A stretch of DNA of 64,000 nt from Dehalococcoidia bacterium (GTDB lineage: Bacteria > Chloroflexota > Dehalococcoidia > GIF9 > AB-539-J10). The translations under genes were made by a program, and so were the position numbers. Of the stretch, positions 1 through 64,000 are shown piece by piece. The notes beneath the pieces were generated by a model. That model searched no databases. It saw nothing but the letters and a program-made list of their open reading frames with translations, and was not told the DNA's origin. Positions within the stretch are counted from its first letter, which is position 1; each line of letters opens with the position of its first letter. The stretch covers positions 1 through 64,000 of the forward strand of contig JAFGFT010000019.1 of NCBI GenBank assembly GCA_016930935.1, in the 5' to 3' direction.

Positions 1-857
1 CCGACCACGCTGAATACGGCGAATCCAGCGAAGAAGCTGGTCGCACAGTTGCCGAAGCCTGTGATGAATGCGTTGTTGTTCACATCACCACGACCCTTGA
101 TGAAACTGCCGTATGCGTACATGCCTGCCATTCCCAATGACAGAGTGAACGCAATCTGGCTCAATGCAGCAAACCACACGCTGCCATCAGCCAGTCTGCT
201 CCAATCAGTCTCCAGGTAGTAGTTCAGGCCTCCCGCGGCACCAGCCAGCGTTATTCCTCGGACTACCAGGACAATAAGAAATACCCATGCGGTAATCATG
301 ACCCACTGAGAAACCGGCCCAATGGACTTGGTTCCCCTGTAGACGACGAGGAAGATAATCGCCCAGACCACGGCCAGTCCAATGAGAAGCGCAGGTACGG
401 GGGCACCAATCTCGGCGGGGCCGCCCGAAAGCTGCAGCACAGTACCGAAGTAGTAATCAGCCGCGCCTTCGGCTCCGGCCTGACCCATACCCCATGCAAC
501 CGTACCGGCAGACACTACGTAGTGAAGCGTCCAGGCCATGACAACCGTATAGTATGTGTCGATAAGGAATGCTACCCAGACTGGCCACCAGCCCAACCAC
601 TCCCACCTCTTGCCAATGCCTTCAAAGACTCCGGGGGCACTGGTCTGGAAATACTTGCCCATGCCATACTCAACGATGAGCCACGGAATACCGATGGCCA
701 GGAGTCCAACAATCCAGGCCACAAGAAACGCGCCACCACCATTTGAGTAGGTCAGGTGAGGAAACCGCCACAGGTTGCCCAGACCTATGGCCGATCCAAG
801 GGCAGCGAAGATGAAGTAGCTACGCTTGCCCCACCTTTCCCTCGCTATTTCAGCCAA
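1..857 (-). CDS. NSS-family sodium-dependent amino acid transporter (5' part)
   Basis: This is the first 285 codons of a sodium:neurotransmitter symporter (LeuT-fold, NSS/SNF family), which moves amino acids or related amines into the cell with Na+. The product begins MAEIARERWGKRSYF and continues into a first membrane segment with the family signature AIGLGNLWRFPHLTYSNGGG, where the unwound TM1 binds Na+ and substrate. At least five more hydrophobic segments follow. The gene runs off the left edge, so its C-terminus is missing. I chose the TTG at 857 because a strong GGAGGTGA lies four bases before it and the NSS signature follows immediately. The next gene upstream on the same strand is an amino-acid dehydrogenase, which fits uptake and deamination of amino acids. 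Substrate cannot be read from the sequence. Confidence 0.9.
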   Translation of the reverse strand, partial: MAEIARERWGKRSYFIFAALGSAIGLGNLWRFPHLTYSNGGGAFLVAWIVGLLAIGIPWLIVEYGMGKYFQTSAPGVFEGIGKRWEWLGWWPVWVAFLIDTYYTVVMAWTLHYVVSAGTVAWGMGQAGAEGAADYYFGTVLQLSGGPAEIGAPVPALLIGLAVVWAIIFLVVYRGTKSIGPVSQWVMITAWVFLIVLVVRGITLAGAAGGLNYYLETDWSRLADGSVWFAALSQIAFTLSLGMAGMYAYGSFIKGRGDVNNNAFITGFGNCATSFFAGFAVFSVV

Positions 858-1195
858 TTTTTCACCTCCTATCAGCGAATTGTTGCTTTTATATGTCCGG
901 CAGCTCGACCTTTTGTCCCCACGCAGGAGAGCAGCCAGCGAACACCTATACATGTTGGAACGGGAAAATCACGTGCAGAAGAGCACAGACAAAATGGAGA
1001 GATGCAACGCCAGTGCTCGTTCCAAGCGAACGCCTCCTGACAACCACTGACTGCAATCCAGTCTCACAGCAGCTCCACCTCCTCCTGCTTGAAAAACAGG
1101 AACGTCACCCAGACAAACGCGCACTCGTGAAATTATCAAGCCGCACGTCTCGTAATGTCAATACCTTTGAACGCAAAAACCCTCCCATCCACACA
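858..1195. other. Intergenic gap between dehydrogenase and NSS transporter
   Basis: No convincing gene is visible in these 338 bases. They must hold the promoter and ribosome binding site of the minus-strand transporter (GGAGGTGA just before its TTG) and the 3' end of the dehydrogenase transcript. I could not find a clear -35/-10 pair or a U-tailed hairpin. Confidence 0.5.
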
Positions 1196-2320
1196 CTAGA
1201 GACGCCCTTTATCCTTCATTGCAACCATGACGCGCCGCCTCGCAATCCTTTCGGCCGCCTCGCGAGGGTACAATGCCTCGGCCTTGCTCAAGGCCATTAT
1301 CTCGCTCACGTTCTCACGTATCTGCTTCTTTATCACCTTGAAGCTCTCTTCTATGGTGCCCTTCCGCAGCTCAACAGACCCGGCAATCACCCCACCACCA
1401 TTCGCGATGAAGTCAGGTACTACCAGACTCCCCTTGTCTCCCAGGAACCTTTCGGCTTCAAGACTGGCGGGAATATTCGCCGCTTCGACGACGAGCCGGG
1501 CTTTCACGGACTCAACATTCTTCATCGTAATGACATCCGGCCTGGCTCCGGGCACCAGCACATCAACATCGAGCCCGAAGAGTTCTCCATCCGCAATGTG
1601 CCTTCCGCGTTTGTAGTCTCGATTCCAGAGCTTACTGACCTTCTTTGTAGCCTTGTCGTATTGTACGAGGGCGTCGAAGTCCATCCCTTCGGGGTCGTAG
1701 ATGGCGCCATCGATGTCGGAAACGGCTACTACCCTGGCCCCCTTGGAAACGAGCGACCTGAAACAGGCCTGACCCACCGCCCCGAACCCCTCAATGGCAA
1801 CAGTGGCTCCTTTCAAATCCAGCCCGATGAAATCCGCCGCCTCCTCGGCTGCTTCCCCGGCACCATAGCCCGTGACTCCCATTTCATCGAGAGGTATCCC
1901 TCCCAACTCCCTGTGAAGTCCAATCGCGCGTCCGATCTCGTCCTGGATGATGGCCATGCAGTGCTCATCAGTGCCCATGTCTGGTCCGGGAATGTAGTCC
2001 GTGTGCACTCTCAGGAATCGGGCGAACGCGCGTATAAACTCCTCCCTGTTCGGAACGTCAGGATTGCCGCGGATGCCGGCTTTCCCTCCTCCATACGATA
2101 TGCCCGCAGCGGAGTTCTTAAGCGTCATTGAACGCGCCAATCTGAATATCTCGTTCGTGGTGATATCAGGCGCCCATCTGATGCCTCCGATGGCGGGGCC
2201 CAGTGCGGTGTTGTCCACCACCAGGATACCCTTCAACTGCAGCTTCGGGTCATAGAAATGCACCACCTTCTCCGGCCCAAGTTCATCCGCATAGCCAAAT
2301 ATCTCTTGCTCGGCACCCAT
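1196..2320 (-). CDS. Glu/Leu/Phe/Val dehydrogenase
   Basis: The product (374 aa) is an NAD(P)-dependent amino-acid dehydrogenase that interconverts an L-amino acid and its 2-oxo acid plus ammonia in the cytoplasm. The N-terminal ELFV dimerisation/catalytic domain carries GGIRWAP and the glycine-rich GGGKAGI with the catalytic lysine, then PGPDMGTDE with the catalytic aspartate. The Rossmann domain carries GFGAVGQA and ends with an AANIPA / PDFIANGGGV block. The length is close to leucine dehydrogenases and shorter than typical glutamate dehydrogenases, so the substrate is open. The start is the ATG at 2320, which has AGGAGGG seven bases before it; an upstream in-frame extension has no such site. 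It lies upstream of, and co-directional with, an NSS transporter. Confidence 0.9.
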   Translation of the reverse strand: MGAEQEIFGYADELGPEKVVHFYDPKLQLKGILVVDNTALGPAIGGIRWAPDITTNEIFRLARSMTLKNSAAGISYGGGKAGIRGNPDVPNREEFIRAFARFLRVHTDYIPGPDMGTDEHCMAIIQDEIGRAIGLHRELGGIPLDEMGVTGYGAGEAAEEAADFIGLDLKGATVAIEGFGAVGQACFRSLVSKGARVVAVSDIDGAIYDPEGMDFDALVQYDKATKKVSKLWNRDYKRGRHIADGELFGLDVDVLVPGARPDVITMKNVESVKARLVVEAANIPASLEAERFLGDKGSLVVPDFIANGGGVIAGSVELRKGTIEESFKVIKKQIRENVSEIMALSKAEALYPREAAERIARRRVMVAMKDKGRL

Positions 2321-2812
2321 TTGTTCCCTCCTTTCTGTTCCAGTCACAACGATTACGGTACGGGATGCACGCGTGTACGGGAGCAACGCGTATCCCACCC
2401 GAATGACAGCGCCACTTCACGAAAAAGAAGAAGAGCCGGGTGTGACCCCAGCCCTCTTGATACAACACGAGTGGCCCGAAACATGGGCCGACGCAAGTGG
2501 AAGAAGAAGAAGTTGAAGACGAGGAGCGCCCGGAAGACGATTGTCTCCGAGTGTCGCGGCAGCAGCCCTTCAGCTCCGCCAGACATTCCGCGGAATTCTA
2601 GGCACGCCCCCCAGAAAAGTCAACACATACTCACCCGTGGTCCGCCACATTGTGCCAGGGGAGATTCGCACGACAGAAGCGGATGAAAGGCCAGACTCAT
2701 GCACGCGCATGGCACAGCAACAACTGAGGCTGCTCCTCTCCTCACAGCGACATTACGGGCAACGGACATGAAGCTCTGCGATAACCGGACATCACGACAC
2801 CGCTATTGGTGC
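2321..2812. other. Intergenic gap between DUF5305-like gene and dehydrogenase
   Basis: No gene is supported here. The stretch contains the dehydrogenase ribosome binding site at its left end. On the minus strand near 2417-2455 there is an imperfect GC-rich inverted repeat followed by a pyrimidine run (TTCTTCTTTTTC), which could be a weak terminator. A small GGCCC/GGGCC hairpin lies at 2473-2489. Neither is certain. Confidence 0.35.
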
Positions 2813-4498
2813 CTACTTCTGTTCGGCATCCACCGAAGAGATAACGTACTCGTAGCGGATGGGGCCATCCAATACGACGTAAGAGTGGGTGCCGTTCGTC
2901 GAGCAGTGCAGCATCGGCTTCACGCTGTCGTCGGCAATCTTCGCAAGGTCGGCAACGTCTCGTAGAGAGACGATTCTGTCACCTTCAACGATTGCAGGGA
3001 GCCCACGCACGGCAACGACCATGTCGCGGTACTTCTTGGCGATTCCGGCCGCCTCGACTTCAGCAGGGCTAAGAAGTGCCGTCCTCAAACGCATCTCGCG
3101 CCAGACCAGATACGCCAGGCCCAACCCACCTATTGCCACACCGATAAGCCAGGGCGTCCGCCAGCCGCCGGGTGGCGCAGCCTCATTCGGCACTGTGCCT
3201 CCACCGACTTCGGCCTCTACAGTCTGTGACAGAGTCTCGTCGTCAACGGAAAAACTAGCCTTCTCAAGAGAACACTGCATCGTCTGGCTGAAGCTTTCAT
3301 TGATACGGCCAAGCCCGGTAGTGCCCGTCGTACGAACGGTCGCAGTAATACCAAGGGCGTGGGTTCCTCCCCTCACGCCGGTCTCTTCACCTATGGCGTC
3401 GATTACTGCCTTGTAGTAGGAGAGGTCAATCGGGAATGTGACTACGAAGTCGCCATTCTCGGTCTGCCTGGGCACAAGTGACAGCGTCTTCTCCCAGGTA
3501 TCTTCATTGACGATATTCACCGTCACTCCCACATCATGCTGCAGGTCGCTCACTGTCGAATCGCACTTGAAAGCGAAGGCGAACTCCCCATCGACATGAT
3601 GAATCAGATTGGGGAAGTACGTGTGGCCCGGCCCGAGAACCTGCATCGGTGCGGTTTCGGCGGGAAGGACTGGCTCTTCCTCCGGTTCAGCGACAGGCAG
3701 GCCCGAAGAGCGCAGTACGGGTTCATCAAACAGTTCGTTGCTCTTGAGGAATACGTCGTAGTCGAACCGGCTGGTGTGCGCCCAGCCAACCGGCGCATTA
3801 TTCACCTGCTCCGAATAGGCAAGAGGTTCATGCAGTTCGATCTGCTGGTTGTCAATCTCAAGTTCGATGCTGTGAACGTAGGTATCTTCAATCACCTGCC
3901 CGCCAACCGTCTCCGCCCGGACCTTCACAATGCCATCTATCCGGTACTCAACATTACCGGCGCTGATGTTAATGTCCTCTTCAATATCTTCGACTCTGTT
4001 CTCAACCGTGTCTTCCTCCAGGATGTAGTCGAGGACGAGCGGCAGAGAGCGCTGCGTATTGAAGAACCGAAGCACGTCCTTCTCCCAGACCTTGGGGTCG
4101 GTGGCATACACCACCACTTCCGCCTCTATGTCAGTGGACGCGAGCGGCTCATCGACATCAAGGTCATAGGTGAAGGTCATGTCGAATTCGTCGATGAGCG
4201 AGCGAAAGAACACATGACGAATCTCTTCCTCTTCTTCTTCTTCGTCTTCGGGTTCCACATCATCAACGACCGCCACTGCGTCAGGGTCAGGGAGAGGTGC
4301 GCTGCCATAGAGAGTGCTGGGCTTGAGCGACACTGAGTAGTCGAAGTGACCGGTCTGTGTGTAGGGTACGGAGGGGAGCGCGACCTCCCGTGGCGTGCGC
4401 AAGTCAGCAATCGCATTTGCACCGCTCACGAGAATCACAAGCGCTGCAACGCCAAAGCACACCACACGCCCAGGGAAAGTCCCCAGAAATCCCTTCAT
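2813..4498 (-). CDS. DUF5305-like single-pass membrane protein
   Basis: The product (561 aa) starts with a hydrophobic signal/anchor (about residues 8-30). A large extracytoplasmic region contains two related blocks, one near residue 47 (YTQTGHFDYSVSLKPSTLYG) and one near 245 (HTSRFDYDVFLKSNELFD). A single membrane helix follows near residues 455-475, and a cytoplasmic tail of about 90 residues ends the protein. The paired FDY..LK blocks and the membrane topology resemble DUF5305 proteins, which in several prokaryotes sit next to SipW-type signal peptidases. A run of nine glutamates and aspartates lies near residue 87. The gene follows the signal peptidase with 63 bases between them, so the two probably form one operon. 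ATG 4498 has AGGGG nine bases upstream; a TTG at 4507 is the alternative start. Function is unknown; a role as assembly or anchoring partner for the TasA-like proteins is inferred from context. Confidence 0.7.
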   Translation of the reverse strand: MKGFLGTFPGRVVCFGVAALVILVSGANAIADLRTPREVALPSVPYTQTGHFDYSVSLKPSTLYGSAPLPDPDAVAVVDDVEPEDEEEEEEEIRHVFFRSLIDEFDMTFTYDLDVDEPLASTDIEAEVVVYATDPKVWEKDVLRFFNTQRSLPLVLDYILEEDTVENRVEDIEEDINISAGNVEYRIDGIVKVRAETVGGQVIEDTYVHSIELEIDNQQIELHEPLAYSEQVNNAPVGWAHTSRFDYDVFLKSNELFDEPVLRSSGLPVAEPEEEPVLPAETAPMQVLGPGHTYFPNLIHHVDGEFAFAFKCDSTVSDLQHDVGVTVNIVNEDTWEKTLSLVPRQTENGDFVVTFPIDLSYYKAVIDAIGEETGVRGGTHALGITATVRTTGTTGLGRINESFSQTMQCSLEKASFSVDDETLSQTVEAEVGGGTVPNEAAPPGGWRTPWLIGVAIGGLGLAYLVWREMRLRTALLSPAEVEAAGIAKKYRDMVVAVRGLPAIVEGDRIVSLRDVADLAKIADDSVKPMLHCSTNGTHSYVVLDGPIRYEYVISSVDAEQK

Positions 4499-4561
4499 CT
4501 TGCGCAACCCCTGACCGAAGTCATTCTAGATGCCAATATATGCAGTGTCAACGGGGCAGAC

Positions 4562-5713
4562 TCAGCGCGCTTCGCGCAGGAACAACACAAGCCGCCCAAT
4601 GGCAGGAACTGTTCCTATCATCTTGCCCTTCAATTGTGCCGCAATCACGCGGTCGGAGTCTTCTTCTTTGTTCGCGTCGCCCTTCGTGACGAACTCGACT
4701 GTCTCCCCAGTGCCTTCAATCGCAACGACACGGTGAATGACCCTGATATCGCCGCGCCGGAAATCGATGATATCTCCTTCCTCAATCTCATTGACGCCAA
4801 CCTTGGCAGCGATGACCACGTCTCCGGGCTTGATGAGCGGCGTCATGCTGCCGGTAACCACGGTAGCCGGATACACAGGCAAGAGACCAAGAGAGAACCA
4901 GAAGAGTGCGAGCACCAGAACCGCTCCACCTATCCATCCTGCAACCGGGGACTCGCCGGTCTCCCTTGGGAGATTCTTGACAGAGCGAAGCCGACCGCTG
5001 GAGAGCATCTGGACGGCAGCAACGCCGAGTGCCGGCACCATGACGCCAAGCAGAGCTGTGATGCCCCAGGAAAGGTCGGGAAGCACAGGACTGAGCCACT
5101 CAAAAGCGAGCAGCGCGCCGCGATATGCAATGGCAGGTTTTGCCCCGCCAAGATAGGCCAGAACCGACGCCAGAGCGTTAATAGACAAAACGGGCACGAT
5201 AGTCTCGCCAAGGAAAGTCACCGCCGACCTCATCTGGGTCAACTGCGAAAACTGCGATGGCGCCAGGTCGAGTGAGGTAAAGAGGACGGCAACGAGACCG
5301 ATTACGAGAGACGGCCATTTCTTCCCGAGGCAGCACAGGATTCGGGCTCTGACCATCTCGGTCCCGATCAGCGTGGCGGCAACAACCCAGATATTACGCA
5401 CCACATCATCCGGCTGGTGCGAATACGGACTGTTGCCGAAACCGCTGAAGACACCACCCATGAGAAGCAGAAAGACGTGAAACCCACCAGCCATGAACCC
5501 GAAGGTGACAAGTTCCCGGCGAAGTCCGAACTTGCCGGCAGCAGAAACAGGCGGCAGGTAGTGTACAATCACTGCGAGCATCACCCAGTACAGCGGTACC
5601 ACGACGTACCCGAGGGTGCTACCCGGAATCTTACCGGGGGTCAGAAAGTGCAGGGTGGCATAACCACCAACAAGCAATCCGATAAGCAGGTAGGCGCCAC
5701 GGTTACTTTTCAT
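4562..5713 (-). CDS. SipW/ER-type signal peptidase I with extra polytopic N-terminal domain
   Basis: The product (383 aa) is a membrane serine peptidase expected to remove signal peptides from secreted proteins. The C-terminal ~130 residues carry the ER/archaeal/SipW-type signature: VTGSMTP with nucleophile Ser289, GDVV, a GDI segment, and RVIHRV with His327 in place of the bacterial Lys general base. TKGDAN follows, with the acidic residues of the Ser-His-Asp type. The N-terminal ~250 residues hold about seven or eight hydrophobic segments, whereas classical SipW has only one or two. The segment GTEMVRARIL faintly resembles the motif of CPBP-type intramembrane proteases but is not convincing. 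The gene is upstream of the DUF5305-like gene and divergent from the subtilase. The nearby cluster of proteins with SipW-type leaders makes these its likely substrates; that link is inferred. Confidence 0.85.
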   Translation of the reverse strand: MKSNRGAYLLIGLLVGGYATLHFLTPGKIPGSTLGYVVVPLYWVMLAVIVHYLPPVSAAGKFGLRRELVTFGFMAGGFHVFLLLMGGVFSGFGNSPYSHQPDDVVRNIWVVAATLIGTEMVRARILCCLGKKWPSLVIGLVAVLFTSLDLAPSQFSQLTQMRSAVTFLGETIVPVLSINALASVLAYLGGAKPAIAYRGALLAFEWLSPVLPDLSWGITALLGVMVPALGVAAVQMLSSGRLRSVKNLPRETGESPVAGWIGGAVLVLALFWFSLGLLPVYPATVVTGSMTPLIKPGDVVIAAKVGVNEIEEGDIIDFRRGDIRVIHRVVAIEGTGETVEFVTKGDANKEEDSDRVIAAQLKGKMIGTVPAIGRLVLFLREAR

Positions 5714-5929
5714 AATACCGCCGCTGTTCGATTCTACGCCGCGCCTTGGGGGTTTTCAACAGAATATCGACTGAACATCCGCCTACTTATGTCATCCCGT
5801 ACCAAGTTCGCGTACCCCTCTGGACTTTCCGGTCTATTCATGCGCGGTTCTCCGCCCTACCCTTCTTAATCATATTTAAGAGCACGAATCTCCCCCTGCA
5901 TTCAACCTACCTGGAGGTATCAGCAACCA

Positions 5930-8900
5930 ATGAGACACTTTGCCCGTCTTCTCACCGCAGTACTCTGTTCACTTCTATTCCTCGCACCGGGCGCGCCGTT
6001 GACGCAGACGGCCCACGCCAGCGACGGCAGAGGAGCTGAGCTTCTTGAAAACCGACTCGTTGTTCAGTTCGATGACGGCACAGATAGCCGTGAAATGGCC
6101 GCCGCGCACAAGCGCGCCGGCGTCACCGTCGTAGCCATGGTTCCCGAACTCAACACCTACGTTGTAGAGCTATCCGGAGGCTCGAAATGGCTTTCTTCCG
6201 CACTCTACAAGCTGGACAGCCATGTCGCGGGGGTGGAAGACGACCCCATCGCGTGCACCACTGAGGAGCCGAACGACCTCTACTACAACAACACCCAGGA
6301 GTGGGGACTCTTCAACATCGATGCCCAGGGAGCGTGGGAGGTCACCCACAGCAATCCCGACATCCGCATCGCGGTGCTCGACACCGGCATCCAGAGCACG
6401 CACCCCGACCTCGCGGACAAGATAGTCGCCGCAGCCGATTTCACCGGCAGCGGAACTCCTGAACCGGTCTCAAACACTCACGGCACACACGTTGCCGGCA
6501 TCGCCGCTGCCTCAACGAACAATGCTATCGGCGTCGCATCAATCGGCTACAACGCGAGCCTGATGAACGCCAAGGTCATGAACGAAAGCGGCACGGGCTA
6601 CTACTCCTGGATAGCCGCAGGCGTCATCTGGGCCACAGACAACGGCGCAGATGTCATCAACATGAGCCTCGCCGGAACCAGCAATTCTTCGCTGCTGGCG
6701 AATGCAATCGACTACGCGTGGGAACACGGAGTAGTCGTAGTAGCCGCTGCCGGCAATGATAGCAGTACCACCCCGTACTATCCCGCAGCCGACCCCGATT
6801 GCATCTCGGTCGCAGCTTCCAACAGAACCAACGTCCTCGAGTCGTGGTCCAACCATGGCTCGTGGGTAGACGTCTCCGCGCCTTCATCCGCATACTCGAC
6901 CAGAATCAACTCAAGCTACACCGCGATGCAGGGCACGTCCATGGCCTCGCCTTACGTCGCCGGTCTCGCCGCCCTGGTGCTCGACGTGGTATCCGACACG
7001 AACGGCAACGGCCGCACCAATGACGAAGCCAGGACCGCCATCGAGTCCACGAGTGTCGATTTCGGCACGGACGTGAAGTACGGCCGCATCGATGCGGCCG
7101 CGGCAGTCGCTGCGCCAACCCCACCTTCTGAAGGAGAAGTATCCGGCACAGTGCTGGAGGCAGCCACCTCGAATCCGCTCGAAGGCGTCTCCGTCACTGA
7201 CGGCACGCGCTCAACCACCACAGACAGCCAGGGCTTCTACTTCCTCTCCAGCGTCCCTCCCGGCACGTACACCATCGCCGCAAGTGCGGACAACTACGTC
7301 CCGGCGTCGCAGGACATCACCGTTGTTGCCGGGGAGACCGCAACTACAGACTTCTCGCTCGAACCCGTGCCTGCGCCCAACCAGGCGCCAGTCCTCGACG
7401 CCATCGGCAGCCTTTCAGTAGAAGAGAAGGAGTCGCTGGAATTCTCCGTCACCGCCTCGGACCCCGACGATGACGCACTGAGCTATTCGATCGACGGTCT
7501 GCCGGAGGGCGCGACCTTCGTTGACCCGGTATTCTCATGGACGCCTGCCGTCGGACAGGCGGGAAGCTACAACGTGACGTTCACCGTTTCCGACGGTGCA
7601 CTGACGGACGAAGAAACCGTCACCATCAACGTTGAGCAGATACCCCCATACGGGACGGTGACAGGCACGGTCACGGACATCGTCAGCGGGGAACCCATAG
7701 CGGGTGCTCTCGTCTCCAATGGCGAGACATCGGCTATCACAGGCGTGCAGGGCACCTATACGATGACGAGCGTCTTCGCAAGCGAATGGACGTTTACCGC
7801 CCGGGCCGACCGCCACGTAGACGCCGCAAAGGACGCCACGGTCGTCGCGGGTGACACGACCACCGTGGATTTCACCCTCGAGCCGATTCCGAACACCCCT
7901 CCTGTCCTGGAGTACATCGGCGACAGGATTGTCGCTGAGGAAGAGATGCTCAGCTTCACTGTGTCCGGCTCTGACGCCGAGGGTGACAGCCTCTCCTATA
8001 CGACGTCGGTTCTGCCTGACGGAGCGTGGTTCCAGGACCGGCGCTTCTCCTGGACTCCCTCTCTTGACCAGAGCGGCATCTACAGCATCACATTCACCGT
8101 ATCCGACGGCGTTCTCTCCGACTCGGAGACAATCGCCATCGATGTTCTGGACGTGCAGAAATGCGGTTCCATCGGGGGAACAGTCAGCGACGCCTCGTCG
8201 GGTACGCCCATCGCAGGCGCGACGGTATCGGCAGCCGGCACTTCCACTATTACGTCCGCATCGGGCACGTACACGCTGGCCGATATCTCGCAAGGCGTCT
8301 GCTTCGTGGATGTGTCGGCAACCGGCTACGTTTCCTCTTCACGGGACGTGACCGTCACCGCCGACAAGGTGTCGTCCGCCGACTTCACTCTCGACCTTCT
8401 CCCGAAAAATGCACCGGTCCTCGTCACGATTGGCGACAGGACCGTGGAAGAGACGCAGACACTGGAAATCACTCTCTCAGGTACGGACGCCGACGGCGAC
8501 AGCCTGACGTATTTGGCAGGACAACTGCCCAAGGGCGCCAGTTTCGCAGGCCAGGCGTTCTCCTGGACTCCGGTCGAGGGACAGGCGGGCACCTGGGAGG
8601 TCACCTTCACGGTCACCGACGGCACACTCTCCGCGTCAGAAACCGTCACCATCACGGTCACACCGGTCCAGCAGACCCCGGACGGCGCAATGTGGACTGA
8701 GAGCATCGATTTCTACGCCATCGGCACCCCCACACCCACCATGCTGCGCGTTATCGTGTCCGTGGTGAATCCCGACCCTCTCAAGGACGCCCTCGTGTTC
8801 GTTGACATTGCGGACTCCAGCGGAGCCGTACGTCACCTCTACACAAGGACAGACAGCCTCGGCCAGGCGAACTATCTCCTGCGCAACCCCGCCCCCATCA

Positions 8901-10354
8901 CCTATACCGTCACCGTTTCCAGGGTGCTGCACGCCGACTACACATGGTACACATGGTCGGAAGCACTGGGCGTCACCGAGAAGAGTTTCCTGGTCGGCGA
9001 GCCACCGGCGTACGGCCGCGTGCAGGGACAGGTCACGTCGGCCGCCGACGGCCAACCGATAGTCAATGCAACCGTCACTGACGGAACGCGCACCTCTACT
9101 ACCGACTCCATGGGAATGTACGCTCTCAACGATGTGCCCGCAGGCGACAACTGCATTGTCAGCGCCTCAGCGGACGGATACGTGACGAACTCATGTGAGG
9201 TCTCAGTCCTGGCCGATAGCACCACCACGCACAACATCACGCTGCAACCGGTGCCAAACACCGCTCCCTCTCTTAACGCCGTCGGGAGCAAGGCCGTGGA
9301 CGAGGGCGAGACGCTCCAGTTCTCCGTCTCGGCAACCGACCCGGACAACGACCCTCTGTTCTTCTCGGCCACAGGGCTTCCGGATGGCGCGGCGTTCGCA
9401 GGACAGACCTTCTCATGGACACCGGCTGTCGGCGACGCCGGCATGTACGAAGTAACGTTCGAGGTCAGCGACGGAGAACTCTCCGATGCCGAAACCATCC
9501 ATATCACCGTCAACGCAGTGCCGCAGTTTGGCACCGTGTGGGGGACCATCAGCGACATCAACACGGGAGCGCCTGTTGAGGGTGCAAACGTGTGCGTTGG
9601 GAGCGTGTCAGACACGACGGGTGCGAATGGCGACTACGAGTTGCGCGGCATTCCCGCCGGAGCGTGGTCCGTCAGCACAAGCGCTGACGGCTACTACGAG
9701 GTTTCGCGCACCATCACGGTCGCCGGGAACGACCGCATCAGCGTGGACCTGCACCTGGAACCCCTGCCCAACGACCCACCGGTGCTTGAACTCATCGGCG
9801 ACAAAGACGTGGTCGAAGAAGAGGCGCTGGAGTTCACTGTTTCCGCCTTCGATGCGAATGACGACGCACTCTCCTACGATGCTGAAGGCCTGCCACAGGG
9901 AGCCTCATTCGAAGGGCAGACGTTCTCATGGACGCCCAACGCGGGCCAGGCAGGCAGTTACGACGTGACGTTCACCGTTTCAGACGGCGAGGATTGTGAC
10001 ACGAAGACAATCACCATCACCGTGAACGAGGCGCAGGAAGCACCTGCTGATGGCATGTGGGTTGAGTCCATCAACTTCTACGCGCTGGGCGACCCCACGT
10101 CGATGCTGCGCATCGTCGTCTCGGTGGCAACTCCGGAACCACTGGCAGATGCCCTCGTTTTCATCGACATCACCACTCCTTCCGGCAAGACGAGCCACCT
10201 CTACACCAGGACGGACAGCCTCGGCCAGGCCAACTACCTGCTGCGAAGCCCCGCCCGGGGCGAGTATCGGGCCACGGTGACACGAATCATGTGCGGTGAC
10301 TACACGTGGGACACCACGCGAGGCACTGTTTCACAGAACTTCACTCTGCCATAG
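5930..10354 (+). CDS. Secreted modular subtilase with repeated carboxypeptidase-regulatory-like and Ig-like domains
   Basis: The product (1474 aa) is a secreted S8 serine endopeptidase. A Sec signal peptide covers residues 1-30 (cleavage after AHA) and is followed by an inhibitor-I9-like propeptide. The catalytic domain has Asp151 (VLDTGIQSTHPDL), His184 (NTHGTHVAG), oxyanion Asn276 (AAGND) and Ser337 (GTSMASP). From about residue 405 on there are five pairs of a carboxypeptidase-regulatory-like domain and an Ig/cadherin-like domain ending FSWTP..GQAG..F.VSDG. A ~100-residue domain of unknown family follows pair three and again ends the protein; both copies contain HLYTRTDSLGQANYLLR. No sortase or S-layer anchor is seen. 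ATG 5930 has GGAGGT eleven bases before it. The gene is divergent from the signal peptidase and convergent with the TasA-like cluster, so it may process or shape those surface proteins; this is inference. Confidence 0.92.
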   Translation: MRHFARLLTAVLCSLLFLAPGAPLTQTAHASDGRGAELLENRLVVQFDDGTDSREMAAAHKRAGVTVVAMVPELNTYVVELSGGSKWLSSALYKLDSHVAGVEDDPIACTTEEPNDLYYNNTQEWGLFNIDAQGAWEVTHSNPDIRIAVLDTGIQSTHPDLADKIVAAADFTGSGTPEPVSNTHGTHVAGIAAASTNNAIGVASIGYNASLMNAKVMNESGTGYYSWIAAGVIWATDNGADVINMSLAGTSNSSLLANAIDYAWEHGVVVVAAAGNDSSTTPYYPAADPDCISVAASNRTNVLESWSNHGSWVDVSAPSSAYSTRINSSYTAMQGTSMASPYVAGLAALVLDVVSDTNGNGRTNDEARTAIESTSVDFGTDVKYGRIDAAAAVAAPTPPSEGEVSGTVLEAATSNPLEGVSVTDGTRSTTTDSQGFYFLSSVPPGTYTIAASADNYVPASQDITVVAGETATTDFSLEPVPAPNQAPVLDAIGSLSVEEKESLEFSVTASDPDDDALSYSIDGLPEGATFVDPVFSWTPAVGQAGSYNVTFTVSDGALTDEETVTINVEQIPPYGTVTGTVTDIVSGEPIAGALVSNGETSAITGVQGTYTMTSVFASEWTFTARADRHVDAAKDATVVAGDTTTVDFTLEPIPNTPPVLEYIGDRIVAEEEMLSFTVSGSDAEGDSLSYTTSVLPDGAWFQDRRFSWTPSLDQSGIYSITFTVSDGVLSDSETIAIDVLDVQKCGSIGGTVSDASSGTPIAGATVSAAGTSTITSASGTYTLADISQGVCFVDVSATGYVSSSRDVTVTADKVSSADFTLDLLPKNAPVLVTIGDRTVEETQTLEITLSGTDADGDSLTYLAGQLPKGASFAGQAFSWTPVEGQAGTWEVTFTVTDGTLSASETVTITVTPVQQTPDGAMWTESIDFYAIGTPTPTMLRVIVSVVNPDPLKDALVFVDIADSSGAVRHLYTRTDSLGQANYLLRNPAPITYTVTVSRVLHADYTWYTWSEALGVTEKSFLVGEPPAYGRVQGQVTSAADGQPIVNATVTDGTRTSTTDSMGMYALNDVPAGDNCIVSASADGYVTNSCEVSVLADSTTTHNITLQPVPNTAPSLNAVGSKAVDEGETLQFSVSATDPDNDPLFFSATGLPDGAAFAGQTFSWTPAVGDAGMYEVTFEVSDGELSDAETIHITVNAVPQFGTVWGTISDINTGAPVEGANVCVGSVSDTTGANGDYELRGIPAGAWSVSTSADGYYEVSRTITVAGNDRISVDLHLEPLPNDPPVLELIGDKDVVEEEALEFTVSAFDANDDALSYDAEGLPQGASFEGQTFSWTPNAGQAGSYDVTFTVSDGEDCDTKTITITVNEAQEAPADGMWVESINFYALGDPTSMLRIVVSVATPEPLADALVFIDITTPSGKTSHLYTRTDSLGQANYLLRSPARGEYRATVTRIMCGDYTWDTTRGTVSQNFTLP

Positions 10355-10378
10355 CAGCAGAACGAGTACATACACTGA

Positions 10379-10403
10379 GAGCGGGGCCATAGTGGCCCCG
10401 CTC
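10379..10403. terminator. Perfect GC-rich hairpin between convergent genes
   Basis: GAGCGGGGCCA and TGGCCCCGCTC form an 11-bp perfect stem with a three-base loop. It lies 24 bases after the subtilase stop and 26 bases beyond the stop of the convergent TasA-like gene, so it probably ends both transcripts. It lacks a clear U-tract. A very similar hairpin follows the paralogous gene at 16700-16726. Confidence 0.7.
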
Positions 10404-10429
10404 CCGGGTCTCACGCAAAAGTCCCGTTT

Positions 10430-11623
10430 CTACGGATCGAGTGCTATGAAGACCGTCTGGTAGCTAGTACCATCCTGGCAGATGACCGCCGCGAGTTGTC
10501 CGGCCCCTGGCACGAACGTCGCACCGTTCGCCTCCGCGTCATCGATGATGCCCTGTGCCGTGGCATCAATATTGGTAACAATGCCACCCCACAGGAAGTA
10601 CCAGAACGCAACCTGCTGGGGCGAACCGGCAAGAACTTGTCCGTATGGCGCTATATTCACAGTCTTGCCGGACGGATAGTCCAGTGCCATGTACGCGGGT
10701 TGGTTCAAGACCCAGTTGATTTTGTTCCAGGCGGCAATGGTATTGAATGGAGCCTCAAGTGAAGACAGCAACGTGATGTCAACACTCAGCACCACGGAGT
10801 CCTCCGCCTCGCAGCACCACGCGTCCATTGGCTGTGGCTCCAACAGTATTAGGTCGGGCACCACGCCCTGACTTGGATCCGTCTCGCTGAACGTCGCCAG
10901 GAAGGACCCACCCGGGCCGTTCCAGTTACTGTCCAGATCCAGGTGCACCTTGTAGTCAGGCAGGTCCATGACCTTCTGAACGTCGGGTTCGCACAGGTTC
11001 CACTGGATGGCTTCGAGCTCCAACCTGACGCTACCGGTCACACCGCGGAGCGACATGTCCTGCGGAATTTCGGCGTAGACGTTCACCTCGAACGTCTCGC
11101 ACTCGTGGAGCTGGTACTCATCGTCAACGACGAACCTGGTGGCACCTCCGCCGTGGGTGATGGAACCGTCAGGCCAGACTATCTCCCACCACACGTACGG
11201 AATCAGTGCGTCCGGCACGACGACGAAGTCCGTCACACTCACGTGCGCCGGAACACCGTAGTAGTGCACCAACAGGTCAGCCTTGAACAGCGGTCCGGGG
11301 AAGATGTTGTCGAACATCATGAACGCAGTGTCTTCCTCGACGTCGTATTCATCGACGTACGCCGAGGCGACGTAGAGATAGTTCAGGTCAATCATCTCCT
11401 TTTCGCTGAACTTCTCGGTTCCCTCAACCAAGTCACCGTTGCTCAGGTTCTTGTACACGTAGGTCGCGGAGGTGTCCTCAATGACGAGGTTCACCTCGCC
11501 CATCTCTACGATGCCCTGTACGACAAGGTCGTCCGTCCACGAGGCGAAAGCCGCGCCGCAGAGTCCCACGGCCAGAACCGCAGCCATGGTCATGAGACCG
11601 AGTCTACCGAGTTTGCTTCTCAT
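10430..11623 (-). CDS. TasA/camelysin-like secreted protein 1 (large form)
   Basis: The product (397 aa) begins with a basic start (MRSKLGRLG), a hydrophobic stretch and GAAFASWTDD, the pattern of SipW-dependent TasA/camelysin leaders. The mature part has a beta-rich ~200-residue domain. Its landmarks are NIFPGPLFKADLLVHYYGVPAHV, an ECETFEVNVYAEIPQD block and ELEAIQWNLCEP, the positions shared by all seven paralogs here. A C-terminal extension of about 180 residues is shared only with the paralog at 16752-17933 and ends GAGQLAAVICQDG.SYQTVF. ATG 11623 has AAGGAGG six bases upstream. It follows paralog 2 with 27 bases between, so they are co-transcribed. TasA proteins form extracellular fibres; a fibre or surface-layer role here is inferred. 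Confidence 0.75.
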   Translation of the reverse strand: MRSKLGRLGLMTMAAVLAVGLCGAAFASWTDDLVVQGIVEMGEVNLVIEDTSATYVYKNLSNGDLVEGTEKFSEKEMIDLNYLYVASAYVDEYDVEEDTAFMMFDNIFPGPLFKADLLVHYYGVPAHVSVTDFVVVPDALIPYVWWEIVWPDGSITHGGGATRFVVDDEYQLHECETFEVNVYAEIPQDMSLRGVTGSVRLELEAIQWNLCEPDVQKVMDLPDYKVHLDLDSNWNGPGGSFLATFSETDPSQGVVPDLILLEPQPMDAWCCEAEDSVVLSVDITLLSSLEAPFNTIAAWNKINWVLNQPAYMALDYPSGKTVNIAPYGQVLAGSPQQVAFWYFLWGGIVTNIDATAQGIIDDAEANGATFVPGAGQLAAVICQDGTSYQTVFIALDP

Positions 11624-11650
11624 GCCATTCCTCCTTTTGCGCTACTTCGC

Positions 11651-12379
11651 CTAGTCAATGAGCGGATACTCGTTCCACTGGACCATGTTGATGGTGGTGG
11701 TGAAGCCGCCGGTCTTGTTCATGAGCGTGTTGTCCTGCGGGACATGAATCCACCACTCGATCATGACCCTGTCACAGTACTCGAGCTGGAGTCCTTCCAG
11801 GTCGACCATGACCCATCCTGGTGTGGTACCTGCAGCGTCTTCCCACTTGTAGGCGACCATGTAGAACTCGGGCGCCGAAGTCATGTTCCAAAGAGCCGCA
11901 AGCCACTCACTTTCGTCACCGAACTCCATTGTCGGACTCAGCTTCGCCGGCACGCTGCCGATGTAGTGCAGCACGATGTCGGCTTTGAACCAGACGCACG
12001 GGAAGAGGTTGTTGAACTTCACCTCGAACGACTGGCCTTTGCCCTGGATGCAGTTTCCCTCATCAAGCATGCCCGGAAGTTGCCCCGTCCAATCAGCGGA
12101 GGCGACAGGCAGCAGGATGTCTGCAGACACGTCGAGTTCCTCCGGCGAGACCAAGACGTCGCCGGGTTCATACGTTTCGTCATCAAACTCGTACTGCTGG
12201 AGCACCTTGTACACCCAGGTCTCAGAGAACCCGCAGATCTCGTAGCCGAGACTACCGGTGGTCACCTCACCCTCGATGCTGACCTGGTCGGTCCACGACG
12301 CGAAGGCCGCGCCCATGGTGCCGACTGCAAACACAAGGGCCAACATCAGCATGCCGACCTTACTTACTCTGCTTCTCAT
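11651..12379 (-). CDS. TasA/camelysin-like secreted protein 2 (small form)
   Basis: The product (242 aa) starts MRSRVSKVGML, then a hydrophobic core and GAAFASWTDQV. The mature domain has the core positions of this local family: NNLFPCVWFKADIVLHYIG, YCDRVMIEWWIHVPQDN, LMNKTGGFTTTI and a final QWNE. It is closest to the small protein at 17968-18621, sharing NLFPCVW, LHYIG, CDRV and QWNE. ATG 12379 has GGAGG seven bases before it; an in-frame upstream extension has no ribosome binding site and would bury the signal. It is the first gene of a two-gene operon with TasA-like protein 1 and is preceded by a structured leader. Confidence 0.75.
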   Translation of the reverse strand: MRSRVSKVGMLMLALVFAVGTMGAAFASWTDQVSIEGEVTTGSLGYEICGFSETWVYKVLQQYEFDDETYEPGDVLVSPEELDVSADILLPVASADWTGQLPGMLDEGNCIQGKGQSFEVKFNNLFPCVWFKADIVLHYIGSVPAKLSPTMEFGDESEWLAALWNMTSAPEFYMVAYKWEDAAGTTPGWVMVDLEGLQLEYCDRVMIEWWIHVPQDNTLMNKTGGFTTTINMVQWNEYPLID

Positions 12380-12566
12380 TTCATTTCCTCCATGTAGTGA
12401 TGCCGTCTGCGGCCGCTTTTGCGACCGCCGGCAGGACCACCCGCACCGACCGCGCCCCACGCCGGGCACATGAACCCTCCGGGCGCGCACGGGCCTCCAT
12501 TGTTGTCCACTATCCTGCCGGGCATCATGTCAGTCACTTCCCTTGGATTCCTTGCGTTCCGTGAAC
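12380..12566 (-). promoter_or_regulatory. Structure-prone leader of TasA-like gene 2 (element A)
   Basis: This 187-base gap carries, on the minus strand, GC-rich blocks that recur before the neighbouring paralogs. They include TGATGCCCGGCAGGATAG (compare TGATACCCGGCAGGACAG in leader B), CCCGGCGTGGGGCGCGGTC, and the core GGTCGGTGCGGGTGGTC near 12436-12453. The arrangement suggests a folded 5' UTR with a conserved core. No U-tailed terminator is seen, so control at the level of translation or by RNA stability would be expected. The ligand or partner is unknown. Confidence 0.45.
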
Positions 12567-13415
12567 CTATTCAGCCCACTGTTCGGCATCGATGGTGATA
12601 AGGAACTCACAATCAGCGTTCTGTGGCATCACCATCAGACCGTTCGGCCCCTCAATGTCCTGCTCAAAGTGCCAGTTGAGCTGAAGCCACAGGGTGTGGC
12701 ACGGCTCAAGCTGGAAGGGCTTACCTCCCTCCCATCCGGAGAGGAAATACTCCAGTCCTGCTGCACCTTGCATGCCTGTGTAGGTGGGTCCATTCGTCAC
12801 ACCGCTACAGGTAGTTGCATCGTGGACACACCACCACCAATCGTGCAGTTCAAGCCACTGCAAGACGGAGCAGTCTGTGGCACCCACCGGTTCAAAGTCC
12901 ACGTCAACGATGTGCAGCGGAATCGAGCCGTTGTTGGCAATGCAGATGACCACGCCACTGGCGTACCACGGATAGGCATTGTGTATCTCCTCACGAATGG
13001 CACCGTAGAACGGAGCAGCATCCCCGAGCAGGTGCACGTCCTTGTTGAAGCGCAAGCTATCGGTGACGTTGTAGCTGTTCGTCGAGGCGACGTTCTTGAA
13101 TTCCTCGTTGGTAGCGGATCCAAACTGTGGGTCAGGACTGCCGTTGGTCCACGGATCGGTGGGCGGGTTTCCGGGATAGAGCATACCCCCCTCTTCCGGC
13201 AGATAGTTTGGCCCCCAGTCAAGGTCCACCATGTAGTTGAGGTCCTGCAAGCCGGTCGCGGTCACGTCACAAATGCCGACCTGGAAATCAGCGGTTGTCA
13301 CAACGCCATTGACCACCAGTTGGTCAGTCCAGGACGCGAACCCTGCGCCCATAACGCCAACCACAAGGACAAGCGCCACCATCAATACACTGACCCTTCC
13401 CAATCTGTGTTTCAT
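12567..13415 (-). CDS. TasA/camelysin-like secreted protein 3
   Basis: The product (282 aa) begins MKHRLGRVSVLM with a hydrophobic core and GAGFASWTDQL, a SipW-type leader. The mature region starts VVNGVVTTADFQVGICD. It includes IREEIHNAYPWYASGVVICIANNGSIPLHI, a variant of the N.FP...D..LHY.G..PA block of the other paralogs, and an EPCHTLWLQLNWHFEQD segment before a C-terminal AEQW. It is most like the protein at 14630-15520 (both have REE..N.YPWY and MP..A). ATG 13415 has GGAGG ten bases upstream. Leaders flank it on both sides, so it may be its own unit. Function is inferred from family only. Confidence 0.7.
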   Translation of the reverse strand: MKHRLGRVSVLMVALVLVVGVMGAGFASWTDQLVVNGVVTTADFQVGICDVTATGLQDLNYMVDLDWGPNYLPEEGGMLYPGNPPTDPWTNGSPDPQFGSATNEEFKNVASTNSYNVTDSLRFNKDVHLLGDAAPFYGAIREEIHNAYPWYASGVVICIANNGSIPLHIVDVDFEPVGATDCSVLQWLELHDWWWCVHDATTCSGVTNGPTYTGMQGAAGLEYFLSGWEGGKPFQLEPCHTLWLQLNWHFEQDIEGPNGLMVMPQNADCEFLITIDAEQWAE

Positions 13416-13557
13416 CTTCTATCTTCCTCCAAATCTCGTACCCGTTGCAGGCACCGCCCGTCTCGACCGTGCAGCGGGGTGCAGGCCCGCGCCTCCACCT
13501 CTGCTGCCTCCGGGCACATTGTCTTCTGTCCTGCCGGGTATCACCTCAGTTCTTCCC
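13416..13557 (-). promoter_or_regulatory. Structure-prone leader of TasA-like gene 3 (element B)
   Basis: The 142 bases before gene 3 contain, on the minus strand, TGATACCCGGCAGGACAG, GTGCCCGGAGG, the core GGTCGAGACGGGCGGTG near 13452-13470, and CCTGCAACGGGTACGAGAT shortly before the Shine-Dalgarno. The core and the last block recur almost base for base in the leader of gene 4. GCCCG and CGGGC could close a helix around the core. It is read here as a conserved cis-acting RNA; nothing identifies what it senses. Confidence 0.5.
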
Positions 13558-14301
13558 CTATGGCAGGGGCGGGGCTCCGGTCCACTCGTTCCACTGGATG
13601 GCGTTGATGTCAACGCCCCACTGGGCACTCAGGTTCTGGAGGGCGTTGTCCTGCGGGATGTTCATGATTACCTCAAGCAGCAGGTAGTCACAGTAGTGCA
13701 TCTGCCAGCCGTTGTAGAGGTTGATCCTGCCAGGCCCCCAATCTGAATCTATGGACGCGTCAGGCTCGAACACACCCGTTTCAGGGTCGTAGTCACCTAT
13801 CGTGGCGGTGTCGAAGATGGCCCGCGGAGTCACGGTTGAGTAGTCCCAGCCCATGATGTCAGTCAACGCTAAGTCGCCTGTCTTGAAGGTCTCATAGGCC
13901 CAGACCTCCGCCGGGATAGAGCCGTTGTAGTGCAGCAGGACATCTGCAACAAAACTCTCATACGGGAAGATGTTGGTTGCCACACCCACTACGTCGGCGA
14001 CCTCATCAGTTCCCGCCTCACGCATGTAGAATGACGCAATCTCTATGCCGCCCGCAGGCGCGCCGGGGAACTCGTCCATCCAGCCGTGCCAGTCGACCGT
14101 CTCATTGTTATCACCGCCCGGCACCTTCCAGACATACGTTCCCGAGTACCTGACTACTTCAAGGTCCAGGGTGCCCGTATCGACCTCTCCGGTAATCTGG
14201 ACCTCGTCCGTCCAGGACGCGAACCCCGCGCCCATGACGCCCACCACAAGGACAAGCGCCACCGTCAGCAGCCCAATCTTTCCCAGTCTATGTTGTTTCA
14301 T
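13558..14301 (-). CDS. TasA/camelysin-like secreted protein 4
   Basis: The product (247 aa) starts MKQHRLGKIGLLT, with a hydrophobic core and GAGFASWTDEV. The mature domain has TNIFPYESFVADVLLHYNGSIPAEV, YCDYLLLEVIMNIPQDNALQN and a terminal AIQWNEW, matching the shared positions of the local family. Among the seven it is the plainest single-domain form and close in length to Bacillus TasA. ATG 14301 follows GGAGGAGG at a normal distance. It has a long leader with two copies of the conserved core. Extracellular fibre formation is an inference from TasA. Confidence 0.75.
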   Translation of the reverse strand: MKQHRLGKIGLLTVALVLVVGVMGAGFASWTDEVQITGEVDTGTLDLEVVRYSGTYVWKVPGGDNNETVDWHGWMDEFPGAPAGGIEIASFYMREAGTDEVADVVGVATNIFPYESFVADVLLHYNGSIPAEVWAYETFKTGDLALTDIMGWDYSTVTPRAIFDTATIGDYDPETGVFEPDASIDSDWGPGRINLYNGWQMHYCDYLLLEVIMNIPQDNALQNLSAQWGVDINAIQWNEWTGAPPLP

Positions 14302-14629
14302 CTCTAATCCTCCTCCAATATCTATCTCTTGCCCGTTGCAGGGACTACGGCATCTCCGCCCGACTCACCGGGAGAAGTCACCTCGCTCCCGCACACAGGA
14401 CCGCCCGTCTCGACCGCGCCCCACCTCTCTCCGGCGGGCACGCCCGGGCAACGGTTCCCCTGCCCTGTGCGGGCTTCATCAAGTCACTCCACCTCGTCCC
14501 CATATTCGCAGGTGTGCCTTACCGGGCTTGCGCCCGACCGCCCGGGACCGACCGGCCCCAACGAACCCCCCTGGCCCCCGGACGACTCGGCAGTTGTATT
14601 CATATGGTTCTTCAACATCCTCTGTTGCA
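14302..14629 (-). promoter_or_regulatory. Long leader of TasA-like gene 4 with two core copies (element C)
   Basis: These 328 bases hold no gene. On the minus strand the core appears twice: GGTCGGTCCCGGGCGGTC (near 14534-14553) and GGTCGAGACGGGCGGTC (near 14401-14418). The downstream copy is preceded by GTGCCCGCCGGAGAGAGG and GGGGCGC. CCCTGCAACGGGCAAGAGAT lies just before the ribosome binding site, almost as in leader B. The two cores suggest a tandem arrangement of the same RNA element. A promoter must also lie in the distal part but is not clear. Confidence 0.5.
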
Positions 14630-15520
14630 CTACGAAACTTCACACCAGAGACTGGCAATGACCTCAAGTTCGAGGGAGATGTTCGCGCCTTCCGGCATCG
14701 GCGTGCCCCCGGAGACATCCACGAAGTAGACGGCGACGCCAAGCTCAAGCGCCTCTCCCGGCTCCAGTTGTACCGGCCCGCTGTTGAGCCACGTGGCGAG
14801 GAACTCCTCGAGGGCAGGCCCGGTCTTGAAGGCATAGTCATCGCCCCAGCTATCCGCCACACTGCCTTCACTCCACAGAACCGCATCCCAGTGGTCCACC
14901 AGCGCGAATGGAAGGGCACCGGAAGGGTCGAGGACGTTCAGGACGTCCATGCCCTCAACGTTGATTGGCAGCGTGCCTCCATTGCCGAACACGAGCGTCG
15001 TGCCCGTCAGGTACCATGGATACACGTTGTTGAATTCCTCCCGCACGCGGCCATAGAAGGGCATGAAGCTCATGTCCTTCACATCTTCAAGGTCGAACAA
15101 CCACGGCTCCAGGTTGGTGCTGTGGGTGGACGCAAGATTGGGGATGGTGACAATAGCGGGTTCAACCTTCGGCAGCAGGGCCGGCAGTATCACCGCCGCG
15201 CCGGCAGGAATGAAATAGCGCGCCACGGCGCTCCGAGCCACCATCTGGACACGGTTGTCTATCGTTCCGTCAAAGGGGGAATTCACAGGGAAGGCGGCCC
15301 CACCCGGCTCCAGGTAATTGGGACCGGGGTCCCAGGAAGCGTAGTCGTAGATGCCGTACTCCACGTTTCCTGTCGTGACGACCGCGTCCACCACAACGTC
15401 GTCAGCCCAGTATGCGAAGGCCATGCCCATCGCCGATAGCGCGACAACCGAGGTCATCACCACTATCCCGACAAATGCAGTCCTGCGCCTCCTCACGGCC
15501 TTCCCCACTCCTTCACGCAT
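14630..15520 (-). CDS. TasA/camelysin-like secreted protein 5
   Basis: The product (296 aa from this start) has an arginine-rich N-terminus, a hydrophobic core and MGMAFAYWADDVV, a variant of the A-S-W-T-D leader in which AYWAD is even closer to camelysin. The mature part has REEFNNVYPWYLTGTTLVFGNGGTLPINV and an ELGVAVYFVD segment, resembling TasA-like protein 3. The start is uncertain: ATG 15520 has a weak GGGAG 14 bases upstream, whereas GTG 15496 has AAGGAG and gives a leader of the same length as the paralogs. An upstream TTG at 15544 lies in the U-tract of the terminator and is unlikely. Its expression probably depends on read-through of that terminator. Confidence 0.68.
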   Translation of the reverse strand: MREGVGKAVRRRRTAFVGIVVMTSVVALSAMGMAFAYWADDVVVDAVVTTGNVEYGIYDYASWDPGPNYLEPGGAAFPVNSPFDGTIDNRVQMVARSAVARYFIPAGAAVILPALLPKVEPAIVTIPNLASTHSTNLEPWLFDLEDVKDMSFMPFYGRVREEFNNVYPWYLTGTTLVFGNGGTLPINVEGMDVLNVLDPSGALPFALVDHWDAVLWSEGSVADSWGDDYAFKTGPALEEFLATWLNSGPVQLEPGEALELGVAVYFVDVSGGTPMPEGANISLELEVIASLWCEVS

Positions 15521-15541
15521 CAGGCGTACCGTTACTCCCTG

Positions 15542-15660
15542 CAAAAAGACAAAACCGCCCTCTCACCGAGGCCGGTTTCGCCACTGGCTCCGCGCACCCC
15601 CGGCGACCAGATCGCGGGGCACGCATCAACGCCTCCTCTAGTTGTTGACGCCTCTGTCAG
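15542..15660 (-). promoter_or_regulatory. Putative riboswitch-like element with intrinsic terminator before TasA-like gene 5 (element E)
   Basis: On the minus strand a ~70-base block (core 15586-15655) contains GGAGGCGTTGATGCG, GGTCGCCGG, GCGCGGAGCCA and TGGCGAAACCG. It is nearly the same as the tandem blocks at 19036-19198. It runs straight into a hairpin (AACCGGCCTC / GAGGGCGGTT, one mismatch) followed by TTGTCTTTTT, which ends some 22 bases before the ATG. A conserved block joined to a terminator right before the start codon is the layout of a transcription-attenuating riboswitch. It matches no riboswitch class I know. Confidence 0.55.
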
Positions 15661-15687
15661 TATTCTCTCTGCTTGTCTCTCTCCCTG

Positions 15688-16122
15688 TCAGTAGACTCTG
15701 GATGCTGAACCCTCCGGCGTACAGGCAAACCCGCCCGCCGAAGTCAGGTTTCTCTCTTCCTTCGTGGACCGTGACAACAACATCCTTACCCTCGCCAGCA
15801 TCTCCCGCGCATCCAGCGGCATAGGAAGATAGGCATCCGCCCCCATCTCCAGGAATGGGACCCCGGCAACCTCTTCATAGTCATCGCCGAGCACGATTTT
15901 CGGCATGTCGAACAACCGGAACATCTGCCGCGCCACCCCACAGTCACACATTGCCGGACAGTGCTGCGCGACAATCACCAGGTCGGCCTCAGACCGGCGC
16001 TGCCCAACTGCCACATTCCGGCTTCCCACCCCCACATCAACCTGATAGCCGGTATGGCGGAGAAAAAACGCGATTCGCTCCCGGCGTTCACAGTCGGGGT
16101 CCAGCAGCAGTATCCGTTGCAT
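15688..16122 (-). CDS. Stand-alone pseudo-receiver (response-regulator-like) protein
   Basis: The product (144 aa) has the length and fold pattern of a CheY-like receiver: beta1 RILLLDPD, a helix, beta3 DLVIVAQ, a GDDYEEV loop, GADAYLPMPLDAREMLARVRMLL at the end. The phospho-acceptor Asp is missing (alanine about position 52 in DLVIVAQHCPAM), and the conserved lysine is replaced (YLPMP, Met101). It therefore probably does not work by aspartyl phosphorylation. It has a short C-terminal tail and no DNA-binding domain. It lies between the two TasA-like sub-clusters and directly upstream of element E. ATG 16122 starts the recognisable fold; a TTG twelve codons earlier is possible. Confidence 0.65.
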   Translation of the reverse strand: MQRILLLDPDCERRERIAFFLRHTGYQVDVGVGSRNVAVGQRRSEADLVIVAQHCPAMCDCGVARQMFRLFDMPKIVLGDDYEEVAGVPFLEMGADAYLPMPLDAREMLARVRMLLSRSTKEERNLTSAGGFACTPEGSASRVY

Positions 16123-16751
16123 GACCCAATCCAACACATTGCAAGGGTGGCTCAACACACTGGTGGGTACAGTGCAACGGAAGAGGAGAATGGTGGAAGA
16201 ATGGAAGCAAAAGGTCGCGGCAGGGTATAAATTGGTGCCTATCTGGTCAACGCGACAACGATGGCTCGACGGAGGGATTCTCTGTCATCGCCTTCATCAC
16301 ATTCTCTGCACCACCACCCTGCGGCACTATGGAATCGAGCCGGGGTGGTGGCCGCCAATGTCGACACGATTATCGGCAGTGCGAACCGTTCAACAAGACC
16401 TCGTTCCCGAACCCATGGCTCCGGACGCAACTACCGCGGTCGGCACATGAAGATGCCGACTTTTCCCGGTCAGCCTCTCACATTGTCCTTCCTCCTCACC
16501 ACACGCATTCTGCATCTGTCACGTGGCCTGTTGCACAGGGAGACGTTGGCCTGTGCTTCACGCCTGCGCGGAAGCCTGTTCACCTCTTCCGCACTCCGAA
16601 CGGAGCGGCGCCTCAAGGCATTGACGGACACGTATGCCGCGCCACACAGTGCCGAGAGCGAACCGTCCTTCGGCAGCACAGACCGTGAAACGGGACTGCG
16701 AGGGCGGGGCCAGTGGCCCCACCCTCACGCTATCGCGCCGGTCTCAAGACG
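16123..16751. other. Intergenic gap between TasA-like gene 6 and pseudo-receiver gene
   Basis: These 629 bases contain no open frame I can support on either strand. They include the terminator hairpin at 16700-16726 and, at the left end, the presumed promoter of the pseudo-receiver gene, which is not clear by eye. Several frames are open only because of the base composition. Confidence 0.4.
16700..16726. terminator. Hairpin after TasA-like gene 6
   Basis: GAGGGCGGGGCCA and TGGCCCCACCCTC make a 13-bp stem with one C-A mismatch. It sits 25 bases beyond the stop codon of the minus-strand gene. It resembles the hairpin at 10379-10403 after the paralogous gene, which suggests that gene and terminator were duplicated together. 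Confidence 0.6.
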
Positions 16752-17933
16752 CTACGGGTCAATCTCCACGAAAACGGTCTGGTAGCTGATGCCATCCTGA
16801 CAGATGACTGCCGCCAACTGGCCGGCTCCGGGGATGAAACCTGCAGAGTTCGCGTTGGCGTCCGCGATGAGGACCTGCGAGATGTCCGCCGCAGGGGGTG
16901 ACCAGCCACCCGGCTGGTAATTCCAGTACGCCCGCTGCCGCGCGGAGTGGGTCATCACTCCCGAGAGCCCGCCCACTGTCATCTGGAGCCCGTCGAAGTT
17001 GTACGGCGGGTCACGATACGCGGGCCGGTTCAACAGGTAGTTGATGGGCTCCCATGCAGGCATTCCTATGGTCGAGATGAGCGTCACGTCGAGTTCCACA
17101 ACTGAGGATGTCTCGAACTCGAAGCACCATGCCGGCCACGGGTTGCCGAGCTCCAGCCACTCATACCCTGCGGGTACGCTGCTGAAGTACGCGTCGAAGT
17201 ACGACCGCGGAGAACCGTACGAGTCAAGCGTCGGCGAGTACGCGCCCTGCAACACAAGGTGTACCGGTGTAGACGGCAGGTCGAGTACTTTCTGCACGAC
17301 CGGCTCGCACAGGTTCCACTGGACCGCCTCCATGGCGAACGAGACACTCCCTGTCAGGCCCTGCACTGCCGGGTCCTGCGGAAGTTGTGCGTAGATGTTG
17401 ACCTCGAACTCTTCGCACTCGTGGACCTGGTAGTAGCCGTCCACGATGAACAAGAGAGTGTCCATCGCCCCTGATGACGTGGTGCCGTCAGGCCAGACAA
17501 TCTCCCACCACACATACGGGGCAAGCTCCGGGGGCGCGACGTCGAAGTTCTCGAGCGTCACGTGAGCAGGGACGCCATAGTAATGAATGAGAAGGTCTGC
17601 CTTGAACAACGGTCCGGGGAACAGGTTGTCGAACAGGACGGTGGCCGTGTCGTTCAGAACGTTCTCCTCGTCAGCGATTGCTTGCGCCGAGGCGATGAGC
17701 TTGTAGTCAGGATCAATCATCTCCTCTTCAAGCACGACTATCCCGCCGGTCGAGAGAATCTTGTACACGAGCGTCTCAGACGTGTCCTCGATAACAAGGT
17801 CGACTTCACCGGTTGAGACCGTTCCATGTACGACAACTTCGTCCGTCCACGAGGCGAACGCACCTCCGCACAGTCCCACGCCGAGGACCATGGCCATGGT
17901 CATGAGGCCCAGTCTTCTGAGTCTGCTTCTCAT
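16752..17933 (-). CDS. TasA/camelysin-like secreted protein 6 (large form)
   Basis: The product (393 aa) is the full-length paralog of protein 1: MRSRLRRLGLMTMAMVLGVGL, a leader ending GGAFASWTDEV. Further matches are NLFPGPLFKADLLIHYYGVPAHVTL, a HECEEFEVNIYAQLPQD block, MEAVQWNLCEP and the C-terminal GAGQLAAVICQDGISYQTVF. The region between the TasA-like domain and the C-terminal block differs much more from protein 1 than the ends do. ATG 17933 has GGAGGT five bases upstream. It follows paralog 7 by 34 bases, in the same small-then-large order as genes 2 and 1, so these two pairs look like copies of one unit. A surface fibre or coat role is inferred. Confidence 0.75.
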   Translation of the reverse strand: MRSRLRRLGLMTMAMVLGVGLCGGAFASWTDEVVVHGTVSTGEVDLVIEDTSETLVYKILSTGGIVVLEEEMIDPDYKLIASAQAIADEENVLNDTATVLFDNLFPGPLFKADLLIHYYGVPAHVTLENFDVAPPELAPYVWWEIVWPDGTTSSGAMDTLLFIVDGYYQVHECEEFEVNIYAQLPQDPAVQGLTGSVSFAMEAVQWNLCEPVVQKVLDLPSTPVHLVLQGAYSPTLDSYGSPRSYFDAYFSSVPAGYEWLELGNPWPAWCFEFETSSVVELDVTLISTIGMPAWEPINYLLNRPAYRDPPYNFDGLQMTVGGLSGVMTHSARQRAYWNYQPGGWSPPAADISQVLIADANANSAGFIPGAGQLAAVICQDGISYQTVFVEIDP

Positions 17934-17967
17934 GCCACACCTCCATTCAGCCAATCAGTCGCGGGAC

Positions 17968-18621
17968 TCACGGAGCAGGTTCGTTCCACTGAGTGTTGGT
18001 GATGGTGCAGGTGAACGAGCCGCTCTTGCTCATGAGCTCATCAAGCTGGTCGAGGTGGAACCAGAACCAGAGCTTGACGCGGTCGCAGAACTCCCACTGG
18101 TAGTAGAAGGGCTCGCTCATGAAGTCGATCTCCTCCAAGGTGTCATAGTTGTAGGCCTCGATGGACATCGTTTCGCCGAGCAGGGGGTCGCCCTCCCACT
18201 CACAGTCGACGGTCAGGTGCGCAGGGATACCTCCGATGTAGTGCAGACCTATGTCGATGCCGTGCCAGACACAGGGGAACAGGTTCCAGTACACGACCTC
18301 GAATGTCGGAGGAACCTCTATCTCGCGTCCTTCCGAAGCATCGAACGGGTCGACATCTACGATATCGGCATAGGAGACGAGCAGCATCTCGGGCGGTATG
18401 GGATCGAGAGGAGCGCCCAACGTAACGACTTCATCAGTCACAAGGTCCTTGTAGACCCAGACCTCAGAGAGTTGGTAGATCCTCCAGCCAAAATCCGCGG
18501 TGGTGACCGTACCCGACACAACGACTTGATCCGTCCAGGAGGCGAAGCCCGCGCCCATGACAGCAACGGCGAACACCAGCGCCAACATGAGCATTCCAAC
18601 CTTTCCCAATCTTCCTCGCAT
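17968..18621 (-). CDS. TasA/camelysin-like secreted protein 7 (small form)
   Basis: The product (217 aa) begins MRGRLGKVGMLMLALVFAV and has the leader end GAGFASWTDQV. Mature landmarks are NLFPCVWHGIDIGLHYIGGIPAHL, FCDRVKLWFWFHLDQ, LMSKSGSFTCTI and a terminal QWNE, matching small protein 2. The N-terminal twenty residues are nearly those of protein 2 (VGMLMLALVFAV), as expected for a recent duplication or for selection on the signal. ATG 18621 has AAGGAG seven bases before it. It is the first gene of a pair with protein 6 and is preceded by the longest leader of the locus. Confidence 0.75.
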   Translation of the reverse strand: MRGRLGKVGMLMLALVFAVAVMGAGFASWTDQVVVSGTVTTADFGWRIYQLSEVWVYKDLVTDEVVTLGAPLDPIPPEMLLVSYADIVDVDPFDASEGREIEVPPTFEVVYWNLFPCVWHGIDIGLHYIGGIPAHLTVDCEWEGDPLLGETMSIEAYNYDTLEEIDFMSEPFYYQWEFCDRVKLWFWFHLDQLDELMSKSGSFTCTITNTQWNEPAP

Positions 18622-19005
18622 CTTCTTACTCCTTCACGAATAACGCAGGCACAATCCTCTTGTGCCCATCACAGGCGCCACCAGCCTGTAAGCATCAACT
18701 CGCGCCTGTGCGCAAGACTGCCCGTATCGACCACGCACCACCCGCTGACAGTTGCGAGACAACCCTCACCACTCCTCTCACCAGGTTGCTACGCCCGGAC
18801 ATCCGTATCGCGTCCTGCGGGGCACCACATCTCTTCTCGCGCTCGTGTCTGTCTTGTATCTTGATTCACGGCGTGTCTCTCGGGATACCCTTCCCCACGC
18901 CCGGGATCGACCGGTCCACCGGCACTGGATGCGCCCTGCCCCCCGGCGATTCGGCTGGAAGAGACAGTGTGTTGTGTCCTGCGATTGTGATCCTCCTTCA
19001 CCAGA
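18622..19005 (-). promoter_or_regulatory. Distal-to-proximal leader of TasA-like gene 7 with two core copies (element D)
   Basis: This 384-base stretch lies between an intrinsic terminator and gene 7. On the minus strand it contains GGTCGATCCCGGGCGTGG (near 18896-18913) and GGTCGATACGGGCAGTC (near 18716-18732), two versions of the core seen in leaders A-C. GAGTTGATGC and CCTGTGATGGGCACAAGAG lie before the Shine-Dalgarno, the latter recalling CCTGCAACGGG.A.GAGAT of leaders B and C. It has no convincing gene of its own. Confidence 0.45.
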
Positions 19006-19035
19006 GACCAAAAAACCGACCCTGAGGTCGGTTTC
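19006..19035 (-). terminator. Intrinsic terminator after tandem RNA element
   Basis: On the minus strand AACCGACC and GGTCGGTT form an eight-base-pair stem with a four-base loop, followed directly by a run of T. It follows the conserved TGGCGAAACC of the RNA element and lies about 390 bases upstream of TasA-like gene 7, so it probably controls read-through into that operon. Confidence 0.8.
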
Positions 19036-19198
19036 GCCATTGGCTCCGCGCGCCACACCGGCGACCATATGAAAGGACGCGCATCAACGCCTCCCCAGCA
19101 GACTTGCGTCTTCTCTAACTCATCTTGCTCCGCGCGCCACTCCGGCGACCACATGATAGGACGCGCACATCAACGCCTCCTCAACAGACTTACGTCAT
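19036..19198 (-). ncRNA. Tandem conserved RNA element upstream of TasA-like gene 7 (elements F2, F1)
   Basis: Two copies of a ~70-base block stand in tandem on the minus strand (about 19198-19127 and 19112-19036). Both begin with a small hairpin with a GNRA loop (GAC-GTAA-GTC and GAC-GCAA-GTC). GGAGGCGTTGATG, GCGCGTCCT.TCAT.TGGTCGCCGG, and GTGGCGCGCGGAGC follow. GCGCG/CGCGC and CGCC/GGCG can pair. The second copy continues into TGGCGAAACC and the terminator at 19006-19035. A third copy is element E. Tandem aptamers before a terminator are known for glycine and c-di-GMP riboswitches, but the sequence does not match either. Class and ligand are unknown. Confidence 0.6.
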
Positions 19199-19578
19199 CT
19201 CTTCCATCTCACAGCAGTGTCCGCCCACTGCGCCCGCACCCGTAGGACGGAAGCACCGCTGCTACATCGAGGAACATCCCGTCTGCCGAATGGGCGTGCA
19301 ACCATTCACACTTGATTGCAGGGGGTCTGAGCACGGAGGGCCACTCACCTTCTGCGCTCATGCGGAGGCATCATCGTACCCCGGCAACAGCATAATCCAG
19401 CCGACGCACACCAGGACCTTCGCCCCTCTTCCATCGAGTGCGGGACTCGCGGTAAAGAAGTACAGGGTTGCAGGAGGCGGCGAGTGTACTGTGTCGCGTC
19501 CAACCGTGCAGTGCCTGTTGCGAGGAAACCCGGGGGAAGAACAGGGCTCAACCGTGCCATTCGGGAGGCATCCGGTGC
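19199..19578. other. Intergenic gap upstream of tandem RNA element
   Basis: No gene is supported in these 380 bases. They should contain the promoter that drives the tandem RNA element and the TasA-like 7/6 operon, and the 3' end of the OmpR-like regulator gene. I could not identify either with confidence. Confidence 0.4.
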
Positions 19579-20277
19579 CTAGTCAGTAGCTGAAGTTGCA
19601 GAAAGCATGTAGCCAACGCCGCGACGATTGACGATGTAGCGCGGCTCGGCAGGGTCTTCTTCCAGCTTCGCACGTAGGCGATGGATGTACTTCTTGACGA
19701 ATTCGGGGTCCGCGTAGCCCTCATTACCCCACACCCGGCCAAGAAGATCCTGACGGGTCACCACCGTGCCCTCATGTTTCGCAAGCTGACACAGCACCTT
19801 GAACTCCGTGGGCGTGAGCGTGGCACGCCTGCCATCGATGCGAACTTCCTGCGTGCCGAAATCGATGCTCAGCGCGCCGTTGAAGTACTTCGATTCCTCT
19901 GACATCGAGCCCGTCCCCACGCGACGCAGCAGTGCATTCACGCGGGCAATGAACTCCATGGGAATCGAGGACGGGCGTATCCAGTCATCCGCTCCTGTCT
20001 CAAGCGTGCGGACCTTCGCAACGACGTCGTCGAATTGACCAACAACTATGAGGGGAACATCGCTGAAGGAACGAACCTGGGTGATGGCATCACAACAACG
20101 GGCGACGTCTTCGTCACAGGCGATGAGAAACAGTGAGGGCTCCTCTCTGCGGAGCGCGGCAATGCTCTCACGAGCGTCACTGGTTCGTTGAATGACGAGG
20201 TTGCGCCATCTCACCTGGAGAATGACACGAAGGGTCTCTGCCAGTTCCTCCGTTCCACCCAGTATCACCGCCTTCAT
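19579..20277 (-). CDS. OmpR-type DNA-binding regulator with degenerate receiver
   Basis: The product (232 aa) has an N-terminal receiver-like domain and a C-terminal OmpR/PhoB winged helix. The winged helix runs from about residue 135, with TLTPTEFKVLCQLAKHEG, DLLGRVWG, VKKYIHRLRAKLEEDP and RGVGYML. In the receiver the acidic pair after beta1 is replaced (VILGGTEE), the phospho-acceptor position is alanine (SLFLIAC, about 53), and the lysine motif reads WIRPSS. It thus lacks the normal phosphorylation residues and may bind another signal or act constitutively. No histidine kinase is encoded nearby. It lies next to the TasA-like locus and is a plausible regulator. ATG 20277 starts the fold; an upstream extension is possible but lacks a good site. 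Confidence 0.85.
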   Translation of the reverse strand: MKAVILGGTEELAETLRVILQVRWRNLVIQRTSDARESIAALRREEPSLFLIACDEDVARCCDAITQVRSFSDVPLIVVGQFDDVVAKVRTLETGADDWIRPSSIPMEFIARVNALLRRVGTGSMSEESKYFNGALSIDFGTQEVRIDGRRATLTPTEFKVLCQLAKHEGTVVTRQDLLGRVWGNEGYADPEFVKKYIHRLRAKLEEDPAEPRYIVNRRGVGYMLSATSATD

Positions 20278-20352
20278 TTCCAGCCCACCGCACCCTACAG
20301 GCCCAGCACGACCCCGGGGCTCCCCGGGGTTCCTAATGCGACAAATCAAGAT

Positions 20353-20401
20353 GTGACAATCGTCACGCGTACCATAATACTATGCCGAGTCTGCTTGTCA
20401 A
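20353..20401 (-). promoter_or_regulatory. Promoter and palindrome of the OmpR-like gene
   Basis: The minus strand has TTGACA (20401-20396), a 16-base spacer and TATTAT (20379-20374), a strong sigma-70-type promoter aimed at the regulator gene. Near the expected start point lies the inverted repeat GTGAC-AATC-GTCAC (20353-20366), a likely operator or leader hairpin, perhaps for autoregulation. Confidence 0.65.
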
Positions 20402-20542
20402 CACCCACCACCTCACACAAGCCACAATTCAGAGAGATTCTTCATCGAATATGACCATCGTCTGCGATGTCAATGACTTTCTGGTGATGGACAGACAGGG
20501 CCTTTGTGGCTAGAGTGAAGTCACTGCAACTGGAGTAATGTC

Positions 20543-20749
20543 ATGGAACAGACCACAACCGTCGCGGAAAGCCGAACTGGATTGCTCTCGACCGCTCAAG
20601 CGGCCGAGATGCTCGGCGTGCACCCCAACACCATCCGCAACTGGGCCGACGCAGGATTGCTGAATGCATTCCGCATCGGTCCGCGACGAGACCGGCGCTT
20701 CCTCCGCGCTGACCTCGATACATTCCTCACTTCGGACGCACACGCCTAG
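20543..20749 (+). CDS. Small helix-turn-helix protein (MerR/excisionase-like)
   Basis: The product (68 aa) is a short DNA-binding protein. Residues 14-60 form a MerR/HTH_17-type winged helix: LSTAQAAEMLGVHPNTIRNWADAGLLNAFRIG and RRDRRFLRADLDTFL, ending with a short tail. There is no effector or dimerisation domain, so it resembles excisionase-like or accessory regulators. ATG 20543 has GGAG seven bases before it. It diverges from the OmpR-like gene and precedes the SWIM protein. No integrase is nearby, so an excision role is unlikely. Confidence 0.8.
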   Translation: MEQTTTVAESRTGLLSTAQAAEMLGVHPNTIRNWADAGLLNAFRIGPRRDRRFLRADLDTFLTSDAHA

Positions 20750-20919
20750 GCCACCGCCCAGAAATACGCATCACCACATCCACCCCTTTTCTCTTCAATT
20801 TTGCGTCACCGCACACGGTGCCGCCGGTAGCGTTTCAACACCTCGTGGGATATACTTTTGACACGGGAAGGGATGTGACGGCCTGTCTGGCCCTCATAAC
20901 GCGAAAGGAGGCCATCTGG

Positions 20920-21177
20920 ATGCGGTCAAGTCTCATCGGTAAGATCGAGAAAGCAAGGCGGTACGCCAAAGAACCCGGCCGTGTGACGTTGAGCGGACTC
21001 ACCGCCGATTTTCACGGCGAGAACGCCGAACACAAGGTCAACTATGTAGACGGGAAGTGGTCCTGCACATGTGACTTCTTCGGACAGTGGGAGACCTGTA
21101 GCCATGTGATGGCCCTGCAGGAGATGTTCAAGCAGGAGCTTCCGAGAGAGGCTCTGGCCTCATTGCCTGAAGACTAG
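20920..21177 (+). CDS. Small SWIM zinc-finger protein
   Basis: The product (85 aa) has a SWIM zinc-binding motif, C-x-C-x8-C-x-H, with Cys49, Cys51, Cys60 and His62 (WSCTCDFFGQWETCSH). The N-terminal half is basic (IGKIEKARRYAKEPGRV) and has a short beta segment. SWIM domains bind DNA or protein; stand-alone forms of this size are of unknown role. I chose ATG 20920 because AGGAGG lies eight bases upstream; a longer frame upstream has no such signal. The gene is convergent with folC. Confidence 0.85.
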   Translation: MRSSLIGKIEKARRYAKEPGRVTLSGLTADFHGENAEHKVNYVDGKWSCTCDFFGQWETCSHVMALQEMFKQELPREALASLPED

Positions 21178-21237
21178 CCTCCCGCTCATATCGGTGTGAG
21201 GGCATTGCGCCATCGCATCATATTGATGTTCGCATTC

Positions 21238-22572
21238 TCAGCGAATGCTTGGTTGCCAGTCATTCCATAGCCGCAACACATCCGCCACAAGGTACAACGA
21301 ACCAGCCACGCAGACTATCCCCTCTTCCCCTGCCATCTGGCGTGCACGATAGATTGCCTCCATCGGTTCAGGTTCTACTCTGACATCCAGTCCAAGTCCG
21401 GTCAGTCGCATCGCCACGTCACTCGGACGGGCAGCACGCGGCTGGCTGGAAGCCGTGAGCACGAACCGCGCTCCGAGCCATCCGAGCTCCGCCACAGACC
21501 CCACCATGTCCTTGTCGGAAGAGAAACCAAGCACGAACACCACGCACCGCCGGGGCCGTATGGCATCCATGCTCTGCGCAACCCTGCGCATCGATGCCGC
21601 GTTGTGCGCTCCATCAACCACCACGAGAGGATGCCTGCTCAGTACTTGAAACCTGCCCTGCCATTCAACCGCACCAAGTCCGCGTTCGATACACCGCTCA
21701 TCGAGTCTCACGCCACTTTCACTCAGCGCATGCAGCGCAGTCACAGCCACTGTTGCGTTCTCAGACTGGAACAACCCGGCAAGTGGTATGTGACATAGGG
21801 TCTCACCCCACGGGCCGGATACCGCCACGTCCTGTCCTGCGAGGTCGCTACCTGACACGACCCAGGACACCTCCACCCCAACTCGCACGAGCCGGACGTC
21901 GCGGTCACGACAGACCGCACAGATGACCGCATCGGCCTCCGGCAACTGAGGTGCGCTCACCACGAGCGCCCCCGGCTTGATGATTCCCGCCTTCTCGGCA
22001 GCTATCTTCCCGATGGTGTTGCCAAGCACGGCGGTATGTTCGAGGCTGATAGGGGTGATAGCACACACGTCCGGCTTCACCACATTGGTCGTGTCCAGCC
22101 TGCCCCCCAACCCCACCTCCACGACCTGGACATCCACGTTCATGCTACGGAAGTGCAGGAAGCAGAGCACCGTCAATATCTCGAAATAGGTGAATTGCCT
22201 CCACCGTGAATCGGCACGCATTGAGTCCAGGTGCGGACGTGCGGTCTCCAGCGCCGCAAGGAGTTCCCCTGGAGAAACGCATACTCCATCCACCCTGATG
22301 CGCTCCCCGAGATGCAGCAGGTGAGGAGAAGTGTACAGACCAGTCCTGTAGCCACACGCACTCAGGGCGCTTGCCGTCATCGCGGCAACACTGCCCTTGC
22401 CCTTGCTGCCCGCAACGTGGACAGTGCGGGGACCGATGTGCGGATTGCCAAGACGCCTCAGGACCTCGTGCACATGGTCCAGGTTGTATCCCTCAGAGGC
22501 GAAGCCAAACCCGGGAATCACCTCGTAGTTGACGAAGGAGTCCAGATAACGTTCAATCGCAGTGTAGTCCAT
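21238..22572 (-). CDS. folC: Bifunctional folylpolyglutamate synthase / dihydrofolate synthase
   Basis: The product (444 aa) is a Mur-ligase-family enzyme that adds glutamate to dihydropteroate or folates with ATP. It has the P-loop VAGSKGKGS near residue 53, SPHLLHLGERIRV, and DTTNVVKPDVCAITPISLEHTAVLG with the Mur-ligase His. The C-terminal ligase domain contains VVDGAHNAASM and VFVLGFSSDKD. Length is normal. The ATG at 22572 has no clear Shine-Dalgarno. A perfect -10 hexamer (TATAAT on the minus strand, 22592-22587) lies only 14 bases before it, so the transcript is nearly leaderless. It diverges from the MaoC operon. Confidence 0.93.
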   Translation of the reverse strand: MDYTAIERYLDSFVNYEVIPGFGFASEGYNLDHVHEVLRRLGNPHIGPRTVHVAGSKGKGSVAAMTASALSACGYRTGLYTSPHLLHLGERIRVDGVCVSPGELLAALETARPHLDSMRADSRWRQFTYFEILTVLCFLHFRSMNVDVQVVEVGLGGRLDTTNVVKPDVCAITPISLEHTAVLGNTIGKIAAEKAGIIKPGALVVSAPQLPEADAVICAVCRDRDVRLVRVGVEVSWVVSGSDLAGQDVAVSGPWGETLCHIPLAGLFQSENATVAVTALHALSESGVRLDERCIERGLGAVEWQGRFQVLSRHPLVVVDGAHNAASMRRVAQSMDAIRPRRCVVFVLGFSSDKDMVGSVAELGWLGARFVLTASSQPRAARPSDVAMRLTGLGLDVRVEPEPMEAIYRARQMAGEEGIVCVAGSLYLVADVLRLWNDWQPSIR

Positions 22573-22586
22573 TGCAGTAGCGGCCG

Positions 22587-22642
22587 ATTATACCATCGCA
22601 GGACGGCATGTCCTTGCAACAGCAGCAAGCGAGTCCTACAAT
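22587..22642. promoter_or_regulatory. Divergent promoters of folC and the MaoC operon
   Basis: Plus strand: TTGCAA (22614-22619), a 17-base spacer and TACAAT (22637-22642) form a clear promoter for the MaoC genes. Minus strand: TATAAT (22592-22587) is the -10 box of folC, without a good -35. The two overlap back to back. Confidence 0.7.
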
Positions 22643-22677
22643 GTTCAACAGTATTCATCATCTGGAGGGACAACCGC

Positions 22678-23112
22678 GTGGCGCAACAGATTTACTATGA
22701 GGACGTGGTGGAAGGGCAGGAGATTCCATCTCTCAAGAAGCACCCGACGAGGCGACAGCTCGTGATGTGGGCAGGAGCCTCAGAGGACTTCTATGAGATT
22801 CACTACGACACTGAATTCGCGAAGAAGAACCAGCTTGGCACCTGCATAGTGCACGGCCGCCTCAAGGCCTCGTTCCTCGGCCAGCTCCTCACGGACTGGG
22901 CAGGCGCAGGTGGGGTGCTCCAGAAGTTGAGCTGTCGCTACAAGGGCACGGACCTTGTCGATACAGACATGTTCATCAAGGGCACCGTGACAAAGAAATA
23001 CGTGGAGGGGAACGAACACCGTATCGAGCTCGATGTATGGACGGAGAGGGAGGACGGCGTCAAGACGACACAGGGAACCGCGGTGGTGGTACTGCCCAAC
23101 CACAGCAACTGA
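22678..23112 (+). CDS. MaoC-family hydratase/dehydratase subunit
   Basis: The product (144 aa) is a hotdog-fold MaoC-type protein, likely part of an enoyl-CoA hydratase or 3-hydroxyacyl dehydratase. It has the hydratase signature AGASEDFYEIHYDTEFAKKNQLGTCIVHGRL with the catalytic Asp/His pattern (D..pIH.D...A). The GTG start at 22678 has GGAGGG eight bases before it and matches the length of the fold. The next gene encodes a second hotdog protein of the MaoC-N type. Paired genes like these usually make a heterodimeric hydratase in which one subunit is catalytic. Substrate is unknown. Confidence 0.85.
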   Translation: MAQQIYYEDVVEGQEIPSLKKHPTRRQLVMWAGASEDFYEIHYDTEFAKKNQLGTCIVHGRLKASFLGQLLTDWAGAGGVLQKLSCRYKGTDLVDTDMFIKGTVTKKYVEGNEHRIELDVWTEREDGVKTTQGTAVVVLPNHSN

Positions 23113-23173
23113 CACTGCCCCTGAACATGTCCTGCCGTACACATACGGCATTTTTCGCAAGGAGGATGACCCG

Positions 23174-23650
23174 GTGACTGATTCACTACTCACGCTTGAC
23201 GACATGAAGAAATCTATCGGAACGAAGTCAAAGCCGCACGTGCTGCACATAGAGAAGGAACTCGTGAGGCGCTTCGTCGAGGCCGTACAGGATACAAACC
23301 CGCAATGGACGGGTGAACAGGGCACCGCCGAAGACGGCGCCATCGTACCCCCACAACTCTTCTGCGCAATCATGACCATTGCCCCCTGCAGCAAGGAGTC
23401 AGGGGTGATTCCCATACCGGTCCCCGAGGCACCGTTGCCGCGAGAGAACGTGCTGGAGGGTGAGGAGACCTGGGAGTTCCTCACACCGGTCAGAATCGGC
23501 GATGTTCTCACCTCACAAACCACGTTGACGGATGTCAAGCAACGCGAAGGACGTCTCGGAGAGATGTTCATACTGGAATACGAGGCTGTGACCACGAATC
23601 AGAGGGGAGAAGTAGTTGCGAAGAGTATCAACACTATCGTGAATTACTGA
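23174..23650 (+). CDS. MaoC-N/FAS1-DH-type hotdog protein
   Basis: The product (158 aa) resembles the N-terminal MaoC dehydratase-like domain. It begins with a short linker, then HVLHIEKELVRRFVEAVQDTNPQWTG, IVPPQLFCAIMTI and GEETWEFLTPVRIGDVLTSQTTLTDVKQREG.LGEMFILEYE. It lacks the D..N/H catalytic motif of its neighbour and is likely the second, substrate-binding subunit. GTG 23174 has AAGGAGG eight bases upstream. It lies 61 bases after the first MaoC gene and just before pyrF, in the same direction. Confidence 0.8.
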   Translation: MTDSLLTLDDMKKSIGTKSKPHVLHIEKELVRRFVEAVQDTNPQWTGEQGTAEDGAIVPPQLFCAIMTIAPCSKESGVIPIPVPEAPLPRENVLEGEETWEFLTPVRIGDVLTSQTTLTDVKQREGRLGEMFILEYEAVTTNQRGEVVAKSINTIVNY

Positions 23651-23669
23651 CATGGCAGGGGGTGGAGAG

Positions 23670-24488
23670 ATGGGATTCAAGCGGAAGCTCCGTGAGGCGG
23701 TAGCCCTCAACAACAGCCTGTTGTGTGTCGGGCTGGACCCTGACCCTGAACTGATGCCTGCAGGGCTCAGCATCGCGCAATTCAACAGGGAAATCATAGA
23801 CGCAACGAAGGACCTCGTCTGCGCATACAAGCCGAACCTCGCGTTCTTTGAGGCGGAGGGAATTGAAGGACTTCGAGCCCTTGAAGAGACTCGCTCGTAC
23901 ATACCGTCCCATATCCCTGTCATCGGTGATGCCAAGCGTGGTGACATCGGCAACACCGCCAATAAGTACGCCTACGCGCTGTTCGAGTCATTCGGGTTCG
24001 ATGCGGCAACGGTCAACCCGTACCTCGGACTCGACTCTGTTGCACCATTCTTCAACTACTGCGATAAGGGAGTCTTTCTCCTTTGCCGTACCTCAAATCC
24101 AAGTGCACGAGATTTCCAGGACCTTGTCGTGGACGGCCAGCCTCTGTATGAGCACGTAGCAATGAAGGCGATAGAGTGGAATCTCTACGGCAATATCGGA
24201 CTCGTTGTGGGCGCCACGTATCCGGAAGAACTGTCACGACTGAGAGAGTTGTGCCCCACAATGCCGTTCCTGATACCGGGCATCGGCCACCAGGGAGGAG
24301 ACCTGCCGGAGGTGGTCCGTCGCGGCACGGACAAGTTCGGCATGCAGGCCGTCATCAACTCGTCACGCGCCGTCCTGTACGCATCGGCAGGCTCTGATTT
24401 CGCAGCGGCGGCACGCTCCATCGCAACCATTTCCCGCGACGAGATAAACATCTACCGCCCATCCATGACTGAACCTGGTGTCGAGTAA
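23670..24488 (+). CDS. pyrF: Orotidine-5'-phosphate decarboxylase (type 2)
   Basis: The product (272 aa) makes UMP from orotidylate, the last step of de novo pyrimidine synthesis. It has LLCVGLDPDPELMP near the start, CAYKPNLAFFEAEG, the catalytic D-x-K-x-x-D block IGDAKRGDIGNTA, and PGIGHQGGD. The length and this motif layout are those of the PyrF type 2 group. The start is either ATG 23670 (purine-rich GGGGGTGGAGAG before it) or ATG 23652, which adds six residues and almost overlaps the previous gene. It sits in a run of co-directional genes from MaoC to dinB. Confidence 0.93.
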   Translation: MGFKRKLREAVALNNSLLCVGLDPDPELMPAGLSIAQFNREIIDATKDLVCAYKPNLAFFEAEGIEGLRALEETRSYIPSHIPVIGDAKRGDIGNTANKYAYALFESFGFDAATVNPYLGLDSVAPFFNYCDKGVFLLCRTSNPSARDFQDLVVDGQPLYEHVAMKAIEWNLYGNIGLVVGATYPEELSRLRELCPTMPFLIPGIGHQGGDLPEVVRRGTDKFGMQAVINSSRAVLYASAGSDFAAAARSIATISRDEINIYRPSMTEPGVE

Positions 24489-24497
24489 TAGGACCGC

Positions 24498-24710
24498 GTG
24501 GAACCTGAAGTGCAGGCCGGCGATACGGTGACTCTTCGCAAGCCCCACCCCTGTGGCGGAAAGGCTTGGCTGGTCACAAGAACGGGGGCTGATATCGGAC
24601 TCAGATGCCTCCAGTGTGGGCACGTGGTCCTCCTGCCGCGCCATGAGTTCCGCACGCGCGTAAAGACCATCGAGAGACCATCCGCGGGCACAGAAACGGA
24701 CTCCAAGTAA
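24498..24710 (+). CDS. DUF951 family small protein
   Basis: The product (70 aa) is a DUF951 (YyzM-like) protein: GDTVTLRKPHPCGGKAWLVTRTGADIGLRCLQCGHVVLLPRHEF. It forms a small beta-barrel with one CxxC knuckle plus an upstream PHPCG. Function is unknown; the family is widespread in Firmicutes and Chloroflexota. The start is GTG 24498, nine bases after the pyrF stop, so translation is probably coupled. Confidence 0.88.
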   Translation: MEPEVQAGDTVTLRKPHPCGGKAWLVTRTGADIGLRCLQCGHVVLLPRHEFRTRVKTIERPSAGTETDSK

Positions 24711-24771
24711 CTGACGCCCAGGGCGTTATGTTAGTATTGCACAACGAGGCCCATACTATCTCGCTCACGCC

Positions 24772-25926
24772 ATGATACGCTGCATCTTCCACGTCGACCT
24801 GGATGCGTTCTTCGTATCCGTTGAGCAACTGCATGACCCTTCGCTCAAGGGCAAGCCGGTTATCGTTGGCGGACATCCCGGCACACGAGGAGTCGTCGCT
24901 GCCGCCTCCTACGAGGCGCGCAGCCATGGAGTCCACTCTGCCATGCCCCTTGTGCAGGCACAGCGGCTCTGTCCACGCGCCATCTTCGTTCCCACCCATT
25001 TCGGGCGCTATGTGGAAGCGTCGGGGCGTTTCATGGAATTGCTGGACAGCATGGCACCGGTGACCGAGCCACTCAGCCTGGACGAAGCCTTCCTGGACAT
25101 GACCGACGTGTGCCCCGACTTCAAGGAATCAAGAGAGTACGCGCAAAGCCTGAAACAGCGGGTCCGGGACGAACTGGGGCTCGTGGCGTCCGTCGGAGTC
25201 GCCCCCTGCAAGATTGTGGCCAAGGTGGCTTCAGACTATGACAAGCCCGATGGACTCGTACTTGTGCTCCCGGGGGAGGAAGCCGCGTTCCTGGCAGGAT
25301 TGCCCGCAGGCAAGCTACCCGGCGTAGGTCCGAAGACAGGTCAGATTCTCAGAGAACTGGGAGTGGAGACAATCGGACAACTGGCCGCACTGTCGCCCGG
25401 TGCAGCGCACCTCCGTCTCGGCAGATACGGAGACCTGTTGCGGCAGCATGCGCAGGGCATAGACAACAGCAAGGTGGAACCCCGTGGCGAAGCCAAGAGC
25501 ATGAGCAGGGAGACGACCTTCCAGACCGATACCCGCGATGTTTCCCTGCTACACAAGACCCTGCGTTCCATGTGCGAGCATCTCGCGCGCGACCTTCACT
25601 CTCACAAGAAGCGCGCCGCTACGGTCACTCTCAAACTCCGCTATGAAGATTTCCAGACCGTCACACGGCAGTCTTCGTTGAGAGAGCAATCTGACATGGC
25701 AGGCACGTTTTTCGACGCAGCATCGGCGCTCCTCTGGCACCTGCTCTCCGCAAATGAGCAGCGTATCCGCCTCATCGGCGTACGGGTGTCACGACTCTCC
25801 GGACCCGAATGTCAGCTCGACATGTTTTCACCGGAAGTACAGCGCACACAGAACCTGGAGCAGGCAATCGCGCGCATCAACCGTCGCTTCGGAGAGGGGG
25901 CGATACGTACGGGAAGGTCCATCTGA
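24772..25926 (+). CDS. dinB: DNA polymerase IV (Y-family)
   Basis: The product (384 aa) is a translesion DNA polymerase. The palm has FHVDLDAFFVSVEQ with the first metal aspartates and LSLDEAFLDMT with the catalytic Asp-Glu. A thumb with two helix-hairpin-helix elements (LPGVGPKTGQILRELGVETIGQLA) and the little-finger domain (SRETTFQTDT, VTLKLRY) follow. A short C-terminal CQLDMFSPE resembles a beta-clamp binding motif (QLDMF). ATG 24772 lacks a clear Shine-Dalgarno; a TACTAT hexamer lies 12 bases upstream, so the mRNA may have a very short leader. Length is usual for the family. Confidence 0.93.
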   Translation: MIRCIFHVDLDAFFVSVEQLHDPSLKGKPVIVGGHPGTRGVVAAASYEARSHGVHSAMPLVQAQRLCPRAIFVPTHFGRYVEASGRFMELLDSMAPVTEPLSLDEAFLDMTDVCPDFKESREYAQSLKQRVRDELGLVASVGVAPCKIVAKVASDYDKPDGLVLVLPGEEAAFLAGLPAGKLPGVGPKTGQILRELGVETIGQLAALSPGAAHLRLGRYGDLLRQHAQGIDNSKVEPRGEAKSMSRETTFQTDTRDVSLLHKTLRSMCEHLARDLHSHKKRAATVTLKLRYEDFQTVTRQSSLREQSDMAGTFFDAASALLWHLLSANEQRIRLIGVRVSRLSGPECQLDMFSPEVQRTQNLEQAIARINRRFGEGAIRTGRSI

Positions 25927-25959
25927 TACAGGGATACGGCCCCTTCCAGAATGGAGGAC

Positions 25960-25989
25960 TTGACAGCTCCATACACATCCCTTTACTAT
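25960..25989 (+). promoter_or_regulatory. Promoter of the ilv-leu operon
   Basis: TTGACA (25960-25965), an 18-base spacer and TACTAT (25984-25989) lie 15 bases before the leader-peptide start. This is a clear sigma-70-type promoter for the attenuated operon. Confidence 0.75.
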
Positions 25990-26004
25990 TCAACGGTAAC
26001 TGAC

Positions 26005-26103
26005 ATGAACACGACCAGTCGTATAGCGTCTTTGGGCCTCATCCTTATTAGCATCCTTATTATCGTGCGCACCGAGCGTGCGACCGGGGGGCTTGTCAGC
26101 TAG
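26005..26103 (+). CDS. ilv leader peptide (attenuation)
   Basis: A 32-codon frame starts just after the promoter. Residues 10-21 read LGLILISILIIV, ten of twelve being Leu, Ile or Val. This is the mark of a leader peptide whose translation senses charged branched-chain tRNAs. A GCGCAC/GTGCG hairpin overlaps its 3' half and the intrinsic terminator follows 24 bases after its stop. I see only a weak ribosome binding site. Unlike the ilvE leaders, a segment able to pair with the 5' arm of the terminator is not obvious. Confidence 0.8.
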   Translation: MNTTSRIASLGLILISILIIVRTERATGGLVS

Positions 26104-26126
26104 ACGACGTAGGCAAAGCATTTAGC

Positions 26127-26163
26127 AGAGGGGTTCTCCGGTAGGAGAGCCCCTCTTTTTTTT
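26127..26163 (+). terminator. Attenuator terminator of the ilv-leu operon
   Basis: AGAGGGGTTCTCC pairs with GGAGAGCCCCTCT (13 bp, one G-T) around a four-base loop, followed by about eight T. It lies between the leader peptide and ilvB, 38 bases before the ilvB start. Confidence 0.9.
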
Positions 26164-26201
26164 ACCATTTCCGGGAAAGTAGCGTTCGAGAAAGGAGAAC
26201 C

Positions 26202-27896
26202 ATGAAGAAGACAGGTGCACAAATACTCTGCGAAAGCCTCTTGAAAGAGGGAGTGGACGTGATTTTCGGCCTATCCGGCGGCACTGTCATTCCGATGTAC
26301 GATGCATTCTCTGAGTATCCCCAGATTCACCGGGTCCTGGTGCGCCACGAGCAGGCAGCCGCTCACGCTGCAGCCGGCTATTCGCGCACACGGCAGAAAG
26401 TTGGTGTCTGCGTTGCCACATCCGGCCCCGGCGCCACGAACCTCGTGACCGGCATCACCGATGCATACCTCGATTCGACTCCCATCGTAGCCATCACAGG
26501 GCAGGTAGCCCGCTCCTTCATCGGCAAAGACGCTTTCCAGGAAACTGACATCACCGGTATCACGCTCCCCGTCGTCAAGCACAGCTATCTCGTCCGGCAC
26601 GCATCGGATATAGCCCGCGTCGTCAAGGAGGCATTCCACATCGCCGCAACCGGGAAGCCGGGCCCCGTACTCATCGACATCCCGAAGGATGTCCAGCTTG
26701 AAGAGGCCGAGTACTCCTACCCGGAATCGGTCGACCTGCCTGGCTACAAGCCAGACGTCAGGACCGACCCGGTGCAGGTTGCGCGTGTGGCAGAACTGCT
26801 CAACCGGTCCGAACGGCCCGTCGTCATTTCGGGAAGGGGCGTTATCGTCTCTGGTGCTCATGAGGAACTGAAGACCCTCGCTGAAACCTTGCAGGCTCCC
26901 GTGGTGCACACGCTGATGGGCCTCGGGTCGTTCCCTCCCCAGCACCCTCTCAACATGGGACTATTCGGCATGCACGGTTCTGTGTACGCGAACCGTGCGG
27001 TGCAGGATGCTGACCTCATCCTTGCCGTTGGCACTCGACTGGGTGACCGCGCAACCATGAAGGCGGAAGAGTTCGCACCCAACGCGATTCTCGTCCACGT
27101 GGACATAGACCCCGCAGAGATAAACAAGAACGTGATTGCCTTCACGTCGCTCGTCGGCGACGCGAAGAACGCCCTCGGACAGCTCAATCCCCTGATGGAG
27201 AAGGTCGACCGTGCCGGGTGGCTCGCGAAGGTGACCTCGTGGCGCGCCGCGAATCCCATGGAGGAATACACGGGAAGTGCGAAGCTCTCCACGCGAAGAG
27301 TGATTCGTGAGATATATCAGGCAACGGATGACCATTCCATAGTCGTCACCGGCGTCGGTCAGCACCAGATGTTTGCCGCACAGGAATTTGCCGCGACTCG
27401 AGCGAACTGCTTCATCTCATCAGGAGGGCTGGGCACCATGGGCTTCGAACTGCCGGCAGCGATGGGTGCCCAGATAGCCTGTCCGGATGCAAGCGTCTGG
27501 GTCATGGCGGGAGAAGGCGGCTTCCAGATGACCATGCAGGAGCTTTCGACAATCATCCAGGAAGGACTGCCCATCAAGATAGCGGTGCTCAACAACGGCT
27601 ACCTCGGCATGGTGCGGCAATGGCAGGACATGTTCATGGCGCACAACCTGGTTGACGTTGCCATCCACTCTCCCAACTTCGTGAAACTGGCCGATGCATA
27701 CGGGATTTCCGCTGAGAAGGTGGAGACTCCGGAGCAGGTGGGCCCCGCCATCCAGAGAGCGAAGAACCATGCCGGACCGTACCTGATTGAGTTCACGGTT
27801 GACCCGGAAGAGAACGTGTACCCCATGGTCGCTCCGGGACAGAGCCTGAGTTGCATGATAGACGCACCAAAGAAAGTACTGGCAGGAAAGGTTTAA
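26202..27896 (+). CDS. ilvB: Acetolactate synthase large subunit
   Basis: The product (564 aa) is the ThDP-dependent catalytic subunit that condenses pyruvate with pyruvate or 2-oxobutyrate. Glu50 in LVRHEQAAAHAAAGY is the ThDP-activating residue. The central FAD/ROK domain follows, then the ThDP-binding block with FISSGGLGTMGFELPAA and GEGGFQM..QEL ending in NN. That block reads GEG where most homologs have GDG, a small oddity that still provides an acidic metal ligand. AAGGAG lies four bases before ATG. It is the first structural gene of a seven-gene operon controlled by the attenuator. Confidence 0.95.
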   Translation: MKKTGAQILCESLLKEGVDVIFGLSGGTVIPMYDAFSEYPQIHRVLVRHEQAAAHAAAGYSRTRQKVGVCVATSGPGATNLVTGITDAYLDSTPIVAITGQVARSFIGKDAFQETDITGITLPVVKHSYLVRHASDIARVVKEAFHIAATGKPGPVLIDIPKDVQLEEAEYSYPESVDLPGYKPDVRTDPVQVARVAELLNRSERPVVISGRGVIVSGAHEELKTLAETLQAPVVHTLMGLGSFPPQHPLNMGLFGMHGSVYANRAVQDADLILAVGTRLGDRATMKAEEFAPNAILVHVDIDPAEINKNVIAFTSLVGDAKNALGQLNPLMEKVDRAGWLAKVTSWRAANPMEEYTGSAKLSTRRVIREIYQATDDHSIVVTGVGQHQMFAAQEFAATRANCFISSGGLGTMGFELPAAMGAQIACPDASVWVMAGEGGFQMTMQELSTIIQEGLPIKIAVLNNGYLGMVRQWQDMFMAHNLVDVAIHSPNFVKLADAYGISAEKVETPEQVGPAIQRAKNHAGPYLIEFTVDPEENVYPMVAPGQSLSCMIDAPKKVLAGKV

Positions 27897-27900
27897 GAGA

Positions 27901-28416
27901 ATGACCGTGCAGGATAATCGACACACCCTCGTCTCACTTGTGCAGGATGAACCCGGAGTGCTTACCCGGGTCGCGGGGCTGTTCAGACGCCGTGGATTCA
28001 ACATCGAGAGTCTCTCTGTTGGCCACTGCGAGCAGCCAGGACTCTCACGGATGACCATCGTTGTCATTGGCGACGATGCCGAGGTTGAGCAGGTCACCAA
28101 ACAGCTGGACAAACTCATCGATGTAGTCAGCGTGACTGATATCACCCGCGACGAAATGGTTGCCCGGGAACTCGCCCTGATGAAGGTCTCTGCGAAAGCG
28201 GAAGACAGAAGCGAGATTATGCAGATAGTGGACATCTACAGAGCGAAGATCGTTGATGTTGGCACCGAGTCCCTCACCGTGGAGGTGACGGGAAGCGAGG
28301 ACAAGATCAACTCACTATTCAACCTGCTGCATGGCTTCGGAATAAAGGAGATGGCCCGAACCGGCAGAACCGCCCTCGTCAGGGGCAATCACCAGAGCAT
28401 CGACCGACACGAATAG
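27901..28416 (+). CDS. ilvN: Acetolactate synthase small (regulatory) subunit
   Basis: The product (171 aa) is the regulatory partner of IlvB and confers valine feedback inhibition in related enzymes. The N-terminal ACT domain reads HTLVSLVQDEPGVLTRVAGLFRRRGFNIESLSVG, with a glycine-rich ligand loop. The C-terminal ALS_ss_C domain covers about residues 85-160 (DIYRAKIVDVGTESLTVEVTG, FGIKEMARTGRTAL). It begins four bases after the ilvB stop, so synthesis is coupled. Confidence 0.95.
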   Translation: MTVQDNRHTLVSLVQDEPGVLTRVAGLFRRRGFNIESLSVGHCEQPGLSRMTIVVIGDDAEVEQVTKQLDKLIDVVSVTDITRDEMVARELALMKVSAKAEDRSEIMQIVDIYRAKIVDVGTESLTVEVTGSEDKINSLFNLLHGFGIKEMARTGRTALVRGNHQSIDRHE

Positions 28417-28432
28417 GTAAGGAGGAATTCAA

Positions 28433-29425
28433 ATGGCAAACATCTACTACGAGAAGGACGCGGACCTTTCGCTACTCAAGGGCAAACTGGTTGGCATCGT
28501 CGGCTACGGAAGCCAGGGCCACGCACATGCACAGAACCTCCGCGACAGCGGATGTGACGTGATTGTTGCAAGCAAGCCCGGTGGTACCGGTTGGAAGGCC
28601 GCCGAAGCCGATGGCTTCAAAGTCATGAGCGTTGCAGATGCCACCAAGGCAGCTGACATCATCACCATTCTCGCTCCTGACAATCTGCACGCCGAGATAT
28701 ACAAGGAATCGATTGGACCGAACCTGACAGCAGGCAAGACCCTCATGTTCGCGCATGGGTTCAACGTCCACTTCTTCCAGATTGTGCCTCCCGCGGATGT
28801 TGACGTCACCATGGTTGCACCCAAGTGCCCTGGCCACATGCTGCGGGCTATCTATAAGGAAAACGCCGGACCTCCGGCAATCGTGGCAGTTCACCAGGAC
28901 GTCTCAGGCAAAGCGAAAGCGGTTGCGCTCGCCTATGCGAAAGGCATCGGCTGCACACGTGCCGGAGTCATCGAGACCACATTTGCTGAAGAGACCGAGA
29001 CCGACCTCTTCGGTGAGCAGACCGTGCTGTGCGGCGGCGTGACCGCCCTCATCAAGGCCGGATTCGACACGCTCGTCGAGGCCGGATACCAGCCGGAAAT
29101 CGCCTATTTTGAGTGCCTCAATGAGCTGAAGCTCATTGTCGACCTCATCTACCAGGGCGGCATGAAGTACATGCGCTACTCCGTCAGCGACGTTGCAGAG
29201 TTTGGCGACTACACCAGGGGACCACGTGTCGTCGGTGAGGCCGTCAAGGTAGAGATGCGCAAGATTCTGAAGGAGATCCAGGACGGCACATTCGCACTGG
29301 AGTGGGTGGCTGAGAACCAGGCAGGCAGACCTCACTACAACTCCATGAAGCGCACCGAACAGGCAGAACTCATCGAGGTGGTCGGCGCGCAACTGAGGGA
29401 GATGATGCCATGGACGAAGAAGTAG
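28433..29425 (+). CDS. ilvC: Ketol-acid reductoisomerase (class I)
   Basis: The product (330 aa) isomerises and reduces acetolactate to dihydroxyisovalerate with Mg2+ and NAD(P)H. The Rossmann part has [17 protein letters not shown] and the cofactor loop ASKPGGTGW. The knotted C-terminal domain has CPGHMLR, the metal-binding [12 protein letters not shown], and a helix with [19 protein letters not shown]. The cofactor loop has Lys-Pro rather than the common Arg, so NADH use is possible but cannot be decided. AAGGAGG lies seven bases before ATG. Confidence 0.95.
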
Positions 29426-29481
29426 ACATTACACGGAACGCCGAGGCCCGTGTGCCCGGCAAGAAATCAGAAGGAGCAGGA

Positions 29482-31062
29482 ATGAGCGATAGAGTGATTA
29501 TCTTCGACACCACACTGAGGGATGGAGAGCAGGCTGCGGGAACGAGCCTTACTCCCAAAGAGAAGCTTGCAATCGCAATGCAACTCGACAAGCTCGGCGT
29601 TGATGTGATCGAAGCTGGTTTCCCCATCAGCTCACCGGGCGACTTCGAAGCAGTGCAACTGGTAGCAAACGAGTTGCGAAGACCTACTGTCTGCGGGCTG
29701 GCTCATTGCCGGCCCGCAGCCATCGACCGCGCGTGGGAAGCACTGCAGGGTGCGGCGCATCCACGCATCCACATCTTCCTCTCCGCCTCGGATGTGCAAC
29801 TGGCGCATATGCTCAAGAAGAGCAGGCTGGAAGCACTTGAACTGGCACGAGAGATGACCGCAAGAGCCAAAAGTTACACAGACGACGTTGAGTTCTCTCC
29901 TATGGACGCCACCAGGGCAGACGTGGGATTTCTGTACCAGTTGCTGGAAGCCGTCATCGATGCCGGGGCGACGACCGTAAACATCGCAGACACCGTCGGC
30001 TACAGCACGGTCAATGAATTCGGCGACCTCATCAAGGGCATCATGGAGAACGTGCCCAACATCGGAAAGGCATGCGTGAGCGTGCACTGCCATGATGACC
30101 TGGGAATGGCTGTTGCGAACAGCCTTGAGGCCGTCCGCCTCGGCGCGCGTCAGATTGAGTGTACCGTCAACGGCATCGGAGAGCGAGCGGGCAATGCAGC
30201 GCTTGAGGAAGTAGTCATGGCCCTCAAGACAAGGCATGACATCTTCAACCTTGACACGAACGTGGACACCACCCAGATATCCAAGTCGAGCAGGGTGGTC
30301 AGCGAGTTGACCGGCTTCCTGGTACAGGCAAACAAGGCGATTGTTGGAGGGAATGCCTTCCGTCACCAGTCCGGCATCCACCAAGATGGAATGGTGAAAG
30401 AGTCCACGACGTACGAAATCATGGACCCTCGCTCGGTCGGAATATCCGCGAGCAGCCTCGTACTCGGCAAGCTGAGCGGCAAGCACGCGTTCAGAGAACG
30501 CCTCGCAGAGCTTGGCTTCGCGTTGAGTGAGGAAGCACTCACACACTCGTTCCGTGCATTCAAGGAACTGGCAGACCAGAAGAGAGAGATATCCGACCGC
30601 GACCTGGAATCGCTGGTCAGCGAAGAGTTGCGCAGTGAGACCCAGGTGTACAAGCTCGACCACGTCGACGTTGCCTGCGGTGACCACAGCCTGCACTCCG
30701 CGGCGGTCCGGCTCATCGGCCCCAAGGGGGAGATACTGTCCGATGCGGCTCTCGGTACCGGCCCGGTGGATGCCATCTACAAGGTCATCAACCGCATCGT
30801 CGGCATCCCGAACACGCTCGTAGAGTTCACTGTGAACGCCATCACTGAGGGCATGGACTCCATCGGTGAAGTGCTCATCAGGATAGAGACCGAGGACCAC
30901 CGGATATACACAGGGCGAGGTTCTTCTACCGACATTGTTGTCGCGAGCGCACGAGCTTACATGAACGCTCTGAACCGCCTCATCATCTCCCAACAGACAC
31001 GGCAGGACCTGGATGCTGCGGCAGCCTCCAGCGGGAAGCCGGGAATGAAGGAGGCTGACTGA
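29482..31062 (+). CDS. leuA: 2-Isopropylmalate synthase
   Basis: The product (526 aa) catalyses the committed step of leucine synthesis, joining 2-oxoisovalerate and acetyl-CoA. The HMGL-like TIM barrel has [24 protein letters not shown], the metal-binding [15 protein letters not shown] and [16 protein letters not shown]-terminal LeuA dimer/regulatory domain from about residue 390 should bind leucine for feedback control. ATG 29482 has AAGGAG five bases upstream; a longer reading overlaps the ilvC stop. It overlaps leuC by one base. Confidence 0.95.
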
Positions 31063-32354
31063 TGGCGACGATTGCAGAGAAGATACTGGCAGCTCACTCG
31101 GGGCGAGAGACATTCTCGCCCGGTGAGTACGCCAATGTGTCCGTTGATATGGTTATGGCGAACGACATAACCGGCCCCATCTCCGTGAAGGAGTTCCGAA
31201 AACTCGGCATCTCCCGTGTGTTTGACCCCATGAAGATTGTCATGGTCCCGGACCATTTCATCCCGAACAAGGACATCCCTTCCGCCATCCAGGCGAAGGC
31301 TATCCGAGAGTTCGCCAGGGAACAGGGAATCATCTATTTCGAGACAGGCCGTGCCGGTATTGAGCACGTCCTGTTGCCAGAGAAAGGACTCGTCGGCCCG
31401 GGACAAGTCATAATCGGTGCGGATTCTCATACCTGCACCTATGGGGCGCTCGGTGCTTTCGCAACCGGCATGGGTTCTACAGACATCGGGATGGCGATGG
31501 CCACCGGTGATATCTGGATGAAGGTGCCCCCCACCATCAAGTTCGTCTTTCGGGGCAAACTCCAACCCTGGGTGGGAGGGAAAGACCTCATCCTGCACAT
31601 TATCGGTGACATCGGCATCGATGGCGCACTCTATTCCTCGATGGAATTCTACGGAGAGGCGATCTCCTCACTCGAAATGGATGGCCGGTTCACCATGTCC
31701 AACATGGCGATTGAGGCGGGAGCCAAAGCTGGAATCTTCCCCGTCGATGAGAAGACAGAGGCCTATGTGGCCGCGCACCCCTGTGAGTTCGGCCCCCGTC
31801 CCGTGGTGAAGTACACGACGGACAGCGACGCTGACTACGCGCGCATCATCGAATATGATGCCGCCAGTATCGAACCGTGTGTGGCATTCCCACACCTCCC
31901 CTCCAACGTGAGACCAATCAGCCAGGTGGGCACAGTCCCCATCGACCAGGTGGTCGTTGGAAGCTGTACGAACGGCAGGCTGAGCGACCTGAGAATCGCG
32001 GCAGGACTGCTGAAAGGGAAGTCCGTTCACCCATCGGTACGGTGCATCGTCATTCCCGGCTCCCAGAGAGTGTACAAAGATGCGCTTGACGAGGGTCTGC
32101 TCAGCATCTTCATGGACGCGGGAGCGGTTGTCAGCACACCGACATGTGGCCCCTGTCTTGGCGGCTACATGGGGGTGCTCGCACCGGGCGAACGTTGTGT
32201 CTCAACCACGAACCGGAACTTCGTGGGTCGGATGGGCAGTCCAGAGTCCGAAGTCTACCTTGCCGGCCCCGCGGTTGCGGCGGCAAGCGCGATTGCAGGG
32301 CAGATTGCAGGCCCCGAGGGGCTGCCAACCAGCACACAGGAGGTACCGGATTAG
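31062..32354 (+). CDS. leuC: 3-Isopropylmalate dehydratase large subunit
   Basis: The product (430 aa) is the aconitase-family subunit that binds the 4Fe-4S cluster. It has [36 protein letters not shown] with the first cluster Cys, and [15 protein letters not shown] with the CxxC pair. The length is the shorter type common in archaea and many bacteria, rather than the ~470-residue enterobacterial form. ATG overlaps the leuA TGA (ATGA-type overlap) and the end overlaps the leuD GTG. Confidence 0.95.
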
Positions 32355-32857
32355 TGAGACTGCAAGGCAAGGCACACACATTCGGTGCTGACGTAGATAC
32401 GGATGCAATCATTCCTGCGAGACACCTCAACGTGTCTGACCCGCAGTTGCTCGCCGCTCACTGCATGGAGAACATCGACCCGGAGTTCAGGGAACGCGTC
32501 AGCAAAGGCGATATCATTGTGGCAACAACCAACTTCGGCTGTGGTTCCTCACGCGAGCACGCGCCGATTGCAATCGCGGCGTGCGGCGTCTCCTGCGTCA
32601 TCGCCCACAGCTTCGCACGTATCTTCTTCCGAAACTCAATCGATATCGGCCTCCCATTGATGGAGTGCCCGGAAGCCGTTGATGCGTGCGAGGCGGGTGA
32701 TATACTGGAAGTTGACCTGACCCGCGGCGAGATACTCAACAAGACCAGGGGGAGTTCCTTCACAGCCAAACCATACCCTGAGTTCATGATGGGCATCATC
32801 GATGCGGGCGGCCTCGTTCCCTACACAAGACATAGATTGGAGGGTCAACACGCATGA
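32354..32857 (+). CDS. leuD: 3-Isopropylmalate dehydratase small subunit
   Basis: The product (167 aa) is the swivel-domain partner of LeuC: ADVDTDAIIPARHLN, the substrate-binding TTNFGCGSSREHAP and HSFARIFFRNSIDIGLP. The length matches the small archaeal-type subunit. The start is the GTG at 32354, which overlaps the leuC stop and has GGAGG ten bases upstream; longer frames run inside leuC. It overlaps leuB by four bases. Confidence 0.94.
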   Translation: MRLQGKAHTFGADVDTDAIIPARHLNVSDPQLLAAHCMENIDPEFRERVSKGDIIVATTNFGCGSSREHAPIAIAACGVSCVIAHSFARIFFRNSIDIGLPLMECPEAVDACEAGDILEVDLTRGEILNKTRGSSFTAKPYPEFMMGIIDAGGLVPYTRHRLEGQHA

Positions 32858-33942
32858 ACTTCAGAATCGCAGTACTCCCTGGCGATGGGATAGGGCCAGA
32901 GGTAACAACCGAAGCACAGAAGGCGATGGTCGCCATCGCAGAGCGTTTCGGCCATAGCTTCGAGTTCACAGAGGGCCTGGCTGGAGGCGCAGCCATCGAT
33001 GCCCAGGGCACGCCGATGCGGGATGAAACGCTGGAGCTTTGCCAGAAATCCGATGCAATTCTCTTCGGGGCCGTTGGAGGCCCGAAATGGGACAACCCCA
33101 AGGTTGATTCCCGTCCTGAGCAGGCGCTATTCAGACTGCGCAAGACACTGGACCTGTTCGCAAACCTTCGCCCTGTACGCGCCTACCCCATGCTCGCGGA
33201 GAAGAGTCCGCTTCGACCGGAAGTGCTGCTTGGCTCAGACATCATCGTGGTGAGGGAACTTGCGGGAGGACTGTACTTCGGACAGCCAAAGAAGCGCTGG
33301 GAGACAGAGGAAGGAAGGCGCGCGGTAGACACGATGGACTATGCCGATTGGGAAATCTCCAGGATAGTCCGTGTCGCCTGTGAGCTTGCCCGCAAGCGCA
33401 GCAAGAGGGTCACGTCCGTGGACAAGTTCAACGCGCTCATTTCTTCACGGCTCTGGCGACAGGTTGCAACAGAGATTGGCGAAGAATATGCAGACGTCGA
33501 GGTGAGCCATATGCTCGCTGACACGTTCGCCATGCAACTGGTGACAAACCCCTCGACGTTCGACGTAATCGTCACCGGCAACATGTTCGGTGATATCTTC
33601 ACAGATGAAGCTGCTGTTCTGGCAGGCTCCATGGGATTGCTACCGTCAGCCAGTCTGTCCGGATTACCGACCGGCAGGACACTGGGTATGTATGAACCGA
33701 TTCACGGTTCGGCCCCGACCATCGCCGGCAAGGGAATCGCGAATCCGCTCGCCGCAATACTGAGCGCGGCAATGCTCATGCGCTACTCTCTCGACCTTGA
33801 GGAAGAAGCGAAGACGATTGAGGACGCCGTGATGGCAGTTCTTGTCGACGGATATCGCACAGAAGACATACTGACTGCGGGGGGCAAGAAAGTCGGTACA
33901 GTACAGATGGGAGACCTTGTCGTTGAGAAACTGCGCACATAA
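32854..33942 (+). CDS. leuB: 3-Isopropylmalate dehydrogenase
   Basis: The product (362 aa) oxidises and decarboxylates 3-isopropylmalate. It has LPGDGIGPEVT, the substrate region FRLRKTLDLFANLRPV, DTFAMQLVTNPSTFDVIVTGNMFGDIFTDEAAVLAGSMG with the metal aspartates, and the NAD-binding YEPIHGSAPTIAGKGIANP. The specificity loop of arginines fits LeuB rather than isocitrate dehydrogenase. It is the last gene of the operon; a new promoter for ilvE begins six bases after its stop. Confidence 0.95.
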   Translation: MNFRIAVLPGDGIGPEVTTEAQKAMVAIAERFGHSFEFTEGLAGGAAIDAQGTPMRDETLELCQKSDAILFGAVGGPKWDNPKVDSRPEQALFRLRKTLDLFANLRPVRAYPMLAEKSPLRPEVLLGSDIIVVRELAGGLYFGQPKKRWETEEGRRAVDTMDYADWEISRIVRVACELARKRSKRVTSVDKFNALISSRLWRQVATEIGEEYADVEVSHMLADTFAMQLVTNPSTFDVIVTGNMFGDIFTDEAAVLAGSMGLLPSASLSGLPTGRTLGMYEPIHGSAPTIAGKGIANPLAAILSAAMLMRYSLDLEEEAKTIEDAVMAVLVDGYRTEDILTAGGKKVGTVQMGDLVVEKLRT

Positions 33943-33947
33943 GACCA

Positions 33948-33976
33948 TTGACATCGCATCGCGTCACTCCTACAAT
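33948..33976 (+). promoter_or_regulatory. Promoter of first ilvE unit
   Basis: TTGACA (33948-33953), exactly 17 bases, then TACAAT (33971-33976): a near-consensus promoter directly after leuB. It drives the leader peptide at 34005 and the first ilvE. Confidence 0.85.
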
Positions 33977-34004
33977 AGTGTTTCGAACACATTTCAGCAG
34001 GTTG

Positions 34005-34097
34005 ATGATGAAAGTTTTGGTCTTGCTTACAATCGTGGTGGTAGCAGCTATGGCACCCATGCGCACTGTGGGTGCGCGAGGGAGGCTCTTCCCGTAG
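34005..34097 (+). CDS. Leader peptide of first ilvE (attenuation)
   Basis: The frame encodes 30 residues with VLVLLTIVVV at positions 4-13, nine of ten being branched-chain residues. Downstream codons overlap a GCGCAC/GTGCGC pause hairpin (34061-34077). The segment GGGAGGCT (34080-34087) can pair with AGCCTCCC (34142-34149) of the terminator to form an antiterminator. This is a classical translation-coupled attenuator. The same 3' pattern recurs in the second ilvE leader. Confidence 0.85.
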   Translation: MMKVLVLLTIVVVAAMAPMRTVGARGRLFP

Positions 34098-34135
34098 GAA
34101 GCAGGAAAGAAAAGTTCGAAAAACCTGAAGAATCA

Positions 34136-34172
34136 AGAAGAAGCCTCCCGCAGGGGAGGCTTCTTTCTGTTT
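34136..34172 (+). terminator. Attenuator terminator of first ilvE
   Basis: AAGAAGCCTCCC and GGGAGGCTTCTT form a perfect 12-bp stem with a four-base loop followed by TTCTGTTT. It lies between the leader peptide and ilvE. Its 5' arm can alternatively pair with the leader segment at 34080-34087. Confidence 0.9.
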
Positions 34173-34302
34173 CCCAAAAGCAGCAGAAAAGGGCAAAGAG
34201 CAACCAGCAGTGCAATGACAACACCCCAATCCTGATCATCGCACCCGGCGGTTCTGAGATAGAGAACTCGTAAAAACTCAGTGATAGGAGGAACACAATT
34301 AC

Positions 34303-35217
34303 ATGGAACCTTATGCTTTCTTCAAGGGCGAATACATGCCCCTCAAAGATGCCAAGATAGGGATCCTCACACAAGCACTGCACTACGGAACCGCAACGTT
34401 CGGTGGCATCAGAGCCAACTGGGATGAGGAAAAGCAGCAGTTCTGCCTGTTCAGGGTCTGGGACCACTACCACAGACAGCTTAACGCCTGCAAGATTCTC
34501 AACATCCACCTGCCATACGATGAGAACGACATGGCGAAACACACGGTCGAGGTCGTGAAACGCACAGGTTTCAAGCAGAACGTCTACTGCCGGCCATTGG
34601 CCTACAAGTCTTCCGAGGCCATCGGCGTGAAGCTGCATGACATCGATGACGATTGGTTCGTTCTCGCGACTACACTGCCCCCCTACCTCGGCGAAGGTGG
34701 CATCAAGTGCTGCACATCTTCATGGAGAAGGGTCAGTGACACCCAGATTTCCACTCATGGAAAGGTGACAGGCATCTATGTAAACAGTGCTCTCGCCAAG
34801 ACCGATGCGAATCGCGCAGGCTTCCAGGAAGCCATCATGCTGAATGAGGCAGGTCACGTATCCGAGGGAACCGGCGAGAACATCTTCGTTGTCATCAAGG
34901 GACAACTTGTGACTCCTCCTCCCTGCGACAGCATTCTGCTCGGAATCACACGGGACACGGTCATGCAGCTCGCAAAGAATGAACTCGGCATGGAAACCGT
35001 CGAGCGCGCCATAGTCCGAAGCGAGCTCTACATTGCTGACGAGGCATTCTTCACCGGTACCGCAACCAACGTTGCGCCTATCAGCGAAGTTGACAACAGG
35101 CCCATCGGCACCGGTGAGACCGGCCCGATTACCGCCAAACTTCAGAAGCTATTCATGGAGGTCGCACTGGGCCGGAATCCCAGGTATTCCGAGTGGTACA
35201 CCATTCTGAAGCCCTAG
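34303..35217 (+). CDS. ilvE: Branched-chain amino acid aminotransferase, copy 1
   Basis: The product (304 aa) is a fold-type IV PLP enzyme for the last step of Ile, Leu and Val synthesis. It has HYGTATFGGIRANWDEEKQQFCLFR, RPLAYKSSEAIGV, the PLP-lysine region THGKVTGIYVNSALAK, EGTGENIFVVIKG and a C-terminal FFTGTATNVAPISEVD. The length is standard for IlvE. AGGAGG lies eleven bases upstream of ATG. It is a close paralog of the gene at 35579 over the whole length and has its own promoter and attenuator. Confidence 0.93.
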   Translation: MEPYAFFKGEYMPLKDAKIGILTQALHYGTATFGGIRANWDEEKQQFCLFRVWDHYHRQLNACKILNIHLPYDENDMAKHTVEVVKRTGFKQNVYCRPLAYKSSEAIGVKLHDIDDDWFVLATTLPPYLGEGGIKCCTSSWRRVSDTQISTHGKVTGIYVNSALAKTDANRAGFQEAIMLNEAGHVSEGTGENIFVVIKGQLVTPPPCDSILLGITRDTVMQLAKNELGMETVERAIVRSELYIADEAFFTGTATNVAPISEVDNRPIGTGETGPITAKLQKLFMEVALGRNPRYSEWYTILKP

Positions 35218-35352
35218 CAGGCAAAACGGAGAGCTACGTGGAGCACGATGGCGATAGCGAGCCAAAGTGCTGATGGAGAAGACTCGCCTTCAGACAGGTT
35301 GAAGCCAACGTGAAGTGCGACTTGCACACTCGTTCGATGTGAAGGATTGACG

Positions 35353-35445
35353 ATGACAATGAGTCGCGTCCTGAGTATGGCAACAATCGTGGCTATGATG
35401 CGCACCATGTGTGCGCACGGGAGGCTATTGCCGAAGAAGGGCTGA
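35353..35445 (+). CDS. Leader peptide of second ilvE (attenuation-like)
   Basis: The frame encodes 30 residues (MTMSRVLSMATIVAMMRTM and so on). It has only a few Val, Leu and Ile codons but six methionines in the first sixteen residues, so its regulatory amino acid is less clear than for the other two leaders. The 3' end is closely related to the first ilvE leader (MRT...GRLLP). It keeps the GCGCAC/GTGCGC hairpin (35400-35416) and the antiterminator segment GGGAGGCT (35419-35426). A promoter is not clear. Confidence 0.65.
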   Translation: MTMSRVLSMATIVAMMRTMCAHGRLLPKKG

Positions 35446-35471
35446 CAGAAGTCAGACTGACAGAAAGCGAA

Positions 35472-35506
35472 AGGAAGCCTCCCTCCAGGGAGGCTTCTTC
35501 TTGTTT
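35472..35506 (+). terminator. Attenuator terminator of second ilvE
   Basis: GAAGCCTCCC and GGGAGGCTTC form a perfect 10-bp stem with a TCCA loop followed by TTCTTGTTT. It precedes the second ilvE by about 70 bases and can be disrupted by pairing with 35419-35426. Confidence 0.88.
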
Positions 35507-35578
35507 CAGGCACTGTCACGACACCCACACGTGAAGTAACAGACGTCGATGAAAGTATCGCTCAAGGAGGAACACGAG

Positions 35579-36496
35579 ATGGCCGAACCCTATGCCTATT
35601 TCAAAGGAGAGTACGTACCCGCGAAGGATGCCAATATTAACATCCTTACCCAGGCATTCCACTATGGCACCGCAGTCTTCGGAGGTATCAAGGCCAACTG
35701 GGATGAGGAGAAGCAGCAGTTCTGCCTCTTCAGGATGAAGGACCACTACCTTCGGCAGTTGAACGCATGCAAGATGCTGAACATGCACCTCCCGCTGAAC
35801 GCGCAGGACATGGCGGACATCACGGTGGAGGCCGTCAGGCGCACTGGCTTCCGAGAAACCGTGTACTGCAGGCCTCTCGCGTACAAGTCCTCACCGTTTG
35901 CCGGCGTCAAGCTTCACGGTTCTGAGGATGACTGGTTCGTCATCGCCACCGTGCTACCCCCCTTCTCCAGTACCGGCGGCATCAGATGTTGCACCTCCTC
36001 CTGGACGAGGACCAGCGACCACCAGATTCCCACGCACGGCAAAGTGAGCGGCATGTATGTGAACAGCGCGCTCGCCAACACCGAGGCATATCAGAACAAT
36101 TTCGATGACGCCATCATGCTCACGCAGGCCGGACACGTCTCCGAGGGAAGTGTCACGAACGTATTCGTCGTCATCAAGGGACAACTCATCACTCCTCCTC
36201 CCAGCGACAGTATTCTGCTCGGCATCACCAGGGATACGGTTATGCAACTCGCGAAGGACGAACTTGGGCTTGAGACGGTCGAGCGCAGTATCGTGAGAAG
36301 CGAACTCTACCTGGCAGATGAGGTGTTCTTCTCAGGCACGTACGCGGACGTCGTTCCTGTCATCGAGATTGACAGAAGGACCGTCGGAACCGGGGAGCCA
36401 GGGCCTCTGGCAAGCAAACTCAGAGAGATGTTCAGGGACGTTGTGCGGGGCAGAAATCCCAACTACCCGGAATGGTACACGTTCATGAAACCCTGA
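35579..36496 (+). CDS. ilvE: Branched-chain amino acid aminotransferase, copy 2
   Basis: The product (305 aa) has the same layout as copy 1: HYGTAVFGGIKANWDEEKQQFCLFR, RPLAYKSSPFAGV, THGKVSGMYVNSALAN, EGSVTNVFVVIKG and a final FFSGTYADVVPVIEID. The motif around the glycine-rich PLP-phosphate site differs (EGSVTN against EGTGEN), so the two copies may differ in substrate preference. ATG 35579 follows AGGAGG by eight bases; a longer reading starts inside the leader. The pair, each with its own attenuator, looks like a local duplication of the complete unit. Confidence 0.93.
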   Translation: MAEPYAYFKGEYVPAKDANINILTQAFHYGTAVFGGIKANWDEEKQQFCLFRMKDHYLRQLNACKMLNMHLPLNAQDMADITVEAVRRTGFRETVYCRPLAYKSSPFAGVKLHGSEDDWFVIATVLPPFSSTGGIRCCTSSWTRTSDHQIPTHGKVSGMYVNSALANTEAYQNNFDDAIMLTQAGHVSEGSVTNVFVVIKGQLITPPPSDSILLGITRDTVMQLAKDELGLETVERSIVRSELYLADEVFFSGTYADVVPVIEIDRRTVGTGEPGPLASKLREMFRDVVRGRNPNYPEWYTFMKP

Positions 36497-36542
36497 CTGG
36501 TACGCCTGTGGAGAGGAGAGAGCAGCCAGGGGTCCTCACACT

Positions 36543-37091
36543 TCAGCGCAGAGAGCGGAGAAGACAGAGGACTTTGCAGCTCTGCTCCAGAATACTTGTG
36601 AGGTAGTAGGCTTCCTCAAGAAGCTCGGCAATGGCGAAGCTGCCATGGCCCTTCACCAGGACGACTCTGGAGTCGCCGAAGGCCTCGGCAATCTCTTCAC
36701 ACAACTCCCCGGGGCCGGAGAGGTAGTCCTGCCCGATGATAGGCACGCGCGGCAACGTGATGCGCCCTTCGATGTCGGAGGGTACGAGTTCCTTCTCAAG
36801 GAAGGTGAGGGCTACCGCATGGCTGGGATGGGCATGAACGATTGCGTGAGCAGAGGTCTTGCGGTAAATTGCCCTGTGAACGGGGAGTTCGCTTGAACAG
36901 AGCGGGGTGCTCCTGGTATTTCTATTGACGCTCGTCTCGACAACATCCACCCGCCCCAGGCTGCCAAGTGGAGAACCACGGTGGGTAATATGAAGCGCAT
37001 CGCCCTGGCGAACACTGAGATTGCCGCCATGCGAAGAGACAAGCCCTTCTTCAAAAAGAGACCGACCGACTTTCTCGAACTGAGAAAACAC
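36543..37091 (-). CDS. Class II aldolase/adducin family protein
   Basis: The product (182 aa) is a zinc aldolase-fold protein related to L-fuculose-1-phosphate aldolase. It has the phosphate-binding SSHGGNLSVR, SSELPVHRAIY with the catalytic Glu, and HAHPSHAVAL with two zinc His. The third His is in VVLVKGHGSFAI. It lacks about 20-30 residues of typical FucA C-terminus, so the substrate is unknown. GTG 37091 has GGAGGTGA six bases before it. It lies 3' to rpsT and shares its strand. Confidence 0.88.
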   Translation of the reverse strand: MFSQFEKVGRSLFEEGLVSSHGGNLSVRQGDALHITHRGSPLGSLGRVDVVETSVNRNTRSTPLCSSELPVHRAIYRKTSAHAIVHAHPSHAVALTFLEKELVPSDIEGRITLPRVPIIGQDYLSGPGELCEEIAEAFGDSRVVLVKGHGSFAIAELLEEAYYLTSILEQSCKVLCLLRSLR

Positions 37092-37178
37092 CAGTCTTCA
37101 CCTCCTCTCAACGGGCTTAATCACGCCACAGGACGACACCTGCGTAGCAGAGAGTGACCTTTGCGGTACTGTTTCGCG

Positions 37179-37460
37179 CTATTTCTCTTCGCTTGTGGAA
37201 GAGAGTGCATTCACATGCCGGGTCAGACGGGACTTGAGCCTCGCCACCTTGTTCCTGTGAAACACGCCCTTCTTGCCCGCTCTGTCCAGGGTCACTATCG
37301 CGTTTGCCACAGAACTCTGCGCCTGTTCAACATCACCCGACGCAACGCTCTGCCTGGCATTCTTGAGTATGGTGCGCGTCTTGCTGCGAACGTCACGGTT
37401 GTACAGACGCTTCTTCTCCTGAACGCGAGCAGTCCTATCTGCTGACTTGCTCTTTGACAA
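37179..37460 (-). CDS. rpsT: 30S ribosomal protein S20
   Basis: The product (93 aa) is the small helical S20 protein of the ribosome: a basic N-terminus (SKSKSADRTARVQEKKRLYNRDVRSK), TILKNARQSV, and KGVFHRNKVARLKSRLTRHV. The start is TTG 37460 with AAGGAG six bases upstream. It overlaps the 3' end of the (p)ppGpp synthetase gene by 26 bases, an unusually tight link that would couple their translation. Confidence 0.93.
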   Translation of the reverse strand: MSKSKSADRTARVQEKKRLYNRDVRSKTRTILKNARQSVASGDVEQAQSSVANAIVTLDRAGKKGVFHRNKVARLKSRLTRHVNALSSTSEEK

Positions 37461-39612
37461 TGGTATCTCCTTTTCTCACCACATTAATGACACTCCACAG
37501 CGATTGAATCTTCGCAAGCAACTTGCTTAGCTGTGCAGTGCTCGTAACTTCCACATCTACGTTGAGGACGGCCACACCGTCCCCCGCTCGAGCGAACCCG
37601 ATATCGGTGATATTCACGCCCGCTTCCGCAATGACCGCTGAGATGTCACGCACAAGGCCCATTCTCTCCCAGGAGTCTATCTGCAACTTCACAGGATAGA
37701 CCTGTTCAACATTGCCCCAGTCAACAGCGACAAGGCGCTCTTTCTCCACCTCGTTGATGACGTTGGGACAGTCCTGTCGATGAACGGTTACGCCGCGACC
37801 CTGTGTAATATACCCGATTATCTCGTCACCCGGCAAGGGATTGCAGCACTGGGCCATCCTGGTATACAAGTCACCGACGCCAAGAACCCGCACACTTCCC
37901 GAACCGGCTCTCTTGGGAGCAGACACGGGGATAGGCTTTTCAGGCACTTCGATGTCTGAACTAAGTTTGGCAGCCACCTGGGAAACCGTGATATTACCCC
38001 TGCCCATGGCAAGGTAGAAATCATCCACGCTGGGATATCCGAGTTTGGTTGCGAGCTTATCCGCTCCCGGCACCGCAATCGCCAGTCGGCTGAGGCCGCG
38101 TTCGAGCATCTGTCGACCGGTATCAATCGCCTGGCTCCTCTCCTGCTTATTGAACCACTGTCGCACCTTGCTGCGGCCATGAGAGGTCTTCACATAACCC
38201 AGTTCGGGATTCAGCCAATCCATACTGGGGCCCCTCTCCGTCTTGGACGACATGATGGAAATCACGTCGCCATTCTTGAGAGCCTGATTGAGCTGAACGA
38301 GCTTCCCGTTGACCTTCGCGCCGATGCAGCGATAGCCGAGGTCGGAGTGGATGCGGAAAGCGAAGTCGAGCGGAGTGGCTCCCGCGGGCAGGTCCACAAT
38401 CTCACCTTTCGGTGTGTAGACGAACACCTGGTCGGTGAGCACGTCGGTCTTCAATGACTCGACGAACTCCTCACTATCAATCTCGTCGCGCCGTTCAGAG
38501 AGGTCCTGCAGCCATGCCATGCGACCGTCCATGGTACGGTCGGGCTTACTGCCCTCCTTGTAATGCCAGTGGGCGGCAACACCAAAGGCAGCCACCTGGT
38601 TCATCTCGTGCGTACGTATCTGTACCTCGATGGGCGTGGTTCCCTTGCAGAGAACGGTGGTGTGGAGAGACTGGTATCCGTTCTCCTTGGGATTGGCGAT
38701 GTAGTCGTTGAACTCCTCAATCATCGGATGCCAGAAATTGTGAATCACTCCGAGGGCCTTGTAGCAGTCAGACACCGTGTCCACGAGCACCCGCAGCGCG
38801 AACAGGTCATGGATATCACCAAAGGTCTTGCCCATTTCGGCGTAGCGCGCGGCTTTCAGATACGTGCTGTAGATGTGCTTCGGGCGGCCAAGAACACGGG
38901 CCTTGATATCTGCACGGTTCAACTCCTCGCTGAGGGCTACCATTGCCTCGTCGACGAAGTCTTCACGCTGGGCACGATTCGTGGCAATAAGCCGGGTGAA
39001 TCGACGGTACTGTTTCGGCTCAAGATAACGAAACGCAAGATCCTCAAGCTGCCATTTCATGCGGCGAAGGCCGAGCCGGTGCGCCAGCGGCGCATACACG
39101 TCGAGCGTCTGCCGGGCTATGGCTCTTCGCTTCGCCAGAGGAAGCGCGCCCAGTGTGCGCATGTTGTGGTGCCGGTCTGCCAGCTTCACAAGCACCACCC
39201 GGAGGTCGTCAGCAGTCGCCATGAGCAACTTGCGAAGATTCTCTGCCTGGAGCTTGGACTCTATCTCCTGTTCCTCGGTGCGGATGGACAGACGCCTCAG
39301 CTTGGTCACCCCGTCCACGAGTTTCGCCACATCAGGGCCGAACTGCGCCTCAATCTCAGACAGTTGGACGTCACAGTCCTCCACCACGTCATGCAGCAGC
39401 GCCGCAGCGATGGTGGCGGGGTCAAGCTGTAACTCAATGAGAGTCAGCGCAACGTTAAGAGGGTGGTCCAGATAGGGCTCTCCGGAGGCACGCAGTTGCC
39501 CTTCGTGAGCCCTGGCCGCGAAATCGTACGCCGACCGGATGAACTCCAGTTTCTCCTCAGGCAGGTACTTTCTCGCTTCCGAGAGGACGTTCTCAACATC
39601 CATTGTCCGCAT
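37435..39612 (-). CDS. relA/spoT: Bifunctional (p)ppGpp synthetase/hydrolase
   Basis: The product (725 aa) controls the stringent response. The N-terminal HD hydrolase domain keeps HPLNVALTLIEL and LLHDVVEDCD, so hydrolysis is likely intact. The synthetase domain (about 240-350) has IEVQIRTHEMN. A TGS domain (VYTPKGEIVDLPAGATPLDFAFRIHSDLGY), a helical part and a C-terminal ACT domain follow. It is thus a full-length Rel-type enzyme. Start ATG 39612 or ATG 39603; neither has a good Shine-Dalgarno. It lies upstream of and overlaps rpsT. Confidence 0.95.
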   Translation of the reverse strand: MRTMDVENVLSEARKYLPEEKLEFIRSAYDFAARAHEGQLRASGEPYLDHPLNVALTLIELQLDPATIAAALLHDVVEDCDVQLSEIEAQFGPDVAKLVDGVTKLRRLSIRTEEQEIESKLQAENLRKLLMATADDLRVVLVKLADRHHNMRTLGALPLAKRRAIARQTLDVYAPLAHRLGLRRMKWQLEDLAFRYLEPKQYRRFTRLIATNRAQREDFVDEAMVALSEELNRADIKARVLGRPKHIYSTYLKAARYAEMGKTFGDIHDLFALRVLVDTVSDCYKALGVIHNFWHPMIEEFNDYIANPKENGYQSLHTTVLCKGTTPIEVQIRTHEMNQVAAFGVAAHWHYKEGSKPDRTMDGRMAWLQDLSERRDEIDSEEFVESLKTDVLTDQVFVYTPKGEIVDLPAGATPLDFAFRIHSDLGYRCIGAKVNGKLVQLNQALKNGDVISIMSSKTERGPSMDWLNPELGYVKTSHGRSKVRQWFNKQERSQAIDTGRQMLERGLSRLAIAVPGADKLATKLGYPSVDDFYLAMGRGNITVSQVAAKLSSDIEVPEKPIPVSAPKRAGSGSVRVLGVGDLYTRMAQCCNPLPGDEIIGYITQGRGVTVHRQDCPNVINEVEKERLVAVDWGNVEQVYPVKLQIDSWERMGLVRDISAVIAEAGVNITDIGFARAGDGVAVLNVDVEVTSTAQLSKLLAKIQSLWSVINVVRKGDTIVKEQVSR

Positions 39613-39793
39613 GGTAACGCAGCTACGTCAGCCACGCAAACCAACGCGTTTCACGCAGGAACGAGGACTCTTTCACTTCATGGGAAATCGGTCTTCAGGA
39701 GGCTTCTCCACAGCCCTGTAGCGCACCGGAGCATGATAGTCTTCCCGTGGTTCGCACGCATAGTGCGCGGGCGCAAAGGAGTGGCACAACGTG

Positions 39794-40414
39794 ATGATGG
39801 AGGAATTTGACCGACAGCTTCGTGGACTCGTAGACAGGGGATATCCGGGCGCTGCAGCCATGTCTCTGCAATAGTTCCTTCAACACGTGGAGCCACTCAG
39901 GGACAAGGTATGGAAACTCAATCCGTCTTTGGAGCAGGATGATGGACGTCTCCCGTTTGTGCTGGTCATCAAAGGAGACGTGGTGTCGGTTGAACGGGCC
40001 ATGGCGCTGGTTTCACGTGAAGACAAGGCAGGCTATGTTGGCCTCAGTCCGGTTACGCCTAACCATTTCAAACCCATCGAGACAGTTCACGTACCCGACG
40101 GGATGGCCTACCTGCTGGTGGACATCGACCGCGGCAAAGATACGCTGAATGCGACGCCGGAGCAGGCTCTGAAGTCAGTTGGGGAACAGGGCAGAACTCC
40201 GCTCACCATAGATGAGGGCATCGCTATCCTCACTCACTTCCCGGACTTTCTCAAGAAGAACAACTGCTTCTGGCTGGCCGCATCGCGTGGCACTGACCGC
40301 CGGGTTCCGGCACTCTGGATAAGCGCAGGCAGACCCAGGCTCGGCTGGTGCTGGGCGGGTGCACCGCATACTTGGCTCGGCATGGCCTCCTGCGTCCAGC
40401 GTGTTGGTGCGTGA
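39794..40414 (+). pseudogene. DUF5701-like gene interrupted by an in-frame TAG
   Basis: Downstream of a TAG at 39872-39874 the frame encodes a clear DUF5701-like protein: MAYLLVDIDRGKDTLN.TPEQAL, GRTPLTIDEGIAILTHFPDFL, RRVPALWISAGRPRLGWCWAGAPHTWLG. Upstream, in the same frame, ATG 39794/39797 begins MEEFDRQLRGLVDRGYPGAAAMSLQ, which looks like the missing N-terminus and has AAGGAG before it. The stop therefore falls where family members would continue (MSLQ-stop-FLQHVEPLRDK). Either the gene is inactivated, translation restarts at GTG 39887, or the stop is read through. Function of the family is unknown. TAG serves as a normal stop elsewhere in the window. Confidence 0.7.
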
Positions 40415-40580
40415 AGCCCCACATGTACAAAGGTGAGCCGGAGCACTTTCGATAGGCAAAACTCTTCAGTCCGAAGAATCATGGTTCGGCAAAAACTGCC
40501 AACAATCCCCCCATGCCGATTTCAGGCTCCGGTACAATCCGCGCTACACTCCCGGGAATTGACTGGAAACCGGGGCAACA

Positions 40581-41678
40581 ATGAACAAACGAACAGGTGT
40601 AGTGATTGCTTTCTTCGCTTTGATGATGATGGCGCTTCCATCATGCGCGGATAATAGACTGGACGAGCCACTCGTGTCGGCCGATAGCGTTGATGAGGGT
40701 TTGCAGACTGCCACCTTTGCCGGAGGATGCTTCTGGTGCATGCAGCCACCCTATGACCTGCTGGACGGCGTGGTGGAAGTCGTGGCGGGGTACACCGGTG
40801 GCGACGTGGAGAACCCGACCTATCAGGATGTCCTCATGGGAGACTCCGGCCACTATGAGGCCATACAGGTTACTTACGACCCGACAGAAGTGAGCTACGA
40901 GCAGCTGCTTGATGTCTTCTGGCGACAGATAGACCCCACTGACGCAGGAGGTCAGTTCGCGGACCGGGGGTCACAGTACATGACCGTCATCTTCTATCAT
41001 GATGAATCGCAGAAGGAACTGGCCGAGAAATCCAGACTCGATTTGGAGAATTCCGGCAAGTTCAACGCACCGATAGCAACCCAGATACTCCCCGCCACAA
41101 CATTCTACCTAGCTGAGGAATACCACCAGGACTACTACTTGAAGAACCCGTCCTACTATGACTCCTACAAATGGGGGTCGGGTAGAGGGGGCTTTCTGGA
41201 ATGGACGTGGAAGGAACAGGTGAGCGCCTATGACGACTTTCAGAAGCCCTCTGAGGAGGAGTTGAGAGAGTCGCTGACCCCCTTGCAGTACAGGGTTACA
41301 CAGGAGAACGCAACTGAACCCTTCTTCGATAACGAGTACTGGGACAACAAGGCAGAAGGCATCTACGTTGACCTTGTCTCAGGCGAACCCCTCTTCAGTT
41401 CCACGGACAAGTATGATTCCGGCACCGGGTGGCCCAGCTTCATCAGGCCCATTGATCCCATCTACATGGTGGAGGTAGAGGACAGAAGCTACCTGGGAAT
41501 GCCCCGCATCGAGGTGAGGAGCAAGTACGCCGATTCTCACCTCGGGCACGTGTTTGATGATGGCCCGGAGCCAACGGGTCTGCGCTACTGCATCAATTCC
41601 GCTGCCCTGCGGTTCATTCCAAAGGACACGATGGCAGAAGAGGGCTACGGGGAATATGAGTCCCTCTTCGATGAATAG
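40581..41678 (+). CDS. msrAB: Lipoprotein methionine sulfoxide reductase MsrA-MsrB fusion
   Basis: The product (365 aa) repairs oxidised methionines in extracytoplasmic proteins. A lipoprotein signal ends with the lipobox LPSC (Cys22). MsrA has the catalytic GGCFWC (Cys50) and [10 protein letters not shown]. MsrB follows from about residue 225, with [27 protein letters not shown] and the catalytic [11 protein letters not shown] (Cys337). The usual two CxxC zinc sites of MsrB are absent, as in other fused forms. ATG 40581 follows GGGG at five bases. The lipid anchor puts it on the outer face of the membrane, next to the window's secreted proteins. Confidence 0.93.
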
Positions 41679-41843
41679 ACTTCAGTCGGTGTGACCGTGG
41701 GCAAGCGCCGTGGTGGGAATTCCGGATTCCAGAGACACCCAGACTGAGAGGCCGTCCCGAACACGTGTTCGTATTTGAGGCTCGCTATTCCGTCCGTCGA
41801 ACTCCTGTCCCCAGAATCCCACACCGGTACTCTGCGACCATAT

Positions 41844-42926
41844 CTACACCAGCGTGAGAAGTCTCTTCGGATTCTCGATCATCAACGTGTCGACTTCTTG
41901 CTGGGAATAGCCGTACACGTACATCAGGGGCACGACGTCACGGACTATGTGAGCATATCCCCAGCCACCGTAGGCAGTGAGCTGCATCTTCATGCCAATG
42001 TCATGTGACATCAGAATCTGTGTCAGGTAGCCACGCCCAATAAGGTCACGCATCTCCTTGATTCGGCCCACGTCATTGGGCGTGTCCGGCAGATGACCTT
42101 CAGCCAGAGCGACCCTGGCGGGGTAGTAGCCTTCAAAGCCAAACAGGTCATACTCGACAAAACAGCCTGCGTCGAGGAGCCTCAGCCTTGTGTCGAGAGC
42201 ATAGCCGCACCTGTCCATGTGGCTCATCACAACACGGGAAAGGTCAGCACCGGCCCGCTGGAGAACGTCGATGATTTCCAGGGGTGCTTCATCATTCCGT
42301 CCGGGATGCACGTTGATTGAGGCACCGCTCTGCTGCTGTGCGAGTGCGGCAGCCTCAAGAACCTTCTTCTCGTTGGGTTTCAACGGCCACGTGCAACCAA
42401 GCTCCCCGATGATTCCAGACTTGATACGGGTCTGGTCCACGCCCACCGTCATATCCTGCACAATCCTGGATGCGAAATCCTCAACGTCCATCGAGTCTCG
42501 CTCCTCTTGTGTAGAAGGACCGTCAACGTAGAATCCACATCCCATGACGATATTGAGGCCTGTGGCTCTCGAAATGCGGAGGAGCGCCCCCGGGTCTCGG
42601 CCAATACCAATGTTCGTCTGGTCGACAATGGTGCCACCACCCCGTAGATAGAACAGGGACGCTTCCCGTGCCGCCAGGTGCTCATCCAGCAAGAACTGAT
42701 TGTCATAGTTGTCCTTCATATGGCGGCGCACCCACCACAGGTTCTCCAGGCAGACGGGTTGATGTGCCAGAATCCGGTCGCTCGCACCTTCCGGTTCAAC
42801 AAAGTAGACGCCCCCAACTGTCTGGTCAATCAGCAAGTGTTCGTGGGGAAGGGTTATTCCCAGAGATTCAGGGCTGACAATCCCCTGGACCGTCTGCACA
42901 TAGCCGGCATTGGGCGAAATTCCCAT
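41844..42926 (-). CDS. Phosphotriesterase-family metal-dependent hydrolase
   Basis: The product (360 aa) is an amidohydrolase-superfamily TIM barrel of the phosphotriesterase group. Metal ligands visible are HEHL near residue 28, a lysine-containing strand IKSGIIGELG, INVHPGRN, VVMSHMDRC and ILMSHDIGM. Such enzymes act as lactonases, phosphotriesterases or amide hydrolases, and substrate cannot be deduced. There is no signal peptide. ATG 42926 is preceded by GAGGAGG at a usual distance. It is convergent with msrAB. Confidence 0.88.
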   Translation of the reverse strand: MGISPNAGYVQTVQGIVSPESLGITLPHEHLLIDQTVGGVYFVEPEGASDRILAHQPVCLENLWWVRRHMKDNYDNQFLLDEHLAAREASLFYLRGGGTIVDQTNIGIGRDPGALLRISRATGLNIVMGCGFYVDGPSTQEERDSMDVEDFASRIVQDMTVGVDQTRIKSGIIGELGCTWPLKPNEKKVLEAAALAQQQSGASINVHPGRNDEAPLEIIDVLQRAGADLSRVVMSHMDRCGYALDTRLRLLDAGCFVEYDLFGFEGYYPARVALAEGHLPDTPNDVGRIKEMRDLIGRGYLTQILMSHDIGMKMQLTAYGGWGYAHIVRDVVPLMYVYGYSQQEVDTLMIENPKRLLTLV

Positions 42927-43376
42927 TGGCTCTGTCCTCCTCTATCTTGATTCTACGTAGCAACAACCATTCTCATTGCCGGAGAAGACATTGAGTAGAC
43001 AACCTGGGGTCTCGGTCAACGAGGTATGAATCCCCTCAAGCCTCCTGCCGTAGGACTGCGTCAAACGTACTCATTTCGAAGAGTATCAACATCAATTCAT
43101 AGTGGTGGAGACACATTACGGAATTCGATAAGCTTCCGCCATAGGCGCTCGGCAAGAAGCCCGGATTGAACCTGACAGAGCCGACTTTCTGTGACACTCC
43201 CGAATCTTGGAAACGATGTCGCGATTGTCTCGTCGTGGCAGGTGTCAGGGTAATCTGGTAGCATCGAAGATGGGTAGAGAGGAGAACCACGCATAGCGTT
43301 CTTTGCCCCCGAACGGGATGCTGGCTCGCGTTATTGTGAGCCAAGAGAACGATACAGCCGGTACAAGGAGGGTGCC
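42927..43376. other. Intergenic gap before small hypothetical gene
   Basis: No gene is supported in these 450 bases. The right end holds the ribosome binding site of the next gene (AAGGAGG); the left end holds the 5' region of the hydrolase. Short frames on both strands have neither good start sites nor recognisable products. Confidence 0.4.
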
Positions 43377-43610
43377 ATGACACAACTCGACCCCAGTGTT
43401 CAGATTCGCTTGATCGACGCCACGCTCGACCTTCTGGGTACTCATGCCCGCCTCAGAGACGAAGGGCACGCCAAGAAATACCTTCTCAGTTTCAGGTACG
43501 TGTACTGCGGTCTTTCAGCAGCTGTGGCGAAGGGAGAGTTACGTGCTGAAGGCGAACCTGAAGAGTGCTTCGAGAAGCTTCCGCAGGTCCGTTCACGCCT
43601 ACAGGGGTGA
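43377..43610 (+). CDS. Small hypothetical protein
   Basis: The product (77 aa) is probably all-helical and charged (MTQLDPSVQIRLIDATLDLLGTHARLRDEG...). It has no signal peptide, membrane segment or motif that I recognise. The strong ribosome binding site AAGGAGG five bases before ATG supports that it is real. It stands alone between two long gaps. Confidence 0.55.
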   Translation: MTQLDPSVQIRLIDATLDLLGTHARLRDEGHAKKYLLSFRYVYCGLSAAVAKGELRAEGEPEECFEKLPQVRSRLQG

Positions 43611-44097
43611 TTGCTGAGCCCCACGTCAGGGAACACCGCAGTTCGCATCGGTGGCTGACAGTTTGCGAAATCGGGGAGGATGCCATGCGGCGTTCACCTC
43701 GTTTTCGCCATTGGGGCAGAGTGAATGACCTGCCTCGAAGCAATCGTTGTCGATGTTTCAGTCTCCTCAAACGATTGTCCAAGGGACCGGTTCCCGCCAC
43801 GATGTTGCCGCTGGCGTAGCCCTTCCCAGCTTCCTGGTGGTGTGGGGAAGATGGGAAGGAACAGGGCTACACCGGTTCTGGACACCACGCCGTACTTCCC
43901 GCAGTACGACGAAGCAATGGACGCTGCCACTCCCGAGTGGGTTGAGAAGTTGATATCAGGCTATTTCCAGTCCTTACAGCTACTCTACGGGGACGCGATG
44001 CGTCATTCGCTCAGCGTATGTTACAACGAAGCACCCACGCAGGATGAAGGACGAGGACTGCCCTCGTCCTCACGTATTGCCGTGGTGAAACCCGGAC
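43611..44097. other. Intergenic gap, possible small frame
   Basis: The stretch of 487 bases has one plus-strand frame that might be expressed, from ATG 43851 to 44129, encoding MGRNRATPVLDTTPYFPQYDEAMD and more. It has GGGGAAG directly before ATG but ends inside the convergent gene and shows no known motif, so I do not call it. A hairpin lies at 44048-44070. Confidence 0.35.
44048..44070. terminator. Hairpin after C_GCAxxG_C_C gene
   Basis: AGGACGAGG and CCTCGTCCT make a perfect nine-base-pair stem, 28 bases beyond the stop codon of the minus-strand gene. There is no T-run, so termination is plausible but unproven. Confidence 0.5.
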
Positions 44098-44616
44098 CTA
44101 CTTCTGGCTTTCCTGGATATCCAGCATGAACTCAGCCGCCATACGGGCGGCCTTGCCGCAAACCTTGCTACACAAGTCATAGGCGCCGGCCTCTACGAAC
44201 TTGCGGTATTCGTCAGCATCAGCAGTGTCAAAACACCTACCCAGTCCCACCGCCCGGATATCAAAACACCGAGTGTTGCCCAATTCTCTCTCGAACTTCC
44301 GGTAATACTCGTTGCCTGCCTTCATGGAACCACGGATACCATCCATGCCCGCGTCCTCAAGCTTGCCGGGAATCGCGACCATGCCTATTCCCATCACGCC
44401 ACCCAGTAGCGCAGCGCAGGTATTCCTTGTCTGTGCAATGCCACCCGAAAGAGGCAACATCCCTTTGAGCGCCACTTCTGCACATTCCTTGTCCATCAGG
44501 TCGAAATTCGCCAGCAGGGCAGAGAGTACACAGCGCCCACAGCCATGAACATCTCGCTCACACGTTGAAGCCGCTGCCTCCACCTTGTCCAGGAGTTCGT
44601 CTCGATTCGATTGCAT
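44098..44616 (-). CDS. C_GCAxxG_C_C family protein
   Basis: The product (172 aa) matches the putative redox-active C_GCAxxG_C_C family: CERDVHGCGRCVLSALLANF, a glycine-rich LSGGIAQTRNTCAALLGGVMGIGMV, and a final CSKVCGKAARMAAEFML. Cysteines in these proteins may bind a metal or cofactor; activity is unknown. ATG 44616 has GGGAGGT nine bases before it; an upstream extension would overlap the RraA-like gene and is unlikely. It lies 80 bases after that gene and probably shares its transcript. Confidence 0.85.
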   Translation of the reverse strand: MQSNRDELLDKVEAAASTCERDVHGCGRCVLSALLANFDLMDKECAEVALKGMLPLSGGIAQTRNTCAALLGGVMGIGMVAIPGKLEDAGMDGIRGSMKAGNEYYRKFERELGNTRCFDIRAVGLGRCFDTADADEYRKFVEAGAYDLCSKVCGKAARMAAEFMLDIQESQK

Positions 44617-44695
44617 AGATATGCTACCTCCCTCGTTACTTGATCGGACATTATAGCGGTGTGAGGTGCAGGAAGTCGCGATATGCGTATAAGAA

Positions 44696-45364
44696 CTAGA
44701 GGATGCCCAGTTTCTTGTGTGACTCTTCGAACGTGGCTCCATTGTTCAGATTCGCCATGAACTGCCCTTCAAGCTCTTCACGGTGCTGGCATTCTTCCAG
44801 CACCTTCTGCGCCACGGCCGATGGGACGATAGCAACACAGGTGGCATCTGCCACTACGATGTCGCCGGAACACACGCGGATACCGGCCACCTCAATTGGC
44901 TCATTCACCGCGAGTATCCTGATTCGGGTGCGTGCGCCAGTGGCGCAGACATGACGCGAATAGGCTGGGAAGCCGATACTCATGATGTGGTCGATATCGC
45001 GACATCCGCCATCGATCACCATTCCTGCAACACCCCGCGCCTTCATGGCAGTGGCAGCCAACCCTCCGACATGTGAGACCTCCCTACCACCAAGATCCAC
45101 CACAAACACGTCGCCTTCCTCCATCTTCTCAATCACCTTCCCAATCGGGAAATCGGCTGCGGTATACGTATCCCGCTCACCAGCAATCGACTTGACAGTG
45201 AAAGCGCTTCCTGCAATTCTGACCTCAGGCATCAGGCATCGGAAGCCGTTCACAATTCCGCTTATCTTCATGCTGTCCAGAACATCGCTGATGGTAGCCG
45301 TGGGAATGGCTTTGAATCCTTCAAGCATCTCTCCTGACGGGCGCGCTATCGTACCTTCCTGCAT
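44696..45364 (-). CDS. RraA-like / HMG aldolase family protein
   Basis: The product (222 aa) belongs to the RraA / 4-hydroxy-4-methyl-2-oxoglutarate aldolase superfamily. It has a GGREVSHVGGLAATAMKARGVAGMVIDGGCRDID block (metal and oxaloacetate site G-x-x-R-D), a TGARTRI segment and GDIVVADATCVAIVP. Many such proteins decarboxylate oxaloacetate or cleave HMG-like acids, and only a minority inhibit RNase E. The GGCRD motif favours the aldolase/decarboxylase role. ATG 45364 has GGAGG nine bases upstream. It follows panB by 42 bases in the same direction. Confidence 0.85.
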   Translation of the reverse strand: MQEGTIARPSGEMLEGFKAIPTATISDVLDSMKISGIVNGFRCLMPEVRIAGSAFTVKSIAGERDTYTAADFPIGKVIEKMEEGDVFVVDLGGREVSHVGGLAATAMKARGVAGMVIDGGCRDIDHIMSIGFPAYSRHVCATGARTRIRILAVNEPIEVAGIRVCSGDIVVADATCVAIVPSAVAQKVLEECQHREELEGQFMANLNNGATFEESHKKLGIL

Positions 45365-45406
45365 CTGGTTGTTCCTCCGCTTCAGATTCCCCGTACAGAC
45401 CCCTGC

Positions 45407-46273
45407 CTATTGCCCCAGTATCTCCTTCAGAACCTCATCCTTCATGTGGTAGGTATGCTCCGGTCCGGGATACACGCCCTGCTCCACTTCTTGCTTGTAC
45501 TGTTGCAGCGCCTGTACGATGACCTCAGCGAGGTTGGCGTACTTCTTCACGAACTTGGGCGTGAACTTCTCAAACAGTCCCAGGATGTCGTACATGTTGA
45601 TCGTCTGCCCGTCGGTATTCGGCCCTGCACCCATCGTGGTGACAGGGATAGCCAACTCTTTGCAGATGACTTCGGCCAGACGGTCGGGCGCTCCTTCCAG
45701 CGTCAGCATGAATGCTCCGGCATCCTGTAGCGCCTTCGCATCATCAATCAGTCTGCGCGCAGTCGCCACATCAGTACCCTGCACCTTGAATCCGCCTGCC
45801 ATGGCCGCACTCTGGGGAGTAATTCCGATGTGACCGACGACCGGAATACCGGCCCTGGCGATAGCCCTGACGGTCGGGGCGAAGTCCTGGCCGCCCTCCA
45901 GCTTCACCACATCCGCTCCGCCCTCTTTGACCAGTCTGCCGGCATTGTATATCGCGTCTCTGATATCCGTCTGATAGGACAGGAATGGTAGGTCGCCAAT
46001 GACCATGGCATACTGAGCAGCCCTGGACACTGCTTTACAATGGTAAATCATCTCATCCATAGACACTGGGACGGTGCTCTTGAGACCCGCCATCACCATG
46101 CCACAGGAGTCTCCCACCAGGATGGCATCCACTCCAGCCCGGTCTGCCAGCAACGCCATGGGATAGTCGTAGCACGTGATTCGGACAATCTTCTCGCCAC
46201 GCTGCTTCTTCGCCAGCAGGTCCATGGGAGTGATCTTCTTTCTCTCCGGCGACTTGATGTCGGGTGACGTCAT
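45407..46273 (-). CDS. panB: 3-Methyl-2-oxobutanoate hydroxymethyltransferase
   Basis: The product (288 aa) makes ketopantoate from 2-oxoisovalerate and methylene-THF, the first step of pantothenate synthesis. It has ITCYDYPMALLADRAGVDAILVGDS, KLEGG, GIPVVGHIGITPQSA and MGAGPNTDGQ. The length and motifs fit PanB, although a GDS...MVMAG region is of the common type and activity seems intact. ATG 46273 has GAGGAGGT nine bases before it. Its substrate is a product of the ilv pathway encoded earlier in the window. No panC or panD is nearby. Confidence 0.92.
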   Translation of the reverse strand: MTSPDIKSPERKKITPMDLLAKKQRGEKIVRITCYDYPMALLADRAGVDAILVGDSCGMVMAGLKSTVPVSMDEMIYHCKAVSRAAQYAMVIGDLPFLSYQTDIRDAIYNAGRLVKEGGADVVKLEGGQDFAPTVRAIARAGIPVVGHIGITPQSAAMAGGFKVQGTDVATARRLIDDAKALQDAGAFMLTLEGAPDRLAEVICKELAIPVTTMGAGPNTDGQTINMYDILGLFEKFTPKFVKKYANLAEVIVQALQQYKQEVEQGVYPGPEHTYHMKDEVLKEILGQ

Positions 46274-46329
46274 TGTCGGACGACCTCCTCAGTTCTTGCT
46301 ATGCACCGCTTTGCCCTGTCCCTGCCGGT

Positions 46330-47082
46330 CTACCCGTACCGTGCCTGATCCAGCACCTTGAAATCATGCCCCGGCAGCACATGGTCGGCCATGCGCTCCA
46401 TATTCCTGAGCGTCTCGTAGTACAGGCTGAGGTTCTCAAAAATCATTCCAGGAATGGGACGCCCGAATTTGTTACCCTCAAGGTTCTCGTACAGCGGCAC
46501 GTTGTCGCCGGCGATGTAGTACAACCCTTTGGCGGTATTGATGAGCGGACACTGCATCCCGGGCGCATGTCCCGGCGCAAAGACCAGTTTCAGTCCTTCG
46601 GCCAGGTCGTATTCGCCATCCAGCACTTCGAACTTCGTCTTGCTGTAGGCCGGCGTCATTCCTGTGATGGGAGCCTCATACACATTTGCGAAGATTGGAG
46701 GAGGCGCCGCCGCGTACTGCAATTCTCTCCTCTGGACCAGGAAGCGAGCATTGGTAAACAACTCATGGTTGTAGCAGTGGTCCCAGTGGAGATGCGTGGC
46801 CACCACGATGTCTATCTCTGCAGGGTTCACGCCGATGGCCGCAAGTGCCCGAGCGGGTTCCTGCTCCGGCGTGCGGACAAGGGATTTGTGATACTTCGTG
46901 CCCCACTCGGGCTCCGCGCATCCGGTATCTATCATGATGCGCTTGCCGCCACCTTCCACATAGAACATCAGCACAGGGGCCTTCACCTCGGTGCCCCATC
47001 CCTGACCCCACACAAACTGCGGCTTGTCGATGTTCAGTGTGCCCACACTCACCGGCGTGATAGTGTACTGAGTGCCATTCAT
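46330..47082 (-). CDS. Metallo-beta-lactamase-fold hydrolase (AHL-lactonase-like)
   Basis: The product (250 aa) is a binuclear zinc hydrolase. The HxHxDH motif is in VVATHLHWDHCYNH, followed by FAPGHAPGMQC, GDN and LPGHDF. The layout resembles N-acyl-homoserine lactonases, but the family is broad and quorum quenching cannot be claimed. ATG 47082 has AAGGAGG six bases before it; an upstream in-frame extension is not supported. It lies 57 bases before panB in the same direction. Confidence 0.88.
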   Translation of the reverse strand: MNGTQYTITPVSVGTLNIDKPQFVWGQGWGTEVKAPVLMFYVEGGGKRIMIDTGCAEPEWGTKYHKSLVRTPEQEPARALAAIGVNPAEIDIVVATHLHWDHCYNHELFTNARFLVQRRELQYAAAPPPIFANVYEAPITGMTPAYSKTKFEVLDGEYDLAEGLKLVFAPGHAPGMQCPLINTAKGLYYIAGDNVPLYENLEGNKFGRPIPGMIFENLSLYYETLRNMERMADHVLPGHDFKVLDQARYG

Positions 47083-47183
47083 GTGATGCCTCCTTCCACG
47101 CATCGCTGCAACTTCGCGCCATTCTAGCACCGTGGAATTCGGGGAAACACAATACGTGCTTCAGCGAATCGCAGGAAGAACGA

Positions 47184-47208
47184 CGCGCCTGTTGAAACAA
47201 CAGGCGCG
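47184..47208. terminator. Hairpin after the large peptidase gene
   Basis: CGCGCCTGTTG and CAACAGGCGCG form a perfect 11-bp stem with an AAA loop, in the gap after the minus-strand peptidase gene. It lacks a T-run but is the most stable structure in the gap. Confidence 0.65.
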
Positions 47209-47279
47209 CCATGATCTGATTTGGAGCAACACTATCGCTGGTAGTGTCTCCCCACGCCATGACCCAACAACTCCGAGAA

Positions 47280-50200
47280 TCAGCCGCTTCTTCCCTTGCC
47301 GATTACTCCTTTCCACGCCAGGATTCCCAGCACTATCGCCGCAGCCGCGACCCCGATGAGAACCGGCACGAGCGGGAAGCTGCTGCCCTGCGGCGTGCTC
47401 TCCTTGCCGTTGCGAAGAACGTGAAGACTGCCGCTCTCCTCCGTTGTCCTCCAGTCTTCGGGAGTGAGCTCGACTGTCTCTCCTCCACCCACCCTCACAT
47501 CTTCGACGGTGGACCCAGGGATGAACGGCAGGTCCTCAAGATCCCCTTCCACTTCATCCAGTGATTCCGTACTCCTCATCGTAGCGTCGAATTCCAGATC
47601 GTCCTCCCCATTGTTCTCAACCACCAGGGAATCGCCTCCCTCTTCGACAAAGACCGAGAAATCTATGTCACCGAGTGTCGGCGCAATCTCCATCACGTAT
47701 TCACGTCCGATGAAGTCGCTATCCGTGGCAGCGACGTATCCCTCAAACATATGAGCCAGGATGAGATTGAAGGTAGTGTCGGTCTGAGATGGCTTCACGC
47801 GCATCTTGTGACCGATTGCGTCTCCCCATGGCTCGAGAGTGAAAAAGTCCTCCGCTCCTGCGGAAAGGTGCTTCTGCTCAACGGCGAATAGTGAACCTCC
47901 ACCCAGCAGGCCAAAGACGTACTCGTCATCCCCGTTGCCGGAGATACGTATCCGCATGGTCTTGTCAATGGGCAGGACGTACAGCTCATGCTCAGTGAAC
48001 GGCCCTCCCATCATCGGGTACATGGCCATCGATTCCGGAATGTCCTCAACGACCTCCCCCTTGTAGATGCCGGTCATGTTGCCCTCTTCGTCCTCAATGA
48101 CCAGATCGACGTCGCCGCCGATGGGGGCGAAGAGATACTGCCACACGCTAGGGATGTCGTGGTCGGTCAGGTGCGGGCCCCATGGCCCTGCTATTTCGTT
48201 CTCCTGCCCCATGTCGCCGCAGGCCTCTTCGTAGCTGAAGTAGTTCAGCTCGTCGTTCCACGTCGTTCCATCGCCCCATAGGTAGCTCCAGCTCGAGCCG
48301 TCGAACTCGACGTAGGGATAGTGGTTCCTGTTATTGAAGTCGAATGCAGGATTGTCAGTGCCGCCGTCGCGGGTGGAGATGATGCCACCCTCGCGGTTGC
48401 AGTCATAGATGTAGATACGTGTGGTGCCATCGGGCATGTGTCGGGACATCCATGGCACGACGGCATGGCCGCCGCTCTCGTAGATGCCCATCACCCCGGG
48501 CACGTCGTTGTAGAGGTCGGCTTCAATGGAGTTGAGCTTGTCAGACGTGCTTACGTAGCGCTGGTGGTAGCGTGTGAACGCGACCTCCTCACCTAGCTGG
48601 CCGCCCTGCCGGGCCTCAACCCATTCCTTTGTGTAACTGTTGTCGTAGCTCATGTAGGAGGCCGCACTGGCTGATGGTTCCACCGCGTTGGCGGTCACCC
48701 TGTTCTGGTATATCTCGTTGCAGAGCGTGCTCATGCCGAAGCACTCACCGTTGTCAGCGATGCTCTTGAAGGCCGCGTGGTACCAGATGAGCGCATAGGG
48801 ACTCTTCCACTCTTCCGGCAACCAGTAGCATTCCCCCACGCCGAAGGTCTGCACCATCCGTTCCCAGGACAACCTGCTGTTCGACGGGTTGTGGAACCCG
48901 GGTGCCGCTGTTGACATCAGCAGGAGGCCACCAGGATTGACGATATCGATGTACTCACCATCGGTGCTTGTGTAGTTGCCTTCGAGGTCAACAGCGCTGG
49001 CACGGCACGAAAACGTGGTAGCGCTGGGATTGTCATTGACCCAGTACACAGTCTCGCTGACGGAGTTCTCTCCGTCAAAGTCGAAGTGCTGCTCCCCGAG
49101 TCCGCTGACGTGTATGTCAAGATAGTCGATGCCTTCAGGGTCCGTGGCGGTCGCCGTTATGGTCGCAACCTGACCATCTTCCCTGATAAGCCGGTACCGT
49201 TCCGGGATCACCTCATCGATCTCCCATTCGATATCCACATTGACCTCGGGGGCAGTACCCGTACCTACCACGGGAATCGTGACGCTTTGAATCACTTGCG
49301 AAGTAGTGGCACTACGATCTTTGGCCGCCACCAGGTACCCCAGCGACGGCAGCACCGCCTCCTCGGTATACGACACGCTGAGTTCGGTCTGTCCGGACGA
49401 CGCATCACGTCGTGCCAGCTCTCTGGAGCCCCGGTATATCGCGACGTACCGCATCTCCACGTCGTCGGTGGCAGTCGCCGTGATGGTCACCATCTGACCG
49501 GGCGCAGGATGAGCTGGCGACCAGTGAATATCCAGGTCGCAGGGAACCGTGTCTTCGACGGGCGTGGGAGGAGGCGGAGTCGGTTCCGGCGCAGCCCCGA
49601 GGTAGGAGATGACAAGCGACGGGTGGTAGCTGTGCTCATCGCTGTAGAAGGCTATCGAGCGGCTACAATCCGTCCAAGTGGGACACAGCGCAAGGCGCAA
49701 GCCGTGGTGGTAGGCAATAGCATCGTTCAGGGCAAACTCCGGGATATCGAGATACGTCCATCCGTTCGCCGAGGACACCGACGTGCTGGCGGTCGGCGAG
49801 TTGTAGCGGTTCGGACGGGTGTTCCACGTCGCAGAGCCTTCATTGAAGCCATCCATCAACCCGTAGACCTTGACGGTGCCGGAGAGTCCGGATTCCTTGC
49901 GAATCTTGACCTGGGCTTCCGTTATCGAGGCGCCATCGGGCAGTGGTCCACCATCAGCTTCGGCAATAGGGCCGATATCCAGCAATGTCCACAGTTGCCC
50001 GCAGAATTCGGGGCCGGTGCCGACACGGAGGTAGTCACCCTGGAGTGCCCCGTTGTTGTTGGTGGAGGGGTTCGTTTCATCGACAAAGACCGCCTTCTGA
50101 CACGCAACCTCCACCTCATACTCGGTCAGAGGGGCTGATTGGCAACTATCGGATTGCGGGTCTGTCGGCGCTGTCACCGACGGATTCGCTCCCAACGGTC

Positions 50201-50366
50201 GTTCAGTGATACTACCAGCGGGCATACTGCCCATGGTGGCGGTCAGCAACAGACACGAGAGGAGCAATGCTGCTACCGGAAGTCTATGTTGAGGTCGCCT
50301 CCGTGCGACCCTCCCCGACGAATTCTCGAAAGGACCCCTGGGAGTGTCACCTGTCAACGTGCCCAT
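47280..50366 (-). CDS. Large membrane-anchored papain-like peptidase with DNRLRE domain
   Basis: The product (1028 aa) has a signal segment at about residues 30-52 and a DNRLRE-type stalk domain (about 90-255, SITEAQVKIRKESGLSG.., FNEGSATWNTRPN). A proline-rich linker, two Ig-like domains (about 270-500), then a domain with the order Cys542 (GECFGMSTL), His634 (GGHAVVPW) and Asp655 (YIYDCNREGG) follow. The C-terminal membrane helix is at about 1000-1020 with a short KGVIGKGRSG tail. The Cys-His-Asp order, with an ECFGM start and IYD turn, fits a papain-like peptidase; this is an inference, not a family match I can prove. ATG 50366 has AAGGAGGG six bases before it. Confidence 0.75.
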   Translation of the reverse strand: MGTLTGDTPRGPFENSSGRVARRRPQHRLPVAALLLSCLLLTATMGSMPAGSITERPLGANPSVTAPTDPQSDSCQSAPLTEYEVEVACQKAVFVDETNPSTNNNGALQGDYLRVGTGPEFCGQLWTLLDIGPIAEADGGPLPDGASITEAQVKIRKESGLSGTVKVYGLMDGFNEGSATWNTRPNRYNSPTASTSVSSANGWTYLDIPEFALNDAIAYHHGLRLALCPTWTDCSRSIAFYSDEHSYHPSLVISYLGAAPEPTPPPPTPVEDTVPCDLDIHWSPAHPAPGQMVTITATATDDVEMRYVAIYRGSRELARRDASSGQTELSVSYTEEAVLPSLGYLVAAKDRSATTSQVIQSVTIPVVGTGTAPEVNVDIEWEIDEVIPERYRLIREDGQVATITATATDPEGIDYLDIHVSGLGEQHFDFDGENSVSETVYWVNDNPSATTFSCRASAVDLEGNYTSTDGEYIDIVNPGGLLLMSTAAPGFHNPSNSRLSWERMVQTFGVGECYWLPEEWKSPYALIWYHAAFKSIADNGECFGMSTLCNEIYQNRVTANAVEPSASAASYMSYDNSYTKEWVEARQGGQLGEEVAFTRYHQRYVSTSDKLNSIEADLYNDVPGVMGIYESGGHAVVPWMSRHMPDGTTRIYIYDCNREGGIISTRDGGTDNPAFDFNNRNHYPYVEFDGSSWSYLWGDGTTWNDELNYFSYEEACGDMGQENEIAGPWGPHLTDHDIPSVWQYLFAPIGGDVDLVIEDEEGNMTGIYKGEVVEDIPESMAMYPMMGGPFTEHELYVLPIDKTMRIRISGNGDDEYVFGLLGGGSLFAVEQKHLSAGAEDFFTLEPWGDAIGHKMRVKPSQTDTTFNLILAHMFEGYVAATDSDFIGREYVMEIAPTLGDIDFSVFVEEGGDSLVVENNGEDDLEFDATMRSTESLDEVEGDLEDLPFIPGSTVEDVRVGGGETVELTPEDWRTTEESGSLHVLRNGKESTPQGSSFPLVPVLIGVAAAAIVLGILAWKGVIGKGRSG

Positions 50367-50423
50367 GAAACACCCTCCTTGAAGCAGACCATCGACTGCT
50401 CTGTCATTTGTGGGGGCAGTATC

Positions 50424-50453
50424 ATAGTCTTATACGCTGAATCGTCCTGTCAA
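50424..50453 (-). promoter_or_regulatory. Possible promoter of the large peptidase gene
   Basis: On the minus strand TTGACA (50453-50448) is followed after 18 bases by GACTAT (50429-50424), with a TATGAT close by. The -35 is perfect but the -10 choice is unsure. It lies about 58 bases upstream of the gene. Confidence 0.4.
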
Positions 50454-50590
50454 GTTGACTCCGAGGGAAGGTCGCCGTACCTCAATGATACGTTTGCCGG
50501 TCCGTGTTGCGTCACTATCTGCAACGTGCAGGTGACCGGTCCAGGAGTCCAGTTGGCTTTCTGCGAAGAGATGCCGAATATGAATGAAGA

Positions 50591-50631
50591 ATGAGCCTGT
50601 CGCATCCCTCGCGGAAGGGCGCCAGGCTCAT
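50591..50631 (-). terminator. Hairpin after the epimerase gene
   Basis: ATGAGCCTG and CAGGCTCAT form a nine-base-pair stem that encloses a smaller CCCT/AGGG hairpin. It lies 32 bases beyond the stop of the minus-strand epimerase gene and probably ends its transcript. Confidence 0.6.
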
Positions 50632-50662
50632 GTCAGACAAGAGCAGAGTGGGAGAACAGTCT

Positions 50663-51628
50663 CTAGAGGGGATAGCGCTCCGGGTGAGCCCGAACTTCCT
50701 TTGCGAAATCCTCAACGATGGCATCAACCGTACCGAACTTAGGCTGCCAGTCCCATTCCGCGCGAGCAGGGTCATCATTCAGTGCATCAAATCGCAGGGT
50801 AGCGAAATACTGCACCACGACAGGGTCAGGGTCATACGAAATGACAGCGTCCGGTATCAACCTCTTCACCGCAGCTTCGATATCTCTCGGAGTCGCAGAA
50901 ACGTTGACCCCTGCAATGTTGTAGTTGATGGTCTTGATTCTGTCCATGTCCGCATCAGACAGAGCAGCGAACGCGGCAGCCGTGTCCTTGTAGTAAATCA
51001 ACGGAAGCCCTCTGTCCGGCAGTCCGTAGCACACGTATGGTCTGCCCAGTGCGGCCGCCTCAATCATCCATGAGTTGTATTGCCCGATAGCCCGTGTCTT
51101 GATACCCGGCCCCACCAGTGACGGGATTCGGACAGACCGGAAATCCGTTCCGAACTTCTTGCGATAGAACCGGCCCTGTAGTTCCGCAAACACCTTTGTG
51201 CTGCCGTACATCGTGGTTGGCCGCTGAAGTGTCGTGTCGGTAATCTCAGGTGCATCTATGTCCAGACCGTATGTACCTGTGGTGCTGGCCATGATGATCT
51301 TGTTGGGACCGAACAAACGGACTGCCTCAAGCATGTTCATCGTCCCCACCACGTTCACCTGGAATGCCGCCCATGGATTCGCCTCCGAGGGCAGACTCAG
51401 CATTGCCGCCAAGTGGTAGACGCAATCGATGGAGTTGTCATGAAAGACGTTCATGACCTCGGGCCAGTTTGTGATGTCCCCAATAACGATCTTTGGTTTG
51501 CGGCTGGCTCCATCCCAGTGATTCGTCTGTGCCCTGTCCAGGACAACTACTTCATCGCCCCGTTCGAGAAGCTGGTCTACCAGGCACGCGCCGATGAAGC
51601 CAGTGCCTCCTGTAACAAGCTTTGCCAT
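50663..51628 (-). CDS. NAD-dependent epimerase/dehydratase (extended SDR)
   Basis: The product (321 aa) is an extended short-chain dehydrogenase with N-terminal TGGTGFIGACLVDQLLERG, VYHLAAMLS and the catalytic TMYGSTK (Tyr-x-x-x-Lys). The second half resembles L-threonine 3-dehydrogenase-like and UDP-sugar epimerase-like proteins (GLPDRGLPLIYYKDTAAAFAAL, YNIAGVNVSATPRDIEAAVKRLIPDA). Substrate is uncertain; threonine dehydrogenase is a fair guess. ATG 51628 has GGGAGGT eight bases before it, which removes a low-complexity upstream extension. Confidence 0.87.
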   Translation of the reverse strand: MAKLVTGGTGFIGACLVDQLLERGDEVVVLDRAQTNHWDGASRKPKIVIGDITNWPEVMNVFHDNSIDCVYHLAAMLSLPSEANPWAAFQVNVVGTMNMLEAVRLFGPNKIIMASTTGTYGLDIDAPEITDTTLQRPTTMYGSTKVFAELQGRFYRKKFGTDFRSVRIPSLVGPGIKTRAIGQYNSWMIEAAALGRPYVCYGLPDRGLPLIYYKDTAAAFAALSDADMDRIKTINYNIAGVNVSATPRDIEAAVKRLIPDAVISYDPDPVVVQYFATLRFDALNDDPARAEWDWQPKFGTVDAIVEDFAKEVRAHPERYPL

Positions 51629-51894
51629 GTTCAAATACCTCCCGCTCGGTTCTACTGTCAATACCTCGGACGAGGATGACCCTCTCCGTGTCAAATCGCA
51701 TATTACGTCATAGCGTATGCCGACGCCAGCCGAAGATGGTGAGCGCGGCTAGTTCCCTGCGCTTTATCAGACCACCCACCTTCACTTGCAGCACGCAAGT
51801 GCGAGTCTGTACATTCACTGGCACCGAGGGGAGGCTCCACCGTCGGAGCTACTGACCGATGCGGCGGAGCCCCCGCCCGAAAGAGGAGCAACCA

Positions 51895-53535
51895 TTGCTC
51901 ACTAGAATCAGTGTCCTGGCAGCTTACTTCGTCATCCTTCTCTCCATCGGCTTTCTGGCGCGAAGACGTCTCAAAGACAGCCCTGGAGAGTATTTCCTTG
52001 CGGGTCGCAGTCTTTCTGTCTTCGTCCTCGTCGGGACCATGGCAGCCACCAATTTCTCCGCCTTCACCGTGTTTGGCACATCAGGAGCCGGATATCGCGA
52101 CGGCCTTGCCTTCTTCCCCATCATGGCGTTCGGCACAGGCTTCATGGCCCTCACTTTCTGGCTGCTCGGCCGCAGGATTTGGAGGCTCGGTCGTGCCCGC
52201 GGCCTCATCACACCGGCAGAATTGATAGGCTCCCTCTACAACCACCGGGGTCTGAGTGCCTTGTTCGCTCTCGGCATGGTCGTCTTCACCATTCCATACC
52301 TCGCGCTGCAGCCACTGGCCGCCGGGCTGGTCCTCAACAGCCTCTTCGGACTGCCACAGGCCGCTGGTGCCGGCCTCATTACGCTCATCATCGTGCTCTA
52401 TACCGTACGTGGGGGATTCAGGGCTGTGGCGTGGACAGACGTCTTCCAGGGCCTGCTCATGGTGACGTTGATGGTAGTTGCCCTCCTGCTGGTTGCCTCC
52501 CACTTCGGCGGGCTGACGCAGGCCACAAAAGAGGCACTGCAGTTGCACCCGGAACTGTTCTCGCGCCCCGGCGGTGCGGGCTTCTACACCCCCGCCATCT
52601 GGTTCTCCTACCTGATGCTCTGGTTCTTTTGCGACCCCATGTTTCCGCAACTCTTTCAACGTTTCTACACGGCACGAAGTGAGCGAGTACTGGGCCGGAC
52701 TATGCTGCTCTATCCCGCCATCTGCACGCTGGCCTTCTTCCCTCCCGTGGCACTTGGCGTCCTGGGACGGCTCAACTTTCCGGGCCTGGCTGACAAGGCT
52801 GCCGACAATATCGTCCCTCTGCTGATGACGACTATCGCGGGTGACTTCATGGGCACCCTCATCCTCACCGCCGGGCTGGCTGCCCTTATGTCCACAATGG
52901 ATTCCCAACTTCTCACGCTGTCCTCGATATTCGCACGTGACCTTCATCCCCTCATCTCCCGAAAACCCGACACGACCGGCCGCACGGGCCGGTTCTTCGT
53001 CCTGGGTCTCGCCATCGTCGGGTTCGCCCTTGCAATCAACCCTCCCGCCACCATCCTGCAGATTGCCACTCAGGCCTTCACAGGCCTCGCAGTGCTGTTC
53101 CCAACGGTCTTCTTCGGGCTCTATCTGAAGACACCACGCCCTACAGCGGCGCTCGCCTCCATCATCACAGGCGAGGCACTGGTCATTGCCTACGCCCTTC
53201 ACCTCCTGCCCACCTTCGGATTCCTGCCCGCCGTGCCGGCAATCGCAGGAGCTATCCTTGCCTACGTGTTGGCTCTGCCGCTGCATCGACTGCGCTACAG
53301 TCCCTGCCTCCAACGAAGACCTGCCATATGCCTCACAGGATTCGGCCTTCTGTTCCTCGCGGCTCAGGACTTCTGGCGCTGGGGGGAAACGGGGCCTCTC
53401 ATCCTCGGATGGCCGACCTGGGCCTGGTATTTCGTGGTTCTCAGCGCCGCACAGACAGCCCTCATGGTCTACTGGCTGCAAACCCCTGAACCTGTTGCAG
53501 GGACACTGGACGGAACGAGGACCGTAACGAACTGA
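51895..53535 (+). CDS. Sodium:solute symporter (SSS family)
   Basis: The product (546 aa) is a polytopic Na+/solute symporter with about 13 membrane segments. It carries EYFLAGRSLSVFVLVGTMAATNFSAFTVFGTSGAGYRDG (typical SSS start), GRARGLITPAELI and the helix LILTAGLAALMSTMDSQLLTLSSIFARDL with the signature for Na+ coordination. Members transport proline, pantothenate, sugars or acetate; substrate is not evident. I prefer the TTG at 51895, with AGAGGAG six bases before it; a start at 51859 is also open but lacks a site. It diverges from the epimerase gene. Confidence 0.9.
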   Translation: MLTRISVLAAYFVILLSIGFLARRRLKDSPGEYFLAGRSLSVFVLVGTMAATNFSAFTVFGTSGAGYRDGLAFFPIMAFGTGFMALTFWLLGRRIWRLGRARGLITPAELIGSLYNHRGLSALFALGMVVFTIPYLALQPLAAGLVLNSLFGLPQAAGAGLITLIIVLYTVRGGFRAVAWTDVFQGLLMVTLMVVALLLVASHFGGLTQATKEALQLHPELFSRPGGAGFYTPAIWFSYLMLWFFCDPMFPQLFQRFYTARSERVLGRTMLLYPAICTLAFFPPVALGVLGRLNFPGLADKAADNIVPLLMTTIAGDFMGTLILTAGLAALMSTMDSQLLTLSSIFARDLHPLISRKPDTTGRTGRFFVLGLAIVGFALAINPPATILQIATQAFTGLAVLFPTVFFGLYLKTPRPTAALASIITGEALVIAYALHLLPTFGFLPAVPAIAGAILAYVLALPLHRLRYSPCLQRRPAICLTGFGLLFLAAQDFWRWGETGPLILGWPTWAWYFVVLSAAQTALMVYWLQTPEPVAGTLDGTRTVTN

Positions 53536-53615
53536 CACGAACGCACTGTGCGACTACCAGACTCCCATGCGGCCCGTCTTCTCCATCTCCAGCCCACTCC
53601 TGCTATCATTTCCAC

Positions 53616-54347
53616 ATGATGCAGCACCTTGCCGAGGGCGCCGCCCTGATGGGATACGCGCTTTCTTCCGCTCAGCTTCAGCAGTTTGAGGAATTCCGCA
53701 CCGAACTGCAGCGCGGGAATGAGAGCATGAACCTGACGTCCATCAAACAGCCGGCAGATGTGGAGAAATTGCATTTTCTTGACTCTCTGACCGTGCTGCT
53801 CGCGCTCGACCTGCCGCAGAATGAAGACAACTCCCCATTGATACTGGACGTCGGCTCCGGCGCCGGATTTCCCGGCATTCCACTCAAGATAGTGCTCCCC
53901 AAAGCACGCATCAGAATGCTGGAAGCAACAGGGAAGAAGGTGTCTTTCATGAGACAGGTAATCACCACGATGGGCCTGCCCAACATCGAGGTACTACAGG
54001 GTAGAGCAGAGGAACTCGCTCACACTCCAACCCTACGGGAATCCTTTCCCTTCGTCGTTTCACGTGCGGTTGCCCCGCTCGCAACCCTCGTCGAACTGTG
54101 CCTGCCCTTCTGTAGCGTCGGCGGCACGTTCATCGCAATGAAGAAGGGGGACATGGATGCCGAACTGAAAGCAGCCGCGCACGCCATCAGGGTTCTTGGA
54201 GGAGAGCCCCTCAGTCGCATGGCCGTCCCATCAAAGCTGTTCGAGGACAACCGCATACTGGTCACCATCGAGAAGCGCATCGCCACTCCACGTTCCTACC
54301 CACGGAGGCCCGGCGTACCGTCCCACAACCCCCTGCTCAAGGGCTGA
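53616..54347 (+). CDS. rsmG: 16S rRNA (guanine-N7) methyltransferase
   Basis: The product (243 aa) methylates G527 of 16S rRNA. It has ESMNLTSIKQPADVEKLHFLDSL, the SAM-binding LDVGSGAGFPGIPLKI, EATGKKVSFM, EVLQGRAEE and VVSRAVAPLATLVELCLPF. Length is usual; a short basic tail is added at the end. There is no Shine-Dalgarno before ATG 53616, but a TATCAT hexamer lies six bases upstream, so the mRNA may be leaderless. Confidence 0.95.
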   Translation: MMQHLAEGAALMGYALSSAQLQQFEEFRTELQRGNESMNLTSIKQPADVEKLHFLDSLTVLLALDLPQNEDNSPLILDVGSGAGFPGIPLKIVLPKARIRMLEATGKKVSFMRQVITTMGLPNIEVLQGRAEELAHTPTLRESFPFVVSRAVAPLATLVELCLPFCSVGGTFIAMKKGDMDAELKAAAHAIRVLGGEPLSRMAVPSKLFEDNRILVTIEKRIATPRSYPRRPGVPSHNPLLKG

Positions 54348-54389
54348 TTCACCCTCTTTGAGGCCCCCCTTCGGATCCCCGGCGCCCGC

Positions 54390-54419
54390 TTCAAGGCACA
54401 CACGAAAATGTGCTAGGAT
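54390..54419 (+). promoter_or_regulatory. Possible promoter with palindromic spacer before the acyl-CoA cassette
   Basis: TTCAAG, an 18-base spacer and TAGGAT (with an extended TGC) lie 34 bases before the SDR gene. The spacer itself is an inverted repeat, GCACA-8-TGTGC, which would be a good operator. Both assignments are by eye. Confidence 0.4.
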
Positions 54420-54452
54420 ACGAGCAAACCACCAAAAGGAGACTACACAACG

Positions 54453-55223
54453 ATGGATTCTTCTCCATTCTCGCTTGAGGGCAAGATTGCTCTTATCACG
54501 GGTGGAAGCAGGGGTATTGGAAGGGAGGCCGCTCTCCAGTTCGCCGGCGCTGGTGCCGACGTGGTTGTCGTCGGCCTCGATCTCCCCGACCTTCAGAACG
54601 TTGCTGCCGAGGTCAAGGCTCTTGGGCGCAGGTCCCTCGCACTCGAGGTAGATCTGACAGACAGCGAGCAGATATTCTCAACCGTCGCCCGCGCAACTAC
54701 GGAGATGGGAGCGATAGACATACTCGTCAACAATGCAGGCATGGGTCTGACCGAGCGCTTCATGGAAGGCAAGATAGCAACCTGGACGAAGCTCCTCAGC
54801 CTCAACCTTCTCGGCCACATCGTGATTACACGGGCCGTCCTGGAAGGGATGATAGAGAGGCAGTCAGGAAAAATAGTCAACATTGCGTCAGATGCTGGCC
54901 GAGCCGGCAGCTCCGGCCAGGTTGTCTACGGCGCCACCAAGGGTGGCATGATAGCCTTCACACGGAACCTCGCCGTGGAGATGTCTCGCTACAAGATAAA
55001 CATCAACTGTGTTTCGCCCGGCCTTATCAACACTGTCATGTGGAATAAGACCCGACAGGTGACTCCCAAACTCGCCGAGGCGTACGAGAAGACCATCCCT
55101 TGGAAGAGGCTTGGAACACCGGCCGAGATTGCCTCTGCGATACTCTTCCTCGCCTCAAACAAGGCTGACTACATCACCGGACAGATACTCAGCGTCAATG
55201 GCGGTGTTTTCATCGGCGGTTGA
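54453..55223 (+). CDS. Short-chain dehydrogenase/reductase (FabG-like)
   Basis: The product (256 aa) is a classical SDR: TGGSRGIGREAALQFAGAG, LVNNAGMG, catalytic Ser/Tyr/Lys in NIASDAGRAGSSGQVVYGATKGG, and NCVSPGLINTVMW. In this cassette it probably interconverts a 3-hydroxyacyl and 3-oxoacyl-CoA or acts on a related carbonyl. AGGAG precedes ATG by 11 bases. It is first of four co-directional genes with short gaps. Confidence 0.9.
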   Translation: MDSSPFSLEGKIALITGGSRGIGREAALQFAGAGADVVVVGLDLPDLQNVAAEVKALGRRSLALEVDLTDSEQIFSTVARATTEMGAIDILVNNAGMGLTERFMEGKIATWTKLLSLNLLGHIVITRAVLEGMIERQSGKIVNIASDAGRAGSSGQVVYGATKGGMIAFTRNLAVEMSRYKININCVSPGLINTVMWNKTRQVTPKLAEAYEKTIPWKRLGTPAEIASAILFLASNKADYITGQILSVNGGVFIGG

Positions 55224-55268
55224 CGGCAAGAGCCGATTGTCATTCGGACATAAGGAGGAACGCGCAGC

Positions 55269-56126
55269 ATGCAAATCAAGAAGATCGGTGTCGTCGGCTG
55301 CGGCCTCATGGGTTCCGGCATCGCAGAGATTTCCGCGAAGGCCGGCTATGATGTCGTGGTAGTCGAGGTTGCGGAAGAGTTCCTGAAGAAAGGACTCTCA
55401 CGAATTGAAACGTCCACACAGAAGGCCGTAGACAAGGGCAAGTCCACAGCGGAAGAGCGCACCGCCGCGCTCGCACGCATCAAGGGCTCCACGAAGATGG
55501 AGGACCTGAAAGACTGCCAGATGGTCATTGAGGCCGTCATCGAGAAGATGGAGGAGAAGAAGAAGGTCTTCGCCATTCTCGAGGGTATCTGTCCTGCTGA
55601 GACCATCCTCGCCAGCAACACGTCTTCCCTTTCAATCACGGAGATTGCCAGTTCAACGAAGCATCCAGAACGTGTGCTCGGACTGCACTTCTTCAGTCCT
55701 GTCCCTGTGATGAGGCTGCTTGAAGTCATCCGAACCATCATGATTCGCGACGACGTTGTCGAGGCAGGCGTTGCCTTCGGCGCCGCGGTTGGTAAGGAAA
55801 CCGTAGTCTGTAAGGACTCCCCCGGCTTCATCGTGAACCAGTTGTACCTGCCGTACTCGCTGGTCGCCATCCGGCAATGGGAACGCGGACTGGCGAGCAT
55901 GGAAGATATCGACAAGGCAATGATGCTCGGGCTGAACTACCCCATGGGTCCTTTCACACTGATGGATTTCGTGGGTCTCGACATTCACTACAACGCATGT
56001 ATGGCCATCTATGAAGAAACCAAGGACCCTGCATACCTTCCCCCACTCGTGCTGAAGAAGATGGTTCAATCGGGACAGCTCGGTAGGAAGACAGGCAAGG
56101 GATTCTACGACTATGCGAGCAAGTAG
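55269..56126 (+). CDS. 3-Hydroxyacyl-CoA dehydrogenase (3-hydroxybutyryl-CoA type)
   Basis: The product (285 aa) is an NAD(P)-dependent beta-hydroxyacyl-CoA dehydrogenase. It has VVGCGLMGSGIAEISAKAGYDV at the N-terminus, ILASNTSSLSITEIAS, the catalytic His in GLHFFSPVPVMRLLEVI, CKDSPGFIVNQL and YPMGPFTLMDFVGLD. The length is that of stand-alone Hbd/PaaH enzymes. AGGAGG lies ten bases before ATG. With the thiolase downstream, it fits acetoacetyl-CoA/3-hydroxybutyryl-CoA interconversion or another beta-oxidation step. Confidence 0.93.
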   Translation: MQIKKIGVVGCGLMGSGIAEISAKAGYDVVVVEVAEEFLKKGLSRIETSTQKAVDKGKSTAEERTAALARIKGSTKMEDLKDCQMVIEAVIEKMEEKKKVFAILEGICPAETILASNTSSLSITEIASSTKHPERVLGLHFFSPVPVMRLLEVIRTIMIRDDVVEAGVAFGAAVGKETVVCKDSPGFIVNQLYLPYSLVAIRQWERGLASMEDIDKAMMLGLNYPMGPFTLMDFVGLDIHYNACMAIYEETKDPAYLPPLVLKKMVQSGQLGRKTGKGFYDYASK

Positions 56127-56178
56127 CAACGCGATGGAGCGCTGCACTTGTCCGGCAGAAGGAAGGAGTCAATAAGAA

Positions 56179-57594
56179 ATGACAGGAATCGTATCGTACG
56201 CACCATATCTGCCCCTCAACAGGTTGGACAGGGCCGAGATTGGCCGCGCCTGGGGTAAGGGAGGCAAGGGAGAAAAGGCGGTCGCCAGTTTCGACGAAGA
56301 TGCTCTGACCATGGCGGTTGCAGTCGGCCAGTCGTGCCTCAAAGGCATCGACGTCAAGACGGTCGACGGACTGTTCTTCGCCTCAACCACCGCACCCTAC
56401 GCCGAGAAGCAATCGGCTGCCACCATCGCGGCAGCGCTCGGGATGGGAGCAGAAGTCTACACCGCCGATTTCGGCAACTCTCTCAGGAGCAGCACCAATG
56501 CGCTCCGTGCGGCCGTTGATGCCGTCAACAGCGGTTCTCTCAAGAATGTCCTTGTCTGCGCAGCAGACCGCCGAATTGCCCTCCCCAATGGCGCAAATGA
56601 GATGGCGTTTGGCGATGGCGCAGGCGCATTGCTCATCGGCAAGGAAGGCGTTGTGGCCTCCATCGACTCGATGTACACGATGTCCGACGAGATAATCGAT
56701 GTATTCAGGTCAGACACCGACCGTTACGTGAAGTCATGGGAGGTCCGCTTCGTTCGCGACGATGGTCACGGCCGTGTGGTCCCCCAGGCAATCAAGGCCG
56801 CCCTGGACAAGCAGGGCGAGACGATTGCTGACTTCACGAAGATAGTGATGTACTCACCGGATGCGCGACAATTGGGCGCTGTCACCAAGGCCATGAAACT
56901 GGACCCTGCGAAGGTACAGGACACGTTCTTCAACGAGTTTGGCGATACAGGCAACGCACAGGTACTAATCACCCTCGCGGCCGCTCTTGAGCAGGCCAAG
57001 GCGGGCGACCGGATTCTGGTTGCGTCCTACGGCAATGGTGCGGATATATTCGCGCTTACCGCAGCCGAAGGTCTCGCCGCAGCGAAGCCTGCGCGCGACA
57101 TAGACTACTACCTCACGACGAAACTCATGATCTCAACCTATGAGAAGTATCTTCGCTGGCGTGAGGTAGTTGAAGTGGAGCCCCCCGCCACCGCTGCAAT
57201 GGAGCAGCCCTCTCCTGTTGCGCTCTGGCGCGACAACAAGAGCGGCCTTGACCTCCATGGTGTGAAATGCAGGAAGTGCGGCACCCCGCAGTATCCAGCA
57301 CAGCGCGTGTGCATCGAGTGTGGCTCGAAAGACGATTTCGATGACTACTCGTTCTCAGACAAGGAATCGTTCCTTTCAACCTATAGCCATGACTCCCTGG
57401 GCGTCAGCGCTGACCCGCCAACCACCATCGCTGCTGTCGACTTCACGGGAGGCGGCAGAATCACGTGCGACATGACGGACAGAAACCCTGCGGAGATCAA
57501 GATTGGCATACCGATCGAGATGGTCTTCAGGATACTCAGAAACATCGGTGGCTTCTACACCTACTGGTGGAAAGCACGCCCGAAGAGAGACTAG
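56179..57594 (+). CDS. HMG-CoA-synthase-like protein fused to DUF35 zinc-ribbon/OB domain
   Basis: The product (471 aa) has an N-terminal thiolase-fold domain like archaeal/bacterial HMG-CoA synthase (GIVSYAPYLPLNRLDRAEIG, FGDGAGALLIG) and a C-terminal DUF35 domain. The DUF35 part has a rubredoxin-like zinc ribbon (Cys364, Cys367, Cys378, Cys381) followed by an OB fold. Where catalytic synthases have a Cys before a (A/S)GT.AL turn, this one reads FGNSLRSSTNAL with Asn100/Ser101. The acyl-enzyme Cys thus seems missing and the domain may be structural or have another reaction. DUF35 proteins work with thiolases, so a complex with the next gene product is likely. Confidence 0.85.
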   Translation: MTGIVSYAPYLPLNRLDRAEIGRAWGKGGKGEKAVASFDEDALTMAVAVGQSCLKGIDVKTVDGLFFASTTAPYAEKQSAATIAAALGMGAEVYTADFGNSLRSSTNALRAAVDAVNSGSLKNVLVCAADRRIALPNGANEMAFGDGAGALLIGKEGVVASIDSMYTMSDEIIDVFRSDTDRYVKSWEVRFVRDDGHGRVVPQAIKAALDKQGETIADFTKIVMYSPDARQLGAVTKAMKLDPAKVQDTFFNEFGDTGNAQVLITLAAALEQAKAGDRILVASYGNGADIFALTAAEGLAAAKPARDIDYYLTTKLMISTYEKYLRWREVVEVEPPATAAMEQPSPVALWRDNKSGLDLHGVKCRKCGTPQYPAQRVCIECGSKDDFDDYSFSDKESFLSTYSHDSLGVSADPPTTIAAVDFTGGGRITCDMTDRNPAEIKIGIPIEMVFRILRNIGGFYTYWWKARPKRD

Positions 57595-57621
57595 CAACAC
57601 TAGCTACAAGCGAGGTGAAAA

Positions 57622-58812
57622 ATGGACGGAATCAAAGATAAGGTCGCTATCGTTGGGATGGGATGCTGCAAGTTCGGCGAAAACTGGGACAAGAGCGCCG
57701 ACGACATGATAATCGACTCGGTATACGAGGCCTACGAGGACGCGGGCATCGAGCCGAAGGATATCCAGGCTGCATGGCTCGGCACCTACATGACTGAATG
57801 GACAGGACAGATGCTGTCACGTGCGTTGAAGCTCGACTTCATTCCAGTCACCAGGGTCGAGAATGCGTGTGCTACGGGTTCGGACGCCCTCCGGAATGCG
57901 TGCTACGCAGTCGCGTCCGGCGCGTGCGACATCGCACTCGCCGTCGGCGTCGAAAAACTGAAGGACTCAGGGTTCAGTGGACTGCCCGACTTCGAGATTC
58001 ACCGAAGGCAGCTCAACACCTACCGGAGCCGCTCCTTCAGCCCTCCAGGGCACTTCGCGATGATGGCCACGAAGTACTTCGATAAGTACGGCCTCAGTTA
58101 CGAGGAAGGCAAGCGCGTCATCGGGAGCATCTCCGTGAAGAACCACTACAACGGTTCGCTTCACCCCAAGGCTCACTTCCAGGCCGAGACAACCCTTGAG
58201 AAGGTTCTCAAGTCCCCAATCATCGCATCACCCCTCGGATTGATGGACTGCTGTGGCGTCAGTGATGGTGCGGCCGCAGCCATCGTAACCAGGGCCGATC
58301 TGGCGAAGAACTTCAGGCCAGACCCCATCTACCTCAAGGGACTCCAGATTGCCGTCGGCCCGGGCGAAGGCTACATGAGTCAGAAGTATGACTGGGTCCA
58401 CGTCGAAGAGACCCTCAGGGCCGGACAGCGCGCGTACGCCGAGGCAGGCGTCAAGAACCCGCGAGAAGAGATCAGCATGGCTGAAGTGCATGACTGCTTC
58501 AGCATCACCGAACTGGTCATCATGGAGGACCTGGGATTCAGCGAGCGCGGCAAGGCGCCCGAGGATGTTGATGCCGGCTTCTTCAAACTGGACGGCGGTC
58601 TGCCGATCAATACCGACGGCGGTCTGAAATGCTTCGGACATCCCATCGGAGCGAGCGGCCTCAGGATGATGTACGAGGTCTACAAGCAGCTTCAGGGCAA
58701 GGCCGACAAGCGGCAGATTAAGAACCCGCGACTGGGTCTCACACACAACCTTGGCGGCACACCCGCCACTTGTAGTGTGAGTGTCATCATCGCCGGCAAC
58801 GAGAAGGGATAG
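57622..58812 (+). CDS. Thiolase (acetyl-CoA acetyltransferase, SCPx-like)
   Basis: The product (396 aa) is a thiolase-superfamily enzyme. It has the nucleophile Cys83 in RVENACATGSDALR, NHYNGSLHPKAHFQ, HDCFSITELV and GHPIGASGLRMMYEV. The lack of the classical NGGAIALGHP block and the ENACATGS form place it with the SCPx/acetoacetyl-CoA thiolase group that pairs with DUF35 proteins. GAGGTGA lies before ATG. It is the last gene of the cassette, followed by a strong terminator. It may serve acetoacetyl-CoA formation or thiolytic/aldol cleavage. Confidence 0.92.
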   Translation: MDGIKDKVAIVGMGCCKFGENWDKSADDMIIDSVYEAYEDAGIEPKDIQAAWLGTYMTEWTGQMLSRALKLDFIPVTRVENACATGSDALRNACYAVASGACDIALAVGVEKLKDSGFSGLPDFEIHRRQLNTYRSRSFSPPGHFAMMATKYFDKYGLSYEEGKRVIGSISVKNHYNGSLHPKAHFQAETTLEKVLKSPIIASPLGLMDCCGVSDGAAAAIVTRADLAKNFRPDPIYLKGLQIAVGPGEGYMSQKYDWVHVEETLRAGQRAYAEAGVKNPREEISMAEVHDCFSITELVIMEDLGFSERGKAPEDVDAGFFKLDGGLPINTDGGLKCFGHPIGASGLRMMYEVYKQLQGKADKRQIKNPRLGLTHNLGGTPATCSVSVIIAGNEKG

Positions 58813-58873
58813 ACACCTTCCGCAGGGTCGCCATGCCGATGGCGCATGGCCCTACGACGGCAACAGGACATCG

Positions 58874-58932
58874 AAAGGCGGTAGGACTGAGGACGACGGG
58901 TCCTCAGCCCGCCGCCTTTGTCTTTCCCTTTT
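58874..58932 (+). terminator. Intrinsic terminator of the acyl-CoA cassette
   Basis: AAAGGCGG pairs with CCGCCTTT, enclosing a second stem CTGAGGAC/GTCCTCAG, and a pyrimidine-rich TGTCTTTCCCTTTT tail follows. It lies 62 bases after the thiolase stop. Confidence 0.85.
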
Positions 58933-58996
58933 CCAGAGACGCTGCGCACGAGTCAGGTTTCAGTTTCCTCGATTGACCCGCACGAGTATGATGCCT

Positions 58997-59025
58997 TTGC
59001 TTCCCGCGAGTAGCTGACCTATAAT
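58997..59025 (+). promoter_or_regulatory. Promoter of pdxS (leaderless)
   Basis: TATAAT (59020-59025) lies only six bases before the pdxS ATG, with TTGCTT 17 bases upstream as a partial -35. Transcription would begin at or next to the start codon. No Shine-Dalgarno is present, so the mRNA is probably leaderless. Confidence 0.7.
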
Positions 59026-59031
59026 ACAACC

Positions 59032-59913
59032 ATGGAGAAGAGCACTTTCCGGACGAAGAGCGGTCTTGCACAATCCCTCAAGGGCGGCGTGATTATGGAC
59101 GTCGTGACCGCAGAGCAAGCAAAGATAGCCGAGGACGCCGGGGCATGCGCAGTCATGGCCCTTGAGCGCGTCCCTGCCGATATCAGGGCAGCCGGCGGCG
59201 TGGCCAGGATGGCTGACCCGACGGTGATAACTGCAATCATGGAAGCCGTCAGCATCCCGGTCATGGCCAAGTGCCGCATCGGGCACTTCGTCGAAGCGCA
59301 GGTCCTGCAATCGATGGGCGTCGACTTCATCGACGAGTCGGAAGTGCTCACCCCCGCAGATGAGAGTTTCCACGTATGGAAACACGATTTCGATGTCCCC
59401 TTCGTGTGCGGTTGCCGGGAACTCGGAGAGGCGCTACGCCGCATCGCAGAGGGAGCGGCGATGATTCGAACCAAGGGAGAGGCTGGCACTGGCAACATCG
59501 TCGAGGCGGTACGCCACATGCGCGCTGTGCAGGACGGCATCCGCAGAGTACAGTCTCTGCAGAAAGAACAACTCGTCACAGAGGCCAAGAATCTCGGTTC
59601 ACCCCTTCAGCTTCTCCTCGACCTGCACGAGTCAGGAAAGCTACCTGTCGTCAACTTCGCTGCCGGGGGAGTTGCCACTCCTGCCGATGCAGCACTCATG
59701 ATGCAACTCGGAGCCGAGGGCGTGTTCGTCGGTTCAGGCATCTTCAAGTCCAGCAATCCCGCAGCGAGAGCGAAGGCTGTGGTGGAGGCTGTGACTCACT
59801 ACCAGGACCCAGCCATCATCGCGCAGGTCTCCAAGGGACTTGGTGAGGCAATGCCCGGCATCGAGATCGGGTCCATTCCTCCGCAGGACCTTCTGGCCTC
59901 CAGGGGTTGGTAG
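59032..59913 (+). CDS. pdxS: Pyridoxal 5'-phosphate synthase subunit PdxS
   Basis: The product (293 aa) is the TIM-barrel synthase that makes PLP from ribose 5-phosphate, glyceraldehyde 3-phosphate and ammonia. It has [95 protein letters not shown]. The partner glutaminase PdxT is not adjacent, which is unusual, so it must lie elsewhere. PLP supports aminotransferases such as the two IlvE. It overlaps no gene, and the next start is nine bases after the stop. Confidence 0.95.
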
Positions 59914-59921
59914 GAGCGCGG

Positions 59922-61349
59922 TTGCGAAAGGTAGTAGCTGACGCACTTGATGCTCTCCTTGACGTGCTTCCGCCCCATGTCCGCGAACCTCTTCGCGAGC
60001 AGTCACGGATAAACGACATCCTCGAGATTGTCATAGACCTCGGGAGTCCCCCCGAAGCGCGCTTCCCTCAAGAGGAAGTGCTCGTCAGCAGCAAAGAAGT
60101 CGACCAGGAAGACATCGCCTATGTCGTGTCGCGAATCGGGGAGTTTACCAGTGACAACAGGGCGGGCATCGAACGTACGCTGCACCGCATCTCAGCGATG
60201 CGCAACCGCCATGGCGCCATTGTCGGACTCACCTGCAGGGTCGGCCGTGCCGTATTCGGCATGGTTGACATGATAGAGGACCTTATCGAGTCCGGGCAGA
60301 ACATCCTGCTCCTCGGCAGACCGGGAGTTGGCAAGACGACCATGCTGCGCGAGGCAGCCAGGGTACTCGCAGACAGCGCGAAGAAGCGCGTCATCGTTAT
60401 CGACACATCGAACGAGATTGCCGGTGATGGTGATATTCCCCATCCCGCCATCGGTCACGCTCGGCGCATGCAGGTCTCTTCTCCTGAACGGCAGCACGCA
60501 GTGATGATTGAGGCCGTCGAGAACCACATGCCCGAGGTCATCATTATCGATGAAATAGGAACTGAACTTGAGGCTCAGGCCGCGAGGACGATTGCCGAAA
60601 GAGGGGTACAACTCATCGGAACGGCACACGGCAACAGCTTGGACAACCTCATTCTGAACCCCACACTTGCCGACCTCGTTGGAGGCACGCAGTCCGTGAC
60701 ACTGGGAGACGAAGAGGCACGGCGGCGGCGCACGCAGAAGTCCGTGCTGGAACGCAGGGCACCTCCCACGTTCGACGTAATCGTTGAGATTGTCGATTTC
60801 TACCGTGTCTCGGTCCATCTGAATGTTGCCGAAGCTGTGGACAGCCTTCTGGCTCACAAGTCCGTGCAGACGGAGACTCGCTGGGTTGATAGCGAAGACC
60901 GCGTCCGGCGGGAGACCCAGCGCTCCACTGCCACTGGTGCCACAACTCGTGAAGAAGAAGCCGAGGTTTCGTTCCTTCCGGGTCATGAGATACCCGTCAG
61001 AATCTTCCCCTTCGGTGTGAACAAGTCCCGCCTCGATGTCGCTGCCAGAAGAGAGAAGAAAGCAATACAGATAGTGGAGGATTTCCGCGGCTCCGACCTG
61101 TTCCTGACAACGTTGCCTCACTACCGGCGGAAGCCGCAGCGGGTTCGCGACGCCGAAGCGCTCGGCATTCCGGTCTACGTGCTCAAGAGCAACGACCTCT
61201 CACAATTGCGCCAATGCCTGCACTCCATGTCGCCCGGCCTCTCAAGAACCAGCTATGTCCAGGAACTGCAGCAGACCCTCTCCAGCAGGAAAGGCAAGAA
61301 CAGGGGCAGCGCCCAGCCACATGACAGAATCCCGCAGGAGGCAGCGTAG
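59922..61349 (+). CDS. SpoIIIAA-like AAA ATPase with R3H domain
   Basis: The product (475 aa) is a P-loop ATPase of the Ycf45/SpoIIIAA-like group. An N-terminal helical region is followed by the ATPase with Walker A GRPGVGKTTM near residue 136, VIVIDTSNEIAGDGDIPHPAIGHARRM, Walker B EVIIIDEIGTELEA and TAHGNSLDNLILNP. A charged linker leads to a C-terminal nucleic-acid-binding part (DVAARREKKAIQIVEDFRGSDLFLTTLPHYRRKPQRV). Homologs are often labelled single-stranded nucleic-acid-binding R3H. TTG 59922 has TAGGAG five bases before it; an in-frame TTG at 59907 would overlap pdxS. It leads the tmk-mnmA-rnhB-yraN run. Confidence 0.85.
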   Translation: MRKVVADALDALLDVLPPHVREPLREQSRINDILEIVIDLGSPPEARFPQEEVLVSSKEVDQEDIAYVVSRIGEFTSDNRAGIERTLHRISAMRNRHGAIVGLTCRVGRAVFGMVDMIEDLIESGQNILLLGRPGVGKTTMLREAARVLADSAKKRVIVIDTSNEIAGDGDIPHPAIGHARRMQVSSPERQHAVMIEAVENHMPEVIIIDEIGTELEAQAARTIAERGVQLIGTAHGNSLDNLILNPTLADLVGGTQSVTLGDEEARRRRTQKSVLERRAPPTFDVIVEIVDFYRVSVHLNVAEAVDSLLAHKSVQTETRWVDSEDRVRRETQRSTATGATTREEEAEVSFLPGHEIPVRIFPFGVNKSRLDVAARREKKAIQIVEDFRGSDLFLTTLPHYRRKPQRVRDAEALGIPVYVLKSNDLSQLRQCLHSMSPGLSRTSYVQELQQTLSSRKGKNRGSAQPHDRIPQEAA

Positions 61350-61353
61350 TCTG

Positions 61354-61992
61354 ATGGGGCTGCTCATCACATTCGAAGGAGGCGAGGGCTGCGGCAAGAG
61401 CACCCAGTCCAAGCGCCTTGCCCAGAAGTTGACAGAAGCAGGTCATGAGGTGGTGCGGACCTACGAGCCAGGAGGTACCGACCTCGGCATGGAGATTCGG
61501 CGCTCATTGAAGAAGCCCCGAGAGACCACCGTAGCTCCCGAGACTGAACTGCTCCTCTTTGCCGCGGCAAGGGCGCAACTCACACAAGAGGTCATCCTTC
61601 CTGCACTCTCAGAGGATTGCATTGTCATCTGCGACAGGTTCACAGACTCCACTCTCGCATACCAGGGATACGGGAGAGGAATTTCTCTCGACCTCGTTGA
61701 GACTCTCAATACCATTGCGGCACGGGGAATCATTCCCGACCTCGTTCTGCTACTCGACATGGACCCGGCTCTCGCCCTCAAGAGGAAAATGCAGTCGCGC
61801 GACCGCTTCGAGTACGAGGACATCAGTTTCCATGAGCGCGTGAGAAAGGGCTACCTGTTCCTTGCGGAGCAGGACCCGGAGCGATGGCTGGTCCTGAACG
61901 CGGCACAGCCCCTGAACTACACGTCACAGGCTATCCTCGAAAGAGTCCAGGGTCTCATTGCACAACACCGGATACGGTTGCGCCGTTCGTAG
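61354..61992 (+). CDS. tmk: Thymidylate kinase
   Basis: The product (212 aa) phosphorylates dTMP to dTDP. It has the P-loop FEGGEGCGKSTQ, the DR motif in ICDRFTDSTLAYQGYGRG and a lid region around RKMQSRDRFEYED. Length is standard. ATG 61354 is preceded by AGGAGG at 12 bases and follows the ATPase stop by four bases. An upstream in-frame ATG at 61321 would add eleven residues and overlap that gene; it is less likely. Confidence 0.94.
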   Translation: MGLLITFEGGEGCGKSTQSKRLAQKLTEAGHEVVRTYEPGGTDLGMEIRRSLKKPRETTVAPETELLLFAAARAQLTQEVILPALSEDCIVICDRFTDSTLAYQGYGRGISLDLVETLNTIAARGIIPDLVLLLDMDPALALKRKMQSRDRFEYEDISFHERVRKGYLFLAEQDPERWLVLNAAQPLNYTSQAILERVQGLIAQHRIRLRRS

Positions 61993-62033
61993 TAGACGCC
62001 ACCTGTGAGAGCAAGCAGGTCTGGCGGATTTCC

Positions 62034-63080
62034 ATGACACATCGAGCAGCGATCGCCCTCAGCGGAGGCGCCGATTCCGCGGTGACGGCCCTCATCCTGC
62101 GAGAGCAGGACTACGACTTGTTCGCCCTCCATCTCCTTCTCGTCAACACGCCCGCATCATTGTTGCAGCACGACAGGGCGCGCGATATCTCACGTCGTCT
62201 CGGCATCGAATTCCAGGTTGTCGACCTCACTCAGCAGTTCGCTGAACGCATTGTGACGCCCTTCTGTTCGGAGTATGCCAGAGGAAGAACGCCGAACCCC
62301 TGCATCAGCTGCAACAGGGACATCAAGTTCGGCCTTATGCTTCAGGAAGCGTGGGAGAGAGGGGCCGACTTTCTGGCGACAGGTCACTATGCCAGGGTTG
62401 TGCGCACAGCGGGACAGGCCTCGCTGCTACGCGCAACTGACAGGCACGCAGACCAGTCCTACTTCCTCTACGCCATCGACGATACCGCCCTGGCAAGCGT
62501 CCTCTTTCCCCTCGGTGCAATGCCAAGAAAGAAGGTCCGAGCAGTCGCGCAGGACGAGGGTTTCCAGACGGGACAGCCGAGCCAGGACATCTGTTTCGTG
62601 AGCGAGAAGAGCTACCATCAGTTCCTTGAACCAAGGACGTCGGCTGTGCCGGGCGACATCGTGGACACCGCAGGGAAGGTCCTGGGAAAGCACAAGGGGC
62701 TTCCGTTCTACACTGTGGGACAGCGCCGTGGATTGCGATTGTCTCTTGAGGAGCCGCGCTACGTACTGAGACTCGATGCACCCAACAACAGGGTGGTGGT
62801 GGGCAAAGAAGATGAATTGTACGTCGACGCAGCACTATTGTCCGACCTCGTCTGGCATGGCGGCACGCCGGCCACGAGTGAACTGGATGTATGCGCGAAG
62901 ACCCGATTCCGCTCGCGAGAGGCTCCCGCACGCGTAACTGTGGATAAAAACGCCGCGTGCGTAGCTTTCAGCGAGCCACAGCGTGCGATTGCCCCCGGTC
63001 AGTCGGTCGTGTTCTACGAAGGCGATGTCGTGCGTGGAGGCGGCATCATCACGGAGAGCACGCGTGGAGGCACCCCGTGA
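62034..63080 (+). CDS. mnmA: tRNA-specific 2-thiouridylase
   Basis: The product (348 aa) thiolates U34 of certain tRNAs. It has the PP-loop SGGADSAV (GG-DS kept), NPCISCNRDIKFG with the catalytic Cys, GHYAR, and the second Cys in GQPSQDICFVSEKSY. A central beta domain (KGLPFYTVGQRRGL) and a C-terminal beta barrel follow. Length is normal. ATG 62034 has only a weak site; an upstream extension overlaps tmk and lacks similarity. The stop overlaps the rnhB GTG. Confidence 0.93.
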   Translation: MTHRAAIALSGGADSAVTALILREQDYDLFALHLLLVNTPASLLQHDRARDISRRLGIEFQVVDLTQQFAERIVTPFCSEYARGRTPNPCISCNRDIKFGLMLQEAWERGADFLATGHYARVVRTAGQASLLRATDRHADQSYFLYAIDDTALASVLFPLGAMPRKKVRAVAQDEGFQTGQPSQDICFVSEKSYHQFLEPRTSAVPGDIVDTAGKVLGKHKGLPFYTVGQRRGLRLSLEEPRYVLRLDAPNNRVVVGKEDELYVDAALLSDLVWHGGTPATSELDVCAKTRFRSREAPARVTVDKNAACVAFSEPQRAIAPGQSVVFYEGDVVRGGGIITESTRGGTP

Positions 63081-63718
63081 CCACCGCACAACGCTACCCC
63101 ACTGCAGAGAGGGAGACCGAACTGCGTGAAGAGCGACTGTGGCCGGTCGCGGGAGTGGATGAGGCGGGCCGCGGTGCGCTGGCCGGCCCCGTTGTTGCCG
63201 GAGCTGTGGTGGCTGACTGGTGTCTGCACTTTCCATGGCACGATGAAGTGCGCGACAGCAAGCAACTCTCGGCCTCCAAACGAGAGCAACTGTTCGACAT
63301 TATCTGTCTCGAAACAAGCGGCGTCGGCGTCGGAATCGTCCCGAATACGGACGTTGATGCGATTGGCATCGCTGCCGCCACCCGCAAGGCGATGTGCCTG
63401 GCACTCGACAACCTTGCGGTGCGCCCGAACTACGTGCTCATCGACTGGATGACGCTGCCACAACTGCGGATTCGGCAGGAGGGAATCGTGAAAGGAGACA
63501 GCCGATGTCTCTCCATCGCCTGCGCATCCATCATTGCGAAGGTCACCCGTGACCGCATCATGAACGAAATGGATACGCTCCATCCGGGGTACAACTTCTC
63601 TCAGCACAAGGGCTACGGCACTGTTAGTCACCTCGCGCTTCTCAGGGACAATGGGGCATGTCCCGTTCACCGTTTCAGCTTCCGGCCCGTGCGACTGGTA
63701 GAGGCAGGTCTTCTTTGA
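63077..63718 (+). CDS. rnhB: Ribonuclease HII
   Basis: The product (213 aa) cuts RNA in RNA-DNA hybrids and removes ribonucleotides from DNA. It has GVDEAGRGALAGPVVAGAVV with the two catalytic acids, RDSKQLSASKREQLF, KGDSRCLSIACASIIAKVTRDRIM with the third acid, and HPGYNFSQHKGYGT. GTG 63077 is reached by a four-base overlap with mnmA and has GGAGG six bases upstream. Confidence 0.95.
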   Translation: MTTAQRYPTAERETELREERLWPVAGVDEAGRGALAGPVVAGAVVADWCLHFPWHDEVRDSKQLSASKREQLFDIICLETSGVGVGIVPNTDVDAIGIAAATRKAMCLALDNLAVRPNYVLIDWMTLPQLRIRQEGIVKGDSRCLSIACASIIAKVTRDRIMNEMDTLHPGYNFSQHKGYGTVSHLALLRDNGACPVHRFSFRPVRLVEAGLL

Positions 63719-64000
63719 AGCCTGCGGAGGTCGGACGGCGTGGCGAGGAACACGCAAAGGACCTGCTCAAGAAGCGCGGGTATAAGATAATCGAGACCAA
63801 CGCTCGTGGCCACTACGGAGAGATAGACATCGTGGCGAAGACGAAGGACTGCCACGTGTTCGCGGAGGTGAGAACACGTACTACGAACGAATTCGGGACT
63901 CCCGAGGAGTCCGTCAACCACCGCAAACAGCACAAGCTGGTCACCTGTGCACTGGATTATGTGGCTACTCACGAGGGGTTCGAGGACAAGCCATGGCGAA
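63715..64000 (+). CDS. YraN family (UPF0102) protein, 5' part
   Basis: The visible 95 codons encode a predicted nuclease-fold protein: VGRRGEEHAKDLLKKRGYKIIETNARGHYGEIDIVAKTKDCHVFAEVRTRTTNEFGTPEESVNHRKQHKL. GEID and EV.TR are the conserved PD-(D/E)XK-like positions. The start is TTG 63715, overlapping the rnhB stop by three bases. The gene runs off the right edge of the window. rnhB-yraN is a common gene pair; function is unproven. Confidence 0.9.
   Translation, partial: MKPAEVGRRGEEHAKDLLKKRGYKIIETNARGHYGEIDIVAKTKDCHVFAEVRTRTTNEFGTPEESVNHRKQHKLVTCALDYVATHEGFEDKPWR

Follow-up and report, generated by a model that had tools for sequence, protein, structure and literature searches.

What does a bacterium of the Dehalococcoidia do with seven related secreted proteins whose genes lie beside a signal peptidase of their own? 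The locus was found in a window of 64,000 nucleotides (assembly GCA_016930935.1, contig JAFGFT010000019.1, positions 1 to 64,000), and the class of the genome bears out the Chloroflexota-like host that the original prediction had named from the letters alone. On sequence comparison, we propose that the seven are TasA/AbpX-like proteins, that the peptidase is predicted to mature them, and that they probably assemble through donor-strand exchange into a mixed fibre on the cell surface. Fibres of this TasA/AbpX kind bind biofilms together in bacteria and archaea. The set of genes is also present in other bacteria and in archaea, and it points to two unstudied partners, the domain fused to the peptidase and DUF5305.

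Seven subunit genes

The seven genes (P1 to P7, Table 1) span 10430-18621 on the minus strand. They had been described as adjacent, and all seven reading frames are there, but the run is broken by the gene for a receiver domain alone. For P2, P5 and P6 we took a later start codon than that of the mechanical ORF. Of the landmarks first proposed, all seven proteins have the leader end A-[SY]-W-[TA]-D, whereas the others are not literal throughout: NLFP is N[LIAV][FY]P across the paralogs, LHYIG is literal in P2 and P7 only, and QWNE stands unchanged in P2, P4 and P7 but reads QWNL in P1 and P6, QWAE in P3 and LWCE in P5. The alignment of P1-P7 has 13 invariant columns. The pairing of small with large genes was confirmed, P2/P1 and P7/P6 being two-gene cassettes with gaps of less than 30 bases, and a Pfam search with the C-terminal extension of P1 gave no match above cut-off. 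Seven did not prove a singular family size, as we counted nine matches in genome G179, spread over three contigs, and six beside the peptidase of locus L046.

Table 1. Features of the locus, with positions in the window.
Feature	Positions	Strand	Basis or remark
DUF5305 protein, 564 aa	2813-4507	minus	Pfam PF17231
Sip, long Ser-His signal peptidase: N-terminal polytopic membrane domain (~residues 1-255) and peptidase domain (Ser289, His327)	4562-5713	minus	TIGR02228
Modular subtilase	5930-10354	plus	Peptidase_S8, 155.4 bits
P1, TasA/AbpX-like subunit, ~180-residue C-terminal extension common to P6	10430-11623	minus	ORF list, alignment
P2, TasA/AbpX-like subunit, sister of P7	11651-12379	minus	ORF list, alignment, tree
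P2 predicted donor strand, S28-W29-T-D...T-T-G	12251-12298	minus	alignment
P2 leader, residues 1-27	12299-12379	minus	alignment
P3, TasA/AbpX-like subunit, sister of P5	12567-13415	minus	ORF list, alignment, tree
P4, TasA/AbpX-like subunit, groups with a G001 gene	13558-14301	minus	ORF list, alignment, tree
P5, most divergent subunit, sister of P3	14630-15520	minus	alternative start codon possible at 15544
Stand-alone receiver domain without phospho-acceptor Asp	15688-16158	minus	receiver match, alignment
P6, TasA/AbpX-like subunit with C-terminal extension, sister of P1	16752-17939	minus	ORF list, alignment, tree
P7, TasA/AbpX-like subunit, sister of P2	17968-18621	minus	ORF list, alignment, tree
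OmpR-type regulator: receiver without phospho-acceptor Asp, winged-helix domain	19579-20349	minus	profile, alignment

In the tree, P1/P6 (100/100), P2/P7 (99/94) and P3/P5 (99/99) are sister pairs, so that most of the seven arose by duplication on the window's line. The nearest neighbour of P4 in the tree is a gene of G001, from the same genus (84/90, on a branch that is not starred). These recent duplications, the pairwise identities of 16-55% and the regulator gene between P5 and P6 would also suit a repertoire in which each paralog forms its own homopolymeric fibre or adhesin under different conditions. We consider such a repertoire unlikely, since the duplicated cassettes retain both the small and the large partner, since at least two divergent paralogs occur in nearly all TasA-positive loci with a long peptidase (L066 has one at 1e-3), and since TasA and CalY are described as co-assembling in Bacillus cereus (PMC13082335).

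Relation to AbpX and TasA

When a profile of 49 family members was compared with 177,635 distinct PDB sequences, it matched AbpX (9sj2, E 1.6e-15; 9rhp, E 2.4e-10), and TasA came third and fourth with values that are not significant (8aur, 0.065; 5of1, 0.084). We consider the TasA-like nature predicted for the subunits supported, AbpX ranking ahead of TasA. The profile of the seven window proteins alone found AbpX as its sole match, at a borderline E of 0.0099 and at 0.25. In 9sj2 the match starts with a Trp, chain residue 2, and in 9rhp the same Trp stretch sits at the C-terminus (residues 159-174), which would fit a strand-complemented construct. A first scan of genome contigs with the seven-protein profile had given 26 pattern matches, none of them confirmed.

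The camelysin model PF12389 (M73) reached 18.5 bits at best (P1), below the Pfam cut-off of 22.5, and had no match in the genome itself. The AlphaFold2 model of P2 (pLDDT 82.6, pTM 0.72) is a beta sandwich for which fold comparison with VIA-align placed TasA mid-table among unrelated sandwiches, AbpX being absent from the listing; neither the P2 model nor that of DUF5305 had a Foldseek match with an E of 0.001 or less. Such weak camelysin scores and so generic a fold could be expected of an S-layer-like coat or of camelysin-like surface proteins that resemble TasA in leader type alone and form no polymer through strand exchange. We regard this as improbable, because the AbpX match spans the N-terminal Trp stretch and AbpX is termed a donor-strand fibre of Pyrodictium abyssi (PMC11952670), and because residues 29-45 of the P2 model form neither strand nor helix, the first core strand starting at 46.

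A Trp after the leader is kept in every one of the 49 family sequences aligned, and all seven window proteins have it. By alignment it is the putative counterpart of TasA F29, a residue of the published donor strand (residues 28-38) that is buried in the next subunit (PMC9674648). The model of SipW-dependent leaders, TIGR04088, gave matches at E up to 1 in five of the seven paralogs, the best (P2, 17.7 bits) lying below its cut-off of 19. An aromatic residue at P2' is reported to slow LepB of E. coli and to occur in 0 of the 143 verified substrates counted in that work (PMC10269814). Poor handling of a P2' Trp by Ser-Lys peptidases would account for the presence of a dedicated enzyme in addition to the other signal peptidase of the genome, which is Ser-Lys by sequence (L042).

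The long signal peptidase and DUF5305

The peptidase is of the Ser/His (ER) type, as had been predicted: it scored 69.6 bits with TIGR02228, the archaeal-type signal peptidase I (cut-off 51.85), and its catalytic pair, Ser289 and His327, is kept without exception in an alignment of 34 long relatives, from which L049, L059 and L064 were excluded. With the Bacillus SipW equivalog NF046067 it reached 56.2 bits, below the cut-off of 190. What is new here is a conserved N-terminal membrane domain of about 255 residues, in which E119 is kept in 33 and R122 and P209 in all 34 of these relatives. Pfam has no name for it, and 17 relatives bear only PF10502, PF02080 (one case) or no domain.

The adjoining membrane protein, correctly foreseen as DUF5305-like, scored 109.5 bits with PF17231 (cut-off 29). 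It comprises an N-terminal membrane segment, two tandem outer beta-sandwich domains, a second membrane helix and a small C-terminal domain that is predicted to lie inside. The two outer domains of this membrane-anchored protein are Ig/FnIII-like. Among open-licence PMC papers we found no mention of DUF5305 and none joining Dehalococcoidia with TasA.

Co-occurrence and gene fusions

Co-occurrence of the peptidase, DUF5305 and the paralogs in other genomes had been put forward as a test of the system, and it was found. Of the 294 genomes examined in the class, 11 have the long peptidase, and each of these carries TasA-like genes on the contig concerned; among the 283 genomes without it, the number is 3 (Fisher 1.2e-17). 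DUF5305 was found in 30 of the 294, 29 of them with a match to the peptidase (Fisher 2.7e-14), and together with TasA-like genes in 8 (Fisher 9e-6). Among 61 relatives, seven had the peptidase above cut-off, eight DUF5305 (the same seven and G004) and six the paralogs, all among the seven. Of the genomes named here, G033, G035 and G036 belong to the window's family and G001 to its genus. We also divided 80 loci, by a profile start below 130, into 29 with long and 51 with short peptidases, L059 (282 aa) being classed as long. TasA-like genes (at 1e-3) accompany 21 of the 29 long peptidases against 5 of the 51 short ones, and DUF5305 accompanies 19 against 1. Loci L043, L044, L045, L046, L049, L060 and L075 are stretches of the same records as G035, G036, G033, G299, G001, G102 and G179, respectively. 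A Deltaproteobacteria host for L046 was rejected, because the genome collection puts the corresponding contig, C35 of G299, in the window's class. In A3, 30 of 72 matches were excluded.

Two Hadesarchaea MAGs have the peptidase fused to a TasA-like domain with an internal leader (L050, 623 aa; L052, 617 aa), and these single chains of peptidase and likely substrate offer a natural minimal system. Peptidase and DUF5305 share one reading frame in nine class genomes, a fusion for which L125 (G118) and a tenth case, L126 (G081), were checked with Pfam. That the neighbourhood is partly accidental, with a peptidase and a DUF5305 protein that serve many exported proteins beside a recent paralog expansion, is very improbable: 22 class genomes do have DUF5305 but no TasA-like match, and the subtilase exemplifies an unrelated gene entering the locus, but the long peptidase keeps company with TasA-like genes in all 11 class genomes that have it and in several archaeal records as well, and the enzyme is found fused to a likely substrate.

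Comparison with known systems

AbpX (an ABP-like fibre; 9sj2, 9rhp) resembles the window proteins in the profile of its beta domain and in its N-terminal W-S-E-x-L, with Trp at mature residue 2, whereas the window belongs to a bacterium and has seven paralogs adjoined by a long peptidase and DUF5305. With TasA-SipW-TapA of Bacillus subtilis the locus has in common an aromatic P2' after the leader, a dedicated Ser-His peptidase and a QWN close to where the beta domain ends. However, the sequence similarity is not significant, and the window has Trp in place of Phe, the additional peptidase domain of ~255 residues and DUF5305; no TapA-like gene was recognised at the window locus.

The statement that known TasA-SipW systems have one or two substrates did not hold. 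SipW of B. cereus is reported to process TasA, CalY and CapP (PMC13082335), and in this TasA-CalY-CapP system, as at our locus, several substrates are encoded in one region, two of them being co-assembling TasA paralogs; by that account the paralogs are fewer, and its CapP chaperone was not recognised at the window locus. The sipW-bsaABCRSD operon of Clostridium perfringens likewise unites a peptidase, four putative secreted proteins and regulators (PMC7395162), but the latter are described as a true two-component system, whereas our locus has atypical receivers, with no kinase gene noticed. One further donor-strand fibre has been described as TasA-like (PMC9674648, PMC9715654).

A proposed route of secretion and assembly

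For the mixed fibre that we favour, the preproteins would exit via Sec and stay tethered by their hydrophobic leaders until the Ser-His peptidase cuts them, presumably between A-x-A and x-W. The freed x-W-[ST]-D-x5-G-x-V-x-T-G would then act as donor strand and fill the groove in the subunit that follows; this stretch opens the AbpX chain too, and its Trp aligns with TasA F29. The same Trp would thereby be both the mark for a dedicated peptidase and the plug of strand exchange, linking secretion to assembly. The extra membrane domain of the peptidase and DUF5305 may form a platform that couples cutting, subunit release and chain growth, and the fusions of peptidase with substrate and with DUF5305 elsewhere support such coupling, though not an exact role. 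The two receiver-like regulators, which lack the phospho-acceptor, would likely control the genes without a kinase.

A bolder scheme, possible but doubtful, has the long peptidase do the assembling itself. In it, the enzyme's N-terminal membrane domain, which carries the conserved ExxR pair, would act with DUF5305 to hold the uncut subunit, cut it and pass the freed Trp strand directly to the previous subunit, as an usher-like, cleavage-coupled assembler common to Bacteria and Archaea. The W-leader would be a transferable tag by which proteins with even unrelated bodies could dock onto the fibre.

Other genes and leaders

The subtilase had been counted as part of the locus. We rejected it as a member of the system, since it lies on the opposite strand and since a two-motif scan of the ORFs at related loci showed no other subtilase. 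The OmpR-type regulator stands upstream of the subunit genes in same-family loci as well.

W-leader cassettes were counted after exclusion of the duplicate loci L029, L031, L032, L033, L131 and L136. The cassette-only rows (n=10) include two that resemble chance matches (L044 2556-2750, L051 7507-7782) and one gene cut by the contig end (L034 1-288). The cassette was also observed on bodies outside the sandwich profile, for example in L043 (8517-9107), L044 (1119-1604) and L053 (3026-3598).

Subunit family and its relatives

P1-P7, the seven secreted paralogs, align end to end across leader and beta domain, and they receive no family name by single models, since their best scores fall under the cut-offs for both camelysin (18.5 bits against 22.5) and the SipW leader (17.7 bits against 19). 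When we searched 177,635 PDB sequences with a profile of 49 bacterial and archaeal members, the top matches were to AbpX (1.6e-15 and 2.4e-10), which the literature names as a donor-strand fibre of Pyrodictium abyssi (PMC11952670). TasA came next in the ranking and was not significant (0.065 and 0.084). The AlphaFold2 model of P2 (pLDDT 82.6, pTM 0.72) has a leader helix, then residues 29-45 without secondary structure and, starting at residue 46, a beta sandwich; on fold alone its TasA match was not distinctive. Judged from sequence, the locus is a real and conserved system, predicted to export a fibre and akin to AbpX and, more remotely, to TasA. Its long peptidase, DUF5305 partner, gene fusions and degenerate regulators mark it as a distinct variant within this known kind of system.

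The C-terminal extension of P1 is common to the matching end of P6 and has no Pfam match over the cut-off. Four related loci carry candidate fibre anchors, large proteins with a weak N-terminal TasA-like match and a C-terminal membrane segment; no such gene lies beside the window's locus.

Well supported sister pairs in the tree (P1/P6, P2/P7 and P3/P5) indicate that the subunit set expanded by duplication, and two of the three duplicated as a two-gene cassette. Moderate support (84/90) places P4 with a gene of the same-genus genome G001. Other loci hold neighbouring genes for at least two subunit types whose split lies deep in the tree, as fits a fibre with more than one kind of subunit.

Long signal peptidase and its partners

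The Ser-His pair (S289, H327) is present in 34/34 aligned long relatives, as are R122 and P209 of the N-terminal membrane domain (about 255 residues), where E119 is found in 33. A simple hydropathy scan of the window's peptidase gave about six hydrophobic segments, the last at 260-278. No Pfam family covers this N-terminal domain; homology search with it led to further signal peptidases and to proteins without annotation (239 to 422 residues). The second signal peptidase of the source genome (L042) is of Ser-Lys type by sequence.

The original prediction that peptidase and paralogs co-occur in other genomes was borne out. Among 294 genomes of the class, 11 have the long peptidase and 14 have TasA-like genes, which lie on the same contig in all 11 (Fisher, 1.2e-17), four of these genomes (G141, G172, G195, G197) being absent from both search profiles; TasA-like genes occur without the long peptidase in G169, G279 and G297. 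Both are also found together in records titled Thermoplasmata, Hadesarchaea, Archaeoglobaceae, Thermoprotei, Bathyarchaeota and Culexmicrobium.

In two Hadesarchaea records a single frame encodes the peptidase, at about residues 5-384, followed by another hydrophobic segment and a TasA-like domain. The L050 fusion has a clear internal W-type leader ending A-Y-S-H-W-S-D and its TasA-like domain at 437-602; both proteins may be self-processing polyproteins. Peptidase and DUF5305 matches share one open frame in nine class genomes (G093, G118, G134, G173, G182, G199, G203, G215, G232). Pfam on the translated ORF confirmed the G118 fusion (DUF5305, 31.1 bits) and added a tenth genome, G081 (DUF5305, 50.7 bits), whose peptidase region scores as Peptidase_S24. 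Such fused genes argue that the peptidase, the TasA-like protein and DUF5305 are working partners.

Tryptophan after the leader

Trp stands two residues past the predicted cut in 49/49 aligned sequences; of 30 profile matches outside that alignment, at least 12 keep it, while in about 11 the position is taken by Met, Ile, Phe or another residue. The profile match to AbpX (9sj2) likewise opens with Trp, residue 2 of the chain. In TasA the position is held by F29, which belongs to the donor strand (28-38) and contacts the next subunits (PMC9674648). Excerpts of a LepB study report an aromatic residue at this place in 0/143 verified E. coli substrates, and that it hampers LepB (PMC10269814). From these observations we infer that a single Trp would both demand a special peptidase and plug the fibre.

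Locus layout and regulators

Within contig 30 of the source genome (2.38 Mb, 83 contigs), the order along transcription (minus strand) is OmpR-type regulator, P7, P6, stand-alone receiver, P5, P4, P3, P2, P1, subtilase (plus strand), peptidase and DUF5305. G035, of the same family (L032), keeps this order without the subtilase, as OmpR-type regulator, receiver, three leader proteins, peptidase and DUF5305. G003 (L030) has regulators, leader proteins, peptidase and DUF5305, and on short contigs of G033 and G036 the peptidase and DUF5305 adjoin leader proteins.

The phospho-acceptor Asp is replaced by Ala, Cys, Cys, Tyr or His in the OmpR-type protein (5/5, the window and four related sequences) and by Ala or Arg in the stand-alone receiver (6/6); it is kept in 4/4 OmpR-type regulators of other Chloroflexota loci. 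The locus regulator likely functions without phosphorylation.

The same two genes, folC-like and pyrF-like as judged by motifs, flank the regulator side in the window and in L035 of G020 (another genus, same family); the comparison suggests a common genomic site. The G020 locus has retained its regulators and DUF5305 along with a peptidase of the short form, and in place of a TasA-like match has a 144-aa protein with leader end AAFATGMNF. Closely related loci occur in L046 and L047, records titled Deltaproteobacteria; L046 is G299 C35, in the window's class per the genome collection, so that this title looks wrong.

Coordinates of features in the window and in related loci
Feature	Sequence	Positions	Length
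P1 C-terminal extension	window	10430-10990	~180 residues
Flanking gene pair	window	21238-22572, 23652-24488
Flanking gene pair	L035	9547-10863, 10983-11786
G020 locus	L035	1896-5734
Peptidase and TasA-like fusion	L050	1242-3113	623 aa
Peptidase and TasA-like fusion	L052	2267-4120	617 aa
Candidate anchor	L044	1714-3600
Candidate anchor	L030	1540-3147
Candidate anchor	L036	2649-4268
Candidate anchor	L041	2286-3860
Small W-leader protein	L043	8517-9107
Small W-leader protein	L044	1119-1604
Small W-leader protein	L053	3026-3598
Small W-leader protein	L030	6842-7432
Small W-leader protein	L049	9250-9942

The W-leader cassette, the leader stretch with this Trp, also heads small proteins with a different body, often starting GFWKNW or similar, and looks like a portable tag.
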